A program made the position numbers and the translations under genes. Of a stretch of DNA of 64,000 nucleotides, positions 1 through 64,000 are shown one piece after another. This stretch comes from Rhododendron vialii (taxonomy: Eukaryota; Streptophyta; Magnoliopsida; Ericales; Ericaceae), in contig NC_080568.1 of assembly GCF_030253575.1 (NCBI RefSeq), positions 14,841,501-14,905,500 on the forward strand. Reading direction: 5' to 3'. Each line of letters begins with the position of its first letter. Position 1 is the stretch's first letter. Under the pieces are notes generated by a model that was not told the origin of the DNA, did no database searches, and saw nothing but the letters and a program-made list of their open reading frames with translations.

Positions 1-88
1 GTCAAACAAAAAGGACCAGATCAAATCGGTAAATGCTTTTTTTGAACAGGTCAAATAGGTGAAGGCAGCTTATCAGAGTCTAATTGGA

Positions 89-95
<7 letters not shown>
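1..95. repeat. Partial copy of a 129-bp tandem repeat unit
   Basis: This sequence recurs almost unchanged at 14537-14630 and 14666-14760, where two units stand in tandem 129 bp apart. It is the left part of the array and ends in the TA-rich junction where the 14.4-kb transposon block begins. Confidence 0.85.

Positions 96-150
<55 letters not shown>
94..150. repeat. (TA)n microsatellite
   Basis: Uninterrupted TA tract of about 57 bp at the left edge of MITE copy A. In the uninterrupted tandem array the same junction reads only CATATATAAATATCAT (near 14629-14644), so the tract looks expanded here. Confidence 0.95.
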
Positions 151-153
<3 letters not shown>

Positions 154-522
154 CTTCAAGTAAGGACCTTAAAATGAGGACCTTATATGTGGATCTCCCT
201 ATTTCACACCTTTCCCGATAGGATTTCGATGTTCAAGCCGCTCAATATGTTCAGAACGTGATTTTAAGGATACCCGCGAGAAATCGGCAAAAAAAATGAC
301 CGGGAAGGGCTTGATTTGAGCAGTTTTTATTTGAACCGTTCAATAAAAAACAAACAAAAACTGTTTGGATGAAGCACTTTCTGGTCTTTTTTTTTGCTGA
401 TTCCTCGCAGGTACCCTTAAAATTACATTCTGAACACATTGAGCGGCTCAGATCATCGAAATTCGATCGGGAAAGGGAGGTCCGCATTTTATTAAAATGA
501 GGTGGTCCTTATAAGAAGGGAA

Positions 523-524
<2 letters not shown>
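151..524. mobile_element. Hairpin MITE copy A, TA-microsatellite associated
   Basis: About 374 bp that folds on itself. The arm around 225-345 is an inverted copy of 375-480, with GAGCGGCTC-type and GGGTACC-type core motifs in both arms. The right end carries, in reverse complement, the TAAGGACCACC and AAAATGCGGACCTCCC motifs also found in the MULE-2 TIR. Both sides are (TA)n tracts. No protein is encoded. Confidence 0.75.

Positions 525-563
<39 letters not shown>
523..563. repeat. (TA)n microsatellite
   Basis: TA tract that separates MITE copy A from the left end of MULE-1. Confidence 0.9.
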
Positions 564-565
<2 letters not shown>

Positions 566-741
566 GGCCGGATCCTCCCACACAAAATTTAACACAAAAG
601 TTGACACTCCATCTCAGCCATTAAAATCGAGGGCTAAGATTAAAACTTAAACACCCCCTCTCTCTCCTCCCTCTAACGTCGTTCCTTTTCCTGGTTAAAG
701 AAAATAACATCGTTCTCCCTTCTCCTCAACCTCTCACGCCT

Positions 742-783
<42 letters not shown>

Positions 784-897
784 CTTTTCATCTTCGTCAA
801 GCCGCACTGCCACTGCCGTACGACGACTCCCTCGCATAATCAACCCAAAAGCTCCACTCCAGTACATTCAACAGGTATTCTTAAACATCCGTGTACA

Positions 898-944
<47 letters not shown>

Positions 945-1002
945 ACATGTACAGTTTATGTGCATAGCACTGTAACAGAGATGAATAGTTCCAGCCGAGT
1001 AA
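564..1002 (+). repeat. MULE-1 left TIR
   Basis: Inverted copy of 7147-7555, ending inward at CAGCCGAGTAA. It includes CT-dinucleotide tracts at about 739-778 and 901-938. In MULEs the TIR commonly carries the transposase promoter; CT-rich tracts are frequent in plant core promoters and 5' leaders, so promoter activity here is a reasonable inference. Confidence 0.88.
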
Positions 1003-1596
1003 AGATATTTGATTTATGCGTAGGGTTTAAATGATTGGGTCTTGGATTTTTGTTGGGGGTTTAAACAATTTTGGGTTTTGCATCAAACACATTGCCATGC
1101 ATGCCGGTCTTCGTTCACATTGATTTTTTCGAACATTAGGACTACTTGACGTAGCTCCCCTGTTTCCAACTCTTATTTATCCTAAACCCCTAAAAAAAAC
1201 ACGAGTTCTGCACAGAAAGCATTGGTTTGATTAGCACTATTATATAATGAATTGGTTTGATTCGGTGTGATTTATGAGTTTTCATTGTTTTTTCAATCAA
1301 TGATTCATTGCATAGAAATCAATAATCTAATTTATTGACATAAGCTATAGTTTATTGGGATTACATTGCATTGTTATCAATAATCTAGTTAGCGAATCAA
1401 AAAAAAATCTAGTTTATTGGGAGTACATTCAAAAAGTTAATTGGGATTACATAGAAAGCAATAATGTATACCTCTGGGGTGTCTTAGTTTGAATTATTTT
1501 TTTAAGTTTTTACCCTATATGTGTTGTATATTGAATAATTTGTTTTGGGCTGAAATTTCACTATAATAATTGTTTGTCCCTTGTCAAGGGTGAGCA
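1003..1596 (+). other. MULE-1 leader between TIR and transposase start
   Basis: AT-rich sequence without a recognisable coding region. It probably holds the 5' leader and perhaps a leader intron of the transposase gene, by analogy with MULE-2, where the start codon directly follows a splice acceptor. Confidence 0.4.
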
Positions 1597-3986
1597 ATGG
1601 AAGAACATTTTGATTTAGATGATTTCGAAGTAGAAGATTTGCAGGCTCCAAATAACGATGTGGAAGTGTTAGAATTGCCATCAAGTGAGATGTCTTTTGC
1701 GACAATTGATGAAGCACGAAAGTATTATGAAGATTATGGTCGACAAAATGATTTTTGGATTTGTACTCGAACTTCATCCAAAGGACAAAATCGGTCAAAT
1801 GAAGTGACTAGTATGCTATTTGTTTGCGCAAAAGAAGGCAAATATTGTGCCAGGCCAAAGAACGATGGTGTCGTGGAGGGGGATGATAAGAGAGAGGAAG
1901 ATGAGGAAGTGAGAACGAAGAAAAGATTTAGAAATCGTTCAACTGTTAGATGTGATTGCAAGGCCCATTTGCGGATTAGATATGACAAATGGAGTAGCAA
2001 GTGGAAAGTAACAGTTTTCAATGACACTCACAATCACCAGTTAGTGACTCCATCTAAGAGGATGAAAATGAGGTCAAATCGATACATGCCCAAACCAATT
2101 AAGGATTTGACCAAAGTATTTCAAAAAGAAAATTTGGAAGTTTCTAAAGTTGCTTCAATTTTCTATGGCGAATACATGGGCTTTGATAATAGAGACTGCT
2201 ACAATCACTTGAGGAATGTGAGGCATAAAGAGCTAGATGGCGGGGATGCACAATCAGTCCTCACCTACTTCAAGAACAAACAAGCACAGAATCCACAATT
2301 TTTCTATGCAATTCAATGTGATGAAAGTGGGAGAGCAGTGAATTTTTTTTGGGTGGACTCTCGATCTCGCATGGCGTACCAATATTTTGGGGATGTAGTC
2401 ACATTTGACACAACATATCGAACCAACAAATATGATATGCCTTTCGCACCATTTACTGGAGTAAACCACCACATGCAGTCAATACAGTTTGGATGCGCAC
2501 TTTTACAGGACGAGACTGAGGTAACATTTATATGGTTGTTTCAAACATGGCTTGAAGCTATGGGAGGACGTCCTCCAACTTCTATCATCACGGACCAAGA
2601 CTTGGCAATGAAAGGAGCGATTGCCCAAGTCTTTTCTAATACCCGTCATCGTCTATGCCTTTGGCACATTAAGAAGAAATTTGTTGAGAAGTTGTCACAA
2701 GTGTACTATAAGAAATCAAAATTCAAGAAAGATGTGAAAAAATGTATTTGGTTGACATATAAGAAAGAGGATTTTGAAGAGAGATGGATGGCATTGATGA
2801 AGGAAAATGGGTTAGAACATAATGAATGGCTTCTTCATGGGTACCCGTTTACAATCGTGGGACATTCTTTGCCGGTATGAATACTACTGGACGTAGTGAG
2901 GGTGTCAATTCATTTTTTGATGTTTTTGTTACTTCCACAACAAATCTTAAAGAATTTGTTGTCAAGTATGACCAAGCCTTGAAAAGGATTGTGAAAAGGG
3001 AAAGTGATGAAGATTTAAAGTCTGAGCATAAGTTTCGAATTGTGAAGGACAATGAATTTTTGTTGAAGCATGCGGCAAAAGTTTATACTAGAAACATCTT
3101 CAACAAGTTCAAGGATGAAATTAGTGAAGCCTTTAATTACAAAGTTGAAGAGATGACAAATGCCGATGGATTTCAATCGTTCGTGGTGAAGTCCAAAGTT
3201 AATGAACTTCAAAAGTTCACCGTGACATTGGATTCGCAAACCTACGAAGGTATGTGTGAATGTCAATACTTTGAGTTTGTTGGTATATTGTGCAGACACA
3301 TTTTGAAAGTGTTTGTCCGACTTGACATTGATGCAATACCGGATCATTTTATTCTTCCACGATGGAGGCAAAAGGCCAACAAATTTAGGATAATAGATTC
3401 TGAAGGTTTGGTGCATGACGATGGGAAAGAAGAATCCGAGGCGTTAAGACTTAGTCATATGTGTCAAGAATCTACCAAATTGGCTTGTTTGGCTGCCCCA
3501 TCATATGAGAGTTACAAAATTTACATTGAAGCTATGAATGATCTATCCGAGAAGCTCCTAAAAATTTCATCTTATGTGCCTCCTCCAATCAATGTTTGCC
3601 ATGAAAAGGATGATTTACATTCCACCGAGCGAACTCAAATATTGCTTTTGGATCCGAACATCTCGCAAACTAAGGGTAGGAAAAAAGATGTGAAGGGAAA
3701 AGATGCTACTATACACTCCGGAAGATTGAAAAGCGGTATAGAGTTGGGATTAAACAAGAAGAAAAGAAAGTGTAACTTGTGCGAAGGGATCGAACATGAT
3801 AAGAGAACTTGTCCTGAGAATCCGATGAGTAAAGCTAACAAAGGTAAGTGAATTACAAATTTTTTTGTGTAAAATGTTCTTATTTACTTGTCATAAATAT
3901 CCTTACTTATTCCTTACTCGTAATTTGCTTCCACAGCCTTAGAAACAGAAGCACAATCGTCTGATAGTGACCAAGAGATGATGTAA
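1597..3986 (+). pseudogene. FAR1/FRS-type MULE transposase of MULE-1, frame broken
   Basis: Transposase-like protein of the FAR1/FHY3/FRS family. Codons 1-427 (1597-2880) hold an acidic N-terminus and the FAR1 zinc-binding domain (about residues 35-150, ending in a DTHNHQ motif). The MULE DDE core follows, with D271 in TFDTTY and D333 in ITDQD and a CLWHIKKKF motif. A second open stretch to 3851 holds the WVPVYNRGTFFAGM segment, the SWIM zinc finger (CEC...CRH) and a CNLC...HDKRTCP zinc knuckle. Between NEWL and WVP only 5 nt remain where MULE-2 has 27 nt, so a 22-nt deletion shifts the frame near 2830-2840. A probable intron, 3844-3936 (GTAAGT...CACAG), joins a short acidic tail ending at 3986. 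MULE-2 has the same intron position and tail. The TIRs show that it is a transposon gene rather than a domesticated FRS gene. Confidence 0.88.
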
Positions 3987-3999
3987 TGAGAATATGGTA

Positions 4000-4943
4000 A
4001 TCGAAAACTTGCTTAACCTTCTTGATGTTTTCGCTAATTATGTTCCATGCACAATCTTTACTTAATTAAAGTAACCTTGTGTTTTGTACAGGGCAAAGCA
4101 TCTTGATGCCAAAGGATTGCTTTGAATGATCATGGAGTCTTTTTGGATATTTGCTCATGGAGTTTATGTACCTTTTTTTAATTTAATGATGGAAAACTCG
4201 ATTTTTGGGAACTTTTGGATGTTATTTTTGTGTAGTAAGGGTGGACCAACGCTAGATCTATTTTGCCGAATCATGTTTTTGTTTGCATAGTTGACTTTGT
4301 TGTTAACGTACAGGATTGTTCAAGTTGAATTGTTTTTTTGAAGGGCTGTTATGCTTCCAAAAGTTGTGTATGTCCCTTGTTTGTAGTTGAATTGGAGTTT
4401 TTTTTTCAACTCATGGGATTATGTACTATGCTGTTGAATCATGAGTTTTTTTTTTTTGGCATATTTGAATTAGAGGTTACCTTTACAAAATCGTTTGCTA
4501 TATATGTAACAGAATTGTTCAAGTTCAATTGTAGAATTGTTTGCCTAGGTTGGATCTCAACCATATGAAAAAATAGGGGAGGAGAGATGGTGTTCTTTGG
4601 AAAAAAGGTGGAGAGAGACAAGAATAATTCAACTCCAAAAGATGGGGAAGAGAGAAGCTGCAAATCTTGCAAATCTTCGCTTGGGAACACGAATAATGTT
4701 TGGATTCATTCACAATTCAAGTAGGCAATTGTCGAGCAAAAGTACAAATCATAAGAGACATACAAACTGTGCAAACTATAAATTGCGCGAATAAATGAAG
4801 CTACATAATTCAACTCCAAAAGCTCTATAACTCTCATTTTATTACATCATCAGTCAATCTAACAAAGCACACAATTGCAAAGTTAGATACAACACAAAAA
4901 AAAGATTTCAAAAGCTTGAACTAGCCTAGTTCAAGCTAGTTCA
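4000..4943. other. MULE-1 interior, no gene recognised
   Basis: AT-rich sequence downstream of the transposase with short open frames only. 4513-4530 echoes 4317-4334 (TTGTTCAAGTTGAATTG-like). Nothing recognised as coding. Confidence 0.4.
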
Positions 4944-5520
4944 AGCACACAATTGCACTGATGATTGGTTCTTGCATGAGCTTTTATCACAATAGTATTG
5001 GTCAATCACAATGGGGAGTTGGACTTCAAAAACTTGAATGTATGAGAAAAGTACTCCTTGCACAGACCCTGACCCACCTTGCAAAAGTATATTAGAACTA
5101 GGTAAGAATATCGGGTTGAGTTAGTAAAAAAATGGCTTTTTTAGGCGAACTTCTATGATATAGTACAAACTCCATATCGTCTGAAAACTTAATTTTACTT
5201 GAGTCTTTTTAGCGATTTCTATTGGTGAACAATTGGTTGCTTAGATTTGAGACTTTTTTGGTACTATGAAATCTTATCTGTTATCTCAAATTCGTTTTCA
5301 ATCAGATGAGTTCCAGATGGAATCTTTACCTACCATGTCTTTATCCTAACACCATTCATTGTGTTATGCATATTGATATCACGAACAGTAATGTTCGAGA
5401 CACATGCCATACTCGCATCCTTTCCTAGCCCACCAATGTTGATTCCATGTCCGGATCCACAGTTCACATTGTGTATGTACATATTTGTGCATCCAGTTTG
5501 TATAAAAACACAGTCATCTC
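4944..5520 (-). pseudogene. Captured polygalacturonase (GH28 pectinase) exons inside MULE-1
   Basis: Two exon-like blocks on the minus strand. The first, 5520-5334 (187 nt), begins after TTTGTGCAG and ends before GTAGGT, so both splice sites survive. It reads GDDCVFIQTGCTN, then VNCGSGHGINIGGLGKD, then NNTV-like NITVRDI, then GVRIKTW. These match the GH28 hallmarks GDDC, CGPGHGIS and RIKTW. The second block, about 5082-4944, reads QGGSGSVQGVLFSYIQV...PIVIDQYYCDKSSC, the usual next exon. The acceptor of the second exon looks decayed and a stop closes it at 4941-4943. The two blocks hold the catalytic Asp, His and RIK region only, a small part of a roughly 400-residue enzyme. It is most likely a gene fragment copied into the MULE with its intron (Pack-MULE-type capture), and unlikely to make active enzyme. 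Confidence 0.82.
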
Positions 5521-5599
5521 CTGCACAAAAGCATTAAAACTTGAGATCCTAGCATACCATTTACTTGATGCATTGACATTTTTTCTTTGCCTATGACTG

Positions 5600-6480
5600 T
5601 TATAAACTAGTTTTGTTGCGAGTTGTTAGCAGAAGAATACAAGGAGAAAAGGGAAGAAAGCATGTTCTTATTGTAGTGAAGACAAAAGAAAATTTTAATG
5701 ACCGACAAAAAGAGAAATGTCTTCCTGTGAATCCTGTCTGTGGGGCACGTGGGTTCAAACCTAATCTCTCTCAAGGCTTGACGCGTGTCCGGCCGGCCAC
5801 AACAAGCTTATACTGGACAAGGATTATATGACAGATGACTTGGTGTCATGTGTCTCAATATTAGTGGTTGAAAATTCAATTATGTGCTTGGTATATATGG
5901 TGGCTTTTAAAAGGATAAGTTTGGGGCATGATTTGGATGAATTTATCCCAGATGTCTTATCTCAATTTACCTAGGGCTCGTGTCAATTAAGCTAACAGTG
6001 ACATTTATTGGACACTAGTTCATATCAGATAACCTTGATTTTGGACTCTAGAGATCTTTTCAAGAGGAGTAACAGAGATTAATGAAAAAACTAAATAGGG
6101 CTGGCTTAGTTGGCCAGAATTTTGGTGAGGCCAACGGTTCGAATTCTACCATAGGCAAGATTCCCTCCTCCATGCTACAGATAGCCTCCTGATGTACGAA
6201 AAAAGGGGTTTTTTACTAGTTCACTAATAGAGTACAATGCTTTCTATTCAAAACAGGACCCAAATTGGCATAAATTCCAAATTCTTTGCTTTGATCACAA
6301 CATCCTTGCACACGATCTCATGCTGTATTGCTTTTAACTATTATGAGCATAGTGAATTTTGGTTATGAGGAATGCACAACATAGGAGAGCTGACGATAGT
6401 GGATATACAAACAGACGTGAATTCCCAGTCGGAATCCATCAAACTTATGTTTACCTAAATTAAGCTCCAGAAAGATAGAT
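5600..6480. other. MULE-1 interior, no gene recognised
   Basis: No convincing coding region. 6097-6160 has a tRNA-like arrangement, GGCTTAGTTGGCC followed by ACGGTTCGAATTC (box A and box B-like), which may be the head of an old tRNA-derived SINE. A second box B-like motif (GGGTTCAAACC) lies near 5750. The rest may be non-coding parts of the captured genes. Confidence 0.4.
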
Positions 6481-6514
6481 GGAACACATTCAGTTTCAAA
6501 AGAAAAAAATTAAG

Positions 6515-6962
6515 CAATGGTTCCATTTTTGCATCTGCATTTTCTGAAGACTAATTTTACTGTTGAACCAAAATAAGGAGACCTTAACACTTACAATGTC
6601 AAGAGCAAAATGGCAGAAAAAAGCGTAAGTACTCAAACACAAAAAGGCCAAAACCACAAAAGCATACTTCTTGTATGCAATAAGTTTGGCCAATGCAATA
6701 TTTTCCTGGTTCATAAATCCAAAACATGACACATCAGTAAAGCTAATATGACCATTACAAGAAAACCCACCACATGAAATTTGGAAAAGACCCAAATAAG
6801 ATTATACCTTGACAAGATGATTAATGTGTTCCTTCGCCGAGGAATCGGTCCGTGAGAGCTTTTTATCGGGAAAGGGGACTTGGGTTGTGGAATTAAGTTG
6901 GTTATATCTGATAGCCTATTCCTTACTACACTCCCAATCTCAAAAGAAGACCTCTTCGCCAT
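6515..6962 (-). pseudogene. Captured shugoshin-like gene fragment inside MULE-1
   Basis: Three minus-strand pieces in the order expected for the N-terminal part of a plant shugoshin (centromeric cohesion protector). Piece 1 (6962-6808) starts MAKRSSFEIGSVVRNRLSDITNL and ends, in a shifted frame, EHINHLVK before a GTATAA donor. Piece 2 (6705-6668) follows a CAG acceptor and reads ENIALAKLIAYK before GTATGC. Piece 3 (about 6560-6515) follows a CAG acceptor and reads KISLQKMQMQKWN. Plant shugoshins carry an RLSDITN-type start and a coiled coil with ENxxLxKLIA and LQKVQxQNW elements. The frame change in piece 1 and the loss of everything further C-terminal make this a dead fragment. The identification rests on short motifs. 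Confidence 0.55.
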
Positions 6963-7146
6963 TCTTTCCCCTTTCAGCATTATACCCAGTAGCCCAATAA
7001 AACCCTAAGTAAAACCCACAACCCAAACTGGGAAAATTGGCAAAAGAGGTTCAGATAGAAACCCTAGAAATATGGGGGAAAGAAAGCAATGTCTACAAAA
7101 GATATGGGGGTAGATACTTGTTTAGATTTAAAAGAAATTAAAAGGG

Positions 7147-7555
7147 TTACTCGGCTGGAACTATTCATCTCTGTTATAGTGCTATGCACATAAACTGTAC
7201 ATGTACAGAGAGAGAGAGAGAGAGAGAGAGAGTTATGTACACGGATGTTTAAGAATACTTGTTGAATGTACTGGAGTGGAGCTTTTGGGCTGATTATGTG
7301 AGGGAGTCGTCGTACGGCGGTGGCAGTGTGGCTTGACGAAGATGAAAAGGCGTGAGGGAGAGAGAGAGAGAAAGAACAGGCGTGAGGGGTTGAGGAGAAG
7401 GGAGAACGATGTTATTTTCTTTAACCAGGAGAAGGAACGACGTTAGAGAGAGGAGAGAGAGGGGGTGTTTAATTTTTAATCTCAGCCCTCGATTTTAATG
7501 GCTGAGATGGAGTGTCAACTTTTGTGTTAAATTTTGTGTGGGAGGATCCGGCCCC
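7147..7555 (-). repeat. MULE-1 right TIR
   Basis: Inverted copy of 564-1002, ending GGATCCGGCCCC. It carries GA tracts at 7207-7230 and about 7360-7372, shorter than the CT tracts of the left TIR. Confidence 0.88.
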
Positions 7556-7561
7556 TAAATT

Positions 7562-7643
7562 TTCTCGATATCAGATCGAGAAAGGCGAGAAATGGGAGGT
7601 CCGCATATAAGGTCCTTATTTTAAGGTCCTTACTTGAAGATTT
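7562..7643. repeat. Duplicated end fragment of MITE copy B
   Basis: About 80 bp nearly identical to 7951-8023, the right end of copy B. It lies directly against the right end of MULE-1, which suggests MULE-1 inserted at or beside a MITE of this family. Confidence 0.75.
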
Positions 7644-7649
7644 CTGTAT

Positions 7650-8021
7650 ATGAGTCCCCTTCTTATAAGGACTACCTTATTTTAATAAAATGCGGACCTC
7701 CCTTTTCCGATCGAATTTCGATGATCCAAGCCGCTCAATGTGTTCAAAATGTGATTTTAAGGGTACCCGCGAGAAATTAGCAAAAAAAAAGACAATGAAG
7801 GGCTTTATCCGAGCAGTTTTTGTTTGTTTTTTATCTAACGGTTCAAATAAAAACTGCTCAAATCAAGCCCTTCCCGGTCATTTGTTTTGCCAATTTCTCG
7901 CGAGTACCCTTAAAATCACGTTCTGATCACACTGAGCGGCTCGGATCATCGATATTAGATCGGGAAAGGCGAGAAATGGGAGGTCCGCATATAAGGTCCT
8001 TATTTTAAGGTCCTTACTTGA

Positions 8022-8023
<2 letters not shown>
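7650..8023. mobile_element. Hairpin MITE copy B, TA-microsatellite associated
   Basis: About 374 bp with inverted arms around a core that includes GAGCGGCTC and GGGTACCC-type motifs. The left end has TAAGGACTACC at 7666-7676 and AAAATGCGGACCTCCCTTTT at 7687-7706. The first is identical to 8308-8318 and the second shares its first 17 bases with 8331-8347 in the MULE-2 TIR. The right flank is (TA)n. Confidence 0.78.

Positions 8024-8078
<55 letters not shown>
8024..8078. repeat. (TA)n microsatellite
   Basis: TA tract of about 55 bp between MITE copies B and C. Confidence 0.95.
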
Positions 8079-8079
<1 letters not shown>

Positions 8080-8207
8080 CTTACCGTGCGGGACCCCTCA
8101 TTGAATCCCGAGTGTATGTGTGTGTACACATATACACACACACTCGGGATTCAATGAGGGATCCCGCACAGCCTTACCGTGCGGGATCCCTTAGGAGATC
8201 CGGACTC

Positions 8208-8210
<3 letters not shown>
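8079..8210. mobile_element. Hairpin MITE copy C, mostly ends
   Basis: Short palindrome built from CTTACCGTGCGGGA-type ends and an ACTCGGGATTCAATGAGG arm on both sides of a TGTACACA centre. The same end sequence bounds copy G at 20690-21048, so this is an internally shortened member of that subfamily. Both flanks are TG/TA microsatellites. Confidence 0.65.

Positions 8211-8226
<16 letters not shown>

Positions 8227-8292
<66 letters not shown>
8227..8292. repeat. (TA)n microsatellite at the left end of MULE-2
   Basis: Pure TA tract of about 66 bp that runs into the first base of the MULE-2 TIR. A (TG)n stretch precedes it. Confidence 0.95.
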
Positions 8293-8294
<2 letters not shown>

Positions 8295-8297
<3 letters not shown>

Positions 8298-8563
8298 GGT
8301 TTTCTCCTAAGGACTACCGTAAGTTAAGCAAAAATGCGGACCTCCCTCCTAGCCGTTGGATCTAATCCAACGGCTGAGCTCTAAAAACCAAATTCGCGGG
8401 TTAAACAAGGGCACTGTTCACGGGTTATTTCAAAACGGGTTAAAGCACAAAACGGGTCCTCATTACTCATCACGCGAACAGAAAAAAAAGAGCGAGAAAG
8501 AGGGAGGCGATTGGCGATTCAGAACAACGAAGAACATAGAAGAAGAAGATCGATCAGATTCAG

Positions 8564-8622
<59 letters not shown>

Positions 8623-8912
8623 TCTGTAGGGTTTCGGACTGAAGTTTGGGTTTCAAACCAACTGGGAACTAGAGTTAGGGATTTGAAATTGAACCCTTAA
8701 TTCGAAATTAATTCGAACCAGTTGGGGTTTGTTGAGTTTTGGGATCAAATCTATGGTTTGGATTTGTATGTGCCCTTGTTTAGGCATTTTTTCCTCCTGA
8801 TACAGAGCATCAAAACGAAACACCATGCCAATGGGATGGGATTGTAGCCGATAAAAAAGAAACAAATAGGGATGGGATTTTTTTATCCTTGGGAGACTTA
8901 TACGGGTAATGT
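8295..8912 (+). repeat. MULE-2 left TIR
   Basis: Inverted copy of 13493-14092 over about 600 bp. It contains TAAGGACTACC (8308-8318), AAAATGCGGACCTCCCT (8331-8347), a self-complementary GTTGGATC...GATCCAAC-type stretch near 8354-8375, and a (CT)n tract at about 8562-8618. It ends inward at TACGGGTAATGT. The (CT)n plus the GTAGGGTTTCG that follows looks like a plant promoter or leader region. Confidence 0.9.
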
Positions 8913-9208
8913 CCATACTATTATTTGATATTATTTAATCCATATATTCATCCTTTCTCTTTTCATTTTCGTTAATCCATATATTATCATCAAGTTTATC
9001 CCACAAATTTAAGCTTTTCTTCCTCCTTTTTTTTTTCCCTTACAGTAAATCTATTTAGGGATCACAGTTCCGAACACAAAACTAGTGACTTGACAAGAAG
9101 TCAACAGTTTTAAGCTGAATTTCATTCCATTTTTTGGACTAATCATATTCGTAAGTACTGTTGATTCGTTTTTTCTATTTTATTTATTGTTCTCTATCGT
9201 TTTGTAGG

Positions 9209-11582
9209 ATGCAATCGTTGGATGATATACAACTATTGTCACCGTCACCATCTTTACTGGCTCAATCATCTATGAATCCGGTTCAATCATCTGCGAATTC
9301 TTCTGAGGTACTTATCAATCCTCAAGTTAAAGACGAATTCATACCGAAAATTAAACAGCAGTTTGCCAACATAGAGGAATTTGAGACGTTTTACAACGGT
9401 TATGCTAAACAAGCAGGATTTAGTATGCGAATCCATTGTACCAAGACTAATAAGAATGGTCAAATTACTAGGAGGGAGCTTGTTTGTTTCAAACAAGGGC
9501 GGAAACACCCAAGTATTGGGCCCGTAAAACGCAAACGGGGTATAATTAGAGAGGATTGTCACGCAAAAGTGACCGTTGTGAGAAGAGGTGAAGGATTTGA
9601 AGTCTCCCAATTTGTCGAGGGTCATAACCACCCTCTAACGACCCCAAGGAAGGTGCATTTGTTGCACTCTCATCGTAAAGTGACACATGCACAAAAGTCT
9701 TTAATGCAACAACTTGGAGATGCCAATGTACCACCCTCTCAACAGATGAGTATTTTGGAGTTGCAATGTGGAGGTCTTGAAAATGTTGGATTTACAAAAC
9801 AAGATCTTTACAATGATAAAAGGAATAGGAGGAAATCAATAGATCGACATGACGGGAATATGATGTATGAGTATTTGCAAAGGGAAAAAGAAAAGAATCC
9901 TGGGTTTGCGTTTACATTCGAGACGGATGATGAGCAGAGGATGACCCATTGTTTTTGGGCCGATGCGAACTGTAGAAAGTCATACAAGTATTTTGGGGAC
10001 GTGGTGGTGTTTGATAGTACCTACGACACAAATAAATATTCTTTGATCTTCGCACCTATAGTAGGGGTTAATCACCACGGGCAGACAACGCTTTTCGGGT
10101 GTGCATTCTTAAGTGATGAAACTTGTGAGTCGTTTGAGTGGTTTTTTAAAGAATGGTTGAAAGCGATGCCAGGAGGCCCGCCCAAAGTGATCATAACCGA
10201 TCAGGATCCGGCAATGGCAAAAGCAATTGCTTCTACACTTCCAAATACGCATCACAAGTTATGCATTTGGCACATTCTTAATAAATTTTCTCAAAAACTA
10301 GGTGCACTATCATATATGCAACATTATGAGGAGTTCAAAAAATGTATATGGAATTCCGAGAACCCAGATGAGTTTGAAACAAGATGGTTAGACATCGTGC
10401 AAAAAGCAAACTTGTCTAGCAATGAATGGTTAAATGACATGTACGCAATCCGTGAGAGATGGATTCCTGCATATAGGAGACACATTTTCTCTGCCCACAT
10501 GACTAGTAGTCAAAGAAGTGAAAGTGATCATGCATTCTTTAAGAGGTACGTGTCTAAGAATAATTCATTGTTGGAGTTTGTGACACGGTTTGATAGGGCA
10601 CTTTCACATATACGGCATAATGAATTGGATTTAGATCATAAAGATGTCAATGAGAAGCCTGTGTTGAAAACCTCGTGGTTGATGGAAAAGAGAATGAGTG
10701 AATTGTATACGCGATCTATTTTTTATAAGTTCCAAGAGGAAATCCATCAGAAGGATGCTTATGTGTTTACGAAGACGGATGAGGATGAACATCGTTATTT
10801 GTGGAATGTTCAGAGGGCAGAAATGGAAGGTTCAAGATGTCGTGAGATTTCGGTAAATAAGTCATCAAACCATGTCAGCTGTAGTTGTAAGATGTTTGAA
10901 TTCGATGGAATTCCATGTCGGCACATGCTAGCGTATTTTGCTAGAATGCAGATTATGGCACTGCCAGATCAGTACATCTTGCGAAGGTGGACTGTAGCAG
11001 CAAAAGCTAGCAGGGTTCTGGATGACTTGGGCGGGGAAAGGGGGAAAGAAATTTGTGGCAATTCAATGTTAATGAGGCGACAGCGTGTGTTCCAACTATT
11101 TTCGAATGTAGTTGATGACGCCGTATTAACTGAAGATGGAACACAAATGTTGGAAGAAGCTTTGGAATCAGTTACAAAAAGGGTTGCACTCATGAAAATT
11201 TCTCGCGAAGATGGCGAAGGGAGTGGTTTCCTTGTTCCTATCTCTCTTGGAAGCCAACTTAGGTATAAAGAACCACTTCCCGTCAGGGCAAAGGGTTGTG
11301 GTAAACGACTCAAGGGAGGAAAAGAGAAGGCTGTCAAGGCATTAAGGAAATGTCATGGTTGTGGGTTAACTGGCCAATCACATGACAAAAGAAACTGTCC
11401 AAAACTTCTCAACATGTACGTATATGCATCTAAGTATGTTCATGTATAATTTAAATCCTATTGCTACACAAAGTTTAAATTCTCAACATGATGTCTTTTT
11501 TCTTAGGTCTTCGCAAGATGTGAGGTTGAATGATGAGGACGACGATGAGGACGACGATGAGGACGACACTGATAATGAGTGA
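9209..11582 (+). CDS. FAR1/FRS-type MULE transposase (MULE-2)
   Basis: Predicted transposase of 760 residues in two coding exons, 9209-11415 and 11507-11582, joined in frame across a GTACGT...TTCTTAG intron. The ATG at 9209 is chosen because it directly follows a splice acceptor (TTTTGTAG at 9200-9207). The upstream in-frame ATG at 9161 would lie in a leader intron starting near 9150 (GTAAGTAC). Domains in order: FAR1 zinc-binding DNA-binding domain, about residues 50-150, ending GHNHPL; MULE DDE core with D269 in VFDSTYDTNKY and D331 in ITDQDPAMAKA, then HHKLCIWHI; SWIM zinc finger CSC...CRHML near residues 558-573; CCHC-like knuckle starting C715; and a DE-rich tail in the last exon. The frame is open throughout. 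Host FRS genes have the same domain order, but the flanking TIRs identify this copy as a transposon gene. Expected site of action is the nucleus, at the element's TIRs. Confidence 0.92.
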
Positions 11583-12465
11583 AAATTGTAAGTGTTTGTA
11601 CTTGTTATTATTAATTGTTTAAATTTTTATTGTTACAAGTGTTTGCAATATTTTTTCTTTCCTTAATTCATCTTATGATCTATTCGTGCTTCAAGGATGG
11701 AAAAATGACTCGTGAGAAGATGAGGTCGTGCGGAAATGACTGGATCAAGTGTTGAAAGTGCTCAATAAAAATAGAATGTGTTTTTTTTTTTTTTGTATTT
11801 TTCTGTTAGATATGGCTACTCATAGAGAGATTGTTTTGTCATCAAGTTGCTAATGTTGGTTGATATTGTATATTCTAAGTTGGAGCTCGTGTTTTTTTCC
11901 CCTGTTTAACTTGTTCTAAACCTGATGGCGGTAGGTGTTCTTTTTTCCTTCAGAAAATTGGATTGCAATATTATCCTCTTGTTACCAGATGGTTTGGACC
12001 ATGTTGCTATTTGGAGTTATGTAATGTAAGGACTATGCTCTTTATCCTGCGCTTTCTTGTACTGATGTATCAGTATGTCCCTAGGTCAAAAAGAAATCTC
12101 CTGTTCTTCTCCCTTTGTTTTAGATGTAGTAGTATTTCCCAGAGAGAGTAGACTCATTTGTGATGATATTCTTTTTCTGGTGAACATGGAAGAATTTCAA
12201 CAGCTTGTTCGTGACTTAACTTTATGATGATATTCTTTTTCTGCTCTTGGAATATCAATCCTTGGAAAGAAATGACATTTGCAGTAGAAAAAGTAAAAGA
12301 ATTCATATACCAAATTGATAATTTGTCCATCAACCATAACATTAGCAATGAGAAATAACCAAGTTTTGCTCATTACAAGGTCACAAGGTCCATAGCATTA
12401 GAAATAACCAAGTTTTACTCATTACAAGGTTACAAGGTCCATCATCCTAAAGCTTAAAAAAAAAA
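11583..12465. other. MULE-2 interior after the transposase
   Basis: Transposase 3' region, with an AATAAAAATAGAA stretch near 11762 as a possible polyadenylation region, then AT-rich sequence with a local duplication: the AGAAATAACCAAGTTTTGCTC block at about 12351-12382 recurs at about 12401-12440. No gene recognised. Confidence 0.45.
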
Positions 12466-12846
12466 ATTGCTTGGAGATCATCCAGCTCCTCTTGAACCAT
12501 ATCTCTCTGCTCAAGTGCTATTTTCAATTGATGCGCAAGTGGTTGTTGGTCATGGGAACCATCGGACTCCTCGCTAGATGAACCTATTCAAATATCATAC
12601 ACAAAATGAAGACAAAAATGACATAATCAACAAAATGGTACTCATCAGTTAGATCTTATAATAGTCAAAGAACCTTACAAGAAAACAACAGCCATGACAT
12701 TCTAATTTGCATTTGGGAGCCCAAAGCATCCACATTCTCTTTCCAACCTGACATTGCAAGATACTCATTGGAGATCCACATTCAACATTACAATGCACAA
12801 GTGCATTTGGATCGAAATGTGAGACAGCCACTTCACTAATGCTAAT
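12466..12846 (-). pseudogene. Possible GRF-type zinc finger plus coiled-coil fragment in MULE-2
   Basis: Two minus-strand pieces. The first, 12846-12646, has a Cys-rich stretch with CNVECGSPM, VGKRMW and CKLECHGCCF and ends FFDYYK. This is reminiscent of, but poorer than, the plant GRF zinc finger (CxCG...NPGRRFW...C...CxFF). The second, 12583-12466, follows a TAG acceptor and reads SSSEESDG...LKIALEQRDMVQEELDDLQ, a short heptad-like segment of the type that follows GRF fingers in plant proteins. No start codon precedes the first piece in frame. It could be a decayed accessory gene of the MULE or a captured host fragment. Assignment is tentative. Confidence 0.3.
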
Positions 12847-13492
12847 CTAACACCACCACTAAACACAAAAGATGCATCATTTTCCATAAACAAAAACCAG
12901 TTCAAAACGATAATTACCAAACCAAACAAAAAAAAAGACATTACTTTTTTTCTGGTTGGAAGTGATTTCTGACATTAGAAATACATTTCGAATCTCTGAT
13001 TCCTGAGATTCCAGGCCTCCTCCACAAGGAAAGATAAAATTTTAGTTTTTTCCGGAAATGAAAAGTTCACTTTGCAGATTCCTAAATTATAGTACTGTAG
13101 TTGAATGAACGGGAATAACTAGGAAATTAAACTACTCCTACTACTATATTTGACTGGACGTAGTTGAATTCTCCGACTGATACGGCCATTCTCACATATT
13201 TTCATTCCCAAACATTTTTCCTTTGCCCAAAAAATATACTAACCGAAATTAGTAAGTAGAGATACCCAACCCAACCAGTCTGATTTTCATCATCAAATAC
13301 AAAATAAATAAAACGATAAAATTGGAACTGCACAGCGGTTCAGTTTCTTACATCAATTGAGAATTCAATTACAAAAAAAACACCTTTTCAAAAAAAATTA
13401 CAAAAAAAAAACCTAAACATGAAACGAAAATCAATAAGGACCAAATCAGCGCAGTTATTGAAACGGAAATCAATAAGAACAAAAAAACCTAA
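12847..13492. other. MULE-2 interior, no gene recognised
   Basis: AT-rich sequence with A-rich runs and no coding signal, between the minus-strand fragment and the right TIR. Confidence 0.4.
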
Positions 13493-13775
13493 ACATTACC
13501 CGTATAAGTCTCCCAAGGATAAAAAAATCCCATCCCAATTTTTTTCTTTTTTATCGGCAACAATCCCATCCCATTGGCATGGTGTTTCGTTTTGATGCGA
13601 GCAAAAAATGCCTAAACAAGGGCACATACAAATCCAAACCATAGATTTGATCCCAAAACTCAACAAACCCCAACTGGTTCGAATTAATTTCGAATTAAGG
13701 GTTCAATTTCAAATCCCTAACTCTAGTTCCCAGTTGGTTCGAAACCCTAACTTCAGTCCGAAACCCTACAGAAGG

Positions 13776-13826
<51 letters not shown>

Positions 13827-14092
13827 TGAATCTGATCGATCTTCTTCTTCTATGTTCTTCGTTGTTCTGAATCGCCAATCGCCTCCCTCTTTCTCGCTCT
13901 TTTTTTTCTGTCGCGTGATGAGTAATGAGGACCCGTTTTGTGTTTTAACCCGTTTTGAATAACCCGTGAACAGTGCCTTTTTTTAACCCGCGAATTTGGT
14001 TTTTAGAGCTCAGCCGTTGGATTAGATCCAACGGCTAGGAGGGAGGTCCGCATTTTTGCTTAACTTACGGTAGTCCTTAGGAGAAAACCTCC
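13493..14092 (-). repeat. MULE-2 right TIR
   Basis: Inverted copy of 8295-8912. Its GA tract (about 13779-13822) is shorter than the CT tract of the left TIR, so the two TIRs differ mainly in microsatellite length. Confidence 0.9.
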
Positions 14093-14108
14093 GTATATAT
14101 ATATATAT

Positions 14109-14471
14109 AGAGGTTCAAGGGACACCTAAAAAAACACCTCAAATTTCAATCTCATAGTTTCCGATCAAATTTTTATGATCCGAACCGTTTAATGTGTGCA
14201 GAATGTGATTTTAAGGGTGCCCGGGAGAAATTAACAAAAAAAAATGACCGGAAAAGGCTTGATTTGAGCAGTTTTTATTTGAATCGTTCAATAAAAAACT
14301 GTTCAAAACTGTTCGGATCAAGCCCTTCCCGGTCATTTTTTTTGCTGATTTTTCACGGGTACTCTTAAAATCATGTTCTGATCACATTGAGCGGCTCGGA
14401 TCATCAAAATTTGATCAGAAACTATGAGGTGTTTTTTTAGGTGTTTTTTTGGGTGTCCCCGGAACCGCCCC
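14109..14471. mobile_element. Hairpin MITE copy D, second end type
   Basis: About 363 bp with the family core (GAGCGGCTCGGATCAT and its inverted partner) but different ends. Here the ends read GGGACACC...AAAACACCTCA on the left and the inverted equivalent on the right, and the AAATGCGGACCTCCC motif of copies A, B and F is absent. TA tracts lie on both sides. Confidence 0.75.
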
Positions 14472-14510
14472 GATATATATATATGTATGTATATGTATGT
14501 ATGTATGTAT

Positions 14511-14766
14511 ATCATAAGTTTAATAGTATGAATTACGTCAAACAAAAAGTACCAGATCAAATCGGTAAATGCTTTTTTTGAGCAGATCAAATAGGTTAAG
14601 GCAGCTTATCAGAGTCTAATTGGACCATCATATATAAATATCATAAGTTTACTAGTATGAATTACGTCAAACAAAAAGGACCAGATCAAATCGGTAAATG
14701 CTTTGTTTTAACAGATCAAATAGGTGAAGGCAGCTTATCAGAGTCTAATTGGACCATCATACTCCT
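14511..14766. repeat. 129-bp tandem repeat, two full copies
   Basis: Units begin at ATCATAAGTT (14511) and ATCATAAGTT (14640). The window's first 95 bases are another copy. The array is split by the transposon block from about 96 to 14510. Confidence 0.9.
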
Positions 14767-15260
14767 ATCTGTCATCTTGCTAGCTGCCAGCTCCATAGAG
14801 GCACGGATATAGGAACTTTCTAATTTCCGGGGGGAAAAAAAGGTCATATGTGAGGTCCATGCGTATAAGATGATAATATGCACATATTTTTGTGCATGGA
14901 ATTACGTACGCTATTGGGTAACTATTTTTATGGATTCCCAACCATCAAGAGTCTATTATTTTATGGGACCGACAATAAGATATTTTAAATGGTTAAATGT
15001 TCGTTCATTGGATATATGTACTGACAACACGGAGATGGAAAGAAATTTTAGTTGGAATAAAAGCACTTCAGAGTTAATTGCAGTGTATCTTGAGTCTATA
15101 AAATACTAGATGGGGATTGGACTAGCGAATTAAGCTCACAATCTAAGATCATAGCCAATTTTTACGTTGCAATATTTTATTATCGATCGACACATAATTA
15201 ATTACCTAGTATATATAATGCATGACACCCATCTAAAAGAAATGACACTGCTACATAATA
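14767..15260. other. Upstream region of the potassium transporter gene
   Basis: Non-repetitive AT-rich sequence without a recognised coding region. It probably belongs to the distal promoter of the HAK gene. Confidence 0.4.
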
Positions 15261-15501
15261 CTTTCTCCGTCCCAATTTGTTTGTCCATTTTAGGGAACTC
15301 AACTTTTTTAGGGAACATAATGATTACACCTACAAACATTTAACTTTTCAACATTTACCCTTTTAATTTTTTTTAAAAAGTAACTTTATTTGAAAAAAGC
15401 AAGGGCAAAAAGGACATTTAGTTCATTAAAAAGTCAAATGGACAAACATTTTGAAATATGAAAAAGTCAAAAAGTGGACAAACAAATCGGGACGGAAGGT
15501 G
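15261..15501. mobile_element. Stowaway MITE
   Basis: 241 bp with inverted ends CTTTCTCCGTCCC and GGGACGGAAGGTG and a further inverted TTTGTTTGTCC arm. A TA dinucleotide stands on each side (15259-15260 and 15502-15503), as expected for Tc1/mariner Stowaway elements. It lies about 390 bp upstream of the HAK start codon. Confidence 0.88.
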
Positions 15502-15756
15502 TACTATTTACTTGCAATCAAAAGATACTGGCACTGTCATGTGATAGCATTATTGTACGTAATAGTATCTGGACCAAATTTGCTTCAACAAATATTCGTA
15601 GAATATCCAGGAAATTTCGCCAACATTAGAAAACCTTATACATTGTTTATACGTTCGTATATTTTGCATGCATTGCCGCTTGTTTACTAGTTGGTATGGA
15701 TATTAGAAAATAGCGGCCTCCCCTGGTACTAGACGGGTTAGAGTTTGACTTTTAAG

Positions 15757-15782
15757 CATATAAATGAAGCATGCATGCACCA
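15757..15782 (+). promoter_or_regulatory. Candidate TATA box and RY-type motif of the HAK gene
   Basis: CATATAAATGA (about 15757-15767) stands about 125 bp upstream of the start codon and is followed by CATGCATGCAC, an RY-type repeat. Spacing suits a transcription start near 15790. This is motif evidence only. Confidence 0.4.
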
Positions 15783-15891
15783 AATGAGTGAGACTCAACC
15801 TTTAGACAGATCATATATATGATCTGGAGTAGTACTGGTGGGGCGGTTGCTGCTGTATTTGATCGATCCTATATAGAAAGAACAAATTAAG

Positions 15892-16035
15892 ATGGAAAAT
15901 GAAAAAGAGAATGAGCAGGAGACGATTAAAGAGAGAAAAGGGTCGTGGGCAAAGTTGCGATATGTGGACTCCCTCAACATGGAGGCTGGCAGAATTACTG
16001 TTTCTCAACCCCACAGGCACACCTCCCATGTTAGT

Positions 16036-16107
<72 letters not shown>

Positions 16108-19100
16108 TCACACCGCACCACACCCAGACACCCTTTGTAGTTTTCGGTCAAAATTGTTTACTTTGACGATTTTTTTAAGGGAAATTTTTAAAAATGGTCC
16201 CTCTAGTTTGCACGAGTTCTCATTTTTGTCCCTCTACTATTAATTGTATCAATTTTGTCCCTGTAGTTTTCATTCCATCTCAATTTCGTCCTTCTCCCTG
16301 ACGCTGTCCATGAAACAAACGGAATTGAAGGGCAAAATTATCATTTTCTCTCACAGAGGGACCAAATTGAAATTTTATGCAAACCAGAGGGATTATTTTT
16401 AAATTTTACATTTTACTTTCGTTTTTTGCAAATAAAATAAAAAAAGACCATAAGTAATGTATTTGACAACTGAATTATTTTTTATTGGGTAATCAAACTA
16501 TATTGAAAATTTTATATTTCATTACACATTACAAAAATATTAGAAAATGCACAAATCAACCCCTTAGCTAATGTCTTTGTATCATGTTCTTATAATCTTC
16601 TTATTTTTTCACCCAATAAAAAAAATGTTTAAAATCCGTGTTTATTTATTATATAAGTGATCTTATGAGTAAGTCCCAAAATAAATACACTTATACCCAT
16701 ATTTTAATGTATTTGATCTCTTAATATTTAATGGTGTTTCATTGCTTAATTAAACACAAGATTTCTAAATACTACTTAACAACTTTTTCTTTTTAATCAT
16801 GTGACAAAAAAAATAAAGATAGTGAAAATTCAATTGAAAAAAAAAATACAAGACCAAGACAATTATCATAAGGGTTGTTTTTCGAATTTTCTCATATTTT
16901 TTGTGATGTATATAATAAAAACTTTACAAAATTTCAACATATTTTTTATTATTCAATATAAAATGAGATGAGAAATATATTATATATGATGTATTTTAAA
17001 TTTATTTACAAAAACAAAAGTAAAAAACAAAATTATAGAAATAGTCCCTCTAGTTTACATGAAATCTCAATTTAGTCCCTCTGTGAGGAGAAATGATAAT
17101 TTTGTCCTCCAATTTCGTTTGTTTCATTAACGCCGTAAGCGAGAGGGACGAAATTGAGACAGAATGCAAATTATAGGACTAAAAGTAACACAATTGATAC
17201 TAGAGGGACGAAAATGAAAATTCATGCAAACTAGAGAAACCATTTATAAAAATTTCCCTTTTTTTAAAGTATAAGATTCATCAGAAAAGTTAAGAAGTTT
17301 TCAAATGATGAAAATATAGCTTATGGTTATGTTGCTTATTTTAATTGAACTTCTACAAAAAAATATTAATTTTTTTACTTTTCAAATTTCTCTGCCCAAA
17401 GGAATAAAAAGGAAAACAATTTTGAAAAAATAAAAATATAACATTCGTTACGTTTCAGCTAAATTTGTGTTCTCCTCTCTCTCGCCCCTCTTTTTTGTAA
17501 AGTGATTTACCTTTCCTTCTTAATTGATTATTACAACTTCTAGCAAGAGCAGATGGGCTTGGTACAAATGGAGTCACTCCACCCGTTATTTTTTATTTCT
17601 AAACAACCAATTTTATATATTAGAGTCAAATTTTGTTATATGAACCCGACAAAAAATTCTTAAATTGCCTCAACTTATTTCAATATGAGTCAAAATAAAA
17701 AATTTCAAATGTTCTCCTCGCGAGTCGATAGTATTACAATAGAGACTATCAAACATCATTCTTAGTGTACGTATGAAAGGTCATCGGAGTCATGAATTAT
17801 AAACCAATGTTAAATTTATCCATAGAGATCTACTTAAGGGTAGTGATTTTGCCACTCTCCTTTTTGTTAATACCACTCTCTTTTGTGTCTTAATTAGATG
17901 ATTTGTTTTGTGAGAAAATGGGAGTGACATTAACAAAAAAGGGAGTGGCAAAATCAATTTTCCTACTTAATTGTTTGATTAACTTCTTAATTCAATCATT
18001 GTTTCCGATTAGCAAATAGGAAAAGTAAGTCATATGGCTCTAAATTGTTGAACCCATTAATGTCCATGTAAGTTAGAAGTTAGAAGGATCATGAATGAAA
18101 GATCGATGGAATAACTAATTAAATAATATTTTTAAATCGGAGAATAATTAATTAAAGATGAATCGAGGGGACTTAATTAACTACGTAAGTGGTGCAGGTA
18201 CATTGGAAGGTAACATTGCGTTTAGCATTTCAGAGCCTAGGGATGATATATGGTGATGTAGGTACCTCCCCATTGTACGTGTTCTCCAGCACTTTTCCGG
18301 ATGGGATTGACCACACCGACGACGTTTTGGGAGTGTTATCTCTCGTTATCTACACCATTATCCTTTTGCCCATGATCAAATATGTCTTTATAGTCCTTTC
18401 GGCTAATGATCACGGTGACGGTACGTGATCAATACCACCTAACTGCTCCCTCGTTACTAAATTAGTTATAGTGTGTGTATATATCATTTTTGTACACATG
18501 TTTATCCACTAACTTTATAAAATGGACATTTATTAAAGGATATCTCAAAACGGAATATCGAATTCTAAAATAAGGATGGACGGAGTAATTTTTTGAGGTT
18601 AACTATTAGTAGTAATGAATGTCAAAGTATAGTACCAACTCACTGTACGTAGTTGATTTTGAAAATAATAAATTCACGTTCTCTGATCGGTGGTAGTATA
18701 TACGTCACTGATTTGTTTTTTATACCGATAAATATTAAGCAGTAATTGTATTCGTAGGGGGGACATTTGCGCTGTATTCGTTGATATGCCGGTATGCAAA
18801 GGTAAGCTTCATACCAAATCACCAGCCAGAGGATAGACAACTATCAAACTACAACCTAGACATACCATTCAACCATTTGAAAAGGGCTCAAAAGATCAAA
18901 CACAAGCTCGAAAACAGCAGATCCGCACAACTCTCGCTCTTCCTTCTCGCCATTCTGGGAACTTCCATGGTCATTGGGGATGGGGTTCTTACTCCCTGCA
19001 TCTCAGGTAATTAACTATTACTCTGACTTTAGACTAATTTTTTTTGGGATTGGTCAAGTGAAAGCATGACAATAAATGAGAAATTTTCTCTCAATCTCAT

Positions 19101-21048
19101 AGGTTTTGATTCCACTGCCAGCCATTAATTTGTCCAACTGTTAGATTCATGGCACCGAGATTAATCAAGGCGTGTATACACAAGAAGAGACCCCATTAAT
19201 TTGTCCAACTGTTAGATTCATGGCACCGAGATTAATCAAGGCGTGTATACACAAGAAGAGACCCCATTAATTTGTCCAACTGTTAGATTCATGGCACCAA
19301 GATTAATCGAGGCGTGTATACACAAGAACTGACCCGATTATCCAAGGAAAAAAAAAAGTCTTTTTCATGATGTTTATTTTCATTTTTATCTATTAAATTT
19401 GTTTTTTATTAAATAAATTTATGATCTGATTGGTTTCAACTAGAGAAGGACAGGTATAATATATATACACACACACACACACACAGAGTTCAGTTCACTA
19501 GAAAGGGTTTGATTTGAGTAGTTTTTTATTGAACATTAAACTGTTCAATAAAAAACTGTCCGAATGAAGCCATTCCCAGTCTTTCTTTTTTTTTTGCTGA
19601 TTTCTCACAAGTACCATTAAAATCACGTTTTAATCACATTGAGCGGCTCGGATCATCGAAAATTGATCGGGAACAATGAGGTGCAAACCGTAACAAAATC
19701 CCTGACTGGTTATGTATATACGGTCAGGATCTATTCAGGGATCCCTGACCTAAGCTTAGGTCCGCACCTCTCCTTTCTTGATCAAATTTCGATGATTCGA
19801 GCCGCTCAATGTGTTCAAAAGTGATTTTAATGTAAAAAAATGCTCAAATCAAGCCATTTTCGGTCATTTTTTTTGCTAATTTCTCGTGGGTACCCTTTAA
19901 ATCACGTTTTGAACATATTGAGTGACTCGAATCATCGAAATTCAATCAGGAACTGGGACATGCGAACGGTTTGGACGGTAAAAGGGTGTGGACTTGAACC
20001 ATTGGGGGGGGGGGGGGGGGGGTGGCGGCGGTTCGCGGACAACCAATTAAACACTTAGAAAAACACCCAAAATCTCAATCGCATAGTTCCCAATCAAATT
20101 TTCACGATCCGAACCATTCAATATGTGCAGAATGTGATTTTAAGGATGCTCGCGAAAAATTAACAAAAAAAATGACAGGAAAGTGCTTGTTTTGAGCAGT
20201 TTTTAATTAAACTATTCATCAAATCTAAGCTAAAAACTGCTCAAATCAAGCCTTTTCCGGTCTTTTTTTTTTTGCTAATTTATCATGTGTACTCTTAAAA
20301 TCACGTTCTAATCATATTGAGCGGCTCGGATTATTAAAATTTGATCGAAAACTATGAGGTATTTTTTTAGGTGTCTAATTAGTTGTCTCCAGATATATAT
20401 ATATATATACACACAGTCAGTCTTAAATGAGAGAGTCCTTATTTTAGTTAAAATGCGGACCTCCTAATTTCTCCCATTTTCCAATTGAATTTCGATGATC
20501 CGAGCCGCTCAATGTGTTCAGAACGGTCATTTTTTTTGCTGATATCTCGCGGGTACCCTTAAAATCACGTTTTGAACACATTGAGCGGCTCGGATCATCG
20601 AAATTCAATCAGAAAAGGGAGGTCTGCATTTTATTAAAATAAGGTGGTCCTTACGGGAGACGGACTCTGTATATATATATATATATATACAGTCCGGATC
20701 TCCTAAGGGATCCCGGACGGGCTTACCGTGTGGGACTCCCCTTTCCCGATCGAATTACGACGATCCGATCAGCTCAAAGTGATCAGAACGTGATTTTAAC
20801 GGTACTTGCGAGAAATCAGCAAAAAAAATGATCGGAAAAGGCTTCATCCGAACAGTTGTTTATTGAACGGTTTAGTAAAAAACTGTTCGGATCAAGCCCT
20901 TCCCGATCACTTTTTCTGCCGATTTCTCGCGGGTACCCTTAAAATCATGTTCTGAACACTTTGAGCGGCTTGGATCGTTGCAATTCGATTGGGAAAGGGG
21001 AGTCCCGCACGGTAAGCCCGTGCGGGATCCCTCATTGGATCCCGAGTA

Positions 21049-21118
<70 letters not shown>

Positions 21119-24100
21119 CTTTCATTTGTGTACATCCACCACATGAGCTTTCTTTTGTGTGTGTGTGTGTGTGGCTACATTTCCTTGATCACCGTCCCCC
21201 TCATACAGTAACTCATCTTCAATATGAGCTTTCATTTGTGTACATCTACCGCATCCATGCTTTTGTGCAATGAAATCACCAACTTACCGTACCTCCTCTG
21301 AATCAAGATATCTTCGTAGTATCTCACAATACACACCCTCCAGTCGTGCAACTATCCATCTTAGGATGTTAAAAAACTTTCACACTATACTCTAAACTAG
21401 CTTGATTGAAGACCATTTACAAGGAATCTCCAAGCTGTCCCAAGTAGTCCTTACCCTCTTTTGGTAACTTTGAAGCTTATTTGAGCTCCACCATAACACA
21501 ATTTTGAACATCTTGCAATATAGACAAACCGAGAGGCAAGTTTTGAGGGCAATGATCGAGTATCGGCTCTATAAAGTCCTTTAAAACCAGTGAGACATCG
21601 GAACCAATATCATTAATCCTTGGTAACACACACAATGCAACATAAATTCCATTCCATTCTTGTACTTGTTGGGATATCTTCCCAATGCAATAATCAAGGC
21701 TCATTCACAAGAATATCAAAACCCAACTTTTTTTTTTTTTTTTTGCGATTTTCACGTATGTCAATCATGTATCAAATAAAATAAGTCCGATGAACACGAT
21801 TTTTGGTATGAATAAGGTTTCACCGAACTCTATAAAATGAATGGAGTCGATCATCAAAATGTGATCGGAAAATGACCAAAAAATGCGAAACAGACCGGAT
21901 GGGATGCCAACCCCCTTTATATTCCCGGTAGACCTTTCTTGTTCTTCATTATTGCCATTAATGTGCTCAAGCTCTTCATTACCCTACTCTTCTTCAAACT
22001 TGTCCCATATATATTGGAACATCTTCAAAATCACTACAAGTCTCAAAGACAGAATCATCCTCCAAATCTTCGTGTGAGTGCTCATCAAAGATAGGAACAT
22101 CATCATCATCATCACTATCCTCCTTTGAAAACTCATCAAACTCGAGAACGCTTTCCAAAAATTCTCCAAAATCTTCATTTGGAGACTCATCAAAGATGGG
22201 TAAATCTTCATACTCATCTTCAATCTCAAACACACAATCATCTCCAAGAACACCCTAAAGTTCTTCACTTGGATGGTCATCAAAGATTGGAACATTAGAA
22301 TACTCATAATCATCATCACAACTTGGTTCTTTCATCTCATTGACAAAGAGAGCATCAAGAACAGGCTCACAAGCCTTTTCACCAACTTTCAATTCGATAA
22401 ATGGTTCTCCAAGCTTGAAGCATTTGAATATTCCACTAGGTGACAAATTTCTAGCCTCCAAGGTGCCAATTAAAGATTGATTTTCAGTTAGGACAACCCC
22501 TAAAGACTTACTCTTGCCAAAACTAGTCAATGAATCGGCTTTGGGATGTTGATGGAATGGTAAGAATTCCTCTCCTTGAGCTTCTTCTTCATCTTACCCC
22601 ATTCTCTAATCTTTTCTTTGCCTATCCTTTGTTGACTAACTTTGAGTTGTGTCCACCAATCCAAAGCTCTCCCTTTAAGGCAAGTAGATGCCAACTTAAC
22701 CTTCTTTTCTTCGGTAACATAACAATATTCGAAAACACTCTCAATGGTGTTCAACCAACCAATAAACTGTAGTGGGATTCTGAAAAACTTGGGAAGTTCA
22801 GTGTCAACATTGTTCACCAATGTGTATTCAAATATAACCAAATTTTCTCCATGCCAATTGGAGCACCATAACAATTTTTCAATGGAATGGAATCGATTCT
22901 TTTGGTCAGATGTTGCAAACGTCGAACCCTTTCATACAAGATATCAACTTGTTCACTTAACTCTTTAATCTCATTTTGACATTTTCATACTCAAGGCCAT
23001 CACCATTGTTCACCTCAAATCCTCTACCTGTACTTCCTCCACTACCTCCACTACCTCCATGGGCCATTACAACACAAACAATCACTCCAAAACAAGCAAA
23101 TCAATCCCAAAGAACCTGAACCTAGTCAACTCAGTCACAAACTTAGTCAACTCAGTGATTTTAGACCCAAACTCAATCAACTCAGTACAATAACTGAGCC
23201 AACCCAACCAAAATATATTGATCAAATCCCAAATAACTTAGTACCAAACAGTCTAAAAACCGCAAGCAAACAACAAAAATGGACACTAAGTGTAAGAAAC
23301 GAGACTAACCCTGACTTAATTCAACCCTAAACTCAATTTTGAGTGCCGAAAGAATATATTAAGGCCCTTACCATTGTTTCGAGTACAATCAAAGGCTGTA
23401 CAAGCCTCAATCGAGTGACTCGAGCACTAAAGAGTGGCTAATCAACTATTACGAGTCCAATCGATGTCTATACGATCCTCAATCGAGTGATAGGAACACC
23501 GAAGAGGCACTTTATAGGTATGGGTCATTGTTCTGCTCTGAAATGGTAGAATCAAGTTCAAAAAATTCAGATTGAGTGTGAATATGGCTGGGTCTGAATT
23601 GAGCAGATCGAGCCTTGTTGAGTGCCATAATGGCTAGAAAAAGTATGTGTGAAGCTTCGAAAATGGAAAACGAGGGCAGATCTGGGTCGAAAAAGGGGAT
23701 TCGAACACTATGTCGAGTGTGAGCAGTGCCGAAATGGGCAGATCTGTAGCCGAGATGGGCTTAGATGTCTGAAATAGCACGAATCAGCTTCGAAAATTAT
23801 CGATTTATGAGTTTTAAGGGTCGAAATCAAGTTCTAGGGGGTTGAGCAGATCTGGAGAAAACGAGTGCATAAGGGCTCCGATGAGGTTTTCCGGTGCCGT
23901 TTCAAAGTTACGGCAAGATTTTTCGGCACGTTTAGGTTTTCAACAAGATTTTCGGAGAGATGAAGGGTTGAGATCAAGCCTAGAAGCTCTGATACCAAAT
24001 GATGCAAACAAAATATCAAAAGAAATCAAATATTCAAAGAAAAGAGAAAAATCTCAATCAAGGAAATAAACCCCAATGGGTAGAAAGAGAAAATATTTCT

Positions 24101-27100
24101 TAATTAATATATTCAATATTTTAATAATCAAAAACTACCAAAATGAAAGACAATTTGTTGGGAATCAAGAGAGACAATTCACTCACAAACAAACTCTACT
24201 CTTTATTCATCTTAACACAAAATACAAATTACATTTAACTCTCACTCTCACTCACTCACAACTCACACACAAACACTTAATCTGGTGGGGAGAGACCCCC
24301 CTCAGAGGCTCCCTACATCTCTCTCTCTGCTCTCAGCTTTCTCTCTTTTCTCACTCTTTCCCACACATTATACATTCACACACATACAATACTTATACAT
24401 AATTCACTCAATACTCAGCCACACACTCTTAACCATCACAATTAAACTCACCGAATAATGCAGCTAGACTTGGCCCATGTCCATTTCCTCTCTTGTCCCC
24501 TAACTCATAAGCACACCAACACGTCACACATACAAACAAACCTAAGCAAAGATTATCCTCTACAACATTCTCATCACAAATAGCCCGCTTCATATAATTA
24601 AGTTTATTTCCAACACAATTTACCTATTTATAGGCTTAAGATCCTAACAACACTAAGGACGCTAAAATAACACAACTACCCTTAATTCTACTGCGTCAGT
24701 AAGTACTTAAAAAAATAATATGTGAAATGAACTACTGAATTAAAATTTTTTACTTGTGCCTTCAGTGATTTGTTTTAGTTTGCGATAACTGGTAAATTTG
24801 TTTTCCCTTTTAGACTAGGGAAACACAATCATTTATACAACATGCATATATAGGTGACATTCTATCATTGGTGAGTAAATGATTTGCACAAGAAGGCATC
24901 CCTTGGGCTACGCACTATGATATTAAGAATCAAAGATTGTTAACCAGGTATGCATCGCCATGCGGGAATGCCAATGCATCATTGGGGACGGTGCCGTAGC
25001 CGATGGGTTCTTTTAATTAATGTCACATAGATAGTGACGCAACGGAGTTAACAAAGAGATTAGTTGCATACTAATCCGAATGAAATAAACAACTCGAATC
25101 CATTAGCAAACCTTGCGCACAAGGGAAAGAGAGAGAAACTCTGAATAGTATTGATAAAAATTGCATAATTGAATAGGTTACAGCCCTTTTTATAAGACCC
25201 TAACCTTAGAAATCCTACTAAAAAAGAAATTCTAAATCATGCCAAAACAAGCGGCATTAAATAAAAGATTTTTCTTATTTAATTCAAATAAAATCCTAAT
25301 TCTTGTAGACTTAGAATCCTAATAACGGTAGAAAACAAAATCAAACCAAATACGGAAAGTTAATAATTCTAACCTAAACAAAAATATTCCTAGTCAAAAT
25401 CTTATTCTAAAACAATAAAAATAAAATACAAAAACTCTCCATTTTTGTCCTACATCAATCTCCTTTTCTTCAAAAGAACTCATCCTCGAGTTCTCATTAG
25501 AAACTTTCCAGCTTCCATTCCAAAGAAATAGGTATTTGGAATACTTCAACCTCTCATTCGTCTTCTAAAAATCATTCAAAGGAAAGTGTTTATGCAATAA
25601 TTTTTTTTTTCATGCTTCAACTTGTTGATAGTATCCACGAGATGGGAATTGAAAATCAAATCAAGCTTCTCAACACTAAGAAAATCAGCAATGCAAATTT
25701 TACGCTGTCTTTGTGGATTCTCTCGATATTTTCCATTTTAAAATTGGTTGGCACTCCTTTGTTAGAAAATCGATTTTTCACAACAAATATATTTTCTTGT
25801 AGTGTTACAGTCAACTACGTTGTGGGTGACTCATCAAGCCCAAATACACAAACCTCCGATGCAATAGTATTTTGTTCCTTCGCAGCCTCATCTGAAATAA
25901 TTTCAATATTCTCTTGCACACAAGTATTGATGCCAATTTCATCTTGATCACAAACTTCAATTTTGCATTCCTCTTTTTCGCTAATATCAAGATCAACTTT
26001 CTCTTTATCGTCAGCTTCAATGTACCCATAATGACTGCATTTTACATCGACCTCCACTGTTTCTTCGATGTTAGGCACAACAAATATCACATTCTCTAGT
26101 TCAACTTGATCTCCTTCCTCTTTTGCGATCTCATATCCATCATAGCAATTAAGAAGTGTCGAACTTGAAGTTGGAAGAGCATGGCTAGTTTGTTGACTTT
26201 AAAAAATTGCTTGGTATTTACTCAAATAACTTGTAATTCTCTGTGAAAATATTGCAAATCAAAAGTTTATTGAAAGGAATGTTTTGACTCAAGCTTCCTT
26301 TGATACTCTTGATACAGCATTTGTCTATGATTTGATTGAAGAAATCTATCACTCATCAATCGTCTCATCCCGGGCCATGTCCTAATGGGTTGTTTATAGA
26401 CTGCAATCGTTCCCACCACATAGAAGCATAGCCATGTTATTTACAAGCCACATATTTGACTTCCTTTTCTTTTGAAAATTTCCATATACTCAAGAAACTT
26501 GTAAACTTTACGAAACCAATAAATTAAATTCTCAGGATGGCAATACCGATTCAAACTAGGAATTATTGGTTGTACCTGAAAAGTTGAAAAGTCGTCATCT
26601 ATGCTATAAACCCTTTAAACCTTGAATGTTGCTTCTTCGACTGATATCCATAATATTCCTTAAATAACTCGTCTTCAGATTCATCCTCACTATCAAGTTG
26701 GTAATATGAATATCCTCCAGAGATGTTTTGCTTAATAGGTTGGTTGTGGGCAAATCCCTCAACGCGGTTCCTATCAACTTTGTGTTTATAGGGGGTATTT
26801 ATAGGGAAAACACCTCCATTAATGTTTTCCATTAATTGAAACCTTCCAGAAATGGAAAATAAGAGGTTGGCTGCAACTTTGACCAACGCACGCAGGTCGT
26901 GGAATCGTGCACGCAGGTCTAAATGATCACGCATGGGTCAACGGTCAAACTTTGACTATTGACCAACACCTGGCACTTTGACCTGCGTGCGCTGGTTCTC
27001 AACCAGCTCGTGCCAGTAGGGTTCTGGGAAGTTTATTGAGGTTTCAAAAACGCTCAAAGCTCAACACTTGACATTCTCGGGGTGTTCTTGATCCATTTCA

Positions 27101-30100
27101 TCATCGGGAAATCAAATACAGAAAGTAAACTAATCTGGAAAGTCCAGATTGAGGTGTCTACAGTAGCCCCTCTTGACGGAACTTGGAGCACCATTGACTT
27201 GGTACAAGTAACGTCAAAGATTCTAGACACCCTGCGAAGGCTATCCAGAATAGAAGATACTAGCAAAGCAAACATATAAACTCAAGGAACCTGATTGATG
27301 GATTGAATTGGACGGGTGGGTCGTTGTTAAGGATGAAGGTGGACTTGGAAGAGTGAATCGTCGCTTGTTAACAGAGTTGGACAGAACAGGTTGTCGTTGT
27401 AGATTTAGACGAGACAGGCCGTCGGTTAATTGGACGGGACAGGCCATCGCTGCTGGGGATCAAACTATCCTCGGCACAAACAATTTCCAACAATCACGAG
27501 TAGGTCGTGTCAGGTAGGTTAAATTCCATCTGTTGGGAATAAAAGCCAATCTCCTAATCAAAAACCATCCAAAACAGAGCAATAAGGCTGCTGGAAGATG
27601 CGATAATGGTTTATATCGATGTGGAGCAGGACAGGCAGATGGTTTGTTGTGGACTGGTTGGACGGGCGGACCATCGTTGAATTGGACAGGACAGGCTGTC
27701 GTTGTAAATTGAATGGACGGAAGGACCGTCATTGAGTTTGGACAGGACAGGGTGTCGTTGTGGATTGAATGGACGGGTGGGCCATCATTGAGTTGGACAA
27801 GACAGACTGTTGTTGTGGATTAAATGGATGAGCGGCCTATCATTGAGTTGGATAGGACAAGCTATCGTTGTGGATTGACTGGACGGGTGAACCTTCATTG
27901 AGTTGGACAGGACAGGCTGTCGTTGTGGATTGAATGGACGGGCCGACCATCATTGAGTTGGACAGGACATGCTGACGTTGTGGATTGACTGGACGGGTGG
28001 ACCATCATTGAGTTGGACAGGACAGACTGTCATTGTGGATTGACTGGACGGGCGGACCATCATTGAGTTGGATAGGACAGGTTGTCTCTGTGGATTGAAT
28101 AGACGAGCAGACCATCATTGAGTTGGACAGGACAAGTTGTCATTGTGGATTGACTGGATGGGCAGACCATCATTGAGTTGGATAGGACAGGCTGTCGTTG
28201 TGGATTGAATGGACGGGCGGACTATCATTGAGTTGGACCGGACAGGTTGTCGTTGTGGATCATTGAGTTGGACAGGACAAGCTATCGTTATGGATTGAAT
28301 GGACGAATGGACCGTCACTAAGTTGGGATGGACAGATCATCATTGAGGATGACACAAACCATCGTTGAATTAGGATGGACAGATCATTATTGAGGATGAC
28401 ACAGACCATCATTGAATTGGGATTGACAAACTATCGTTGTGGATTTGGATAGGACAGGTCGTCGTTGACGTAGACGGATGGATCATTCTTCTGGATGAAC
28501 ATGCCATCGTGGATTGGACAAGACCGGTTGTCATTGATTTAGACGGGTAGATAATTCTTCAGGATGAACTTGCCGTCATGGATTGGATTGTATTCTAATT
28601 CCCTAAAGTGTATTCCAGGTGCCAGCAAAGTAGAACAAAGAGGCTGTGTGCTTGACGCTTGCCATGGAGAAAGACATAAGGAAAGTGGGAGAGGCGTGCT
28701 TTGGCACTTGATAGACATTTCCTGCTTTCAACATTTTTTTTGGGTAATTCAGCTTAAAATAAAAAAGAGGATAACCGAATGTATAGCCTACAAGGGGCAT
28801 TCCCCAGGAGGAAAAGAAAAATAAAAGAAAGAGAATGAGAAAGTGAAGATACCAGAGCCAAGTGGCTACAAAGAGCTAGGGTAAAATAAAGTGACCAATC
28901 CATGGTTTCTAATCCATCTACAAGATGAAGAAAAAACCAAGGGCAAAAGGAGCGTGAACTACAAAACCAACATGCCATAGGTCTTTACAAATCTTGGCTC
29001 TACAAAAAAACCAAAAAACCAACATGATGAGGCACTGGATACCACCCAGAACTTGGCTTCTCCAAATCCTTGTAACTGATGAGGTACTATATTGGGACTA
29101 TATTTTGGACTGATCTAACAACCTCACAATGCAGTAATAAAACAACAGATGATAGTGATTGTAACGCCCCGAATTTTGGGTACGTTAAATAAAACATTTT
29201 TATTGAAAAATAAACTGAGTCAGGCTCTTTATTACAAACAAGCTTAAAAAGAAGTACTTTTATTACAAACGGAAGGGAACTAAGGTTCCTAACTACAGCT
29301 CCGCTTGTTCTTCCATCACAGCTAGCTCCTCAGCTCCGAAGGCCTCCAAGGTGTAAAGTTCACCATGTTCATCTATGAAGTCTGACATATTATACCGGTG
29401 TCGCCACCAATATAATAGGCCAGGGTCACCAAAAAGGCAACACCGTGAGCTTAAACGCTCAATAGAGTAATCCAAACCCTCTAACCCTTAACTTATGGAC
29501 GAAAGATCATAATAATAACAATTCTACTAAGATCATGCATATAATCTCAACAAGTAAATCACATTCCTTACTCAACTAACGTTTTGTTCATTAGTTAGAC
29601 TCATCGTAGACCATGTTTTTACTTCACTTTCCTTTTTACCAAAAACTCCTTTTTAACTCACTCAACCTCGGTTCCGCCGCGCCGGTCTCCCGAGTATCCT
29701 CACAATGGTTCCGCCGCGCCGGGTTCCCATTGGCATACAACCGCATTGGCTCCGTACCGCGGATCACCAAGCACACACCCAACCTCGGTTCCGCCGCGCC
29801 GGTCTCCCAAGTATCCTCACAATGGTTCCGCCGCGCCGGGTTCCCATTAGCATACACACACATAACTCACATAATGCACCCAAAACCGGTCATTATGTAG
29901 TTTCAAAAATATTTCCTCCCTCGGATACACACATTTTCATCTTCGTTAACACACCCTAGGTGCCATGTCTCTACTTTCTTGATTCTCGTGTCACGTTATC
30001 ATGCAGAGACTTCGTGGTGTAGGACTTTTCCACATAACAAACATTTATAAATCTCAAAATGAATCCAACAAGATTATCCAACTTTAGACTACATAACATG

Positions 30101-33100
30101 CTTGAATCACAACAACGAACATCATGCATTTCATATGCTCTCAACAAAAGATAACCTTATCTACTTTAAACATAATGATCAAAGTTACTTTCTATTGAAC
30201 TTATTTTAGAGTTATGATACAAAACTACTTTATATTTGGGATAGTAGGTAAGGATAACTACTGTTCTTCTTGGCGGTGGTCAGCTACAAAGATTCGGTCG
30301 TCGGTTTTGGATTTCGGCGGCGTAACGGCGTCGGTTTGCTTCGAAAGGAAAAGAGATGCACTTTCTTTTCCTAGAAACAACTTTCTAACTTAACTAAGCT
30401 ACTTTAAAAGATCTAAAAGTGGTTTTGGAAGGTGGTTTAGTGGTTTCTCTCAAGAACACTCAAGAACATAAGAAAACAAGAACTTTGGAAGCAAGAACTC
30501 TTGAAATTTCTAGAGAGAAGTGAGAGCAATGGTTGAAGGTGTGAGTTTAAGCTTGGAATGGCTTGCTATTTATAGGCCAAGGCTCCTCCTCTCCCTCTCT
30601 CAACCGAATCTCTCTCTTTCTCTCTCTCTCTCTCTCTACATCTTTGATTTCTTTCACTTGTCAAGCTTGATTGAAAGCTTGATGGGTTAGGCCATGGGGC
30701 TATCTAGGCTTGCATGGCTAGTCTTAATACCTTGGATGGGATTTTTGGAAGATATGTTGGAAAGGAGGAGACATTGGTACAAGATTCTTGGTTTAAACAA
30801 TTGAAAGTGGTACAAAGGAGGACAATGGTGGTAGATATGGAAGATATTCATCTTCCAAGTTTGAAAAGATGAAGAATATCAAAGTACAAGTCCCATCTTT
30901 CTTCTCCTTCCTTCTTCCTTCCTTCTCTCTCTCTCCCTCTCCCTCTTTCTCTCTCTCGGCCTCTCTCCTCTCTCTCTCCCTCACGGCTCTCTCTCTCTCC
31001 TCTCTCTCTCTCATGTACTAGCTATATACATATATATATGTATGCACTAATATGTAAGAACACAAATAAATAAAAGGGTACTTTTGTACTTTAAAAACTA
31101 AAAGGATTTAAGGTCAAGATTTACCCTTTAAACTAATATAAAGGTACGAGTACTTTAATTAATATAATAATGTACTTTTGTACTCTTGGGAATCTTAACA
31201 AAATATTAGTTTAATGGGTTAAGTACTTAGTTGAAAGATGAGCTTATTACCCAATGGATAATAAAATCCCTAACGGTTAATAACCAAAGGATAATAAGGT
31301 ACGAGTACTTTAAATACTAAACTAAGTCTTTTAAAAGACTACATGTCCTTTTGAAATTTATACATGTGTTTATATATATGTACTTAGCCAAATATAATAA
31401 AGGAAAAGCTTTTGTCCAATGGGTAAAGATTACCCTAACGGTTATCGTCCAATGGACCATAGCTACTAGGGTACTTTTATTAGTAAAATAATCAAAAAGT
31501 ACCTTTAAAGTAATTATAAAAGTTTATTTTTAAAAGATCATAGTACTTTGTTCAAATCTTTCAAAAATCCTTTTATTATAAAGAATTTGGTTTCTATTAT
31601 CCAATGGATAATAGTTCCCCTAACATTTATCGTCCAAAGGATAAAGAATAAAACCAAAACAATAAAAGAAAAATAATTAAACAATTACTAGTCTAGGGTT
31701 TGAAAGGGTTCAAAAGGTTCAAGATGGGCAAAAAGGTCCATCTATGGTTAGGGAAAAGTAACTAGGTGACTTTCTAGTTTGGTTACTCCATCAAGCCGGT
31801 TAGAAGCTAACTAGGCTTGCTAAGTAGGGCTTGAAAGTCAAGAAACGATTCTTGAGGGCTAAAGTGTAATTAGGGTTTCTAGTCGAGGAGTAAGATGATA
31901 AGGCGATCGATTGCTTAAAGACCAATCGCTAATAATTAATATGAAAGCCATCGAGCAGTTAAGAGAAATTACGAAATTTCGAATAACAACGAGATTTTTA
32001 TTGAATGAAAAATCGGAATTGTTACAAGTAACCTTGGGTGATTGCTCGATGGGCTATGGACCTGCCCCCAGCATGGCTTCCACATGTCCCCTCGTGAATC
32101 TAGTGGAGGAACTTTTGCACCATCTCAGGGTGCACGCAAAGCAAATAGGGACCTGTAAAAGACTTTCTATACAATTTTCCTTCTGGAGACAACCAAAACC
32201 TAGCAGATTTGATGAACTCTTCAGGGTGCAAAGCAATTTTCTTTATCTCAGGATCAATGCCAGGCATGTTTTTATGAGACCATACCAAGACATTGATGAA
32301 CTCTTCGAGCCTGTCTGATCAGGCATAATGCTCCTCTGGGTACAACGTTGAACCAATTTGAACCATTCGGGGGTCTACCTCATTTTTCAAGTTTATTGAA
32401 ACTACTTCTTCTTTTAATAGGCTGAGCATGACTTTTGTCATCCCTTTTGGCGAGGGAACACATTTCCTTGGGGATATTCCTATCGAAATCTATTCCCTTG
32501 TCGTCAGGCTCAACATAATTTATATAAAACCCAGCAAATTACTTAGAAGCAGGATAATACATATCATCAAAAAAAAAAAAAACCCTTAGGGTTGCCAAGT
32601 ACAGCAGACTCAAATTCGACATGAAAGTTATGATGTGGAGGGCGAAGAGGCACAAACTCCGACTCAGAGCTAGACTTAGATGACTTGACAGACACTGTGT
32701 CAGACTTAGACTCAAAAGTGTCAATGCAAAATAGACGCGACTTGAAAATGCAACTTTTATAGTTACCCTTGGCTTTCTCATAGAGAGATGGGATCTAGAG
32801 GACGTCAGGCCCAAGCAACAGCACATCGTCTTCCTCAGTTTCTTCGACCAAACCTACTTGAGAGAACTCCTTGAACAGTAGCCCCAAGTTCTCATGATTT
32901 AAGGACCTCAGCCAGTCCATTTTCTCCTTTGATTGATTAAGCTTCCTCTTGAATTCCTCCTTTGCAAGCTCCTCTTCACTGTCAATCCAGGTGTCGGCAG
33001 TGAAGATCTTGATTGCCGACCCTACGACCATCATGTTAATCTCGGGTTCGGACGGGATGGATACGATTGGTTTTGGTTGATTTTCTAGGATAATATAATG

Positions 33101-36100
33101 CCTAGGATTGAATATGGTAGAGCTAGGGTGGCTTTGAGTAGAGGTAGGGTTAATTTGAGTGGAGCTTGGGTTGATTTAAGCGGCGATAAAAGATATCTGA
33201 CCAACCAAAGGGTCAAACTTGTGTTGAGGCATGGAGTTGGAGATGACATTGGGTTTTGATGGGAGTGGGGCTGAAATGGTGCCATTGTCGATGAGATCTT
33301 GAACGGCATACTGAAGGCAATAGCAGGCATTGGTGGAATGGCCAGGCATTTGATGGTAGGTGCAGAAGTGGTTAGGGTTATGGCTGAAAGGGAGAACCTT
33401 TGGCAATGGAGTTAAGGTTAGAGGCCTGATGGAACCAACATCGAGAAGCTTCTCGTAAACTGAGGCCAAAGGTGCCAAGAACCTTGAGAAAGTCCTTGGC
33501 TGGCTCCAACGTCTGGATTGAGGGTTCAAGATGGAACCTTTGCTTGCGTTGCACTGCACAACACTGTGCCATCAATTGGATGCACTTTTTTGCCTTTGAG
33601 GCTGATTTCATTGCCATGCATGTCTTCCCTTTTGGGATTGCCTTTGGATAGGTAATCAGCATCCTCCTTTGGGTGGACTCTGGCCTTATGGAATTCGGCC
33701 AGGCTGTTGAACATGTCTTTCGTGCATAGCTTGATTCTGACCGCAGGAGTGTGGTAGGCTTATGGAGGTTCTTTGATTAGGCCCATATCCGGCTTTGACA
33801 TGGCGGAGGTAAAAAGGTCAACCAACCCCTGAATCATAATTATTTGTTTGTCCATTTTCTGGTTCATTTCTAGTACAACCCTCTTTAACTTATCCAGCTC
33901 TGTTTGTACGCCATTTTGGATTGATGACCGAGGAGGGTGATATGATGGTGAAATAGCCCCGACAGACGGTCCCAAGTAGGATTGGTTCTGTCCTTTTGCA
34001 CTTTCCTTCTCGATGAAATGACCTCAAACTAGACAGCAAAGTAATTGAAAGCTCAGCGGCACTACTGCAACAAGCTTTTGAAAGAATTTGAAGGAATGCA
34101 ACGTTCACGTCGTCGTCGATGTCCTCCTAAACTCTACAACTAAAGATGAGTCTGTCAAATGATGTTCAAATGCTGCCAGAATCCTCAGAATTCTTTTCGA
34201 GGGTGTATCCTTGTTTGAGTCGACTAACACAAAGAGATGTCAAAATAGTCTAAGCCTTTGACTATTCCTTTTTCGAAGTTTCAACTTTGGATTTGGAACA
34301 ACTCAATGTAGATGATGTGACACCTTAACCGGGGTGGCGTTAGCGACTTCGCGCTTAGCCGGGGTGGTGTAAGTATCACGGCATTCTCTCAGTTGTTCCT
34401 TGTTTTCTGTTTGAAACCTCGATCGGGCATTTAGACAAGGACTTAGAAAGTCTTGATTTCCCAAAGTCTCGTTGATCTAAGGACTTTTGAAATTTGATAA
34501 CATGCACCATTGAGATGCACGACTCTTCATCAGGTCATGGCAGCGTCCTAATAAGCATAAGACAGACTCAAAAAAGAGACAACCTAGAAGCCACCCTAAA
34601 CATGCTCCTACGCAAAAAAGAATGTATGTACAGTGCATGCGATAGGAAAAATAGTAACACGTAGACAGTATATGGGGGTTAGATGCAACTAATCTTACCC
34701 TGCGGGTACCTGTCTTAGTTTGGAGAGTTCTAGTGCTTCGTATATGCAAAGACCAGTTTTGGTTTAAGGGAGTTCCTCGGACTAAAGCCAAGATATACCT
34801 CCCGCTGCAACGCGTATTGCAGAGCAACAGTCGAACGGTAGAATGACTTATTATCGTCCAAGATTGTTAGGCATTCGAGGACCCCGAGTTCCAGTAAATT
34901 GTCCCGGTTACCCAAAACACCTCAATGCGGCTAGCCAACATCGATGCACATGAAAATGCTAAAAGATTGATTAATGGGATAGAATCGCAGTTTTTGCAAA
35001 GTGCCTTTTAAAATGTGACTCACTTTTATTAATCGATACTTGGAGAAAACTACTCAAGCGAGCAATCAGAAAAGTCCCAGTCCAGATTGGTCGGATACGA
35101 AGATCCTGCTAAATCACCATTCCGTTTTTCAGCAGTGCGAAGCTTACTGTTTTGACAAACTTTTGAAGGATTGTTCTCAAGTGTATTAGTTTCCAAGTAT
35201 AGACTAATGAAATAAGTCCCCAATAGAGTCGCTACTGTAGGCACATGCCCCAAAAAATTGTATTCCGATGATGCAGGTGAGCCCTATTTTTTTAAAGCAC
35301 AGGGAAATGCTCAATTCAGAGTTGCCACTTGGGTTTGAAGGTCCGCCACCCAAGAAACCAAACTTGAAACGTTTGCTATGTTGTTTGATTTTTGAAAAGG
35401 CGTAAACTGGTCCGTCGTCACCTTGATATCTGAGGTTAGAGAGCTAGATTACTAGAGGGGAAAGGTTTTAAGGCACCTCTCTCGACCAATCCAGAGATCG
35501 GTCTCTACTCAGACAATTTTGTAAATCATTTGCGCTTCTCTTTTCATTAATCAATTTGTAGCCAGTTAGGGCGGGGGAACAGTTTAAGGGGACTAAAATT
35601 GTAACACGATTTGTAGGATGTGATAGATGGCATGCTCGCTTATTGACCAGTTAGCACAGGATGAAAACAGACTTATGTGGGAATTTGAACAGAATGGAAG
35701 GCCGCTGTTTTGGAGTGACGTGCGCAAGAAGAAACCAATATGCATTGATCCAGTCACTGCATGCTGATCAAACATGCGCACGCTACTCCAAGACACATGC
35801 GTGCCAGTAAGTTCAAACCCACAGTTTTTATTCCTAACCCTCTGGGCTCTAGAAGGACCAGTGCACACCCAGGACAAACCATACAGTTTATAGATAGTTA
35901 ATATACAGTTATAGGCAGTTTAAATGAGTTACAAAGCGACCAAATGAATAAAACACCCCATAAATAGTGTGGGGGTAAAAACAGAGGCCAAGGCCTAATT
36001 ACCCATGCAAAGGCCAGCCACTAGTCAGAGATAGACCTGCGTGCGCGGGTCACCCACTGCGTCGCGCAAGTTTGATCCATCTAACCATTGCTTAGTTTTA

Positions 36101-39100
36101 CATGATCTGGGCTCTGGGACATGACTAGAAAGACCCCCAGGGTATTCCATATGAACAGAAATGAGTATTGAAAAGGCAACTAGCAGTTTTAACATGGAAA
36201 AGCAATATATTGGTTTTTAAGCATGCTCACAATGATGAATAGACAAGAAATAAAACATAAAACATGGATCCTGACCCCACGTTGGATCTACGCGCTAGTC
36301 CAAAAATGGAACGCATGGGGTTTGAACCTGCATGTGTAGGTTCCAGACAGGTCCCAGTGCCCACGCAAGATCTGCGCACGCATCCACAACGCTGCGCGCG
36401 TGTACAAACGACCGGTGCACGCTAGTCTCTTATCCACACGGTTTTTGAAACCTGCCAGCCCCCCCACCACAAGGATCAAAACAGATAGCAGTACAAAGGT
36501 GTTATACCTTTGGTTGAGTTTGAATGGATGTTTGAGCTTTGATGTGTGAGGTTGAATGAGGTGTGTTGGATGGTTGTAACCTTTCTTTCTTTCTTTTTCT
36601 AACCCTTTGGAAGAAAGAGTGAGGGGAGTATTTATAGGGAAAACACCCTCCATTCACTACAAGAAAAATTGCATTGGGTGACGAATGAAAATTGTCACAA
36701 ATTGCATGTTTTTCGTCACAAATAATATAGGTGACGAAAAAAAATTTGTCGACTAAAGGTTGTCGAGGATTCCTACCTGGTGACGAAATCTATTTTTCGT
36801 CACCTATAGTGCCTTTTGATGACGAAATAATTCGTCACCAAAAAGTGAATAATTGGTGACGAATTTTTTTCCCTCGCTTATTGTGCTGTTTAACGATGAA
36901 AAAATTCGTCACCGATGGTTTACATCGGTGACGAAAATTTTCGTCACCAATATAAGAAATCGGTGACGAAATTTTTCGTTGCAAAAGACGTTTTCATATG
37001 CGAAAAATATCCTTCTTTCTTGCTCCTAATGGGTTTCGAACCCGAGTCCCTTGAGTTTTTTGCATAAGCCCTGACCAACTGCACTACACACACTTTTCAA
37101 TAAATGTTTGAAATATCTAATATATAACATATATGTTTAACATGAAAATATATTTCGAATGTAATTTTGAACCTTTAAACATTAAAATTAGTAATTTTGA
37201 TAAACATGAAAGTTGTAGGCAATTGAGTTATTGTTCAAACCCAATTTGAATTATCTCAATCAGAGTTTTTAGTAAAGAGTAATGTCCAAAATATATTTAT
37301 TGACAAAGCGCAATTCATAAATTTCGTCACGAAAGGTACCCATTTAACGACGAAATATATTTTTCGTCACTGAAAGCGTTAAAATGGTGACGAAATTATT
37401 TTTCATTACCAAATTTAAGCATTTGGTGACCAAAAAAATATTTCGTTACTAAATTAGTCTCATTTGGCGACAAAATATATATTTTGTCACCAAATGATTA
37501 TTATTGGTGACGAAAAATAATTTCATCACCTTTTTTGAGCTTTCGGTGACGAAAAATGTATTTCGTCACCAAATGGGTACCCTTTGGTGACGAAAATATT
37601 TTTTTCGTTGCTAAACAAGTATAATTGGTGACGAAATTATTTTGTCATGGAAGTTGTTAAAATAGTGACGAATTTATTTTTTCGTCGCCAAATATACTCA
37701 TTTAGTGATGAAATTAAATTTCGTTGTCACTTTTTCGTCACAAATTTTCATTTTTCTTGTAGTGATTAATGGAAGGTATTAATGGAAAGCATTCCATTAA
37801 TGGAAACCTTCTAGAAACCTTCCATTAATGGAAACCCTCCAAAAATGGAAACCTTCTAGAAATGGAAAGTAAGAGGTCGGTTGCAACTTTGAGCAGCGCG
37901 CGCAGGTCGTGGAATCTCGCACGTAGGTCTAAATAGTCACGCGTGGGTCAACGGTCAAACTTTGACTATTGACCAACACCTGGCACTTTGACCCGTGCGC
38001 GCCAGTTCTCAACCAGCGCGTGCCAGTAGGGTTTTGAGAAGTTTATTGGGGTTTCAAAACACTCAAAGCTCAAACCCTCGACATTCTCGGGGTGTTCTTG
38101 ATCCATTTTATCATCGGAGAATCAAATACTGAAAGTAAACTAATCTGGAAAGTCCAGATTGGGGTGTCTACAAGTATTACAAATTAAATTATTGCAATTA
38201 AAAAATAGGGAGAGTTTATGAAAGAAAAGATATACGGTGTCGAATCCACTCGACCCGTTATAACAATTTCTATGCAATGATAAAGGTTAATTATTCGAAT
38301 CAATTTAGATATTGTTAGGATTCGCGGGCCCACACGATATTGCCAAAAGCTTTTTATGAATCACCAAATAGCATCAGGTATTGTCTTCTAGCACAAATCG
38401 TCTTATTATTACAACCCGTCTCTATGGCACAAATCGATCGTTTAATAGCACGACGCTTATTATAGCGTATAACTCATCGTACCCAAATCTCACAAAAAAA
38501 TTAAGAACCATTGTTAAATGTGCATAAAACCTAGGAATTCATACACAAGACGTGATGGAAAGAATTAATATTGTAAATAAATCCTTGAAAGTCATACAAC
38601 CACGATTTGAATAAAAACCTAAATCAGAAGATAAATAATGTCACTAGGAATTCGAGCTTCATATTTTCACCCTAGAAGAGGATCTAGCCAGCCATCGGGG
38701 TGGAAGGCATCGAAGTTCTCTACTTCAAATGAATGTGATTTTGTCCACGGCAAGGTCTGCAGCCGAAGTCAGTAGGTTAACGTTTCATTTTATGGGTATT
38801 GACGGCACTAATCACATAAAGGCCCCTTGGACTTCATGAAATAATGGACCGACCACTTAATTTTGAATCATTTTGCATTTTAACCCTAACTTCTTTAATT
38901 TTTTATTTTTATCCAATTCTCAGACAACAAGCTTGAGCAACCTAGCTTTAAACACAAAATAATAAAATAAATATCAATTAACAAGAATAAATGACTAATA
39001 AATGTAGTTTGGAGGGCCAAAATCTGTATATGTTGACACTTATCAGGTACATTGGCAAATCTGGCGCGTGTTATTGACTGCCCTCGTTACATACATTACC

Positions 39101-42100
39101 AATAAAATTGATAACTGATGCTAGCTACATCCTTTATTTTGCAGTCCTTTCTGCTGTTGGTGGGATCACGTCTTTGAGCACAGGTATACATAATAGAAAA
39201 TAAAAATCAAGTCCTTTCTATTTGTTTCATTTCCTTTCTCGTTTCTTCACTACTACAAAATGGCATAAAGATCATGGTTCAAAAACTAAGAAGATCTTAT
39301 TTTTTGTAAAAACCAAGGGAACTACGATGTAGTGAAGGCATAACAAGTTACACAAAAAAGAAACAAGAATGCTAGAAAATTATGGGAAACGAAACAATAT
39401 CAACATTTTCGTGTTTGATTAGAAAGATGAGAAAAAAAAAAGAAATTAAAAATAATGTACAACTCATTTAATGCATATACGAAGTCCTTTTTTCGTTGCA
39501 TTTTTTTTTTTTTTTGTGACTTTTATTGTTGCGACTTTATAACGGGAAAAAAAATTTAAACTTTTCCTACAATAGGTTTATAGTAAGCAAACACATGCAG
39601 GGAAACAAATGTTCTCTTCATTTTCTTTTCTTTCAATTTACTTTTTATCATTTTCATTATCTATTATCTTTTCTTTCTGATCAAATGAACCCTCAAGAAT
39701 GTTTGTTACACTTTTATTTTGCGCAAAAAATCATCCAAATATGTTGAAACGAGAAAATTTACAACTAAAGCAACAGAAGAAAATACAAAATACAAAATAA
39801 AAAATAACCTGCATGAAATCGGCACTGGTATCAAACCCATCAGTCGCACTCCTGTGTCCTATTACATGCATTTAATTACTTCTTTCGTCTTATTTTTTCA
39901 CCTTCTTCTTGTTATATAAAAGATGTGTATTACGAAACAGACAGAAAGAGAACAAAAGTCGGTAGTGTTTTTTCACCTTCTTGTCCTATTGTAGTGTTTC
40001 ATTTTTTTCCCTTCTCTTTGAAAGTATTTGACAACTCCATAGATAGACCAAAGAGTGGAGAACCCCGTTTGCTCTAAATTTCAAAATGAGTGACACTTTA
40101 GAAATTTCAACATTTTAAGTTACTTTATCTCCTTAAAAAGATGAATTTCTCATAAATTAACGAACGAACAAACCAAGGGGCGGAGGGAGTAATTTTTCTC
40201 GATGATTATTAATCTTCCAAGTTCTTTATTTGCAGATGCCATTGTGGGAATTTCAGTCGCGATCCTGATCGGTCTATTTTGTGCTCAACGATTTGGTACA
40301 AACAAAGTGAGCTACTTGTTCGCTCCGATTATCGTCTTGTGGTTTTTAGTCATTGCTGTGATCGGAGTCTATGACCTTTTGAAGCACGATGTGGGTGTGC
40401 TACGTGCTTTTAATCCGAAGTACATAGTAGATTACTTCAAAAGAGATGGCAAGAAAGCATGGACATCTCTTGGTGGAGTTTTTCTGTGTATTACAGGTGA
40501 GGTGATCGGCCGTGAGTGGGTAGAACCCACTCATCCCTTCCGATAATTATCGGACATCCCTTCCGATAATTATGTTGACATTCACTTCGGTTTGTGGAAC
40601 CCACACATCCAAGTAGCTAGGGCTGGTAAACAAACAAACAGCTTGAGTTCCAACTCGTATTAATTTGCTCGTTTAAAGTTTGTTTGAGGTTGGTTTGTGA
40701 TCGACATATAATCAAACCAAGCTTGAACATATTTTTGAAGCACGTTTGAACCAAGCTCAAACAAACTACTGCTCGGCTCGTTCAACTTATGATGTTTAAA
40801 AATTCAAGCTACTCGAAATTGGTCGGTGATCTGCTCGATTACAGTTCGATTGAGATCGGTTTGTATAAACAAGATAAACTCAAACATATTTTTAAAGTTT
40901 GTCAAGTTTTCAGATCACCAAGTTACGACAATCCACTTGTTGGGTTTGTCGTGAATCTCGACTGTCAATTTCAATTCAGACTTTGAGCATTTTGTTGAAA
41001 GACTTAATGGGACCAAAGACTTGCTAATTTTCTTGCTTGTCTTTCAGCACGAAAAGGGTAATCGATCATGAGGGACTAATTTGCTTCTTCCTGAAACAGG
41101 GACAGAAGCCATGTTTGCCGATCTTGGGCACTTTAGTGTCCGTGCAATTCAAGTAAGTGTACGAGAGACCTGCGAACAAGTGTGTTTAGGCTCGATAAGC
41201 TGCTTCAAAGATTAATATTTTTTTTTGTCGTTCAAAAAAAAAAAATATAAGCTGCAATTATTAAACCTTAACTCTCTTAATACTGTATTTTTTTAATCAG
41301 CGACTTGAAGGATATTCAGTAGAGACACAATTAATTTTACAGCATTAGTTTCTTGTGTCATTACTTGTGTTTTATTAACTACTAATAATAGGTATTAAAG
41401 TCAAGTACCTAGTAACCAGAAAAAAATGGAGTAACAATAATTTCAAAGGGATGAATTTCCCAACTCTTGAGAATAATTTTTGTTTCCTTTTGAGTCCAGA
41501 GAAAAATAGGATTTGAAGACAATAATAAATTACAGTATATAGGATGCAGTTAACCCATTTTCGAATTCGGTTCTTTGCAAGAAATTGAGTATGAATAACC
41601 TCTTCATTCCGTATATGCACATATATAATTTATAAACATGTAAATAATTCATATGAGAACAAACCAATACGACCTAGGACTCTAGCCAGCAATGGACCAA
41701 GAAATTTATATGTGGCAGAAATTAGTTATAACAGTAAAATCTTTTTAACTAAACTTAACATGTATATTTGTAATTCATTACGACAATACATATTGATGAC
41801 TATATGTATAACTTCACCTTATGATTAACAGAAATGAATATATTTGCACAAAACATGGGTGTGAAAGATCTAGATCTCTGAGAAATAGCCTGAGAAATAT
41901 CAAAATAAAGAGAATTTAGAGTAATATGAATGGAATATTTATGTAGATTTTATGGTACAAATAAAATATATACAAATACTGAAGTAATTATACAATATCA
42001 AGTTGACAAAAGCAACATCGGCATGGTATTGTAACTTACCAACTACTATAAAAAATTAATACAACAATTAGTAAAGAGGGATGGTGCAGAACATAACCCA

Positions 42101-45100
42101 AGCGTTAAATTATGTTTCTAACGGGGGAACTGGATGCAGATTAGCTTCTCTGGAGTAGTGTTTCCAGCATTACTAGCTTCGTATTGCGGACAAGCTGCCT
42201 ACCTTGTCAAATTCCCAGAAAATGTGGGTAATTCTTTCTACGCCTCCATCCCAGGCAAGTCAACTCTCAACACTAGTGAAGCAGTGCATGTATTATGCAT
42301 TGTTGCTCATCCATTTTTCAGTTATACTAGCAAAAGGTTCTGGATGTCGTACTGGCAATCGATCGTACTATTTTTCTTTTTGGTACAATACATATCTATA
42401 CTGGTGTAACTTCAGGTACTGTTCTGAATTTTGCGCTATAAATATTATGTTATCAAGTATGTGATTATACCTAAAAAGCTCAAAACATACTACGAACATG
42501 AAAATAAGTATATGTGAATATGAATCATGTCAATAAGAGACAAGGAAAATTATAGTAATATTTTTAGCCCAAATAATTATTAGGGCAAAGTCCGCTTTGA
42601 CCCTTTGTTGTTATTGCCATGTGCGGATACCCCCCTCATGGTTCAAAACTGATCACATAACCTACCTGTGGTTTTGAAAATGTGCAGATAGACCCCCTGC
42701 CATTAGGCCTGTCAATGGACCGGATGTAATCCAGATCCGATCCGAAAAATCCGATCCGGATCCGGATCCGATAACGTCGATCCGATAATCCGATAATCCG
42801 AATCCGGTAATTCAATACAGATCCGGATCGGATCGGATTAAATCCGTTATCAATCCGAATCCGAACTTTATTTTTTAAAATTTTTTTAATTTTTTTTAAA
42901 AAAATAGTAATTTTTTTTTTGAAAAAAAAAATGTTTAAGAAGTTGTATTTTTATTTTTTTTAATTTTTTTCGGAAATTTTTTTTTTTTTGAAAAAAAAAA
43001 ATTGTATATTTTTGAAAAATATATTTTTTTTTGGCTAAAATTTTTGAAGTAAAAAAAGTTTCCGGAGCGGATTCGGATTTTCGGATCGGATCCGGATTTT
43101 TCGAATTTTCGGATCCGGATTACCACTATCGGATTTGAGTCTTATCGGATCCGGATCGGATTTGGTCTTATCGGATCCAGATCTGTCGGATTCGGATCGG
43201 ATCCGGTCCATTGACAGGCCTACCTGCCATCATGTTTTCCATCCATATTAACGGACACAACATTAAAAGACCGATATACCATCATCATGTTCATTGATTC
43301 TTCTTTTTTAAATCTAACCACACCATCCCCTATACCAAAAATTGAATCCAAACCGTTGATATTATAAATTTTAACGAGTAATAAATCTATGCCAAAATTC
43401 AAGTCAATCAAAAAATGAAAAGCTCATGGTTGAATCGATTTTGTTATGAAATTAAAATTTCAAATTTGAATTTACTAAAAATTAGATAATTGGGTTATTG
43501 ATGCCTGATCGAGATATTTTTTTACAGAGATACTCTATTCTTTATTTAATACATTATGAACGCTCAGATTACATTCTAAAATCGTGTGAGATACACCTCT
43601 GTTAATATGGAATGAAAACATGACGACAGGAGGTCTATCCGCATATTTTCAAAATCATAGGTAGGTTATGTGGTCAGTTTTGAACCATGAGGGGAGTATC
43701 CACACACGGCGATAACCACAAGGGGTGAAAGTGGACTTTGCCCAAATTATTATGGAATCGCCTCCTATAAAAGCAAAAAAAAAAAGAAGACAAAACATAT
43801 GGTACAACTGGTATGTACCATCTGATACTCTCCCAGTCCCGACTAATAGTAGTCGATTGTTCATAGTATGATCGGTATGGGCCGGTACTTGAACCGGAAC
43901 GAAATTATTGAGTAAAGATACTAGTTTTGTGAACAAACGGTATGTACTGCCCGATCACTATGAAACTGTATCAAAACCTTGATACTAGCTAGCTACTATT
44001 GGTAGAAGGCAGCCCGGGCACAATGGTAAGGTTGTCCCCTATGTGACCTGGTGATGGTAACGTGTATGAGTCACTAAAACAGGCTATCCGCTTGTGAGGA
44101 TATGGTTGCATACATCTCACCATTGCAGTAGCGAGAGTCCCGTGCACTTAGTGGCGGAGCCAGGATTGTTAATCCGGGTGGGCCGGCTTAGTAGACATAT
44201 ATTTTTTTCGGAACGTATACTTATTATATCATAAAGTTTTTATTTTTCAATATATTATATTTGTACATTGAATGATTCTAGCATAATGCAGTTAAAGTAT
44301 ACTAATCATTTTGTATTTTTTTTCCTTAGGTTACTTTAACTGTTATGTGCTTATTTTTTATTTATAAAAAAAATTGAGAAATGAGAATGTAAAAGAACCA
44401 ATTTTTTATCAAATCAAACTAAAATAATTAAAATAATAAGTAGTTATCCACGAATAATTATCAATAATATTATATATAAATAAAAATTTTAAAACTTGGA
44501 AGCCTGGGGTACCGGGCCCCCGGGCCCCAACATAGCTCCACCACTGCTTGCACTAGGTCTACCTTTTTCCTAACTACAAGTTGTTACTCTTCGCAGGTCG
44601 AGTGTATTGGCCAACATTTGTTGTAGCCGTTGCTGCTGCCATTATCGCGAGCCAAGCATTGATATCGGGAGCGTTTTCAACTATCTCCCAGTCCTTGATT
44701 CTAGGTTGCTTCCCCAAGGTCAAAGTTATCCATACTTCAACAAAGCATGAGGGTCAAGTTTATATACCAGAGATCAACTACTTTCTTATGTTGGCATGTG
44801 TTATTATCACTGTTAGCTTCAAGACCACTGAAAAGCTTGGAAATGCCTATGGTATGATAGGAAACTTAATTTCAAAATTTGAATGTATTTTGTTTTTCTG
44901 TCCCGGCCCTTAGCATGTTCGTTTCGACAAAAAAACTAAGGCACCTTCATTACAGGGATTGCTGTGGTTGCTGTGATGCTCATAACAACATGCATGGTGA
45001 CTCTCATCATGCTAGTTATATGGGAAACGCGAATACTGTGGATTGCTCTCTTCTTTGTGGTGTTTATTTCCATAGAGGGCCTTTATCTGTCAGCTGTCGT

Positions 45101-46034
45101 TTCGAAATTCATTGAAGGTGGTTATCTTCCGTTGGCCATTGCAACTGTTCTAATGATGATAATGGGGATATGGCAGTACGTACACAAACAAAGGTATATA
45201 TTTGAGCTCAAGAACAAGGTTTCCAATGAATTCATTAGAGACTTGTCCCTCAACTCGGATATCAACCGAATTCCAGGAATCGGACTACTCTACTCTGAGC
45301 TTGTTCAAGGAGTTCCTCCGATATTCCCTCACTTCATTGCCAACATACCCTCTATCCATTCAGTTCTAGTGTTCGTCTCTTTGAAGCCCATTCCCATCAA
45401 TAAAGTGGCAATGGAGGAGAGATTTTTGTTTCGGCATGTTGAACCAAGGGACTACCGCATGTTCCGTTGTGTGGTCAGGTATGGTTATAACGATGTAACC
45501 GAGGAACCCAAGGAGTTTGAGCAACATTTGGTCGATAACTTGAAAGAGTTTATCAGGCATGAACAATTCATTCAGGAAGTAGGACGGGTACCTGAACAGA
45601 TAATTGAGCCTACAAACATCTCCCATTCAACTCTGTTGGGGAATGATGAAAAAGTAACTCGGTCCAGTTCATCCAAGGTTCATATTGAGGAACCAATACA
45701 ACAACAGCAACACTCATCCCGCAGGTCATCAAGAGACATCCAGTCCTTCAACGTCGTCGCAACAAGGTCACCGAATTCTTCAAGCCGAATCATATCAGGA
45801 CCCATCCAGGGAGCTGAAGAGGAGATGCAATTTGTGCAAAATGCGATGGACAAAGGTGTTGTTTATCTACTTGGAGAAATAGAAGTGATAGCAGAACCGA
45901 AATCATCCTTCTTCAAGAGGATTGTTGTCAACTACGCCTATAGTTTTTTGAGGAAGAACTTTAGACAAGGAGAGCATGTAATGGCAATACCACGGAGCAA
46001 ACTTCTAAGGGTTGGGATGACATACGAGATATGA
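15892..46034 (+). CDS. HAK5: HAK/KUP/KT potassium transporter, cluster I (HAK5-like)
   Basis: High-affinity-type K+ uptake permease expected in the plasma membrane. Coding exons: 15892-16029, 18198-18420, 18758-19006, 39145-39183, 40236-40496, 41100-41152, 42140-42254, 44597-44851 and 44956-46034. They join in frame to 803 codons plus stop without interruption; Arabidopsis HAK5 has 785 residues. Family signatures are [15 protein letters not shown] (residues 61-75), [63 protein letters not shown] and [10 protein letters not shown]. The N-terminus ([18 protein letters not shown]) and YNLD/RAQKIK loop fit cluster I, whose Arabidopsis member is induced by K+ starvation. The last exon carries the long cytosolic tail. 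All introns are GT-AG except intron 7, which appears to be GC-AG. Intron 3 is 20,138 bp and TE-filled. The orthology to HAK5 itself is likely but not proven from one sequence. Confidence 0.95.
16039..16105. repeat. (TA)n microsatellite just inside intron 1 of the HAK gene
   Basis: About 66 bp of pure TA, starting 9 nt after the exon 1 splice donor (CAT|GTTAGT at 16030). Confidence 0.95.
16179..17258. mobile_element. Non-autonomous MULE-like foldback element in HAK intron 1
   Basis: 1,080 bp bounded by GGGAAATTTTTAAAAATGG and its inverted counterpart, with inverted arms of about 230 bp full of GTCCCTCTAGTTTG and GAGGGAC motifs. A perfect 9-bp direct repeat TTTTTTTAA flanks it (16170-16178 and 17259-17267), the target size of Mutator-like elements. 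The centre (about 16410-17030) is AT-rich and non-coding. Confidence 0.8.
17268..18197. other. Rest of HAK intron 1
   Basis: AT-rich intron sequence. A short inverted pair (AGTGATTTTGCCACTCTCC near 17841 and its complement near 17930-17960) may mark a small MITE. No gene recognised. The 3' end GGTGCAG at 18191-18197 is the acceptor. Confidence 0.5.
19122..19334. repeat. 71-bp minisatellite, three copies
   Basis: Three consecutive units starting at 19122, 19193 and 19264, each beginning CCATTAATTTGTCCAACTG. The first two are almost identical and the third carries a few differences. It lies about 115 bp inside HAK intron 3. Confidence 0.92.
19450..20395. mobile_element. Composite of hairpin MITEs (copies E1 and E2) in HAK intron 3
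   Basis: At least two damaged members of the core family. E1 (about 19490-19980) contains several partial arms with GAGCGGCTCGGATCATCGA and GGGTACCC motifs. E2 (about 20020-20393) has the AAACACC-type ends of copy D. TA tracts bound the outer edges. A run of 19 G sits at the junction (20004-20022). Confidence 0.65.
20411..20670. mobile_element. Hairpin MITE copy F in HAK intron 3
   Basis: About 260 bp, an internally shortened member. Both ends carry the AAAATGC(G/A)GACCTCC motif and the right end carries TAAGGACCACC (reverse complement), matching the MULE-2 TIR. The outer bases read TACAGAG as in MULE-2. TA tracts stand on both sides (20394-20409 and 20671-20689). Confidence 0.78.
20690..21048. 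mobile_element. Hairpin MITE copy G, third end type, in HAK intron 3
   Basis: About 359 bp with the family core and ends that read ACAGTCCGGATCTCCTAAGG on the left and ACTCGGGATCC... in inverted form on the right. TCTCCTAAGG matches the MULE-2 outer end exactly. TA and TG tracts lie on both sides. Confidence 0.75.
21049..21115. repeat. (TG)n(TA)n microsatellite
   Basis: Compound TG then TA tract at the right edge of MITE copy G. Confidence 0.92.
21200..24690 (-). mobile_element. Ty3/gypsy-type LTR retrotransposon remnant B (minus strand)
   Basis: A primer-binding-site-like TGGTATCAGAGC lies on the minus strand at 23986-23997, next to a probable 5' LTR at about 24003-24690. Leftward is gag-like coding sequence near 22527-22874 ([16 protein letters not shown], typical of plant gypsy gag) and acidic repeats near 21990-22530. 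No reverse transcriptase or integrase was seen and no matching 3' LTR was found. It is a broken fossil with several breaks and is probably incomplete. Confidence 0.6.
25065..26790 (-). mobile_element. Gypsy-type LTR remnant A (minus strand)
   Basis: A probable 3' LTR at 25065-25457 (TG...CA), directly preceded on the minus strand by a purine-rich GAAGAAAAGGAGAT tract like a polypurine tract. To the right is a degraded internal region with a gag-like [12 protein letters not shown] motif and acidic open stretches (25815-26090, 26599-26780). Most of pol is absent. Broken in many places; it abuts the truncated LTR at 26798. Confidence 0.5.
26798..27162 (-). repeat. Truncated 3' LTR of the Tat-type element
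   Basis: Aligns with 36629-38172 (minus the CACTA element) from GTATTTATAGGGAAAACACC to the GGTGTCTACA terminus. Homology stops abruptly at its left edge, where remnant A begins. Confidence 0.82.
27295..28590. repeat. 55-bp minisatellite in the Tat-type element
   Basis: About 20 imperfect tandem copies built on TGGATTGAATGGACGGG, CCATCATTGAGTTGGACAGG and ACAGGCTGTCGTTG. The best-phased part is 27700-28260 with a 55-bp period; units at both ends are more diverged. It lies between the pol remnant and the 3' LTR, a position where Ogre/Tat elements are known to carry tandem repeats. The period is not a multiple of three, which argues against a protein repeat. Confidence 0.88.
28591..29159. other. 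Unassigned sequence between minisatellite and solo LTR
   Basis: Probably interior of the Tat-type element, perhaps with a small insertion beginning at the T-run at about 28733 followed by A-rich sequence near 28800. No coding signal recognised. Confidence 0.4.
29160..32026. mobile_element. Solo LTR inserted in the Tat-type element
   Basis: 2,867 bp starting TGTAACGCCCCGAATTTT and ending AAAATCGGAATTGTTACA, so the short inverted ends TGTAAC...GTTACA are intact. No internal coding region or second LTR is present. A 117-bp internal duplication lies at about 29671-29853 (CCGCCGCGCCGG motifs). CT-rich stretches lie at 30600-30650 and 30895-31015. The flanks (GTGAT and AGTAA) do not give a clean 5-bp duplication. 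Orientation is uncertain. Confidence 0.7.
32027..34120 (-). pseudogene. Gag and pol fragments of the Tat-type element
   Basis: Minus-strand open pieces. 33176-33559 contains [18 protein letters not shown] and AVQDLIDNG, the zinc-knuckle-like region of gypsy gag. 33526-33975 contains further gag-like sequence. 32795-33034 is acidic. 32054-32288 contains NMPGIDPEI and [12 protein letters not shown], the segment leading into integrase. It is a fossil with many breaks and large parts missing. Confidence 0.7.
34121..35235 (-). other. Leader region of the Tat-type element
   Basis: Sequence between gag remnants and the 5' LTR. A direct repeat of CGGGGTGGCGTTAGCG/CGGGGTGGTGTAAGT lies at 34339-34374. 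No separate gene recognised. Confidence 0.45.
36655..37764. mobile_element. Non-autonomous CACTA (En/Spm) element
   Basis: 1,110 bp with ends CACTACAAGAAAAAT and ATTTTTCTTGTAGTG and a 3-bp target duplication ATT (36652-36654, 37765-37767). The interior holds many copies, in both orientations, of GGTGACGAAA/TTTCGTCACC spaced about 20-40 bp apart, like the subterminal repeats bound by CACTA transposases. No transposase is encoded. A tRNA-like segment lies at 37018-37095. Confidence 0.93.
37018..37095 (-). repeat. tRNA-like segment inside the CACTA element
   Basis: Minus strand: TAGTGCAGTTGGTCAGG (box A-like) and GGGTTCGAAACCC (box B). No acceptor-stem pairing or CCA context was confirmed, so it is not called as a tRNA gene. 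It may be a SINE head. Confidence 0.45.
38173..39144. other. Right part of HAK intron 3
   Basis: AT-rich sequence between the Tat-type element and exon 4, with no recognised gene. It ends at the acceptor TTTTGCAG (39137-39144). Confidence 0.5.
39184..40235. other. HAK intron 4
   Basis: AT-rich intron with poly-T/poly-A runs and no recognised gene or repeat ends. Donor GTATAC, acceptor TTTGCAG. Confidence 0.6.
40497..41099. other. HAK intron 5
   Basis: 603-bp intron. A short direct repeat, ATCCCTTCCGATAATTAT, occurs at about 40535-40552 and again from 40557. No other feature recognised. Confidence 0.6.
41153..42139. other. HAK intron 6
   Basis: 987-bp AT-rich intron with consensus GTAAGT donor and ATGCAG acceptor. 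Nothing else recognised. Confidence 0.6.
42255..42260 (+). other. Non-canonical GC splice donor of HAK intron 7
   Basis: Exon 7 ends ...ATCCCAG and the intron starts GCAAGT. Using GC at 42255 keeps the reading frame into exon 8 (CAG|GTCGAGTGTATTGG) and restores the family sequence [11 protein letters not shown]. No nearby GT gives a continuous frame. AG|GCAAGT is the usual context of plant GC-AG introns. Confidence 0.8.
42583..43743. mobile_element. MULE-like foldback element in HAK intron 7
   Basis: 1,161 bp with inverted arms of about 120-150 bp starting GGGCAAAGTCC on both sides and including GGTTATGTGGTCAGTTTTGA-type sequence. Flanking 9-mers TAATTATTA and AAATTATTA match at 8 of 9 bases. 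A hAT element (42704-43222) is nested inside. No transposase. Confidence 0.75.
42704..43222. mobile_element. Non-autonomous hAT element nested in the foldback element
   Basis: 519 bp with ends TAGGCCTGTCAATGGACCGG and the inverted match. A perfect 8-bp target duplication CCTGCCAT flanks it (42696-42703, 43223-43230). The interior is full of GGATCCGGATCGGAT-type motifs and poly-A/T runs. Confidence 0.9.
44008..44575 (+). mobile_element. Au-type SINE split by a hAT insertion
   Basis: 44008-44148 matches the plant Au SINE layout: CAATGGTAAGGTTGTCCCC, GTGACCTGGTGAT, ACATCTCACCATTGCAGTAG and GAGTCCCGTGCAC. The 3' end continues after the hAT element as GCACTAGGTCTACCTTTTT (about 44551-44570). Confidence 0.75.
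44149..44546. mobile_element. Non-autonomous hAT element inside the Au SINE
   Basis: 398 bp with ends TAGTGGCGGAGCCAGG and, inverted, CAGTGGTGGAGC. The flanking 8-mers CGTGCACT (44141-44148) and CTTGCACT (44547-44554) match at 7 of 8 bases. Confidence 0.75.
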
Positions 46035-46200
46035 CTTGACGTTTAACTCTTTGTTTTAAACTTTTAACAGTGTTATGACTCGTACTTAAATAAATATTTG
46101 CAATCAAATTAAGAAGACACTTTATGTTTTTCTGCGCGGAAATTTGTAACCTCCATTTTGTTTTGTTTCAAGAATCTCTATGACAAACTCCAGCATTGAT
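46035..46200 (+). other. 3' untranslated region of the HAK gene
   Basis: Follows the TGA at 46032-46034. AATAAA at 46089-46094 and a following TTTTGTTTTGTTTC stretch are plausible polyadenylation signals. Confidence 0.5.
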
Positions 46201-48016
46201 TTGGGTGCTCCAGCTTTATTGCTTAGTGTGGAATGTTTGAATTTGTTCACAAATTAACGTGAAGAAGGAATAAGAAAACGTTTATTGGGCTGCTTATATA
46301 TACGACTCTGATTTTCACCAAAACAAACTACTAAACACACTTGAAGTTGGTACAGAATATAGCCAGAAAGCTAGCTGTCATAAATAACTTGCATTACACA
46401 GAGACATTATGTTAAGAACTTTGTACTGGATTTTTGCATCCTTGTTCGGTATATCCCACGTGCTTTCTAATCACGACGGTGCTTGCATCACTATAGTTGT
46501 ACTTGTACATGATTTAGGCATTAGAACCTGTTTCAAACAATTAGAACTTCTCAAAAAAAAAAATCATTTTGAAGAACAATGTCCAACCTATATAAAAAGA
46601 ACCAGTTTTGGGTTGCCATTTTTTGCTCGATTTTTCCAATTGTACCCCTTGATTGTAGGAGCCGCAGTGTTGTCCAGTGTCTAATATGGTAATTTCGCGC
46701 GTTGTTGTGTTAGTGGGCCACGTGCCGTGATCCTGGTGCCTCCCGTGCGTTGTACGCAAAGATAGGACCAGTGGGGTCTAGTGGCGGCGGCCGCCACGAC
46801 AAGAATTTTAGAAAACGCAGTTATTATATATATGTGAAAAAAAAAATTATCCCCAACTTATATAGTCTCACCACTACTAGATTTTTTTCCTTTTTTTTTA
46901 TTATATACTAGTCATAAATCTTCTTCTTTTTTTCAAGAAAGGAGACCCAAAAAAGTATTCTAAAACTAAATTCAATGGGCCAAAGTGAAATAATATAAAT
47001 GATGATGTGTAATTAAGAAAAAAAACTCCACATTAATTCTAACCCTAAAATAACTTAACCTAAAAAATTAAGGAAATTTAATTATAATGCCACTCCCAAA
47101 AGGGAGTGCGGTTATCAATTTGGGAAATCCATATAGGAATCTAGGGAGTAACATTATAATTTTGAGGTGTGGTATTATCTTTGTGCATATCGATGCTTTG
47201 GACTATCAATGAAGGAAGCATGATAATGTGCACATAAATTGAATTGGGTCTTTAGGTTTGCCTTCTCTGATGCCATTTGGCTTTGATTTGGGGGTATGGT
47301 TCCGTAGCAAAACACGTATAGTGGGCTACTGTTTAAGTGGTATTCTGAAATCAGCCACTTTGTACATATTGCCAAAAGTTAGGTCTGTCTCCAATCCTCC
47401 CCCGCTCATACCCCCAATGATTTGGGACTACATAGGTTCTGCTGTTGTTGTTGTTGGAGTGACATTATCGATGCCCAAAATTAAAATTAGTCTTTTTTCA
47501 TACTCCATGTGCAAATAAAAAATATCATTTACTATAGTTTTTATTATGTTATTTTAATTTTTTCTAGAGCCAATGACTATAATATTGTAATGCATCTTTT
47601 TATTTTTTTTTAGTATACATTTCGCCACTGCTAAGGTAAAATCCTGGTTCCATCTCTAGTTGTACGTACAGGAATTTGGGCAATTGATTTGGGTGGCATC
47701 GTGTGCCTATTCACAGCGATGTACGTGGGTCATCCTCCAAGTACCGTTGATGAGTGTTAGGTGCTTGTGTTAGAGGAGAAGCATGTGAGCATCTAAGGCC
47801 ATGGATGTGTATATCTCCTTGATAATTGTGTTTTCTAGCTTCTTCTGCATTTGCTTTCTCTCTCTGGGAGTTCTTCGTTTGCATATTCTAGGACCTTATT
47901 ATGTATGCTTGGGTTTTGGACGCTTTTCTTTACCAGTAGCTATCGTCGTCTTTGTTTCTTCCCTATAGTCCGAAATAAACCCTCCGTTTTGTTTCTCTCT
48001 TCCTCATTCAATTGTG

Positions 48017-48019
<3 letters not shown>
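46201..48019. other. Intergenic region after the HAK gene
   Basis: No gene recognised. 47258-47465 looks like the body and tail of a tRNA-derived SINE: a GTTAGGTCTGTCTCCAATCC region, then CCAATGATTTGGGACTAC, then (TTG)n. A GTGGCGGCGG motif at 46780 and a CGCCACTGC at 47622 may be ends of an old hAT element, but no target duplication was found. Confidence 0.45.

Positions 48020-48104
<85 letters not shown>
48020..48104. repeat. (CT)n microsatellite
   Basis: About 85 bp of pure CT repeat. It gives long artificial open frames (Ser-Leu or Arg-Glu repeats) on both strands. Confidence 0.95.
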
Positions 48105-48107
<3 letters not shown>

Positions 48108-48210
48108 GATAATACTATGTAGTTTGATGTGCTTTGGTTTGAATTTAGGGATAGTCGTCGAAAGGGACTCAGACATGTTGTCTCTCAGCAAAGAACTTGT
48201 GTGTTCCTGA

Positions 48211-48419
48211 CAGGGACGGAGGTAGTTAGTGTGGGAGGTGGCACGTGCCACCCCCGTTTCAAAAAACCCCAAAAAAATTGCACATAATAAGGTGAAACAA
48301 AAAGACTTGAAGAACTCTGCTTAAAACTATTCGTGGTTAAGTTGGCAGTGTAGCTTATATTGAGACCCTGAATACCAGGGTTTGAATCCCCCAGTGACTT
48401 GTGGGTTTTTTTTCCTTCT

Positions 48420-48475
<56 letters not shown>

Positions 48476-48874
48476 CTTACAAGCTTTGTAATTCTTTCGC
48501 ATTAACGTGACCCATTTGGAAATAAAATTTTCCCAAAATCCATTTGAACACATTATCTTTTTAAAAACTAATGCGGTTCGACTAGGTATTTATAAGTATG
48601 AAAAACACAAATATTCTATACAAATACTATAAAAAAATGCAATTTAGAGAATGGTAGGTTTCGGATTAAGAAAAATTTATATCGTAATGTGCATTTGCAT
48701 ACCACAAGAGTTGAATCAAGCCTTTATTTATTTTTCAAAGAAGAAAAATCCATGACAAAACCTAATTATATGACTTCACACTTAATTTTTTTCTCCATAT
48801 TTTTCTGCATAACATATAAATACATTTTCGTTGAACGGTGCCACCCCCACATGCGAATCTTGGTTTTGCCCCTG
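48211..48874. mobile_element. Non-autonomous hAT element
   Basis: 664 bp with ends CAGGGACGGAGG and, inverted, CAGGGGCAAAACCAAGATTC. Flanking 8-mers GTTCCTGA (48203-48210) and GTTCCCGA (48875-48882) match at 7 of 8. It contains a CT microsatellite (48417-48471) and a tRNA-like segment (about 48330-48408) with AAGTTGGCAGTG and GGGTTTGAATCCC. Confidence 0.75.
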
Positions 48875-48903
48875 GTTCCCGATGTGTGGGTATTCATCAT
48901 TCG

Positions 48904-49260
48904 TGATGTGCCTTGGTTAGATTGTGATAGGAACTTAACCCTTGTGTACCCAGAAATAGTTCTTGTACGATCTGGTTTACTGGGTTATATGTTTGGCGTC
49001 GCCGACTTGTGCGTTTTCTACATACCAAGTTCTTGACGTGTGCATTTTCTGCATTTATTTTTGTTTGGTGTTTAAATTGCACCTGTATGATTTGTAATAT
49101 TGTTAGTGCTTTGTTATTTACGCTTTGATTGCAGTCAAAACATATTTGACTTTCATTTGCGATGTGCGTTGGTTAGATTGTGATAGCCACTCAATCCTTG
49201 TGTGGTGAAAAATAGTTCCTGTGGAATCTAGTTTACTGAACATATTTGGTATTGTTTTGC
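48904..49260. repeat. Diverged direct duplication of about 100 bp
   Basis: GATGTGCCTTGGTTAGATTG (48904) recurs as GATGTGCGTTGGTTAGATTG (49160), and the following AATAGTTC...ATCTGGTTTACTG also recurs. No reading frame of note. Confidence 0.6.
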
Positions 49261-50555
49261 GGCTGGGTAGTTTACTCAAGCTTGGTTTTCATGGCCAGAT
49301 TGCATGTTTGGGTGTTTGGATGTATAGTTTATGTCGTGAGCTTGATAAAATTAATGTCTTGTTGTAATTTTTGTATTTGGGCTAAAATATTATGTTTAGT
49401 TTTGGGCCATAAAATGTTAGTATGTAATTTGGTCATGTTTAAGTTGTTTTGTAGTTGGGTTAATTTGTGAAATGTGTAGGCCCAAGTAAGGTCCAATAGT
49501 CTTATAAGAGCTTGTAAAGAAGTCTCTAGACAAGTGAATGAAAAAAATCTCAGTGCTCCCATTCCCCTGCTTCCAGTTTCTACGTGTGTTCTTCCCGACC
49601 AAGTTACGGCAATTGTGTTCTTCCGTGGTTCACTAATTCTCTCCTAATCAAACAAAGATCTAAGCTAGTCTAAGCCAACATAGCTTGTGTGTACACACAA
49701 GTCCTGTAAGAATTTCCTTCCCTTTTTAGTTTATTTATGTCTATTGATGTGGAAATTATTGAAATTTTATGACTTGTTAATTCTGCATTTTCTTCACACA
49801 GTGCCATGGTTATTCATGTTCCATTTATCTGCTGGATTCATGTCAACCATGATTACCATTATAGCCCACATGGAGGGTTTTATTGCCTTGTCCCCGTTTG
49901 AGGTCGAAGGGTGATTGCAACTGTGATTACCATGATAGCCCACACGGAGGGTTTTATTACCTTGTCCCCGTTTGAGGTCGAAGGGTAATTGCAACTGTGG
50001 CAGAGCATCGTGCCACTAGTGACCTGAAATATAAAGATTATAGCAACTTTGGACATGATTATAAAGATATATTAGACCTTGGTGATAATTTGAGATGATC
50101 TTCGACAAGTAATTTGATTAGGTGGTTAGAAGCCCTTGTGCACAATTCGTTCATGCGCTATAATACTGTAGGTAAATGTTTCTAGCCAAATCCTCGACTA
50201 TAATCAGATAGACCCATTATTCCACCCTTCCTGTAATTTATTTTTCCTCTACAATCTAATGTTTCTTGTCTTTTACTTTCTACAAAATGCTAACATATCA
50301 AACAATTAACGGCTAAATGAATCCCTGCCAATTTGCAAGCAAAACCGATGCCTAAAGTCATGAGAGAAGCAGGTAATCGCAATACCTTTGTCTCTTATCT
50401 GAAATCTACCCGTTCCTTTTCTAAGAAGGAAGTAAATTGGACACAATTCTTCATTTGTAGCATCTACTTCAATTTCCAGAACATGCGATTACGTTTCTGT
50501 CAAAATCGAAATTATAACCTATCCCCTCTCAGATTCGTAGCCTTCAAGAACAAAT
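49261..50555. other. Intergenic region and 3' side of the S-acyltransferase gene
   Basis: Apart from the tandem duplication at 49845-49995, no feature recognised. The minus-strand 3' UTR of the S-acyltransferase gene should lie just left of 50556. Confidence 0.4.
49845..49995. repeat. Tandem duplication, about 75-bp unit
   Basis: ATGATTACCATTATAGCCCAC...GAGGTCGAAGGGT at 49850-49913 is repeated with few changes at 49925-49987. Confidence 0.85.
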
Positions 50556-53500
50556 TCAATGGCCTCCATGAATCAGCTCTGTCCCTCCTGCCTTATGTTC
50601 CTCTCCAAACTCAGCAACAAGCATGTGCACGTCACGGGTGATCTCCCAGTGGCTTCTGTCATCCCAGCTGGGTTGTCTTGTTTGAGTCCCACGTTTTTCT
50701 AATTGTCCAACACTCTCAATTTGGCTCTCTATATCTTCAAGCTCTTCTGCATCGACGACTTGCGGTTTCAATCTCTCCATATCAAAGCTCGTCTTGGGCA
50801 TCTCTGGGCTCATGGGTCGGCCCAGAGACATTGAAGCACTGACAATAAAAGATGAGTCACCCTTCACCTTTGCACGGAAGTTATTCTTGGATCTGGGTAT
50901 CTTAGAGCAAAAGACCTCCTTAAAATTTTGGGCACATCCAATGTTATAAGGATTCCTCTTCCCATCATAGTGATAACGGAAATTTTCGTATGTTGTCTGC
51001 ACTAACAATTGACAATGTAAAGGTGCAAAGGAACGAAGATTCAATTAAGCGCCATAATGGACAAAGAGATAATAGCAACCTGGTTAGTGAAAATTAAATG
51101 AAGGTGAAATGCAGTGAGACCTCCAACAAACCAAGAAGCTATGAATGTATACAGTATGAGAATTCCTGAAACCGGTGACTTCGCAAATGCCTTTCCGAGG
51201 CTGCAATGGTATGCTTCCATTATAATGCCGATATTGACCCAACAGAAGGCAAAAACATATAGGCAGAGGACAGTTGTTGAGAATACAAATGTGAAAAAGA
51301 ACCGATAATTCCTCTGCAAATGGAAACAATTAACCTCTTAGCTTGAGGATAACAGGGAAAGAAAAGTAGTGGAAAAAGAATAAAGGTCCTCGACAGGCTT
51401 TAGGTCAAAGCAATGATTTTCGTAAGGCCACAAAATAGGATGACCAATTAATATTTTCCAATGGAAGAAACTTACTGGGATCGCGCGTCCGGCACCAAGT
51501 GTATAGATGTCTATAAATGGTGGGCAGGAACCCCACCTAATCATGATCAAGAAACCAAATTTCGTACTTTTCCACCAACAGAAAAAAAAAATTATTTTAA
51601 GAAACCAAAGCGAAACAACTATGATGCAGAAATTTCATTGTTTCCAACAAAACACACAGAAACAAACCAAAGCAGTGATTGTTTCGGGTTTTTCAGCAGT
51701 ATTTGGAACATTCAACAGTGGTCAATTCTATTGTCCTTTTCGGCAGTATTTGGAACATTCAACAGTGGTCAGTTCTATTGTCCTTGATACTTTTATGTTT
51801 TTTTATTGGAAGATAGCAACCACAACTTTTTTTTCACTAAAGCATACTACTATAACTTTGTAAGTTAAAATGTTTTTTTTTTCTTGCAATGGAAAACCCC
51901 CTTCCCGTACTAGTCCTCCAAACTTTTTGTCAATGAGCTTCGTATATTCCGAAAATTCCTGTTCAATTATCTATTTAATCGTCAATATTGTATTAACAGT
52001 TGTCTTGATTTTAGAATTTTATCTCAAGCATTCTAATATTTTAAAAAGATCTTCAGAGAAAAATACAAAACCAAAAAAAAAAAAGATGTTCAAAACGGAA
52101 AGATAATTCTGACTTGTTATTACCTTCCCAATACATTGTCCCACCCACGGGCAATGATGATCAAAGCGCTCAACACAATTATTGCATATTGAGCAGTGGG
52201 AGCAACGTGGTGGCCGATATAGCATGCATGTTTGGCAATATTTAACCCTAACAACCATCCCATTTACAGTAACTTCTTTGGTAGGGGGTACAGCAGGACC
52301 ACCACTCTGACTTCCAGCCCAGTCCGTGGAGATGCTAGACACATCATCATCTGCTTCTGGAGGATGTGGATTTCGAGGAAGAATGCCAGGATCTCGTCCA
52401 GAGATGAGGAAGAGAAGAATAATAATCTGCAATAAATAACAACTAATAGAGTCAACTGCATGTTTTGTCAGAACCGAGGTGTAGAGAAAATTGCAATCAT
52501 ATATTTCAAATGACCATTACTAGGATGGGTGCCTAAGTTGTAAAAAGGGCCACCCAATGCATGAGGCTCCCGCTACCCGTGACCATCAGGTCAGATCGGG
52601 GCAATTGTACCATTCCCCTAGGCCGCCCTTCATGCGTGTGTAAGGTATGAATTATGAATTGCTTCTGCAAGCTTAAAAAGATTAAAAACCTGCTTTTGAT
52701 CCGAAAATCATATTTCCAAATCAACTTAAATTAAAAACTTAAGAAAGACAGGACATCATCAAACACTCAAACAACTAACCATCTTACTACAAGAATTTAG
52801 CAACGGGAGGTCCTGTAGAACGAGTTTATGGTAACTAGTCCACACACGCAACAACTAACCATCTTATTACAAGAATTGCCTTAATGTTTAGTTTTGGTTT
52901 TCAATTCTTAAGTTATGACAACTTTTGACTTGATGTATGTTCTTAAAATAAATATCTTCTATAATCCCTGCATTAAGATCTATCAAACAATTTTCCATTA
53001 ACAAAATTTTTGCTTCGCCGTTCTAAAAAAAAATGATCTATCAAACAAGACCCATGTCGAAGAGAAACCCAAAAATTGGTTTAGTAGAGCCAAGTTTTGT
53101 GTGTCAAAGATGTCAAATCATCCAAAACAAAACTAACCAAAAATGAGTGAAAAGGAAAGGTCATTTGCTAGTTTCAGAGGTAATAATTAATTGATGTGTG
53201 ACAAGCTTCAAGTCTCTAGCACTCCCGCACATGAGATCCTCAACTCCCACGTCTAGAGATAAACAATAGCCCATTCTATTGGGATGATAGTACAGGGCCC
53301 ATCAGCTCAGAAAGAACCATTGTATTCTTTCATCACATTCGATGTAAACGCTATACCTTGACTTAGATTATATCATTTCATGGATTTATACGTAGAATTA
53401 AGAAAAGGGAGAAAAATAATCTAAACTGGCTATACCTAATAATCAGCCAACCAATTAGTCAAGATGGAATATACAAGAAACATTAAAAAGAGGAATCTTA

Positions 53501-55594
53501 CACAAGTCATGAATACAGCAGATAAAACTACAATAAGACGGCCCAGGTGGTGTGGGAATTCATTAACAAGCCCTTGAGAAACAAAAGCACAAAACAATAT
53601 TACTGGAGCCACAATTAAACCCATTGTAAGGAATAGTGATCTGAAATCCGGCCCAAATATAAGCCGGCCTCCAATGAAGAATCTCTGCAGGAAATACAGA
53701 ACAGTGATGAGTGGTTTGGTCTTCATTTAGGAAAATATAAATTCACATTACAGTGAATACACAGGCCAAAACAATACAGAAAACGGTGTAATTGTAAGGT
53801 CTTTTACATACTAAAAGAGCAATTGGAGCTTAAACTTTCTAGGTAGCCAAACGGTGGTGGTCGTTGCTTCCACCCTTTACTGGCCTAACAACTTGTTGGA
53901 CCCTAACAACATGGCTCAAAAGGCTTAAACCCAAGTTATTTGGTTTTAAGGAGTGGTCCTTGTATTTCGTTGAAACTTATTCCAACCCCCACTAACGTGG
54001 GACAAACATTGAGGTGCTACTTTCTCTCCTACTTCAATGCGCAACATCCTCATTGCGGCCACGGCCTGTCACCCTTCTCCCTATGGCCATGGTGTAGCAC
54101 CTAGCTCACACAACTTAGAACGGGATTGTGCTCTGATGCCATTTGCAACGACTCACCCTTTACTGATTCAATAACTTCTTGAAGCCTAAGAACATAGCCC
54201 AAAATGCCGAAACCTAAGTTAGCTGGCAGAAAAGGATGGTCATCTTATTCTGTTGAAACTTCTTCTAACCCAACAACATGGGACCAACATTAAATATCAG
54301 ATTGGTAATGGAGAAAGGACCTTCTTGTGGGGGGATAATTGGCACCCTTTTGGTCCCTTATATGATCGATTCAGGAATAGAGTGGTGCATAATGTTGGCA
54401 GATCTTTAAAGGCTAAGGTGGCTTCAATAGTTGAAAATGGGGCTTGGAGATGGCCCAGATTAAGAAACCCCCTTATTCACACCATCATCTCTCACATTCC
54501 TCAAAATTTGGTTCCACACCCTAAGATGGTGGATTCAGTAATTTGGGTGCCTCATCCTAAGGGTATTTTCACTATTAAGTTTGCTTTGGAAGCTATTCGG
54601 GAGAAATTCCCTATTCAGCCTCGGTTCAAGGTTATTTGGGGTAGTCATAATGTCCCTAGATGGTCTTTTGTACTTTGGTTGGCAGCTCTTCACAGACTGA
54701 GTACTAAGGATAGATTGAGAAACTGGGGTATGGCTGTGGATATGCCCTTTGCTGCCTCTACCAGGATGAGGAGGAATCACATCATCACTTGTTCTTTGAT
54801 TGTTTGTATTCTACATGTGTTTGGCAGTACTTGGTGTCCAAGAATAGAGTGACTGGCATTCCTAATAATATGGGAGATGTCCTTGATTGGTTGCAGGGCA
54901 ATGTATCTTGGGTTAGTTTCAGATTTGTTAGTTTGAAGTGTACATTGGCATCTACTGTTTATGGTCTTTGGTAGGAAAGAAACTCTCGTATTTTTTGTGC
55001 AAAGATGAAGGATCATACTCAGGTGGCAACAGATATAACCAATGGGATTCGTGCTTTCCTTAGCTCCAGAAGGAATGTAAAACAATCCTCGCAAAATCGG
55101 AGTATTTGTGAGATATGGGGCCTGCCTCACAGGATCATGCAATCTGTATAGTTTTGAAAAGTGTGTTCTTTGATTTTGTTTTCTTGTTTAGAGCTGCTTT
55201 GTATGGCTGCTTGTATTGTTGTTTCTTGTAAGGGGATTCTATCCCTCTTGGTTTGAGCCTAATAAAATTTTGTGCACTTATCAAAAAAACAAAAAAAAAA
55301 ACATGGGACCAACATTGGGGTATTACAGAGCGAAAGAACAAAATGACGAGCAAAATAACAAAATGGCAATAAGATGTAGTAGGTTGGTGAAGAAGTTACA
55401 TCTAACAAAACAGGCAAACAGAGTTAGTATAATCTAAACACGGAGAAGATTAAGAAAGGGGGAAAGAGGGGGTGGCATACATTGCTTCCTTTCCAGACTT
55501 GATAGAGTCGGGGAGAGGGGCCATAGGTGGTTTCGATGAAGATTCGGCTATTGGATTTGGAGAAGTGAGGAGGCGGGGGACCACCCTCGCACAT
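50556..55594 (-). CDS. DHHC-type protein S-acyltransferase (palmitoyltransferase)
   Basis: Membrane enzyme that attaches palmitate to cysteines of target proteins. Five coding exons on the minus strand: 55594-55481, 53684-53502, 52426-52124, 51313-51080 and 50996-50556. All introns are GT-AG in phase 0, giving 424 residues. The start [16 protein letters not shown] precedes the family segment [10 protein letters not shown]...GGRLIFGPD. Two hydrophobic stretches come before DPG (111-113). The Cys-rich domain contains [28 protein letters not shown] (DHHC at 188-191) and GQCIGKRNYR. Two more hydrophobic stretches follow, then TTYE (279-282) and [25 protein letters not shown]. All hallmark residues are present. 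It resembles the Arabidopsis PAT5/PAT7/PAT8 group; exact orthology was not determined. Intron 1 (1.8 kb) holds a TRIM and a LINE. Confidence 0.95.
53864..55327 (-). mobile_element. TRIM-like small LTR element in intron 1 of the S-acyltransferase gene, split by a LINE
   Basis: Two diverged direct repeats of about 160 bp (53864-54021, and 54144-54291 continued at 55317-55327) share ACCCTTTACTG, AACTTGTTGGA/AACTTCTTGAA and GTGGGAC-type motifs. Between them lies a short non-coding interior. A minus-strand TGGCATCAGAGC at about 54131-54141 resembles a tRNA-Met primer site beside the right LTR. It is a fossil without coding capacity. Confidence 0.6.
54292..55299 (+). mobile_element. 5'-truncated L1-type LINE with 17-bp target duplication
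   Basis: About 1.0 kb ending in an A-rich tail. It encodes the C-terminal part of a plant LINE ORF2: [26 protein letters not shown] and [22 protein letters not shown], the zf-RVT-type region, then a frame change and [11 protein letters not shown]. The direct repeat AACATGGGACCAACATT is at 54275-54291 and 55300-55316. Reverse transcriptase is absent, so this is a dead insertion. Confidence 0.92.
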
Positions 55595-56249
55595 CCTTTC
55601 CCTTCAAACCCAATTCAACAAATAAGATGGGTTTATTTTGATGCCCAGATTGATTAATGCGGTTTGGTACCCTCCCCTACACCACCCGTTTGATAAAGTG
55701 ATCTGTTGAGGCAAAACATGAACATAGCACATAAAAATTCAGATCAGCGATCGAATACAAATGTTTCGTTAAGGAATTGACAGAGGTTTATTATCCAATT
55801 ACTATGCTGATAATAATAAGAATAACAAAAAGTTGGTCCAAAAGGACAATTTGAACAATGCGGATTCTCAAACATCTGCATTGAGATAAAGCATACGTCC
55901 TCTTATACAATAGGGGCTTTGCATATAAAGGTTTTTTATTTTTTATTAAATAAGATGCAAATGCAAATGCTCATGTGAATTGAAAGCAAGGATTTCGAAT
56001 TGGATTGATTCAAGCAGCAGAAACATATGGAGAAAGAGAAGAGAGAAAACCCTAATGTTTTCTTGGCGTATTTCTTTCTATGGGGGAAGAGAGAGGAGGA
56101 TCTATCTCTCTTTCCCTGGTGCTGGGTGCTGATGCTGATACGTAAATCTTTCCCTTTCGTGTGATTTCTGAAATAGTCAAAATGGGTCACAGGGTTTCAG
56201 CCCCCGTTCGACGTCGGCAGGGGGGAACCGAATTTCGTTGAAAAAGTGC

Positions 56250-56295
<46 letters not shown>

Positions 56296-56548
56296 CTCCA
56301 CACAGCCAGAAGAACCTCTCTGCCTCGTTGCCAAATTCTCCGCTCGGATAGCCGCAATTTTTTCGAATCATCCTTAAAAATAGATTCCGGTCAAAAAAAT
56401 AAAAAAATCCTTGAAAATAGCTTCCTTCCCCTCCAGGCCAGGCGGCACTACCCAGTTTCTTTGAAAGGTTTCAATTTCGAAAAGGTTCAAATAACTTCCC
56501 ACGACTTGGTAAACTACCCATCAAAGGATAATTTCTCATTTGTTTTTT
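55595..56548. other. Upstream region of the S-acyltransferase gene
   Basis: Likely promoter and 5' leader of the minus-strand gene. A GA tract lies at about 56249-56292. Minus-strand open frames here are short. No second gene recognised. Confidence 0.4.
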
Positions 56549-57074
56549 GGGTAAACTATAGTTAACCCCCTCTAACTCAGCCTCGCGTGCACTTTGCCCC
56601 TCTAACTTTTTTTTTGGCACTCAACCCCCTCTAACTAACTGAAATTCAAACGGTCATAACTTTAAACGGTCATAACTTCTTTTTCCGAAATCGAAAACAT
56701 GCAACTTATATATCGATTTCGAGGTCTTGAAGTCATCTTTCTAATGACACCAAAATCACATCACGATTCAAAGCACACAGAAAGTTATGATCAAAAGAGT
56801 AAGGACTGGTAGACAGAAAGACCGTATTGATCATAACTTTCTGTGTGCTTTGAATCGTGATGTGATTTTGGTGTCATTATAAAGCTGACTTCAAGACCTC
56901 GAAATCGGTATATAATTTGCATGTTTTTGATTTCGGAAAAAGAAGTTATGACCGTTTGAAGTTATGACCGTTTGAATTTCAGTTAGTTAGAGGGGGTTGA
57001 GTGCCAAAAAAAAAAGTTAGAGGAGGCAAAGTGCACGCGATGCTTAGTTAGAAGGGGTTAACTATAGTTTACCC
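56549..57074. mobile_element. Near-perfect palindromic foldback element, 9-bp target duplication
   Basis: 526 bp in which the left half is an inverted copy of the right half nearly throughout, ends GGGTAAACTATAGTTAACCC and inverted match. A perfect 9-bp repeat TTGTTTTTT flanks it (56540-56548, 57075-57083), pointing to a MULE-type mover. The only unpaired part is a short centre near 56790-56820. No coding region. Confidence 0.88.
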
Positions 57075-57083
57075 TTGTTTTTT

Positions 57084-58430
57084 TTCAGAGTTTGCGTTTT
57101 TGGTTTTTTTTCTCTCAGTAGGAGTCCAATAAAGTTTTCTTGCTTTTCACTTCAGACAATTAAGGCTCCGTTCGAAACATGTGGAAAATAAAATAAAATA
57201 AAATAAAATGGGAAAAAAATAAGAGGAAAAAAGAAGAGAAAATTTACTTTTCTCAAAACTTAAAATTGACTTCTTCTCTCTTTTTTTTCCAATCAAACAA
57301 TATGAGAGAAATTTTTTTAATTTTCCTTTCTTTTTCTTTTCATTCATTAGAACAAGTTTACCAGCTCATGTAAACACCCAAAATTAGTTATTTTACCTAT
57401 GCAAAGTGAAAAAAATCCTCATACAGCAGATTAGGTAAACAAAGGGGAAAATGCATCCAACTACAATAGATAGGTATATTTAACTAACAATTGTTCATGA
57501 GCAAAACCATTTAATACTATTATCTCTCAAACTTTCCCCCTCTCTCCTCTGTTCTTTTCTTGAAAAAGAAAAAGGCAAAAGAAAAAGAAATAGTATTTTT
57601 ATTAGAGAATAGATAAAATAGATAATATTTGTGTAGTGTTAAAAGAGATGTGAGTAGATAAAATAAAAAAAATATATTGTTCACCAACATTTTTGGCTAT
57701 GTACTGGTGTACATGCTCTTAAGTTCCAAATAGAGACCGATGGTCAAATTCCTACTCTTTAAATGTGGGAAAAACTATTCTCTGACCTAAATAGAAACTA
57801 CTATGAGTAAAAAACTATAACTAATATTTAAACTACTGTAATGATCCACAAAGTGGAATGAATTTGTCCAACCAAAAGAGTGGTTTATAATCCTTTGGAC
57901 AAAAATCCCCCCAAAGAAAGAACTCTACGTGGATAAAGATATCGAGACCAAAGTCCCTCACCTCCTGTCTAATATCGGTTTAATACAAAAAAGGGAAGAA
58001 TTAAACCGGACTTTTCTCTCTTTCAAAGTGGACTGTACAAAGAAAATATAGAAAACAAAAACAAAACCCTCTAGAATTGACCGTGGGACAAATAACTTTG
58101 GGCAAATAGCCTCCGGAGTTGACTAGTATTCAAATGGAGAGAGAGAGAGAGAGAGAGAGGCAAGTACCCTTTTTTTTTTTTATACCAAAAAGTAGTTTTG
58201 CAATTGAACAACCGAAACAGATCTCAGAAGCTTTTCCAATTGAACAACCGAAACAGCACTGGACGGGACAAAAACAGAGTGAAGAAGTGCAAGTACAAAG
58301 GGCTTCGGCAGGCTTGGACGACGTACAGAACACTGGTTTGGAGTATGGGAACTGATCCAGAGTGTTTTTTTATTTTTGCCACAGCGATATACATCAGCGG
58401 GGGTTAGTGGAGGTGTTAGAATTAGCACGG
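57084..58430. other. Intergenic sequence, no gene recognised
   Basis: AT-rich. 58196-58255 has a 37-bp direct repeat (CAATTGAACAACCGAAACAG at 58200 and 58236) and a short GA tract at 58137-58159. Confidence 0.45.
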
Positions 58431-58439
58431 AGAAACCAA

Positions 58440-58560
58440 AAGCTATTCATAGCCATAACCCCCTACAGGACCTGCCCCTGTGGGGCTCAAACCCAAAACC
58501 TTCTACAAAAGGGAGGTAATGATTGACCAACTGCACTAAGTAGTGGTTGTCAACTGATCC
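58440..58560 (-). mobile_element. Probable tRNA-derived SINE fragment
   Basis: Minus strand: TAGTGCAGTTGGTCAATC (box A-like), then GGTTTTGGGTTTGAGCCCC (box B-like). The same GTGCAGTTGGTCA motif occurs in the CACTA element at 37075-37090. Confidence 0.5.
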
Positions 58561-58622
58561 AGAGTTTGATAACTGAAAAAGTATGTACGTGGGTACGTGG
58601 CCATTGTATTTTATTGTCAACC

Positions 58623-58795
58623 AGCCGTTCCAGTTTCAAAAAAAAGAATTTTAGGAAAAAGAAGGTAATTTCAAGCTTAAAAATTATGTATTTACGCAAA
58701 TAATTTTTCTACCAATATGGATCTTGTTTGATAGATTTCATTGAGATCTTTTATACGGTGCAAAAAAAATTAAAAAATTATTTTTTATTATTGTG
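58623..58795. repeat. Left half of a small repeat family member
   Basis: The stretch from AAAAATTATGTATTTACGCAA onward closely matches 61200-61300, the more complete copy. It is interrupted on the right by the LTR-like sequence at 58796. Confidence 0.65.
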
Positions 58796-59134
58796 GGGCT
58801 CCGATGAACGTGGCTCGCTTCCTCTGGAACTGCTGTTCGTCTGGATCTAACCTCATTCCCTTGAACCTAACCTGCACCACAAAGCACGACTAAAGACCAC
58901 ACCAGAGGAGCCCCGGAATGGGCCTCCGGCGTAAGGATGAGAATAGTGCAGAGAGAGGAAAGCAAAGGACTAGGGTTTTGAGGGTAGAAGACGATCTACC
59001 TTTAAGGGTGACTATCCCTTGGTATTTATAGAGGATTCTTGGCTTACTCTCGAAGTACATCTATGCGTCTGACACGCGTCGGCTAACGTCACCCGTGACA
59101 TAGTGGATAAGGCGGTTAGTGTGAGCTGTCATTG
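58796..59134. other. LTR-like fragment of unknown family
   Basis: GC-richer block with GGGGCTCCGATGAACG near the left and CAGAGGAGCCCCGG inside, and a GGTATTTATAGAGG promoter-like motif at 59021. It looks like part of a retrotransposon LTR, but no ends or coding parts could be matched. Probably a fossil fragment. Confidence 0.35.
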
Positions 59135-59372
59135 GAGACATGGGCGAGCCCAGTTGCCTAGCTTCGGACCGAGCCTGAGCTTCAAGGGAGCATCGTGGGA
59201 GACATGGCGGAGCCTAGTTGCTTAGCTCTTGGCCGAGCCTGAGCTTCGAGGGAGCATCGTGGGAGATATGGCCGAGCCCAGTTGCTTAGCTCTGGGCCGA
59301 GCCTGAGCTTCGAGGGAGCATCGTGGGAGACATGGCCGAGCCTAGTTGCCTAGCTCTGGGCCGAGCCGAGAT
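59135..59372. repeat. 63-bp minisatellite, four copies
   Basis: Units built on GGGAGACATGGCCGAGCC, TTAGCTCTGGGCCGAGCC and TGAGCTTCGAGGGAGCATC, starting near 59135, 59199, 59262 and 59325. Confidence 0.88.
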
Positions 59373-59640
59373 GGATCGTGGAGGGTAGCATCGTGGCCTT
59401 CCATCGAACGTAGTGACTGTGGCTGAACCAGAATATTCGGACCACTCCAATTTTCATTATATTTGAGTTTAAAAATTAAAGAAAAAAAACTTTTGAAAAA
59501 GGAATCCAAACTGGAATGGCTAATTAAGAGGAGTACACTGTAATTCCTTGTTCGTGTGTGGTGGAAGACAAAAATGAGAGTCAACTTCAAGGGGAAGTCC
59601 TCACCAAAAGAGCTCTTCCTTTATATACTTCTATTAGAAT

Positions 59641-60039
59641 GGACGCTGGGGGGTTGCTGTCCCCGAATTCGGGCCCATTCCGGTCTCGCTCCGATGATCG
59701 GAAGCGTTCACTTCGTAGAGCTCGTCGAGTAGAATAACTATGCAAAAAATCAGCTTAATTGGATATCATTAAGTACCTGATCAGAACCCATATAACTCTC
59801 GGTCCATGGGTTACAGTGGATTTGATCCAGTATTTCGGATCTATTCTTTTCAAGATAAAAAGGTTTTGATCAGACACTTAATGACATCCAATTAAGCTGA
59901 TTTTTTAGCATAATTGTTCTACTCGACGAGCTCTACGAAGTGAACGCTTCCGATCATCGGAGCGAGACTGAAATGGGCCCTGAATTCGGGGACAGCAGTG
60001 CCCTACTGTCCCCTTAGGGGCAGCAGCCCCCCAGCGTCC
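59641..60039. mobile_element. MULE-type MITE with 9-bp target duplication
   Basis: 399 bp with inverted ends GGACGCTGGGGGG and about 150-bp arms. The perfect direct repeat TATTAGAAT flanks it (59632-59640, 60040-60048). GTAGAGCTCGTCGAGTA occurs at 59715-59731 and inverted at 59920-59936. Confidence 0.92.
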
Positions 60040-60100
60040 TATTAGAATAGATAAATCTATTTACAATGCCTTTTGTTGTTTGTTGTATTGGGGCTTGAGA

Positions 60101-60431
60101 GGACCGGGGGAGTGTGTTGGACCGGGGAGTGTGCTGCACAGCTACGTGTTGTGCGGCTGCTGATGCCGCCTTGCCGACATCGGCCCGACAATCGGAGATG
60201 TCCATTGCGTAGAGCTCGTCGAGTACTACAAGTGTAACTACGGAATCCATTCTTTTCGAATTTTATGTGTTCCGATGAGGCACTTAACGATATTTGATCG
60301 GGTTGATTTTTGGTACACTAGTAGTATTCGATGAGCTCTACGCAGTGGACGTCTCCGATCGTCGGACCGATGCCGGCAAGGTGGCGTCGGCAGCTGCACA
60401 GCACGTAGCTGTGCAACACACTCCCCGGTCC
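60101..60431. mobile_element. Related MULE-type MITE with 10-bp target duplication
   Basis: 331 bp with inverted ends GGACCGGGG. The direct repeat GGGCTTGAGA flanks it (60091-60100, 60432-60441). It shares GTAGAGCTCGTCGAGTA (60209-60225, inverted and diverged at 60325-60341) with the element 60 bp to its left, but its outer ends differ. Confidence 0.9.
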
Positions 60432-60650
60432 GGGCTTGAGAACCCAAGTGATCAATTGGGGCATCTAGTTCACTATGGGAGTTGACGAAACTGGAAAAAA
60501 GAAAGTTCATATCACTTGAGAACAAAGGACATAAGCACTTGAATTTGAAATTAATGTATGATGGGGCTGGAAAAGAAACCTACTATAGTGAAGTAATTAA
60601 AGACCTGCTATAAGCTTAAGCGAGTGAGTGAGGCTATCATTATAAGCGTA

Positions 60651-61068
60651 GGGCTTGTTTGGATGCGAAATAAGAATTAGAGATATTATTTATGCAAGAT
60701 GGATAAAATAGTATGAGGTATTGATTAATAATGGATGACTCACATTGATGTGATATTTATAGAGGGAGGATTAAATAATAATCGGTTTGGATGAGGTATT
60801 AAAAATGACGGATAAAATGGAGGGATAAAGTTGTTTTATAATTGAAATGAAAGAGGAGGGGATATTATTTCGGCCTTATCCGGATAATACCCCAAAATCC
60901 ACCCATAAATAATCCCCTTGCATGGGGGATTAGCGGGTATAAGAGAAGATGGGAGAAACCTAATACCCCTGTATTTTTTGGTTACCAAATAAGATGATAA
61001 ACCTGGGCCCATGATTTTAGATGGGGGAAAACTAATACCTCTTCGCAATACCCCATCCAAACAAGCTC
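60651..61068. mobile_element. Tourist-like (PIF/Harbinger) MITE
   Basis: 418 bp with inverted ends GGGCTTGTTTGGATG and GAGCTTGTTTGGATG. The flanking triplets GTA and TTA differ at the first base, so the 3-bp target duplication is not perfect. Confidence 0.65.
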
Positions 61069-61144
61069 TTAGATATATCATGGGTGTATGATTTAGGTGT
61101 ACGTGCTACCATTTATGTAATGTACATATATTGAACATGTATGT

Positions 61145-61390
61145 TACATGCTGTTCCAATTTTGTTAAAATGGAAGTTTTAGAAAAAGAAAATAATTTTA
61201 AACTCAAAAATTATGTGTTTACGCAAATAATTTTTCTCGCAATATGAATTTTGTTTGATAGATTTCATTAAAATATTTTAAACGGTACAAATAAATTAAA
61301 AATATTATTTTTATTTTTATTATATTTTAACTTGAAATTACCTTCGGAAAAATAAGATTTATAAAAAGAAAAGCGGAACGGCAGCGCTAA
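61145..61390. repeat. Small AT-rich repeat, fuller copy of 58623-58795
   Basis: Shares the AAAAATTATGTxTTTACGCAA and TTTGTTTGATAGATTTCATT stretches with 58680-58745 and extends further right to AAAGCGGAACGGCAG. Confidence 0.6.
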
Positions 61391-61576
61391 TTGAGTTTTC
61401 TTATGTTAAATACTGAGTATTTAGTTTTGCCCGTGCATCTGCTAGTAATATATGTGCATTTAAAAGTACCAGACGTGAAGGAAGGAAGGACCTTTGCTTT
61501 TGGCTTTTTGGTCTGAAAATCGTACGAAAGTGGTCGTCTTTCTCTAGATATTCCTGGTGGTTTCAGGGCAAGGAAA

Positions 61577-61730
61577 ATGGAGGGGTTGAATCAGACGCAT
61601 CCTCATCCATACGTTCCTGTGGATTTGGATCTACCAGGTTTCGTACCAGGTTTCCTTCCACAGTCAACCATTCTCGGCGTTTTTGTCCTCGCTTCCCTCC
61701 TCGTCGTCTCCCTCGTCTGGTTCCTCTCTG
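61577..61730 (+). CDS. HYD1: Sterol C-8,7 isomerase (HYDRA1/EBP), exon 1 only
   Basis: Enzyme of sterol biosynthesis in the endoplasmic reticulum that moves the C8 double bond to C7. Exon 1 encodes 51 residues plus one base: MEGLNQTHPHPYVPVDLDLPG, then a hydrophobic segment with LASLLVVSLVWFLSG. HPYVPxDLxLPGxVP and SLLVVSLVW are characteristic of plant HYD1 N-termini. The exon ends at a CTCTG|GTACC donor. The expected next segment (a DRLLMCWW-type sequence) is not found in the remaining 2.3 kb, so intron 1 is at least that long and the gene continues beyond the window, unless this is an isolated exon. No frame damage is seen. Confidence 0.8.
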
Positions 61731-63313
61731 GTACCTTTTCAATTTTCTGATTTTCCTAGAATTGATACTACAAATCAGTAATTTAGGATTTACAATTTGC
61801 TTCTCTTCTACCTCTACTACTATCGAGTGACTTAAAGCATGTTTTGTGGTCTTGTTATGTTTTGGTCTGCTAAAATCCGTACTGATTTTCTGTTAAATTA
61901 TCACCTTACAAAAACAAGTCAAGTATTGAGTGCTGCCTAAACCGAATATTTGAAAGATCTTACAGCCCCACTTTGGATGCTGTGGATGGTGATAAAGTGT
62001 GAAAAAAGAAAAAAGAATCCTTTGTGAAATTGTGAGAAAATATGACAAACAATGACTTTGGTGTGTGAGAACCATCTTTATTGGTCCATTTTGTTTCTCA
62101 GCAAATCTCATCACTTTGCACAACCCTTTCTTTTCTCTCACTTTCTCACGATTCGAAGGGCCTCACGATTCAAAGGGCCTGTTGTTAGCAAGCATATTCC
62201 AAACGTGGGAAATAGCATGGTCAAGTACTTATAAGATCAAAAACCATGGAGGACGCACAAACCCACTTGTAAAGATAAAGCACTCACGAGATCGAGAAGG
62301 GAAGATCCTACCCATGAGCATTATGTATGGGATTTTCAACCAACTCTCTGACAATCTTCAAACACTTTACCATCTTCACTAGCCACGCTCAATCCAACAC
62401 GAACACAACTAGGCGATTGCACCAAAACAATTACTATAACGTCATTTTTTGTTACATTCCATCTTGAGGTTTCTGGGCACAACCCTTATCTTGGCCTGGT
62501 TTGGTTTTCGCCTGAAGGTTGTCTAGCACCCATGGACTTCCTGTAATCCTCTTGAAATTAAAACCTTTTGAGCACTTCGTAAATTGAAAACAAAATCCTC
62601 TAATAAAGCATTTTTGTGTGTGAGCAAGCAGATGTTTAGCCATGTACTTTTTTAAGTGTGTAGTGGCCTTATCTTTATGATCTGAACAGCTGCATCATAG
62701 GATTTGAAATTAAAACGTAAGAAGCGTCGTGGAAATCAACCATATGCCATGAATTGCAAATGTCCTTATAATATTTAGCTTAAATTATTTCATTGGTTTC
62801 TTTGCGTTTGTTTTTTGGCTTGGTTTTCACTTGTATTAGGTCAATGCCGTTATCAAGCTGCTTAGTTTTTCTCTCTCTGTTTTTAGGAGCTTAAGATGAA
62901 AGTTAAGTCTGTTTGTTGAGGCCACCATGTAAGACACAATGTTATAAGGATATTGTTCGGACGCAAGCTGATCAATTTTCAGGGTATAAGAGTTCATTTT
63001 CGCTCATTTGGAACACCAAGCTTTTGTTTGTGGGGTAGTTTTCCCAACTGTTTAACCATCTGTGCAATCCCAAATAATTTATTGCAGTTTATGTCAACTG
63101 TCAAGTTTTTGATGTGTTTACGTCGGTGAAATCTTTCTTTTTAAGTTTATATTCTTATTTTTGTGGTTGCTTAAATTGGAGATTTAGGAATATGCGAAAA
63201 GGAATTTCTACGAGATTCTAATGAGAGGATCTTGTCTAGAACTTGCTATTTTGGTTTCTTCAAAATTTGAAGACCAATGGAATATCAAATCCCACTAAAG
63301 ATGTGTCTCTATG
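61731..63313. other. Probable intron 1 of the HYD1 gene
   Basis: AT-rich sequence with no recognised coding region or transposon ends. Confidence 0.45.
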
Positions 63314-63397
63314 TAATATTAGACTGGACGCTGTTTTTTGGTAATATTAGACTGGAAGCTGTTTTTTGGTAATATTAGACTGGAAGCTGTTTTTTGG
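63314..63397. repeat. 28-bp minisatellite, three copies
   Basis: Units of TAATATTAGACTGGAAGCTG plus a T-run and GG, starting at 63314, 63342 and 63370. Confidence 0.92.
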
Positions 63398-63532
63398 TAT
63401 TTTCTTTATAAATAGAACTTGGACCTTAAGCAATTCTACGTTTTTTATTGAGACTTAAGGCACTAAACCTGGGATGATAAGATAGCTGGCGAGCCTTGTG
63501 AGCTTCCCTGCACATGCAGAATGAGCTGCAGT

Positions 63533-63740
63533 TGCTGGCATTGTGGATATCCTTTTGACCCCTATGGTTACCAGTTCGGAGGTGACAAGGTCTTGTCTTT
63601 TCCACAAGGCAGTGGCCCTTGTACTACTTGTATGGACGGCCATAAAATTAGCAAGCAACTTGCCCTTGCCCATGATCCATGCCATCATTTATCAGAAGCT
63701 TCAGGTTGCAGGTTGCTTTACTGCATTTACCCTGCTTGTG
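63533..63740 (+). CDS. Possible exon of an unrecognised membrane protein
   Basis: An open frame bounded by a GAGCTGCAG acceptor-like site and a GTAAGTG donor-like site. It encodes AGIVDILLTPM, then a hydrophobic KAVALVLLVWTAIKL and HAIIYQKLQVAGCFTAFTLLV. The frame continues past the donor to 63842. It does not resemble HYD1 exon 2 and I do not recognise the family. It could be an exon of another gene, a captured fragment, or chance; codon choice and boundaries are only mildly supportive. Confidence 0.25.
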
Positions 63741-64000
63741 GTAAGTGTTGGAACTGCGCAGAAGTGTGGTAATAGAGAAAGACATATTGTCCTTCTCCCA
63801 TATGGTGGATTGTCACTCTTTCTTGGAACTTTTGACAAGTGATGATAATTTCTCTCTTAATACGGGGAAAATCCATGGTATCCCCCTTTCAGGTGTGACC
63901 CAAACATAACATGTTATGCCTTTTCATGGCGGACGCTATACCATTTTTGTGGTGAATGTTATGATGGGGACACCATAAAAATGTGATTTAGAAAATGTTG
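63741..64000. other. Right edge, nothing recognised
   Basis: AT-rich, non-repetitive sequence without recognised features. Confidence 0.4.

What the first reader, a model, noticed from the sequence alone, without database searches (positions are those of the whole stretch)
151..21115. A hairpin MITE system with one conserved core and at least three interchangeable end types, all lying in (TA)n microsatellites
At least seven copies (A 151-524, B 7650-8023, C 8079-8210, D 14109-14471, E 19450-20395, F 20411-20670, G 20690-21048) occur here. Those with an interior share an inverted core (GAGCGGCTC..., GGGTACCC..., CGAGAAAT... motifs). The outer 40-60 bp fall into three types: AAAATGCGGACCTCCC (A, B, F), AAACACC (D, E2), and CTTACCGTGCGGGA with GGATCC (C, G). 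Every copy abuts a TA or TG/TA tract. Micron elements of rice are known to sit in TA microsatellites; a core that keeps its hairpin while changing its ends would suggest end-swapping that lets one hairpin use different transposases.
Basis: partly seen in the sequence, partly recalled or inferred. Interest (0 to 1): 0.82.

Follow-up and report, generated by a model that had tools for sequence, protein, structure and literature searches.

The report
One hairpin transposon, many borrowed ends
In this plant genome one small hairpin of parasitic DNA sits at more than a thousand places, mostly in TA repeats, and wears at least eight kinds of ends, most of which resemble the ends of larger, gene-carrying jumping elements that probably move it.

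Summary
The copies are short non-autonomous Mutator-like elements (MULE MITEs) stacked in (TA)n tracts, with two FAR1-type MULEs in the same array. Stacking of this kind is published (SaTar, MuTAnT, Ac-mMITE). The one-core-many-ends pattern I did not find in print. An exact core 20-mer occurs 2033 times in the genome. 189 sampled ends form 23 clusters, 13 with two or more members; cores with different ends stay about 82% identical while the ends align little better than chance. Relatives of the window's MULE carry ends of the same classes. In autonomous MULEs ends and adjacent sequence diverge together; in the MITEs they do not. MULE lineages differ by dS 0.54-1.13, MITE cores by K2P about 0.21. 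I conclude that the core was re-capped with ends of several MULE lineages, about once per subfamily: core and end groupings agree almost completely (20 changes, minimum 18), so ends are not freely shuffled. Conversion or constraint on the core is not excluded, and the commonest end class has no identified transposase.

The parts
94..150 (.). (TA)n tract left of element A, 57 nt
151..524 (+). MITE A: core 209-473 with end clusters k20 (left) and k14 (right)
526..563 (.). (TA)n tract between A and MULE1, 38 nt
564..7555 (+). MULE1: TIRs 564-1002 and 7147-7555 (90% identical); FAR1/MULE/SWIM transposase in two overlapping frames 1594-3851
7559..7646 (.). Fragment of a MITE end like the right end of B (7565-7651 matches 7949-8035 at 94%)
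7650..8023 (-). MITE B: core 7702-7969, end clusters k14 and k20, inverted relative to A (90% over 434 bases)
8024..8077 (.). (TA)n tract right of B, 54 nt
8079..8210 (.). 'C': truncated G-type end, TG/CA tract, and an element of two G-type ends without core
   Evidence: by eye; end scores
8228..8293 (.). (TA)33 tract left of MULE2
8294..14093 (+). MULE2: putative autonomous MULE; TIRs 8278-8912 / 13493-14109 (with some tract) 95% identical; its terminal ~50 bp match MITE end cluster k14 and are followed by the inner motif AGCCGTTGGATnnATCCAACGGCT
9155..11449 (+). MULE2 transposase, open frame 764 aa: FAR1 DNA-binding, MULE transposase (PF10551), SWIM zinc finger
14110..14472 (+). MITE D: core 14158-14422, type II ends (k1, k1)
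14509..14761 (.). Two 129-bp tandem monomers; a further copy flanks the array at 1-93, so the array 94-14508 lies between copies of one repeat whose unoccupied junction has only ATATATAAATAT
19497..19690 (.). E1: loop plus right arm of a core with a weakly type II-like end
19700..19990 (.). E1b: damaged second copy, left end weakly G-type
20040..20392 (+). E2: complete copy, type II ends (k1, k2)
20410..20669 (+). MITE F: shortened core, ends k17 (left) and k14 (right)
20690..21050 (+). MITE G: core 20741-20998, type III ends (k6, k6)
21061..21115 (.). (TA)n tract right of G, 55 nt

Best explanation
These are non-autonomous Mutator-like elements of the microsatellite-targeting kind. Each has an inverted-repeat core of about 255-265 bp and, on each side, a terminal 'cap' of about 50 bp that abuts a TA (or CA/GA) tract. 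Shown: one core lineage carries many cap classes; 6 of the 8 cap families I distinguish have a best-matching cap on an autonomous FAR1/MULE element of the MULE2 clade; cap and adjacent DNA diverge together in the autonomous elements sampled but not in the MITEs. Inferred: the cap is the part the transposase reads; each subfamily arose when the core gained the caps of a different MULE lineage (or, equivalently, when a MULE lineage's short derivative took in the core) and was then amplified by that lineage's transposase. Stacking of unlike elements in one TA tract, with fusions such as E1/E1b and C, would bring cores and foreign caps side by side; that this is the route is a guess.
For: Cap clusters: 189 ends, 23 clusters; within clusters cap identity 0.800 and core 0.847; between clusters cap 0.489 (0.603 where 30 nt or more overlap; shuffled ends 0.571) and core 0.817. 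Autonomous relatives: of 15 MULE caps, the best MITE clusters are k14 (MULE2, L096, L107, L106), k17 (L104, L108), k13 (L097, L102, L105), k11 (L103), k16 (L112), k6 (L101), k10 with k8 second (L113, L110) and k19 (L109), z 6.8-14.5. MULE pairs with adjacent-DNA identity 0.72-0.84: 0 of 12 have cap identity below 0.62; MITE arm pairs in that range: about 60% of 7562. dS between MULE lineages 0.54-1.13 against mean K2P 0.208 between MITE cores of different cap pairs (58 cores), a factor of about 2.6-5.4. Non-coding DNA of two closely related MULE pairs (4-fold K 0.05) is 80% over 197 and 83% over 235 nt, no closer than MITE cores with no shared cap cluster (82% over 249 nt, 400 pairs). A short extension beside the core lies on the same side of the core for several cap pairs (24 of 25, 15 of 18, 5 of 5, 4 of 4). 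In the L103 family cap and TIR are at both ends of one element (97%).
Against: Type II caps (k1 alone is 45 of 189 ends) match no autonomous cap (z 2.1 or less against k1 and k2), and a pattern joining that cap to the inner motif had 0 hits. Cap cluster does not follow transposase lineage strictly: L103, L104 and L107 (dS 0.28-0.30) have best matches k11, k17 and k14; even the close pairs L097/L112 (dS 0.06) and L108/L109 (dS 0.08) have different best clusters (k13/k16, k17/k19), so the assignment is noisy. Core and cap groupings agree, so no repeated swap of one class is proven (type II p 0.28, 14/17 p 0.18). Only 12 MULE pairs, not independent, fall in the comparable range, and their adjacent DNA includes a conserved motif. 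The extension is absent from the (16,16) and (6,6) elements (0 of 6, 0 of 3), is on the other side in a few singles, and was defined after looking. Cores could look young through gene conversion or constraint.
Confidence: 0.6

Rival explanations
1. Ordinary subfamilies: an ancestral MITE with an ancestral cap split together with its MULE, and caps evolved fast with the transposase; no cap was ever swapped.
For: Core tree and cap pairs agree (20 changes, minimum 18); types I and III share a weak outer motif; MULE caps of different clusters share short motifs such as GCGGAC; closely related MULEs differ in best cap cluster.
Against: In the autonomous MULEs sampled, caps do not outrun adjacent DNA; MITE cores are about 2.6-5.4 times less diverged than synonymous sites of the matching MULE lineages.
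Confidence: 0.21
2. Old subfamilies whose cores are kept alike by gene conversion among many stacked copies, or by selection on the core.
For: 70 of 114 elements lie within 300 nt of another, and 33 of 37 linked neighbour pairs differ in cap family, so the chance for exchange is high; some core columns are nearly invariant.
Against: Conversion between subfamilies should break the agreement of core tree and cap class, which is nearly complete. Between-cap identity is fairly even along the core (25-column windows 0.73-0.88) and the stem shows next to no excess of kept pairs (0.906 against 0.897).
Confidence: 0.14
3. One reading: ends are swapped often and freely, so that any core can carry any ends.
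For: L037 and window copy E2 have type II ends on cores that group with cores of clusters 6 and 4/9 (100/88, 99/90). Cluster 6 elements are not one clade (p 0.0098).
Against: Holding all 22 type II rows together is not rejected (p 0.28) and E2 has a long branch; 81 of 81 elements have both ends of one family.
Confidence: 0.05

Closest known systems
SaTar elements and AgS-MULEs, guayule and rice (PMC5907723: abstract, Results part 1 of 2, Discussion part 1 of 2 and passages seen)
   Same: Short non-autonomous MULEs flanked by (TA)n and other microsatellites, in linear arrays; some copies with TSDs outside tracts; TIRs like those of microsatellite-targeted autonomous MULEs.
   Different: Elements in a SaTar array are described as unrelated to each other. 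Here most copies sampled share one core and differ in the terminal ~50 bp, and those ends match several MULEs.
MuTAnT / AutoMuTAnT, Medicago truncatula (PMC4486113: parts 1 and 2 of 4 seen)
   Same: Foldback MULE-MITE in (TA)n, with a Jittery-like autonomous partner and 9-nt TSDs in the few copies outside perfect tracts; empty sites shorter than occupied ones.
   Different: Two subfamilies and one autonomous element; no change of ends on a common interior described in the parts seen.
Ac-mMITE, pineapple (PMC8449440: abstract and Results part 1 of 2 seen)
   Same: Very abundant MULE-derived MITEs in (TA)n, clustered by adjacent insertion.
   Different: The two families share TIR similarity; here it is the interior that is shared and the ends that differ. 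No autonomous partner was found there.
MULEs with tandem TIRs and Pack-MULEs (PMC3310237: passages only)
   Same: Discusses MULEs taking in other sequence, possibly including extra TIRs.
   Different: Extra TIRs are added in tandem; here the outer end differs on a common interior.
Micron, rice (known here only through PMC4486113 and PMC5907723)
   Same: TA-microsatellite MITE; PMC5907723 places it with MULEs by TIR similarity.
   Different: Sequence not compared here.

Membership tests
Mutator-like element (MULE) superfamily | Autonomous member encodes a MULE transposase | tested here: met
   PF10551 E 3.4e-32, FAR1 and SWIM domains in the MULE2 frame
Mutator-like element (MULE) superfamily | Target-site duplication of about 9 bp | tested here: met
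   Of 12 elements without tract on either side, L015 has an exact 9-bp repeat by script; L042 an exact and L061 an 8-of-9 repeat read by eye. The script (exact 9-mers of three or more letters) found none in the other 9. Inside TA tracts it cannot be read.
SaTar / microsatellite-targeted MULE MITE | Most copies flanked by microsatellites | tested here: met
   80 of 114 both sides, 22 one side, 12 neither
SaTar / microsatellite-targeted MULE MITE | Linear arrays of elements joined through microsatellites | tested here: met
   70 of 114 elements within 300 nt, core to core, of another; window array 94-14508
SaTar / microsatellite-targeted MULE MITE | No element interrupts another | tested here: inconclusive
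   Not checked systematically; in the window a MITE fragment abuts MULE1 (7556-7646) and E1/E1b are fused
[quoted passage not shown]
   MULE2 cap against k14 z 12.0; L103 against k11 6.8; L112 against k16 10.1; L109 against k19 14.3
SaTar / microsatellite-targeted MULE MITE | The same for the most common end class (type II) | tested here: not met
   No match among 15 autonomous caps of the MULE2 clade; one pattern search 0 hits; other MULE clades not searched
MITE | Short, non-coding, many copies, inverted repeats | tested here: met
   Core median 265 nt; 2033 exact core 20-mers. Lack of coding capacity was not tested on the genome copies.
Rice Micron | Sequence similarity to Micron | not testable with these tools
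   No Micron sequence at hand

The most novel reading that the evidence does not exclude
A single MITE core behaves as a lodger that has moved between deeply separated MULE transposase lineages of one genome by exchanging both of its terminal modules, at least five times (six cap families with a MULE counterpart) in the time its own sequence diverged about 20%, with stacking in TA tracts as the meeting place.
Probability: 0.45. Interest if true: 0.75.

Novelty: new variant of a known kind. Interest (0 to 1): 0.6.

Why it matters
How MITEs outlive the loss of their transposase, and how one MITE comes to depend on a new one, is usually argued from TIR resemblance alone (my general knowledge). 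Here one interior can be followed across several end classes, most with candidate autonomous partners in the same genome, so a switch of transposase could be dated and tested directly. The stacked TA arrays give a concrete place where ends could be exchanged.

Tried and rejected
Hairpin kept by selection: no support. Core or relatives in other collections: one exact core pattern each found nothing in viral contigs and genome contigs; the MULE2 protein found no relative in viral contigs; these tools warn that records of the window's own genome may be left out. Six end and core strings were found in 0 papers. An autonomous partner for type II among the MULE2 clade: not found. MULE1 as source of any MITE cap: its ends reach no significance against the others. 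Palindromic caps as a feature taken over from the MULEs: 2 of 15 MULE caps have fold z below -2, while k17, k11, k16 and k6 have mean z -2.6 to -3.9 (at most 15 members of each scored; k1 is +0.8); unexplained. Rhododendron as host: 13 contigs and 532.6 Mb fit my recollection of that genus, nothing more.

Sampling limits. Core copies come from the 100 listed places of an exact 20-mer, all on contig C1 up to 32.7 Mb, of 2033 in the genome, plus neighbours in the same stretches; 86 overlapping loci gave 114 two-armed elements in 71 loci. Copies far from an exact 20-mer were not sampled. Only ends with a tract 38-75 nt from the core edge entered the clustering (177 of 228 ends, plus 12 window arms). 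The K2P table and column analysis use the earlier set of 58 cores. MULE relatives: of 62 matches, 20 were fetched upstream; caps were cut for 14 of these plus MULE2, for 10 by motif and tract and for L101, L102, L105, L106 and L110 by anchors I chose (L106 lacks the inner motif, L101 has no tract near). L095, L098, L099, L100, L111 and L114 gave no usable cap. One search uses 14 of the 15. Coding pieces: 9 plus MULE2. In one search single-member clusters were put with the family of their partner, which is circular for those few.
Full report
What is there. The first 21 kb of the window hold two stacked arrays. The first reads: tandem monomer, (TA)28, MITE A, (TA)19, MULE1, end fragment, MITE B, (TA)27, the C pieces, TG/TA tract, MULE2, short TA tract, MITE D, TA/TG tract, tandem monomers. 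The second reads E1, E1b, E2, F, G; TA or TA/CA tracts lie left of E1, between E2, F and G, and right of G. The finding did not mention MULE1 (564-7555) and MULE2 (8294-14093), which carry FAR1/MULE/SWIM transposase frames. MULE2's frame is open over 764 aa; MULE1's lies in two overlapping frames. Of 10 TA runs of 10 nt or more in the window, 9 border these elements or the MULEs. The 129-bp monomer flanks the first array on both sides, and the junction of two unoccupied monomers has only ATATATAAATAT, so the long tracts seem to have grown with or after the insertions. That growth is inference; MuTAnT empty sites are also shorter than occupied ones (PMC4486113).

What the elements are. They are MULE-type MITEs of the kind published as SaTar (PMC5907723), MuTAnT (PMC4486113) and Ac-mMITE (PMC8449440). 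Support here: tracts at both ends in 80 of 114 elements, at one end in 22, at none in 12; 9-bp duplications in copies outside tracts (L015 exact by script; L042 exact and L061 8 of 9 by eye, out of 12 such elements); and ends shared with MULE2. This much is ordinary.

One core, many caps. The core consensus is a hairpin of 121 pairs (58 cores). An exact 20-mer of it has 2033 hits in the genome and none for the reversed control; an element can hold two, so there are at least about a thousand elements. Next to the core the sequence changes class. In 189 ends there are 23 clusters, 13 with two or more members. Within a cluster caps are 80% and cores 85% identical; between clusters cores are still 82% identical while caps fall to about the level of chance (0.603 where 30 nt or more overlap; shuffled 0.571). 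All six window copies analysed belong to classes of the genome sample: A and B (14,20), F (14,17), D (1,1), E2 (1,2), G (6,6).

Caps belong to MULEs. Of 62 matches to the MULE2 protein I fetched 1.7 kb upstream of 20. Twelve of 21 regions, MULE2 included, have an inner motif AGCCGTTGGATnnATCCAACGGCT; in 10 of these 12 it is preceded by a cap of about 55 bp that follows a TA or CA tract. Fifteen caps were cut in all, five of them by anchors I chose, and each finds a best MITE cluster at z 6.8 to 14.5: k14/k17/k13, k11, k16, k6, k10/k8 and k19. In my grouping into eight cap families, six have such a counterpart; type II (k1, k2) and the 4-9 family do not (best z 2.1, 1.9 and 3.4 for k1/k2, k4 and k9). 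For the L103 family both ends of one 8.4-kb element carry the cap and TIR at 97%. A search with L109's end finds both ends of L108's element (82% and 78%) but only one end of L109's own. The same test for L112 and L113 did not complete.

Why I read this as re-capping. First, at comparable identity of the adjacent DNA (0.72-0.84), none of 12 autonomous MULE pairs has caps below 0.62 identity, against about 60% of 7562 MITE arm pairs. Second, MULE lineages are separated by dS 0.54-1.13 (within lineages 0.06-0.30), MITE cores with different cap pairs by K2P 0.208 on average (5-95%: 0.141-0.278). By non-coding DNA, MITE cores of different caps (82% over 249 nt) are about as close as two MULE pairs with 4-fold divergence of only 0.05 (80% over 197 nt, 83% over 235 nt), while the pair MULE2/L096 (0.20) is already at 67%. 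Third, a short extension beside the core sits on the same side of the core for several cap pairs (24 of 25, 15 of 18, 5 of 5, 4 of 4), though it is missing in (16,16) and (6,6); so the interior is one polar unit. Fourth, both ends of an element are of one cap family (81 of 81, expected 24.3), as a shared transposase would demand, while linked neighbours mostly differ (33 of 37).

What speaks against it, and what stays open. Core and cap groupings agree (20 changes against a minimum of 18), and one origin per class is not rejected for the two largest classes, so swapping was rare, perhaps once per class. Related transposases have different best clusters: L103/L104/L107 (dS 0.28-0.30), and even L097/L112 (0.06) and L108/L109 (0.08); their caps are nevertheless 66-86% identical to each other, so part of this is noise in the assignment, and a cap is not a strict badge of a lineage. 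The MULE comparison rests on few, dependent pairs. Core conservation by conversion or selection is made unlikely but not excluded. The commonest cap class has no known partner. Why several MITE caps are near-perfect palindromes while most MULE caps are not is unexplained.

Known or new. Nine literature searches in a library of open-licence PMC papers listed nothing that, from titles, abstracts and the passages I opened, describes one MITE interior under the ends of several MULE lineages. Most subscription papers are not in that library, so this is weak evidence of novelty. I file it as a new variant of a known kind.

Noticed in passing
window 16172-17269: Another non-autonomous MULE-like element with 300-nt arms (78% complementary), apparently flanked by a 9-bp duplication TTTTTTTAA (read by eye), right of the only long TA tract (16039-16105) that borders none of the reported elements.
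   Followed up: partly
window 1-93 and 14509-14761: A 129-bp tandem monomer flanks the 14.4-kb array on both sides; the array seems to have grown inside one short TA run of this repeat.
   Followed up: partly
L020 and L048: Two or three cores in a row without TA tracts, joined to a different flank ending in CTCCGTTAAATA(C/G); the core also lives in another, tract-free setting.
   Followed up: no
MITE end clusters k17, k11, k16, k6: Many caps are strong palindromes with different stem sequences, unlike most caps of the autonomous MULEs.
   Followed up: partly
L111: Upstream of a MULE relative (53% protein identity) lie two MITE copies with k11-like caps (by eye), and the MULE's own cap region holds a similar GGGCGCCCTTA motif.
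   Followed up: no
window 56549-57074, 59655-59997, 60119-60431, 37322-37595: Further long palindromes (77-92% self-complementary in self-BLAST), perhaps other hairpin elements.
   Followed up: no
window 27646-28587: Minisatellite with a 55-bp unit, about 11 copies to 28260, followed by related repeats.
   Followed up: no
window 44940-46031, 52019-52516, 54223-54849: Pieces of a K+ transporter (PF02705/PF22776), a DHHC palmitoyltransferase and a zf-RVT reverse-transcriptase remnant.
   Followed up: no
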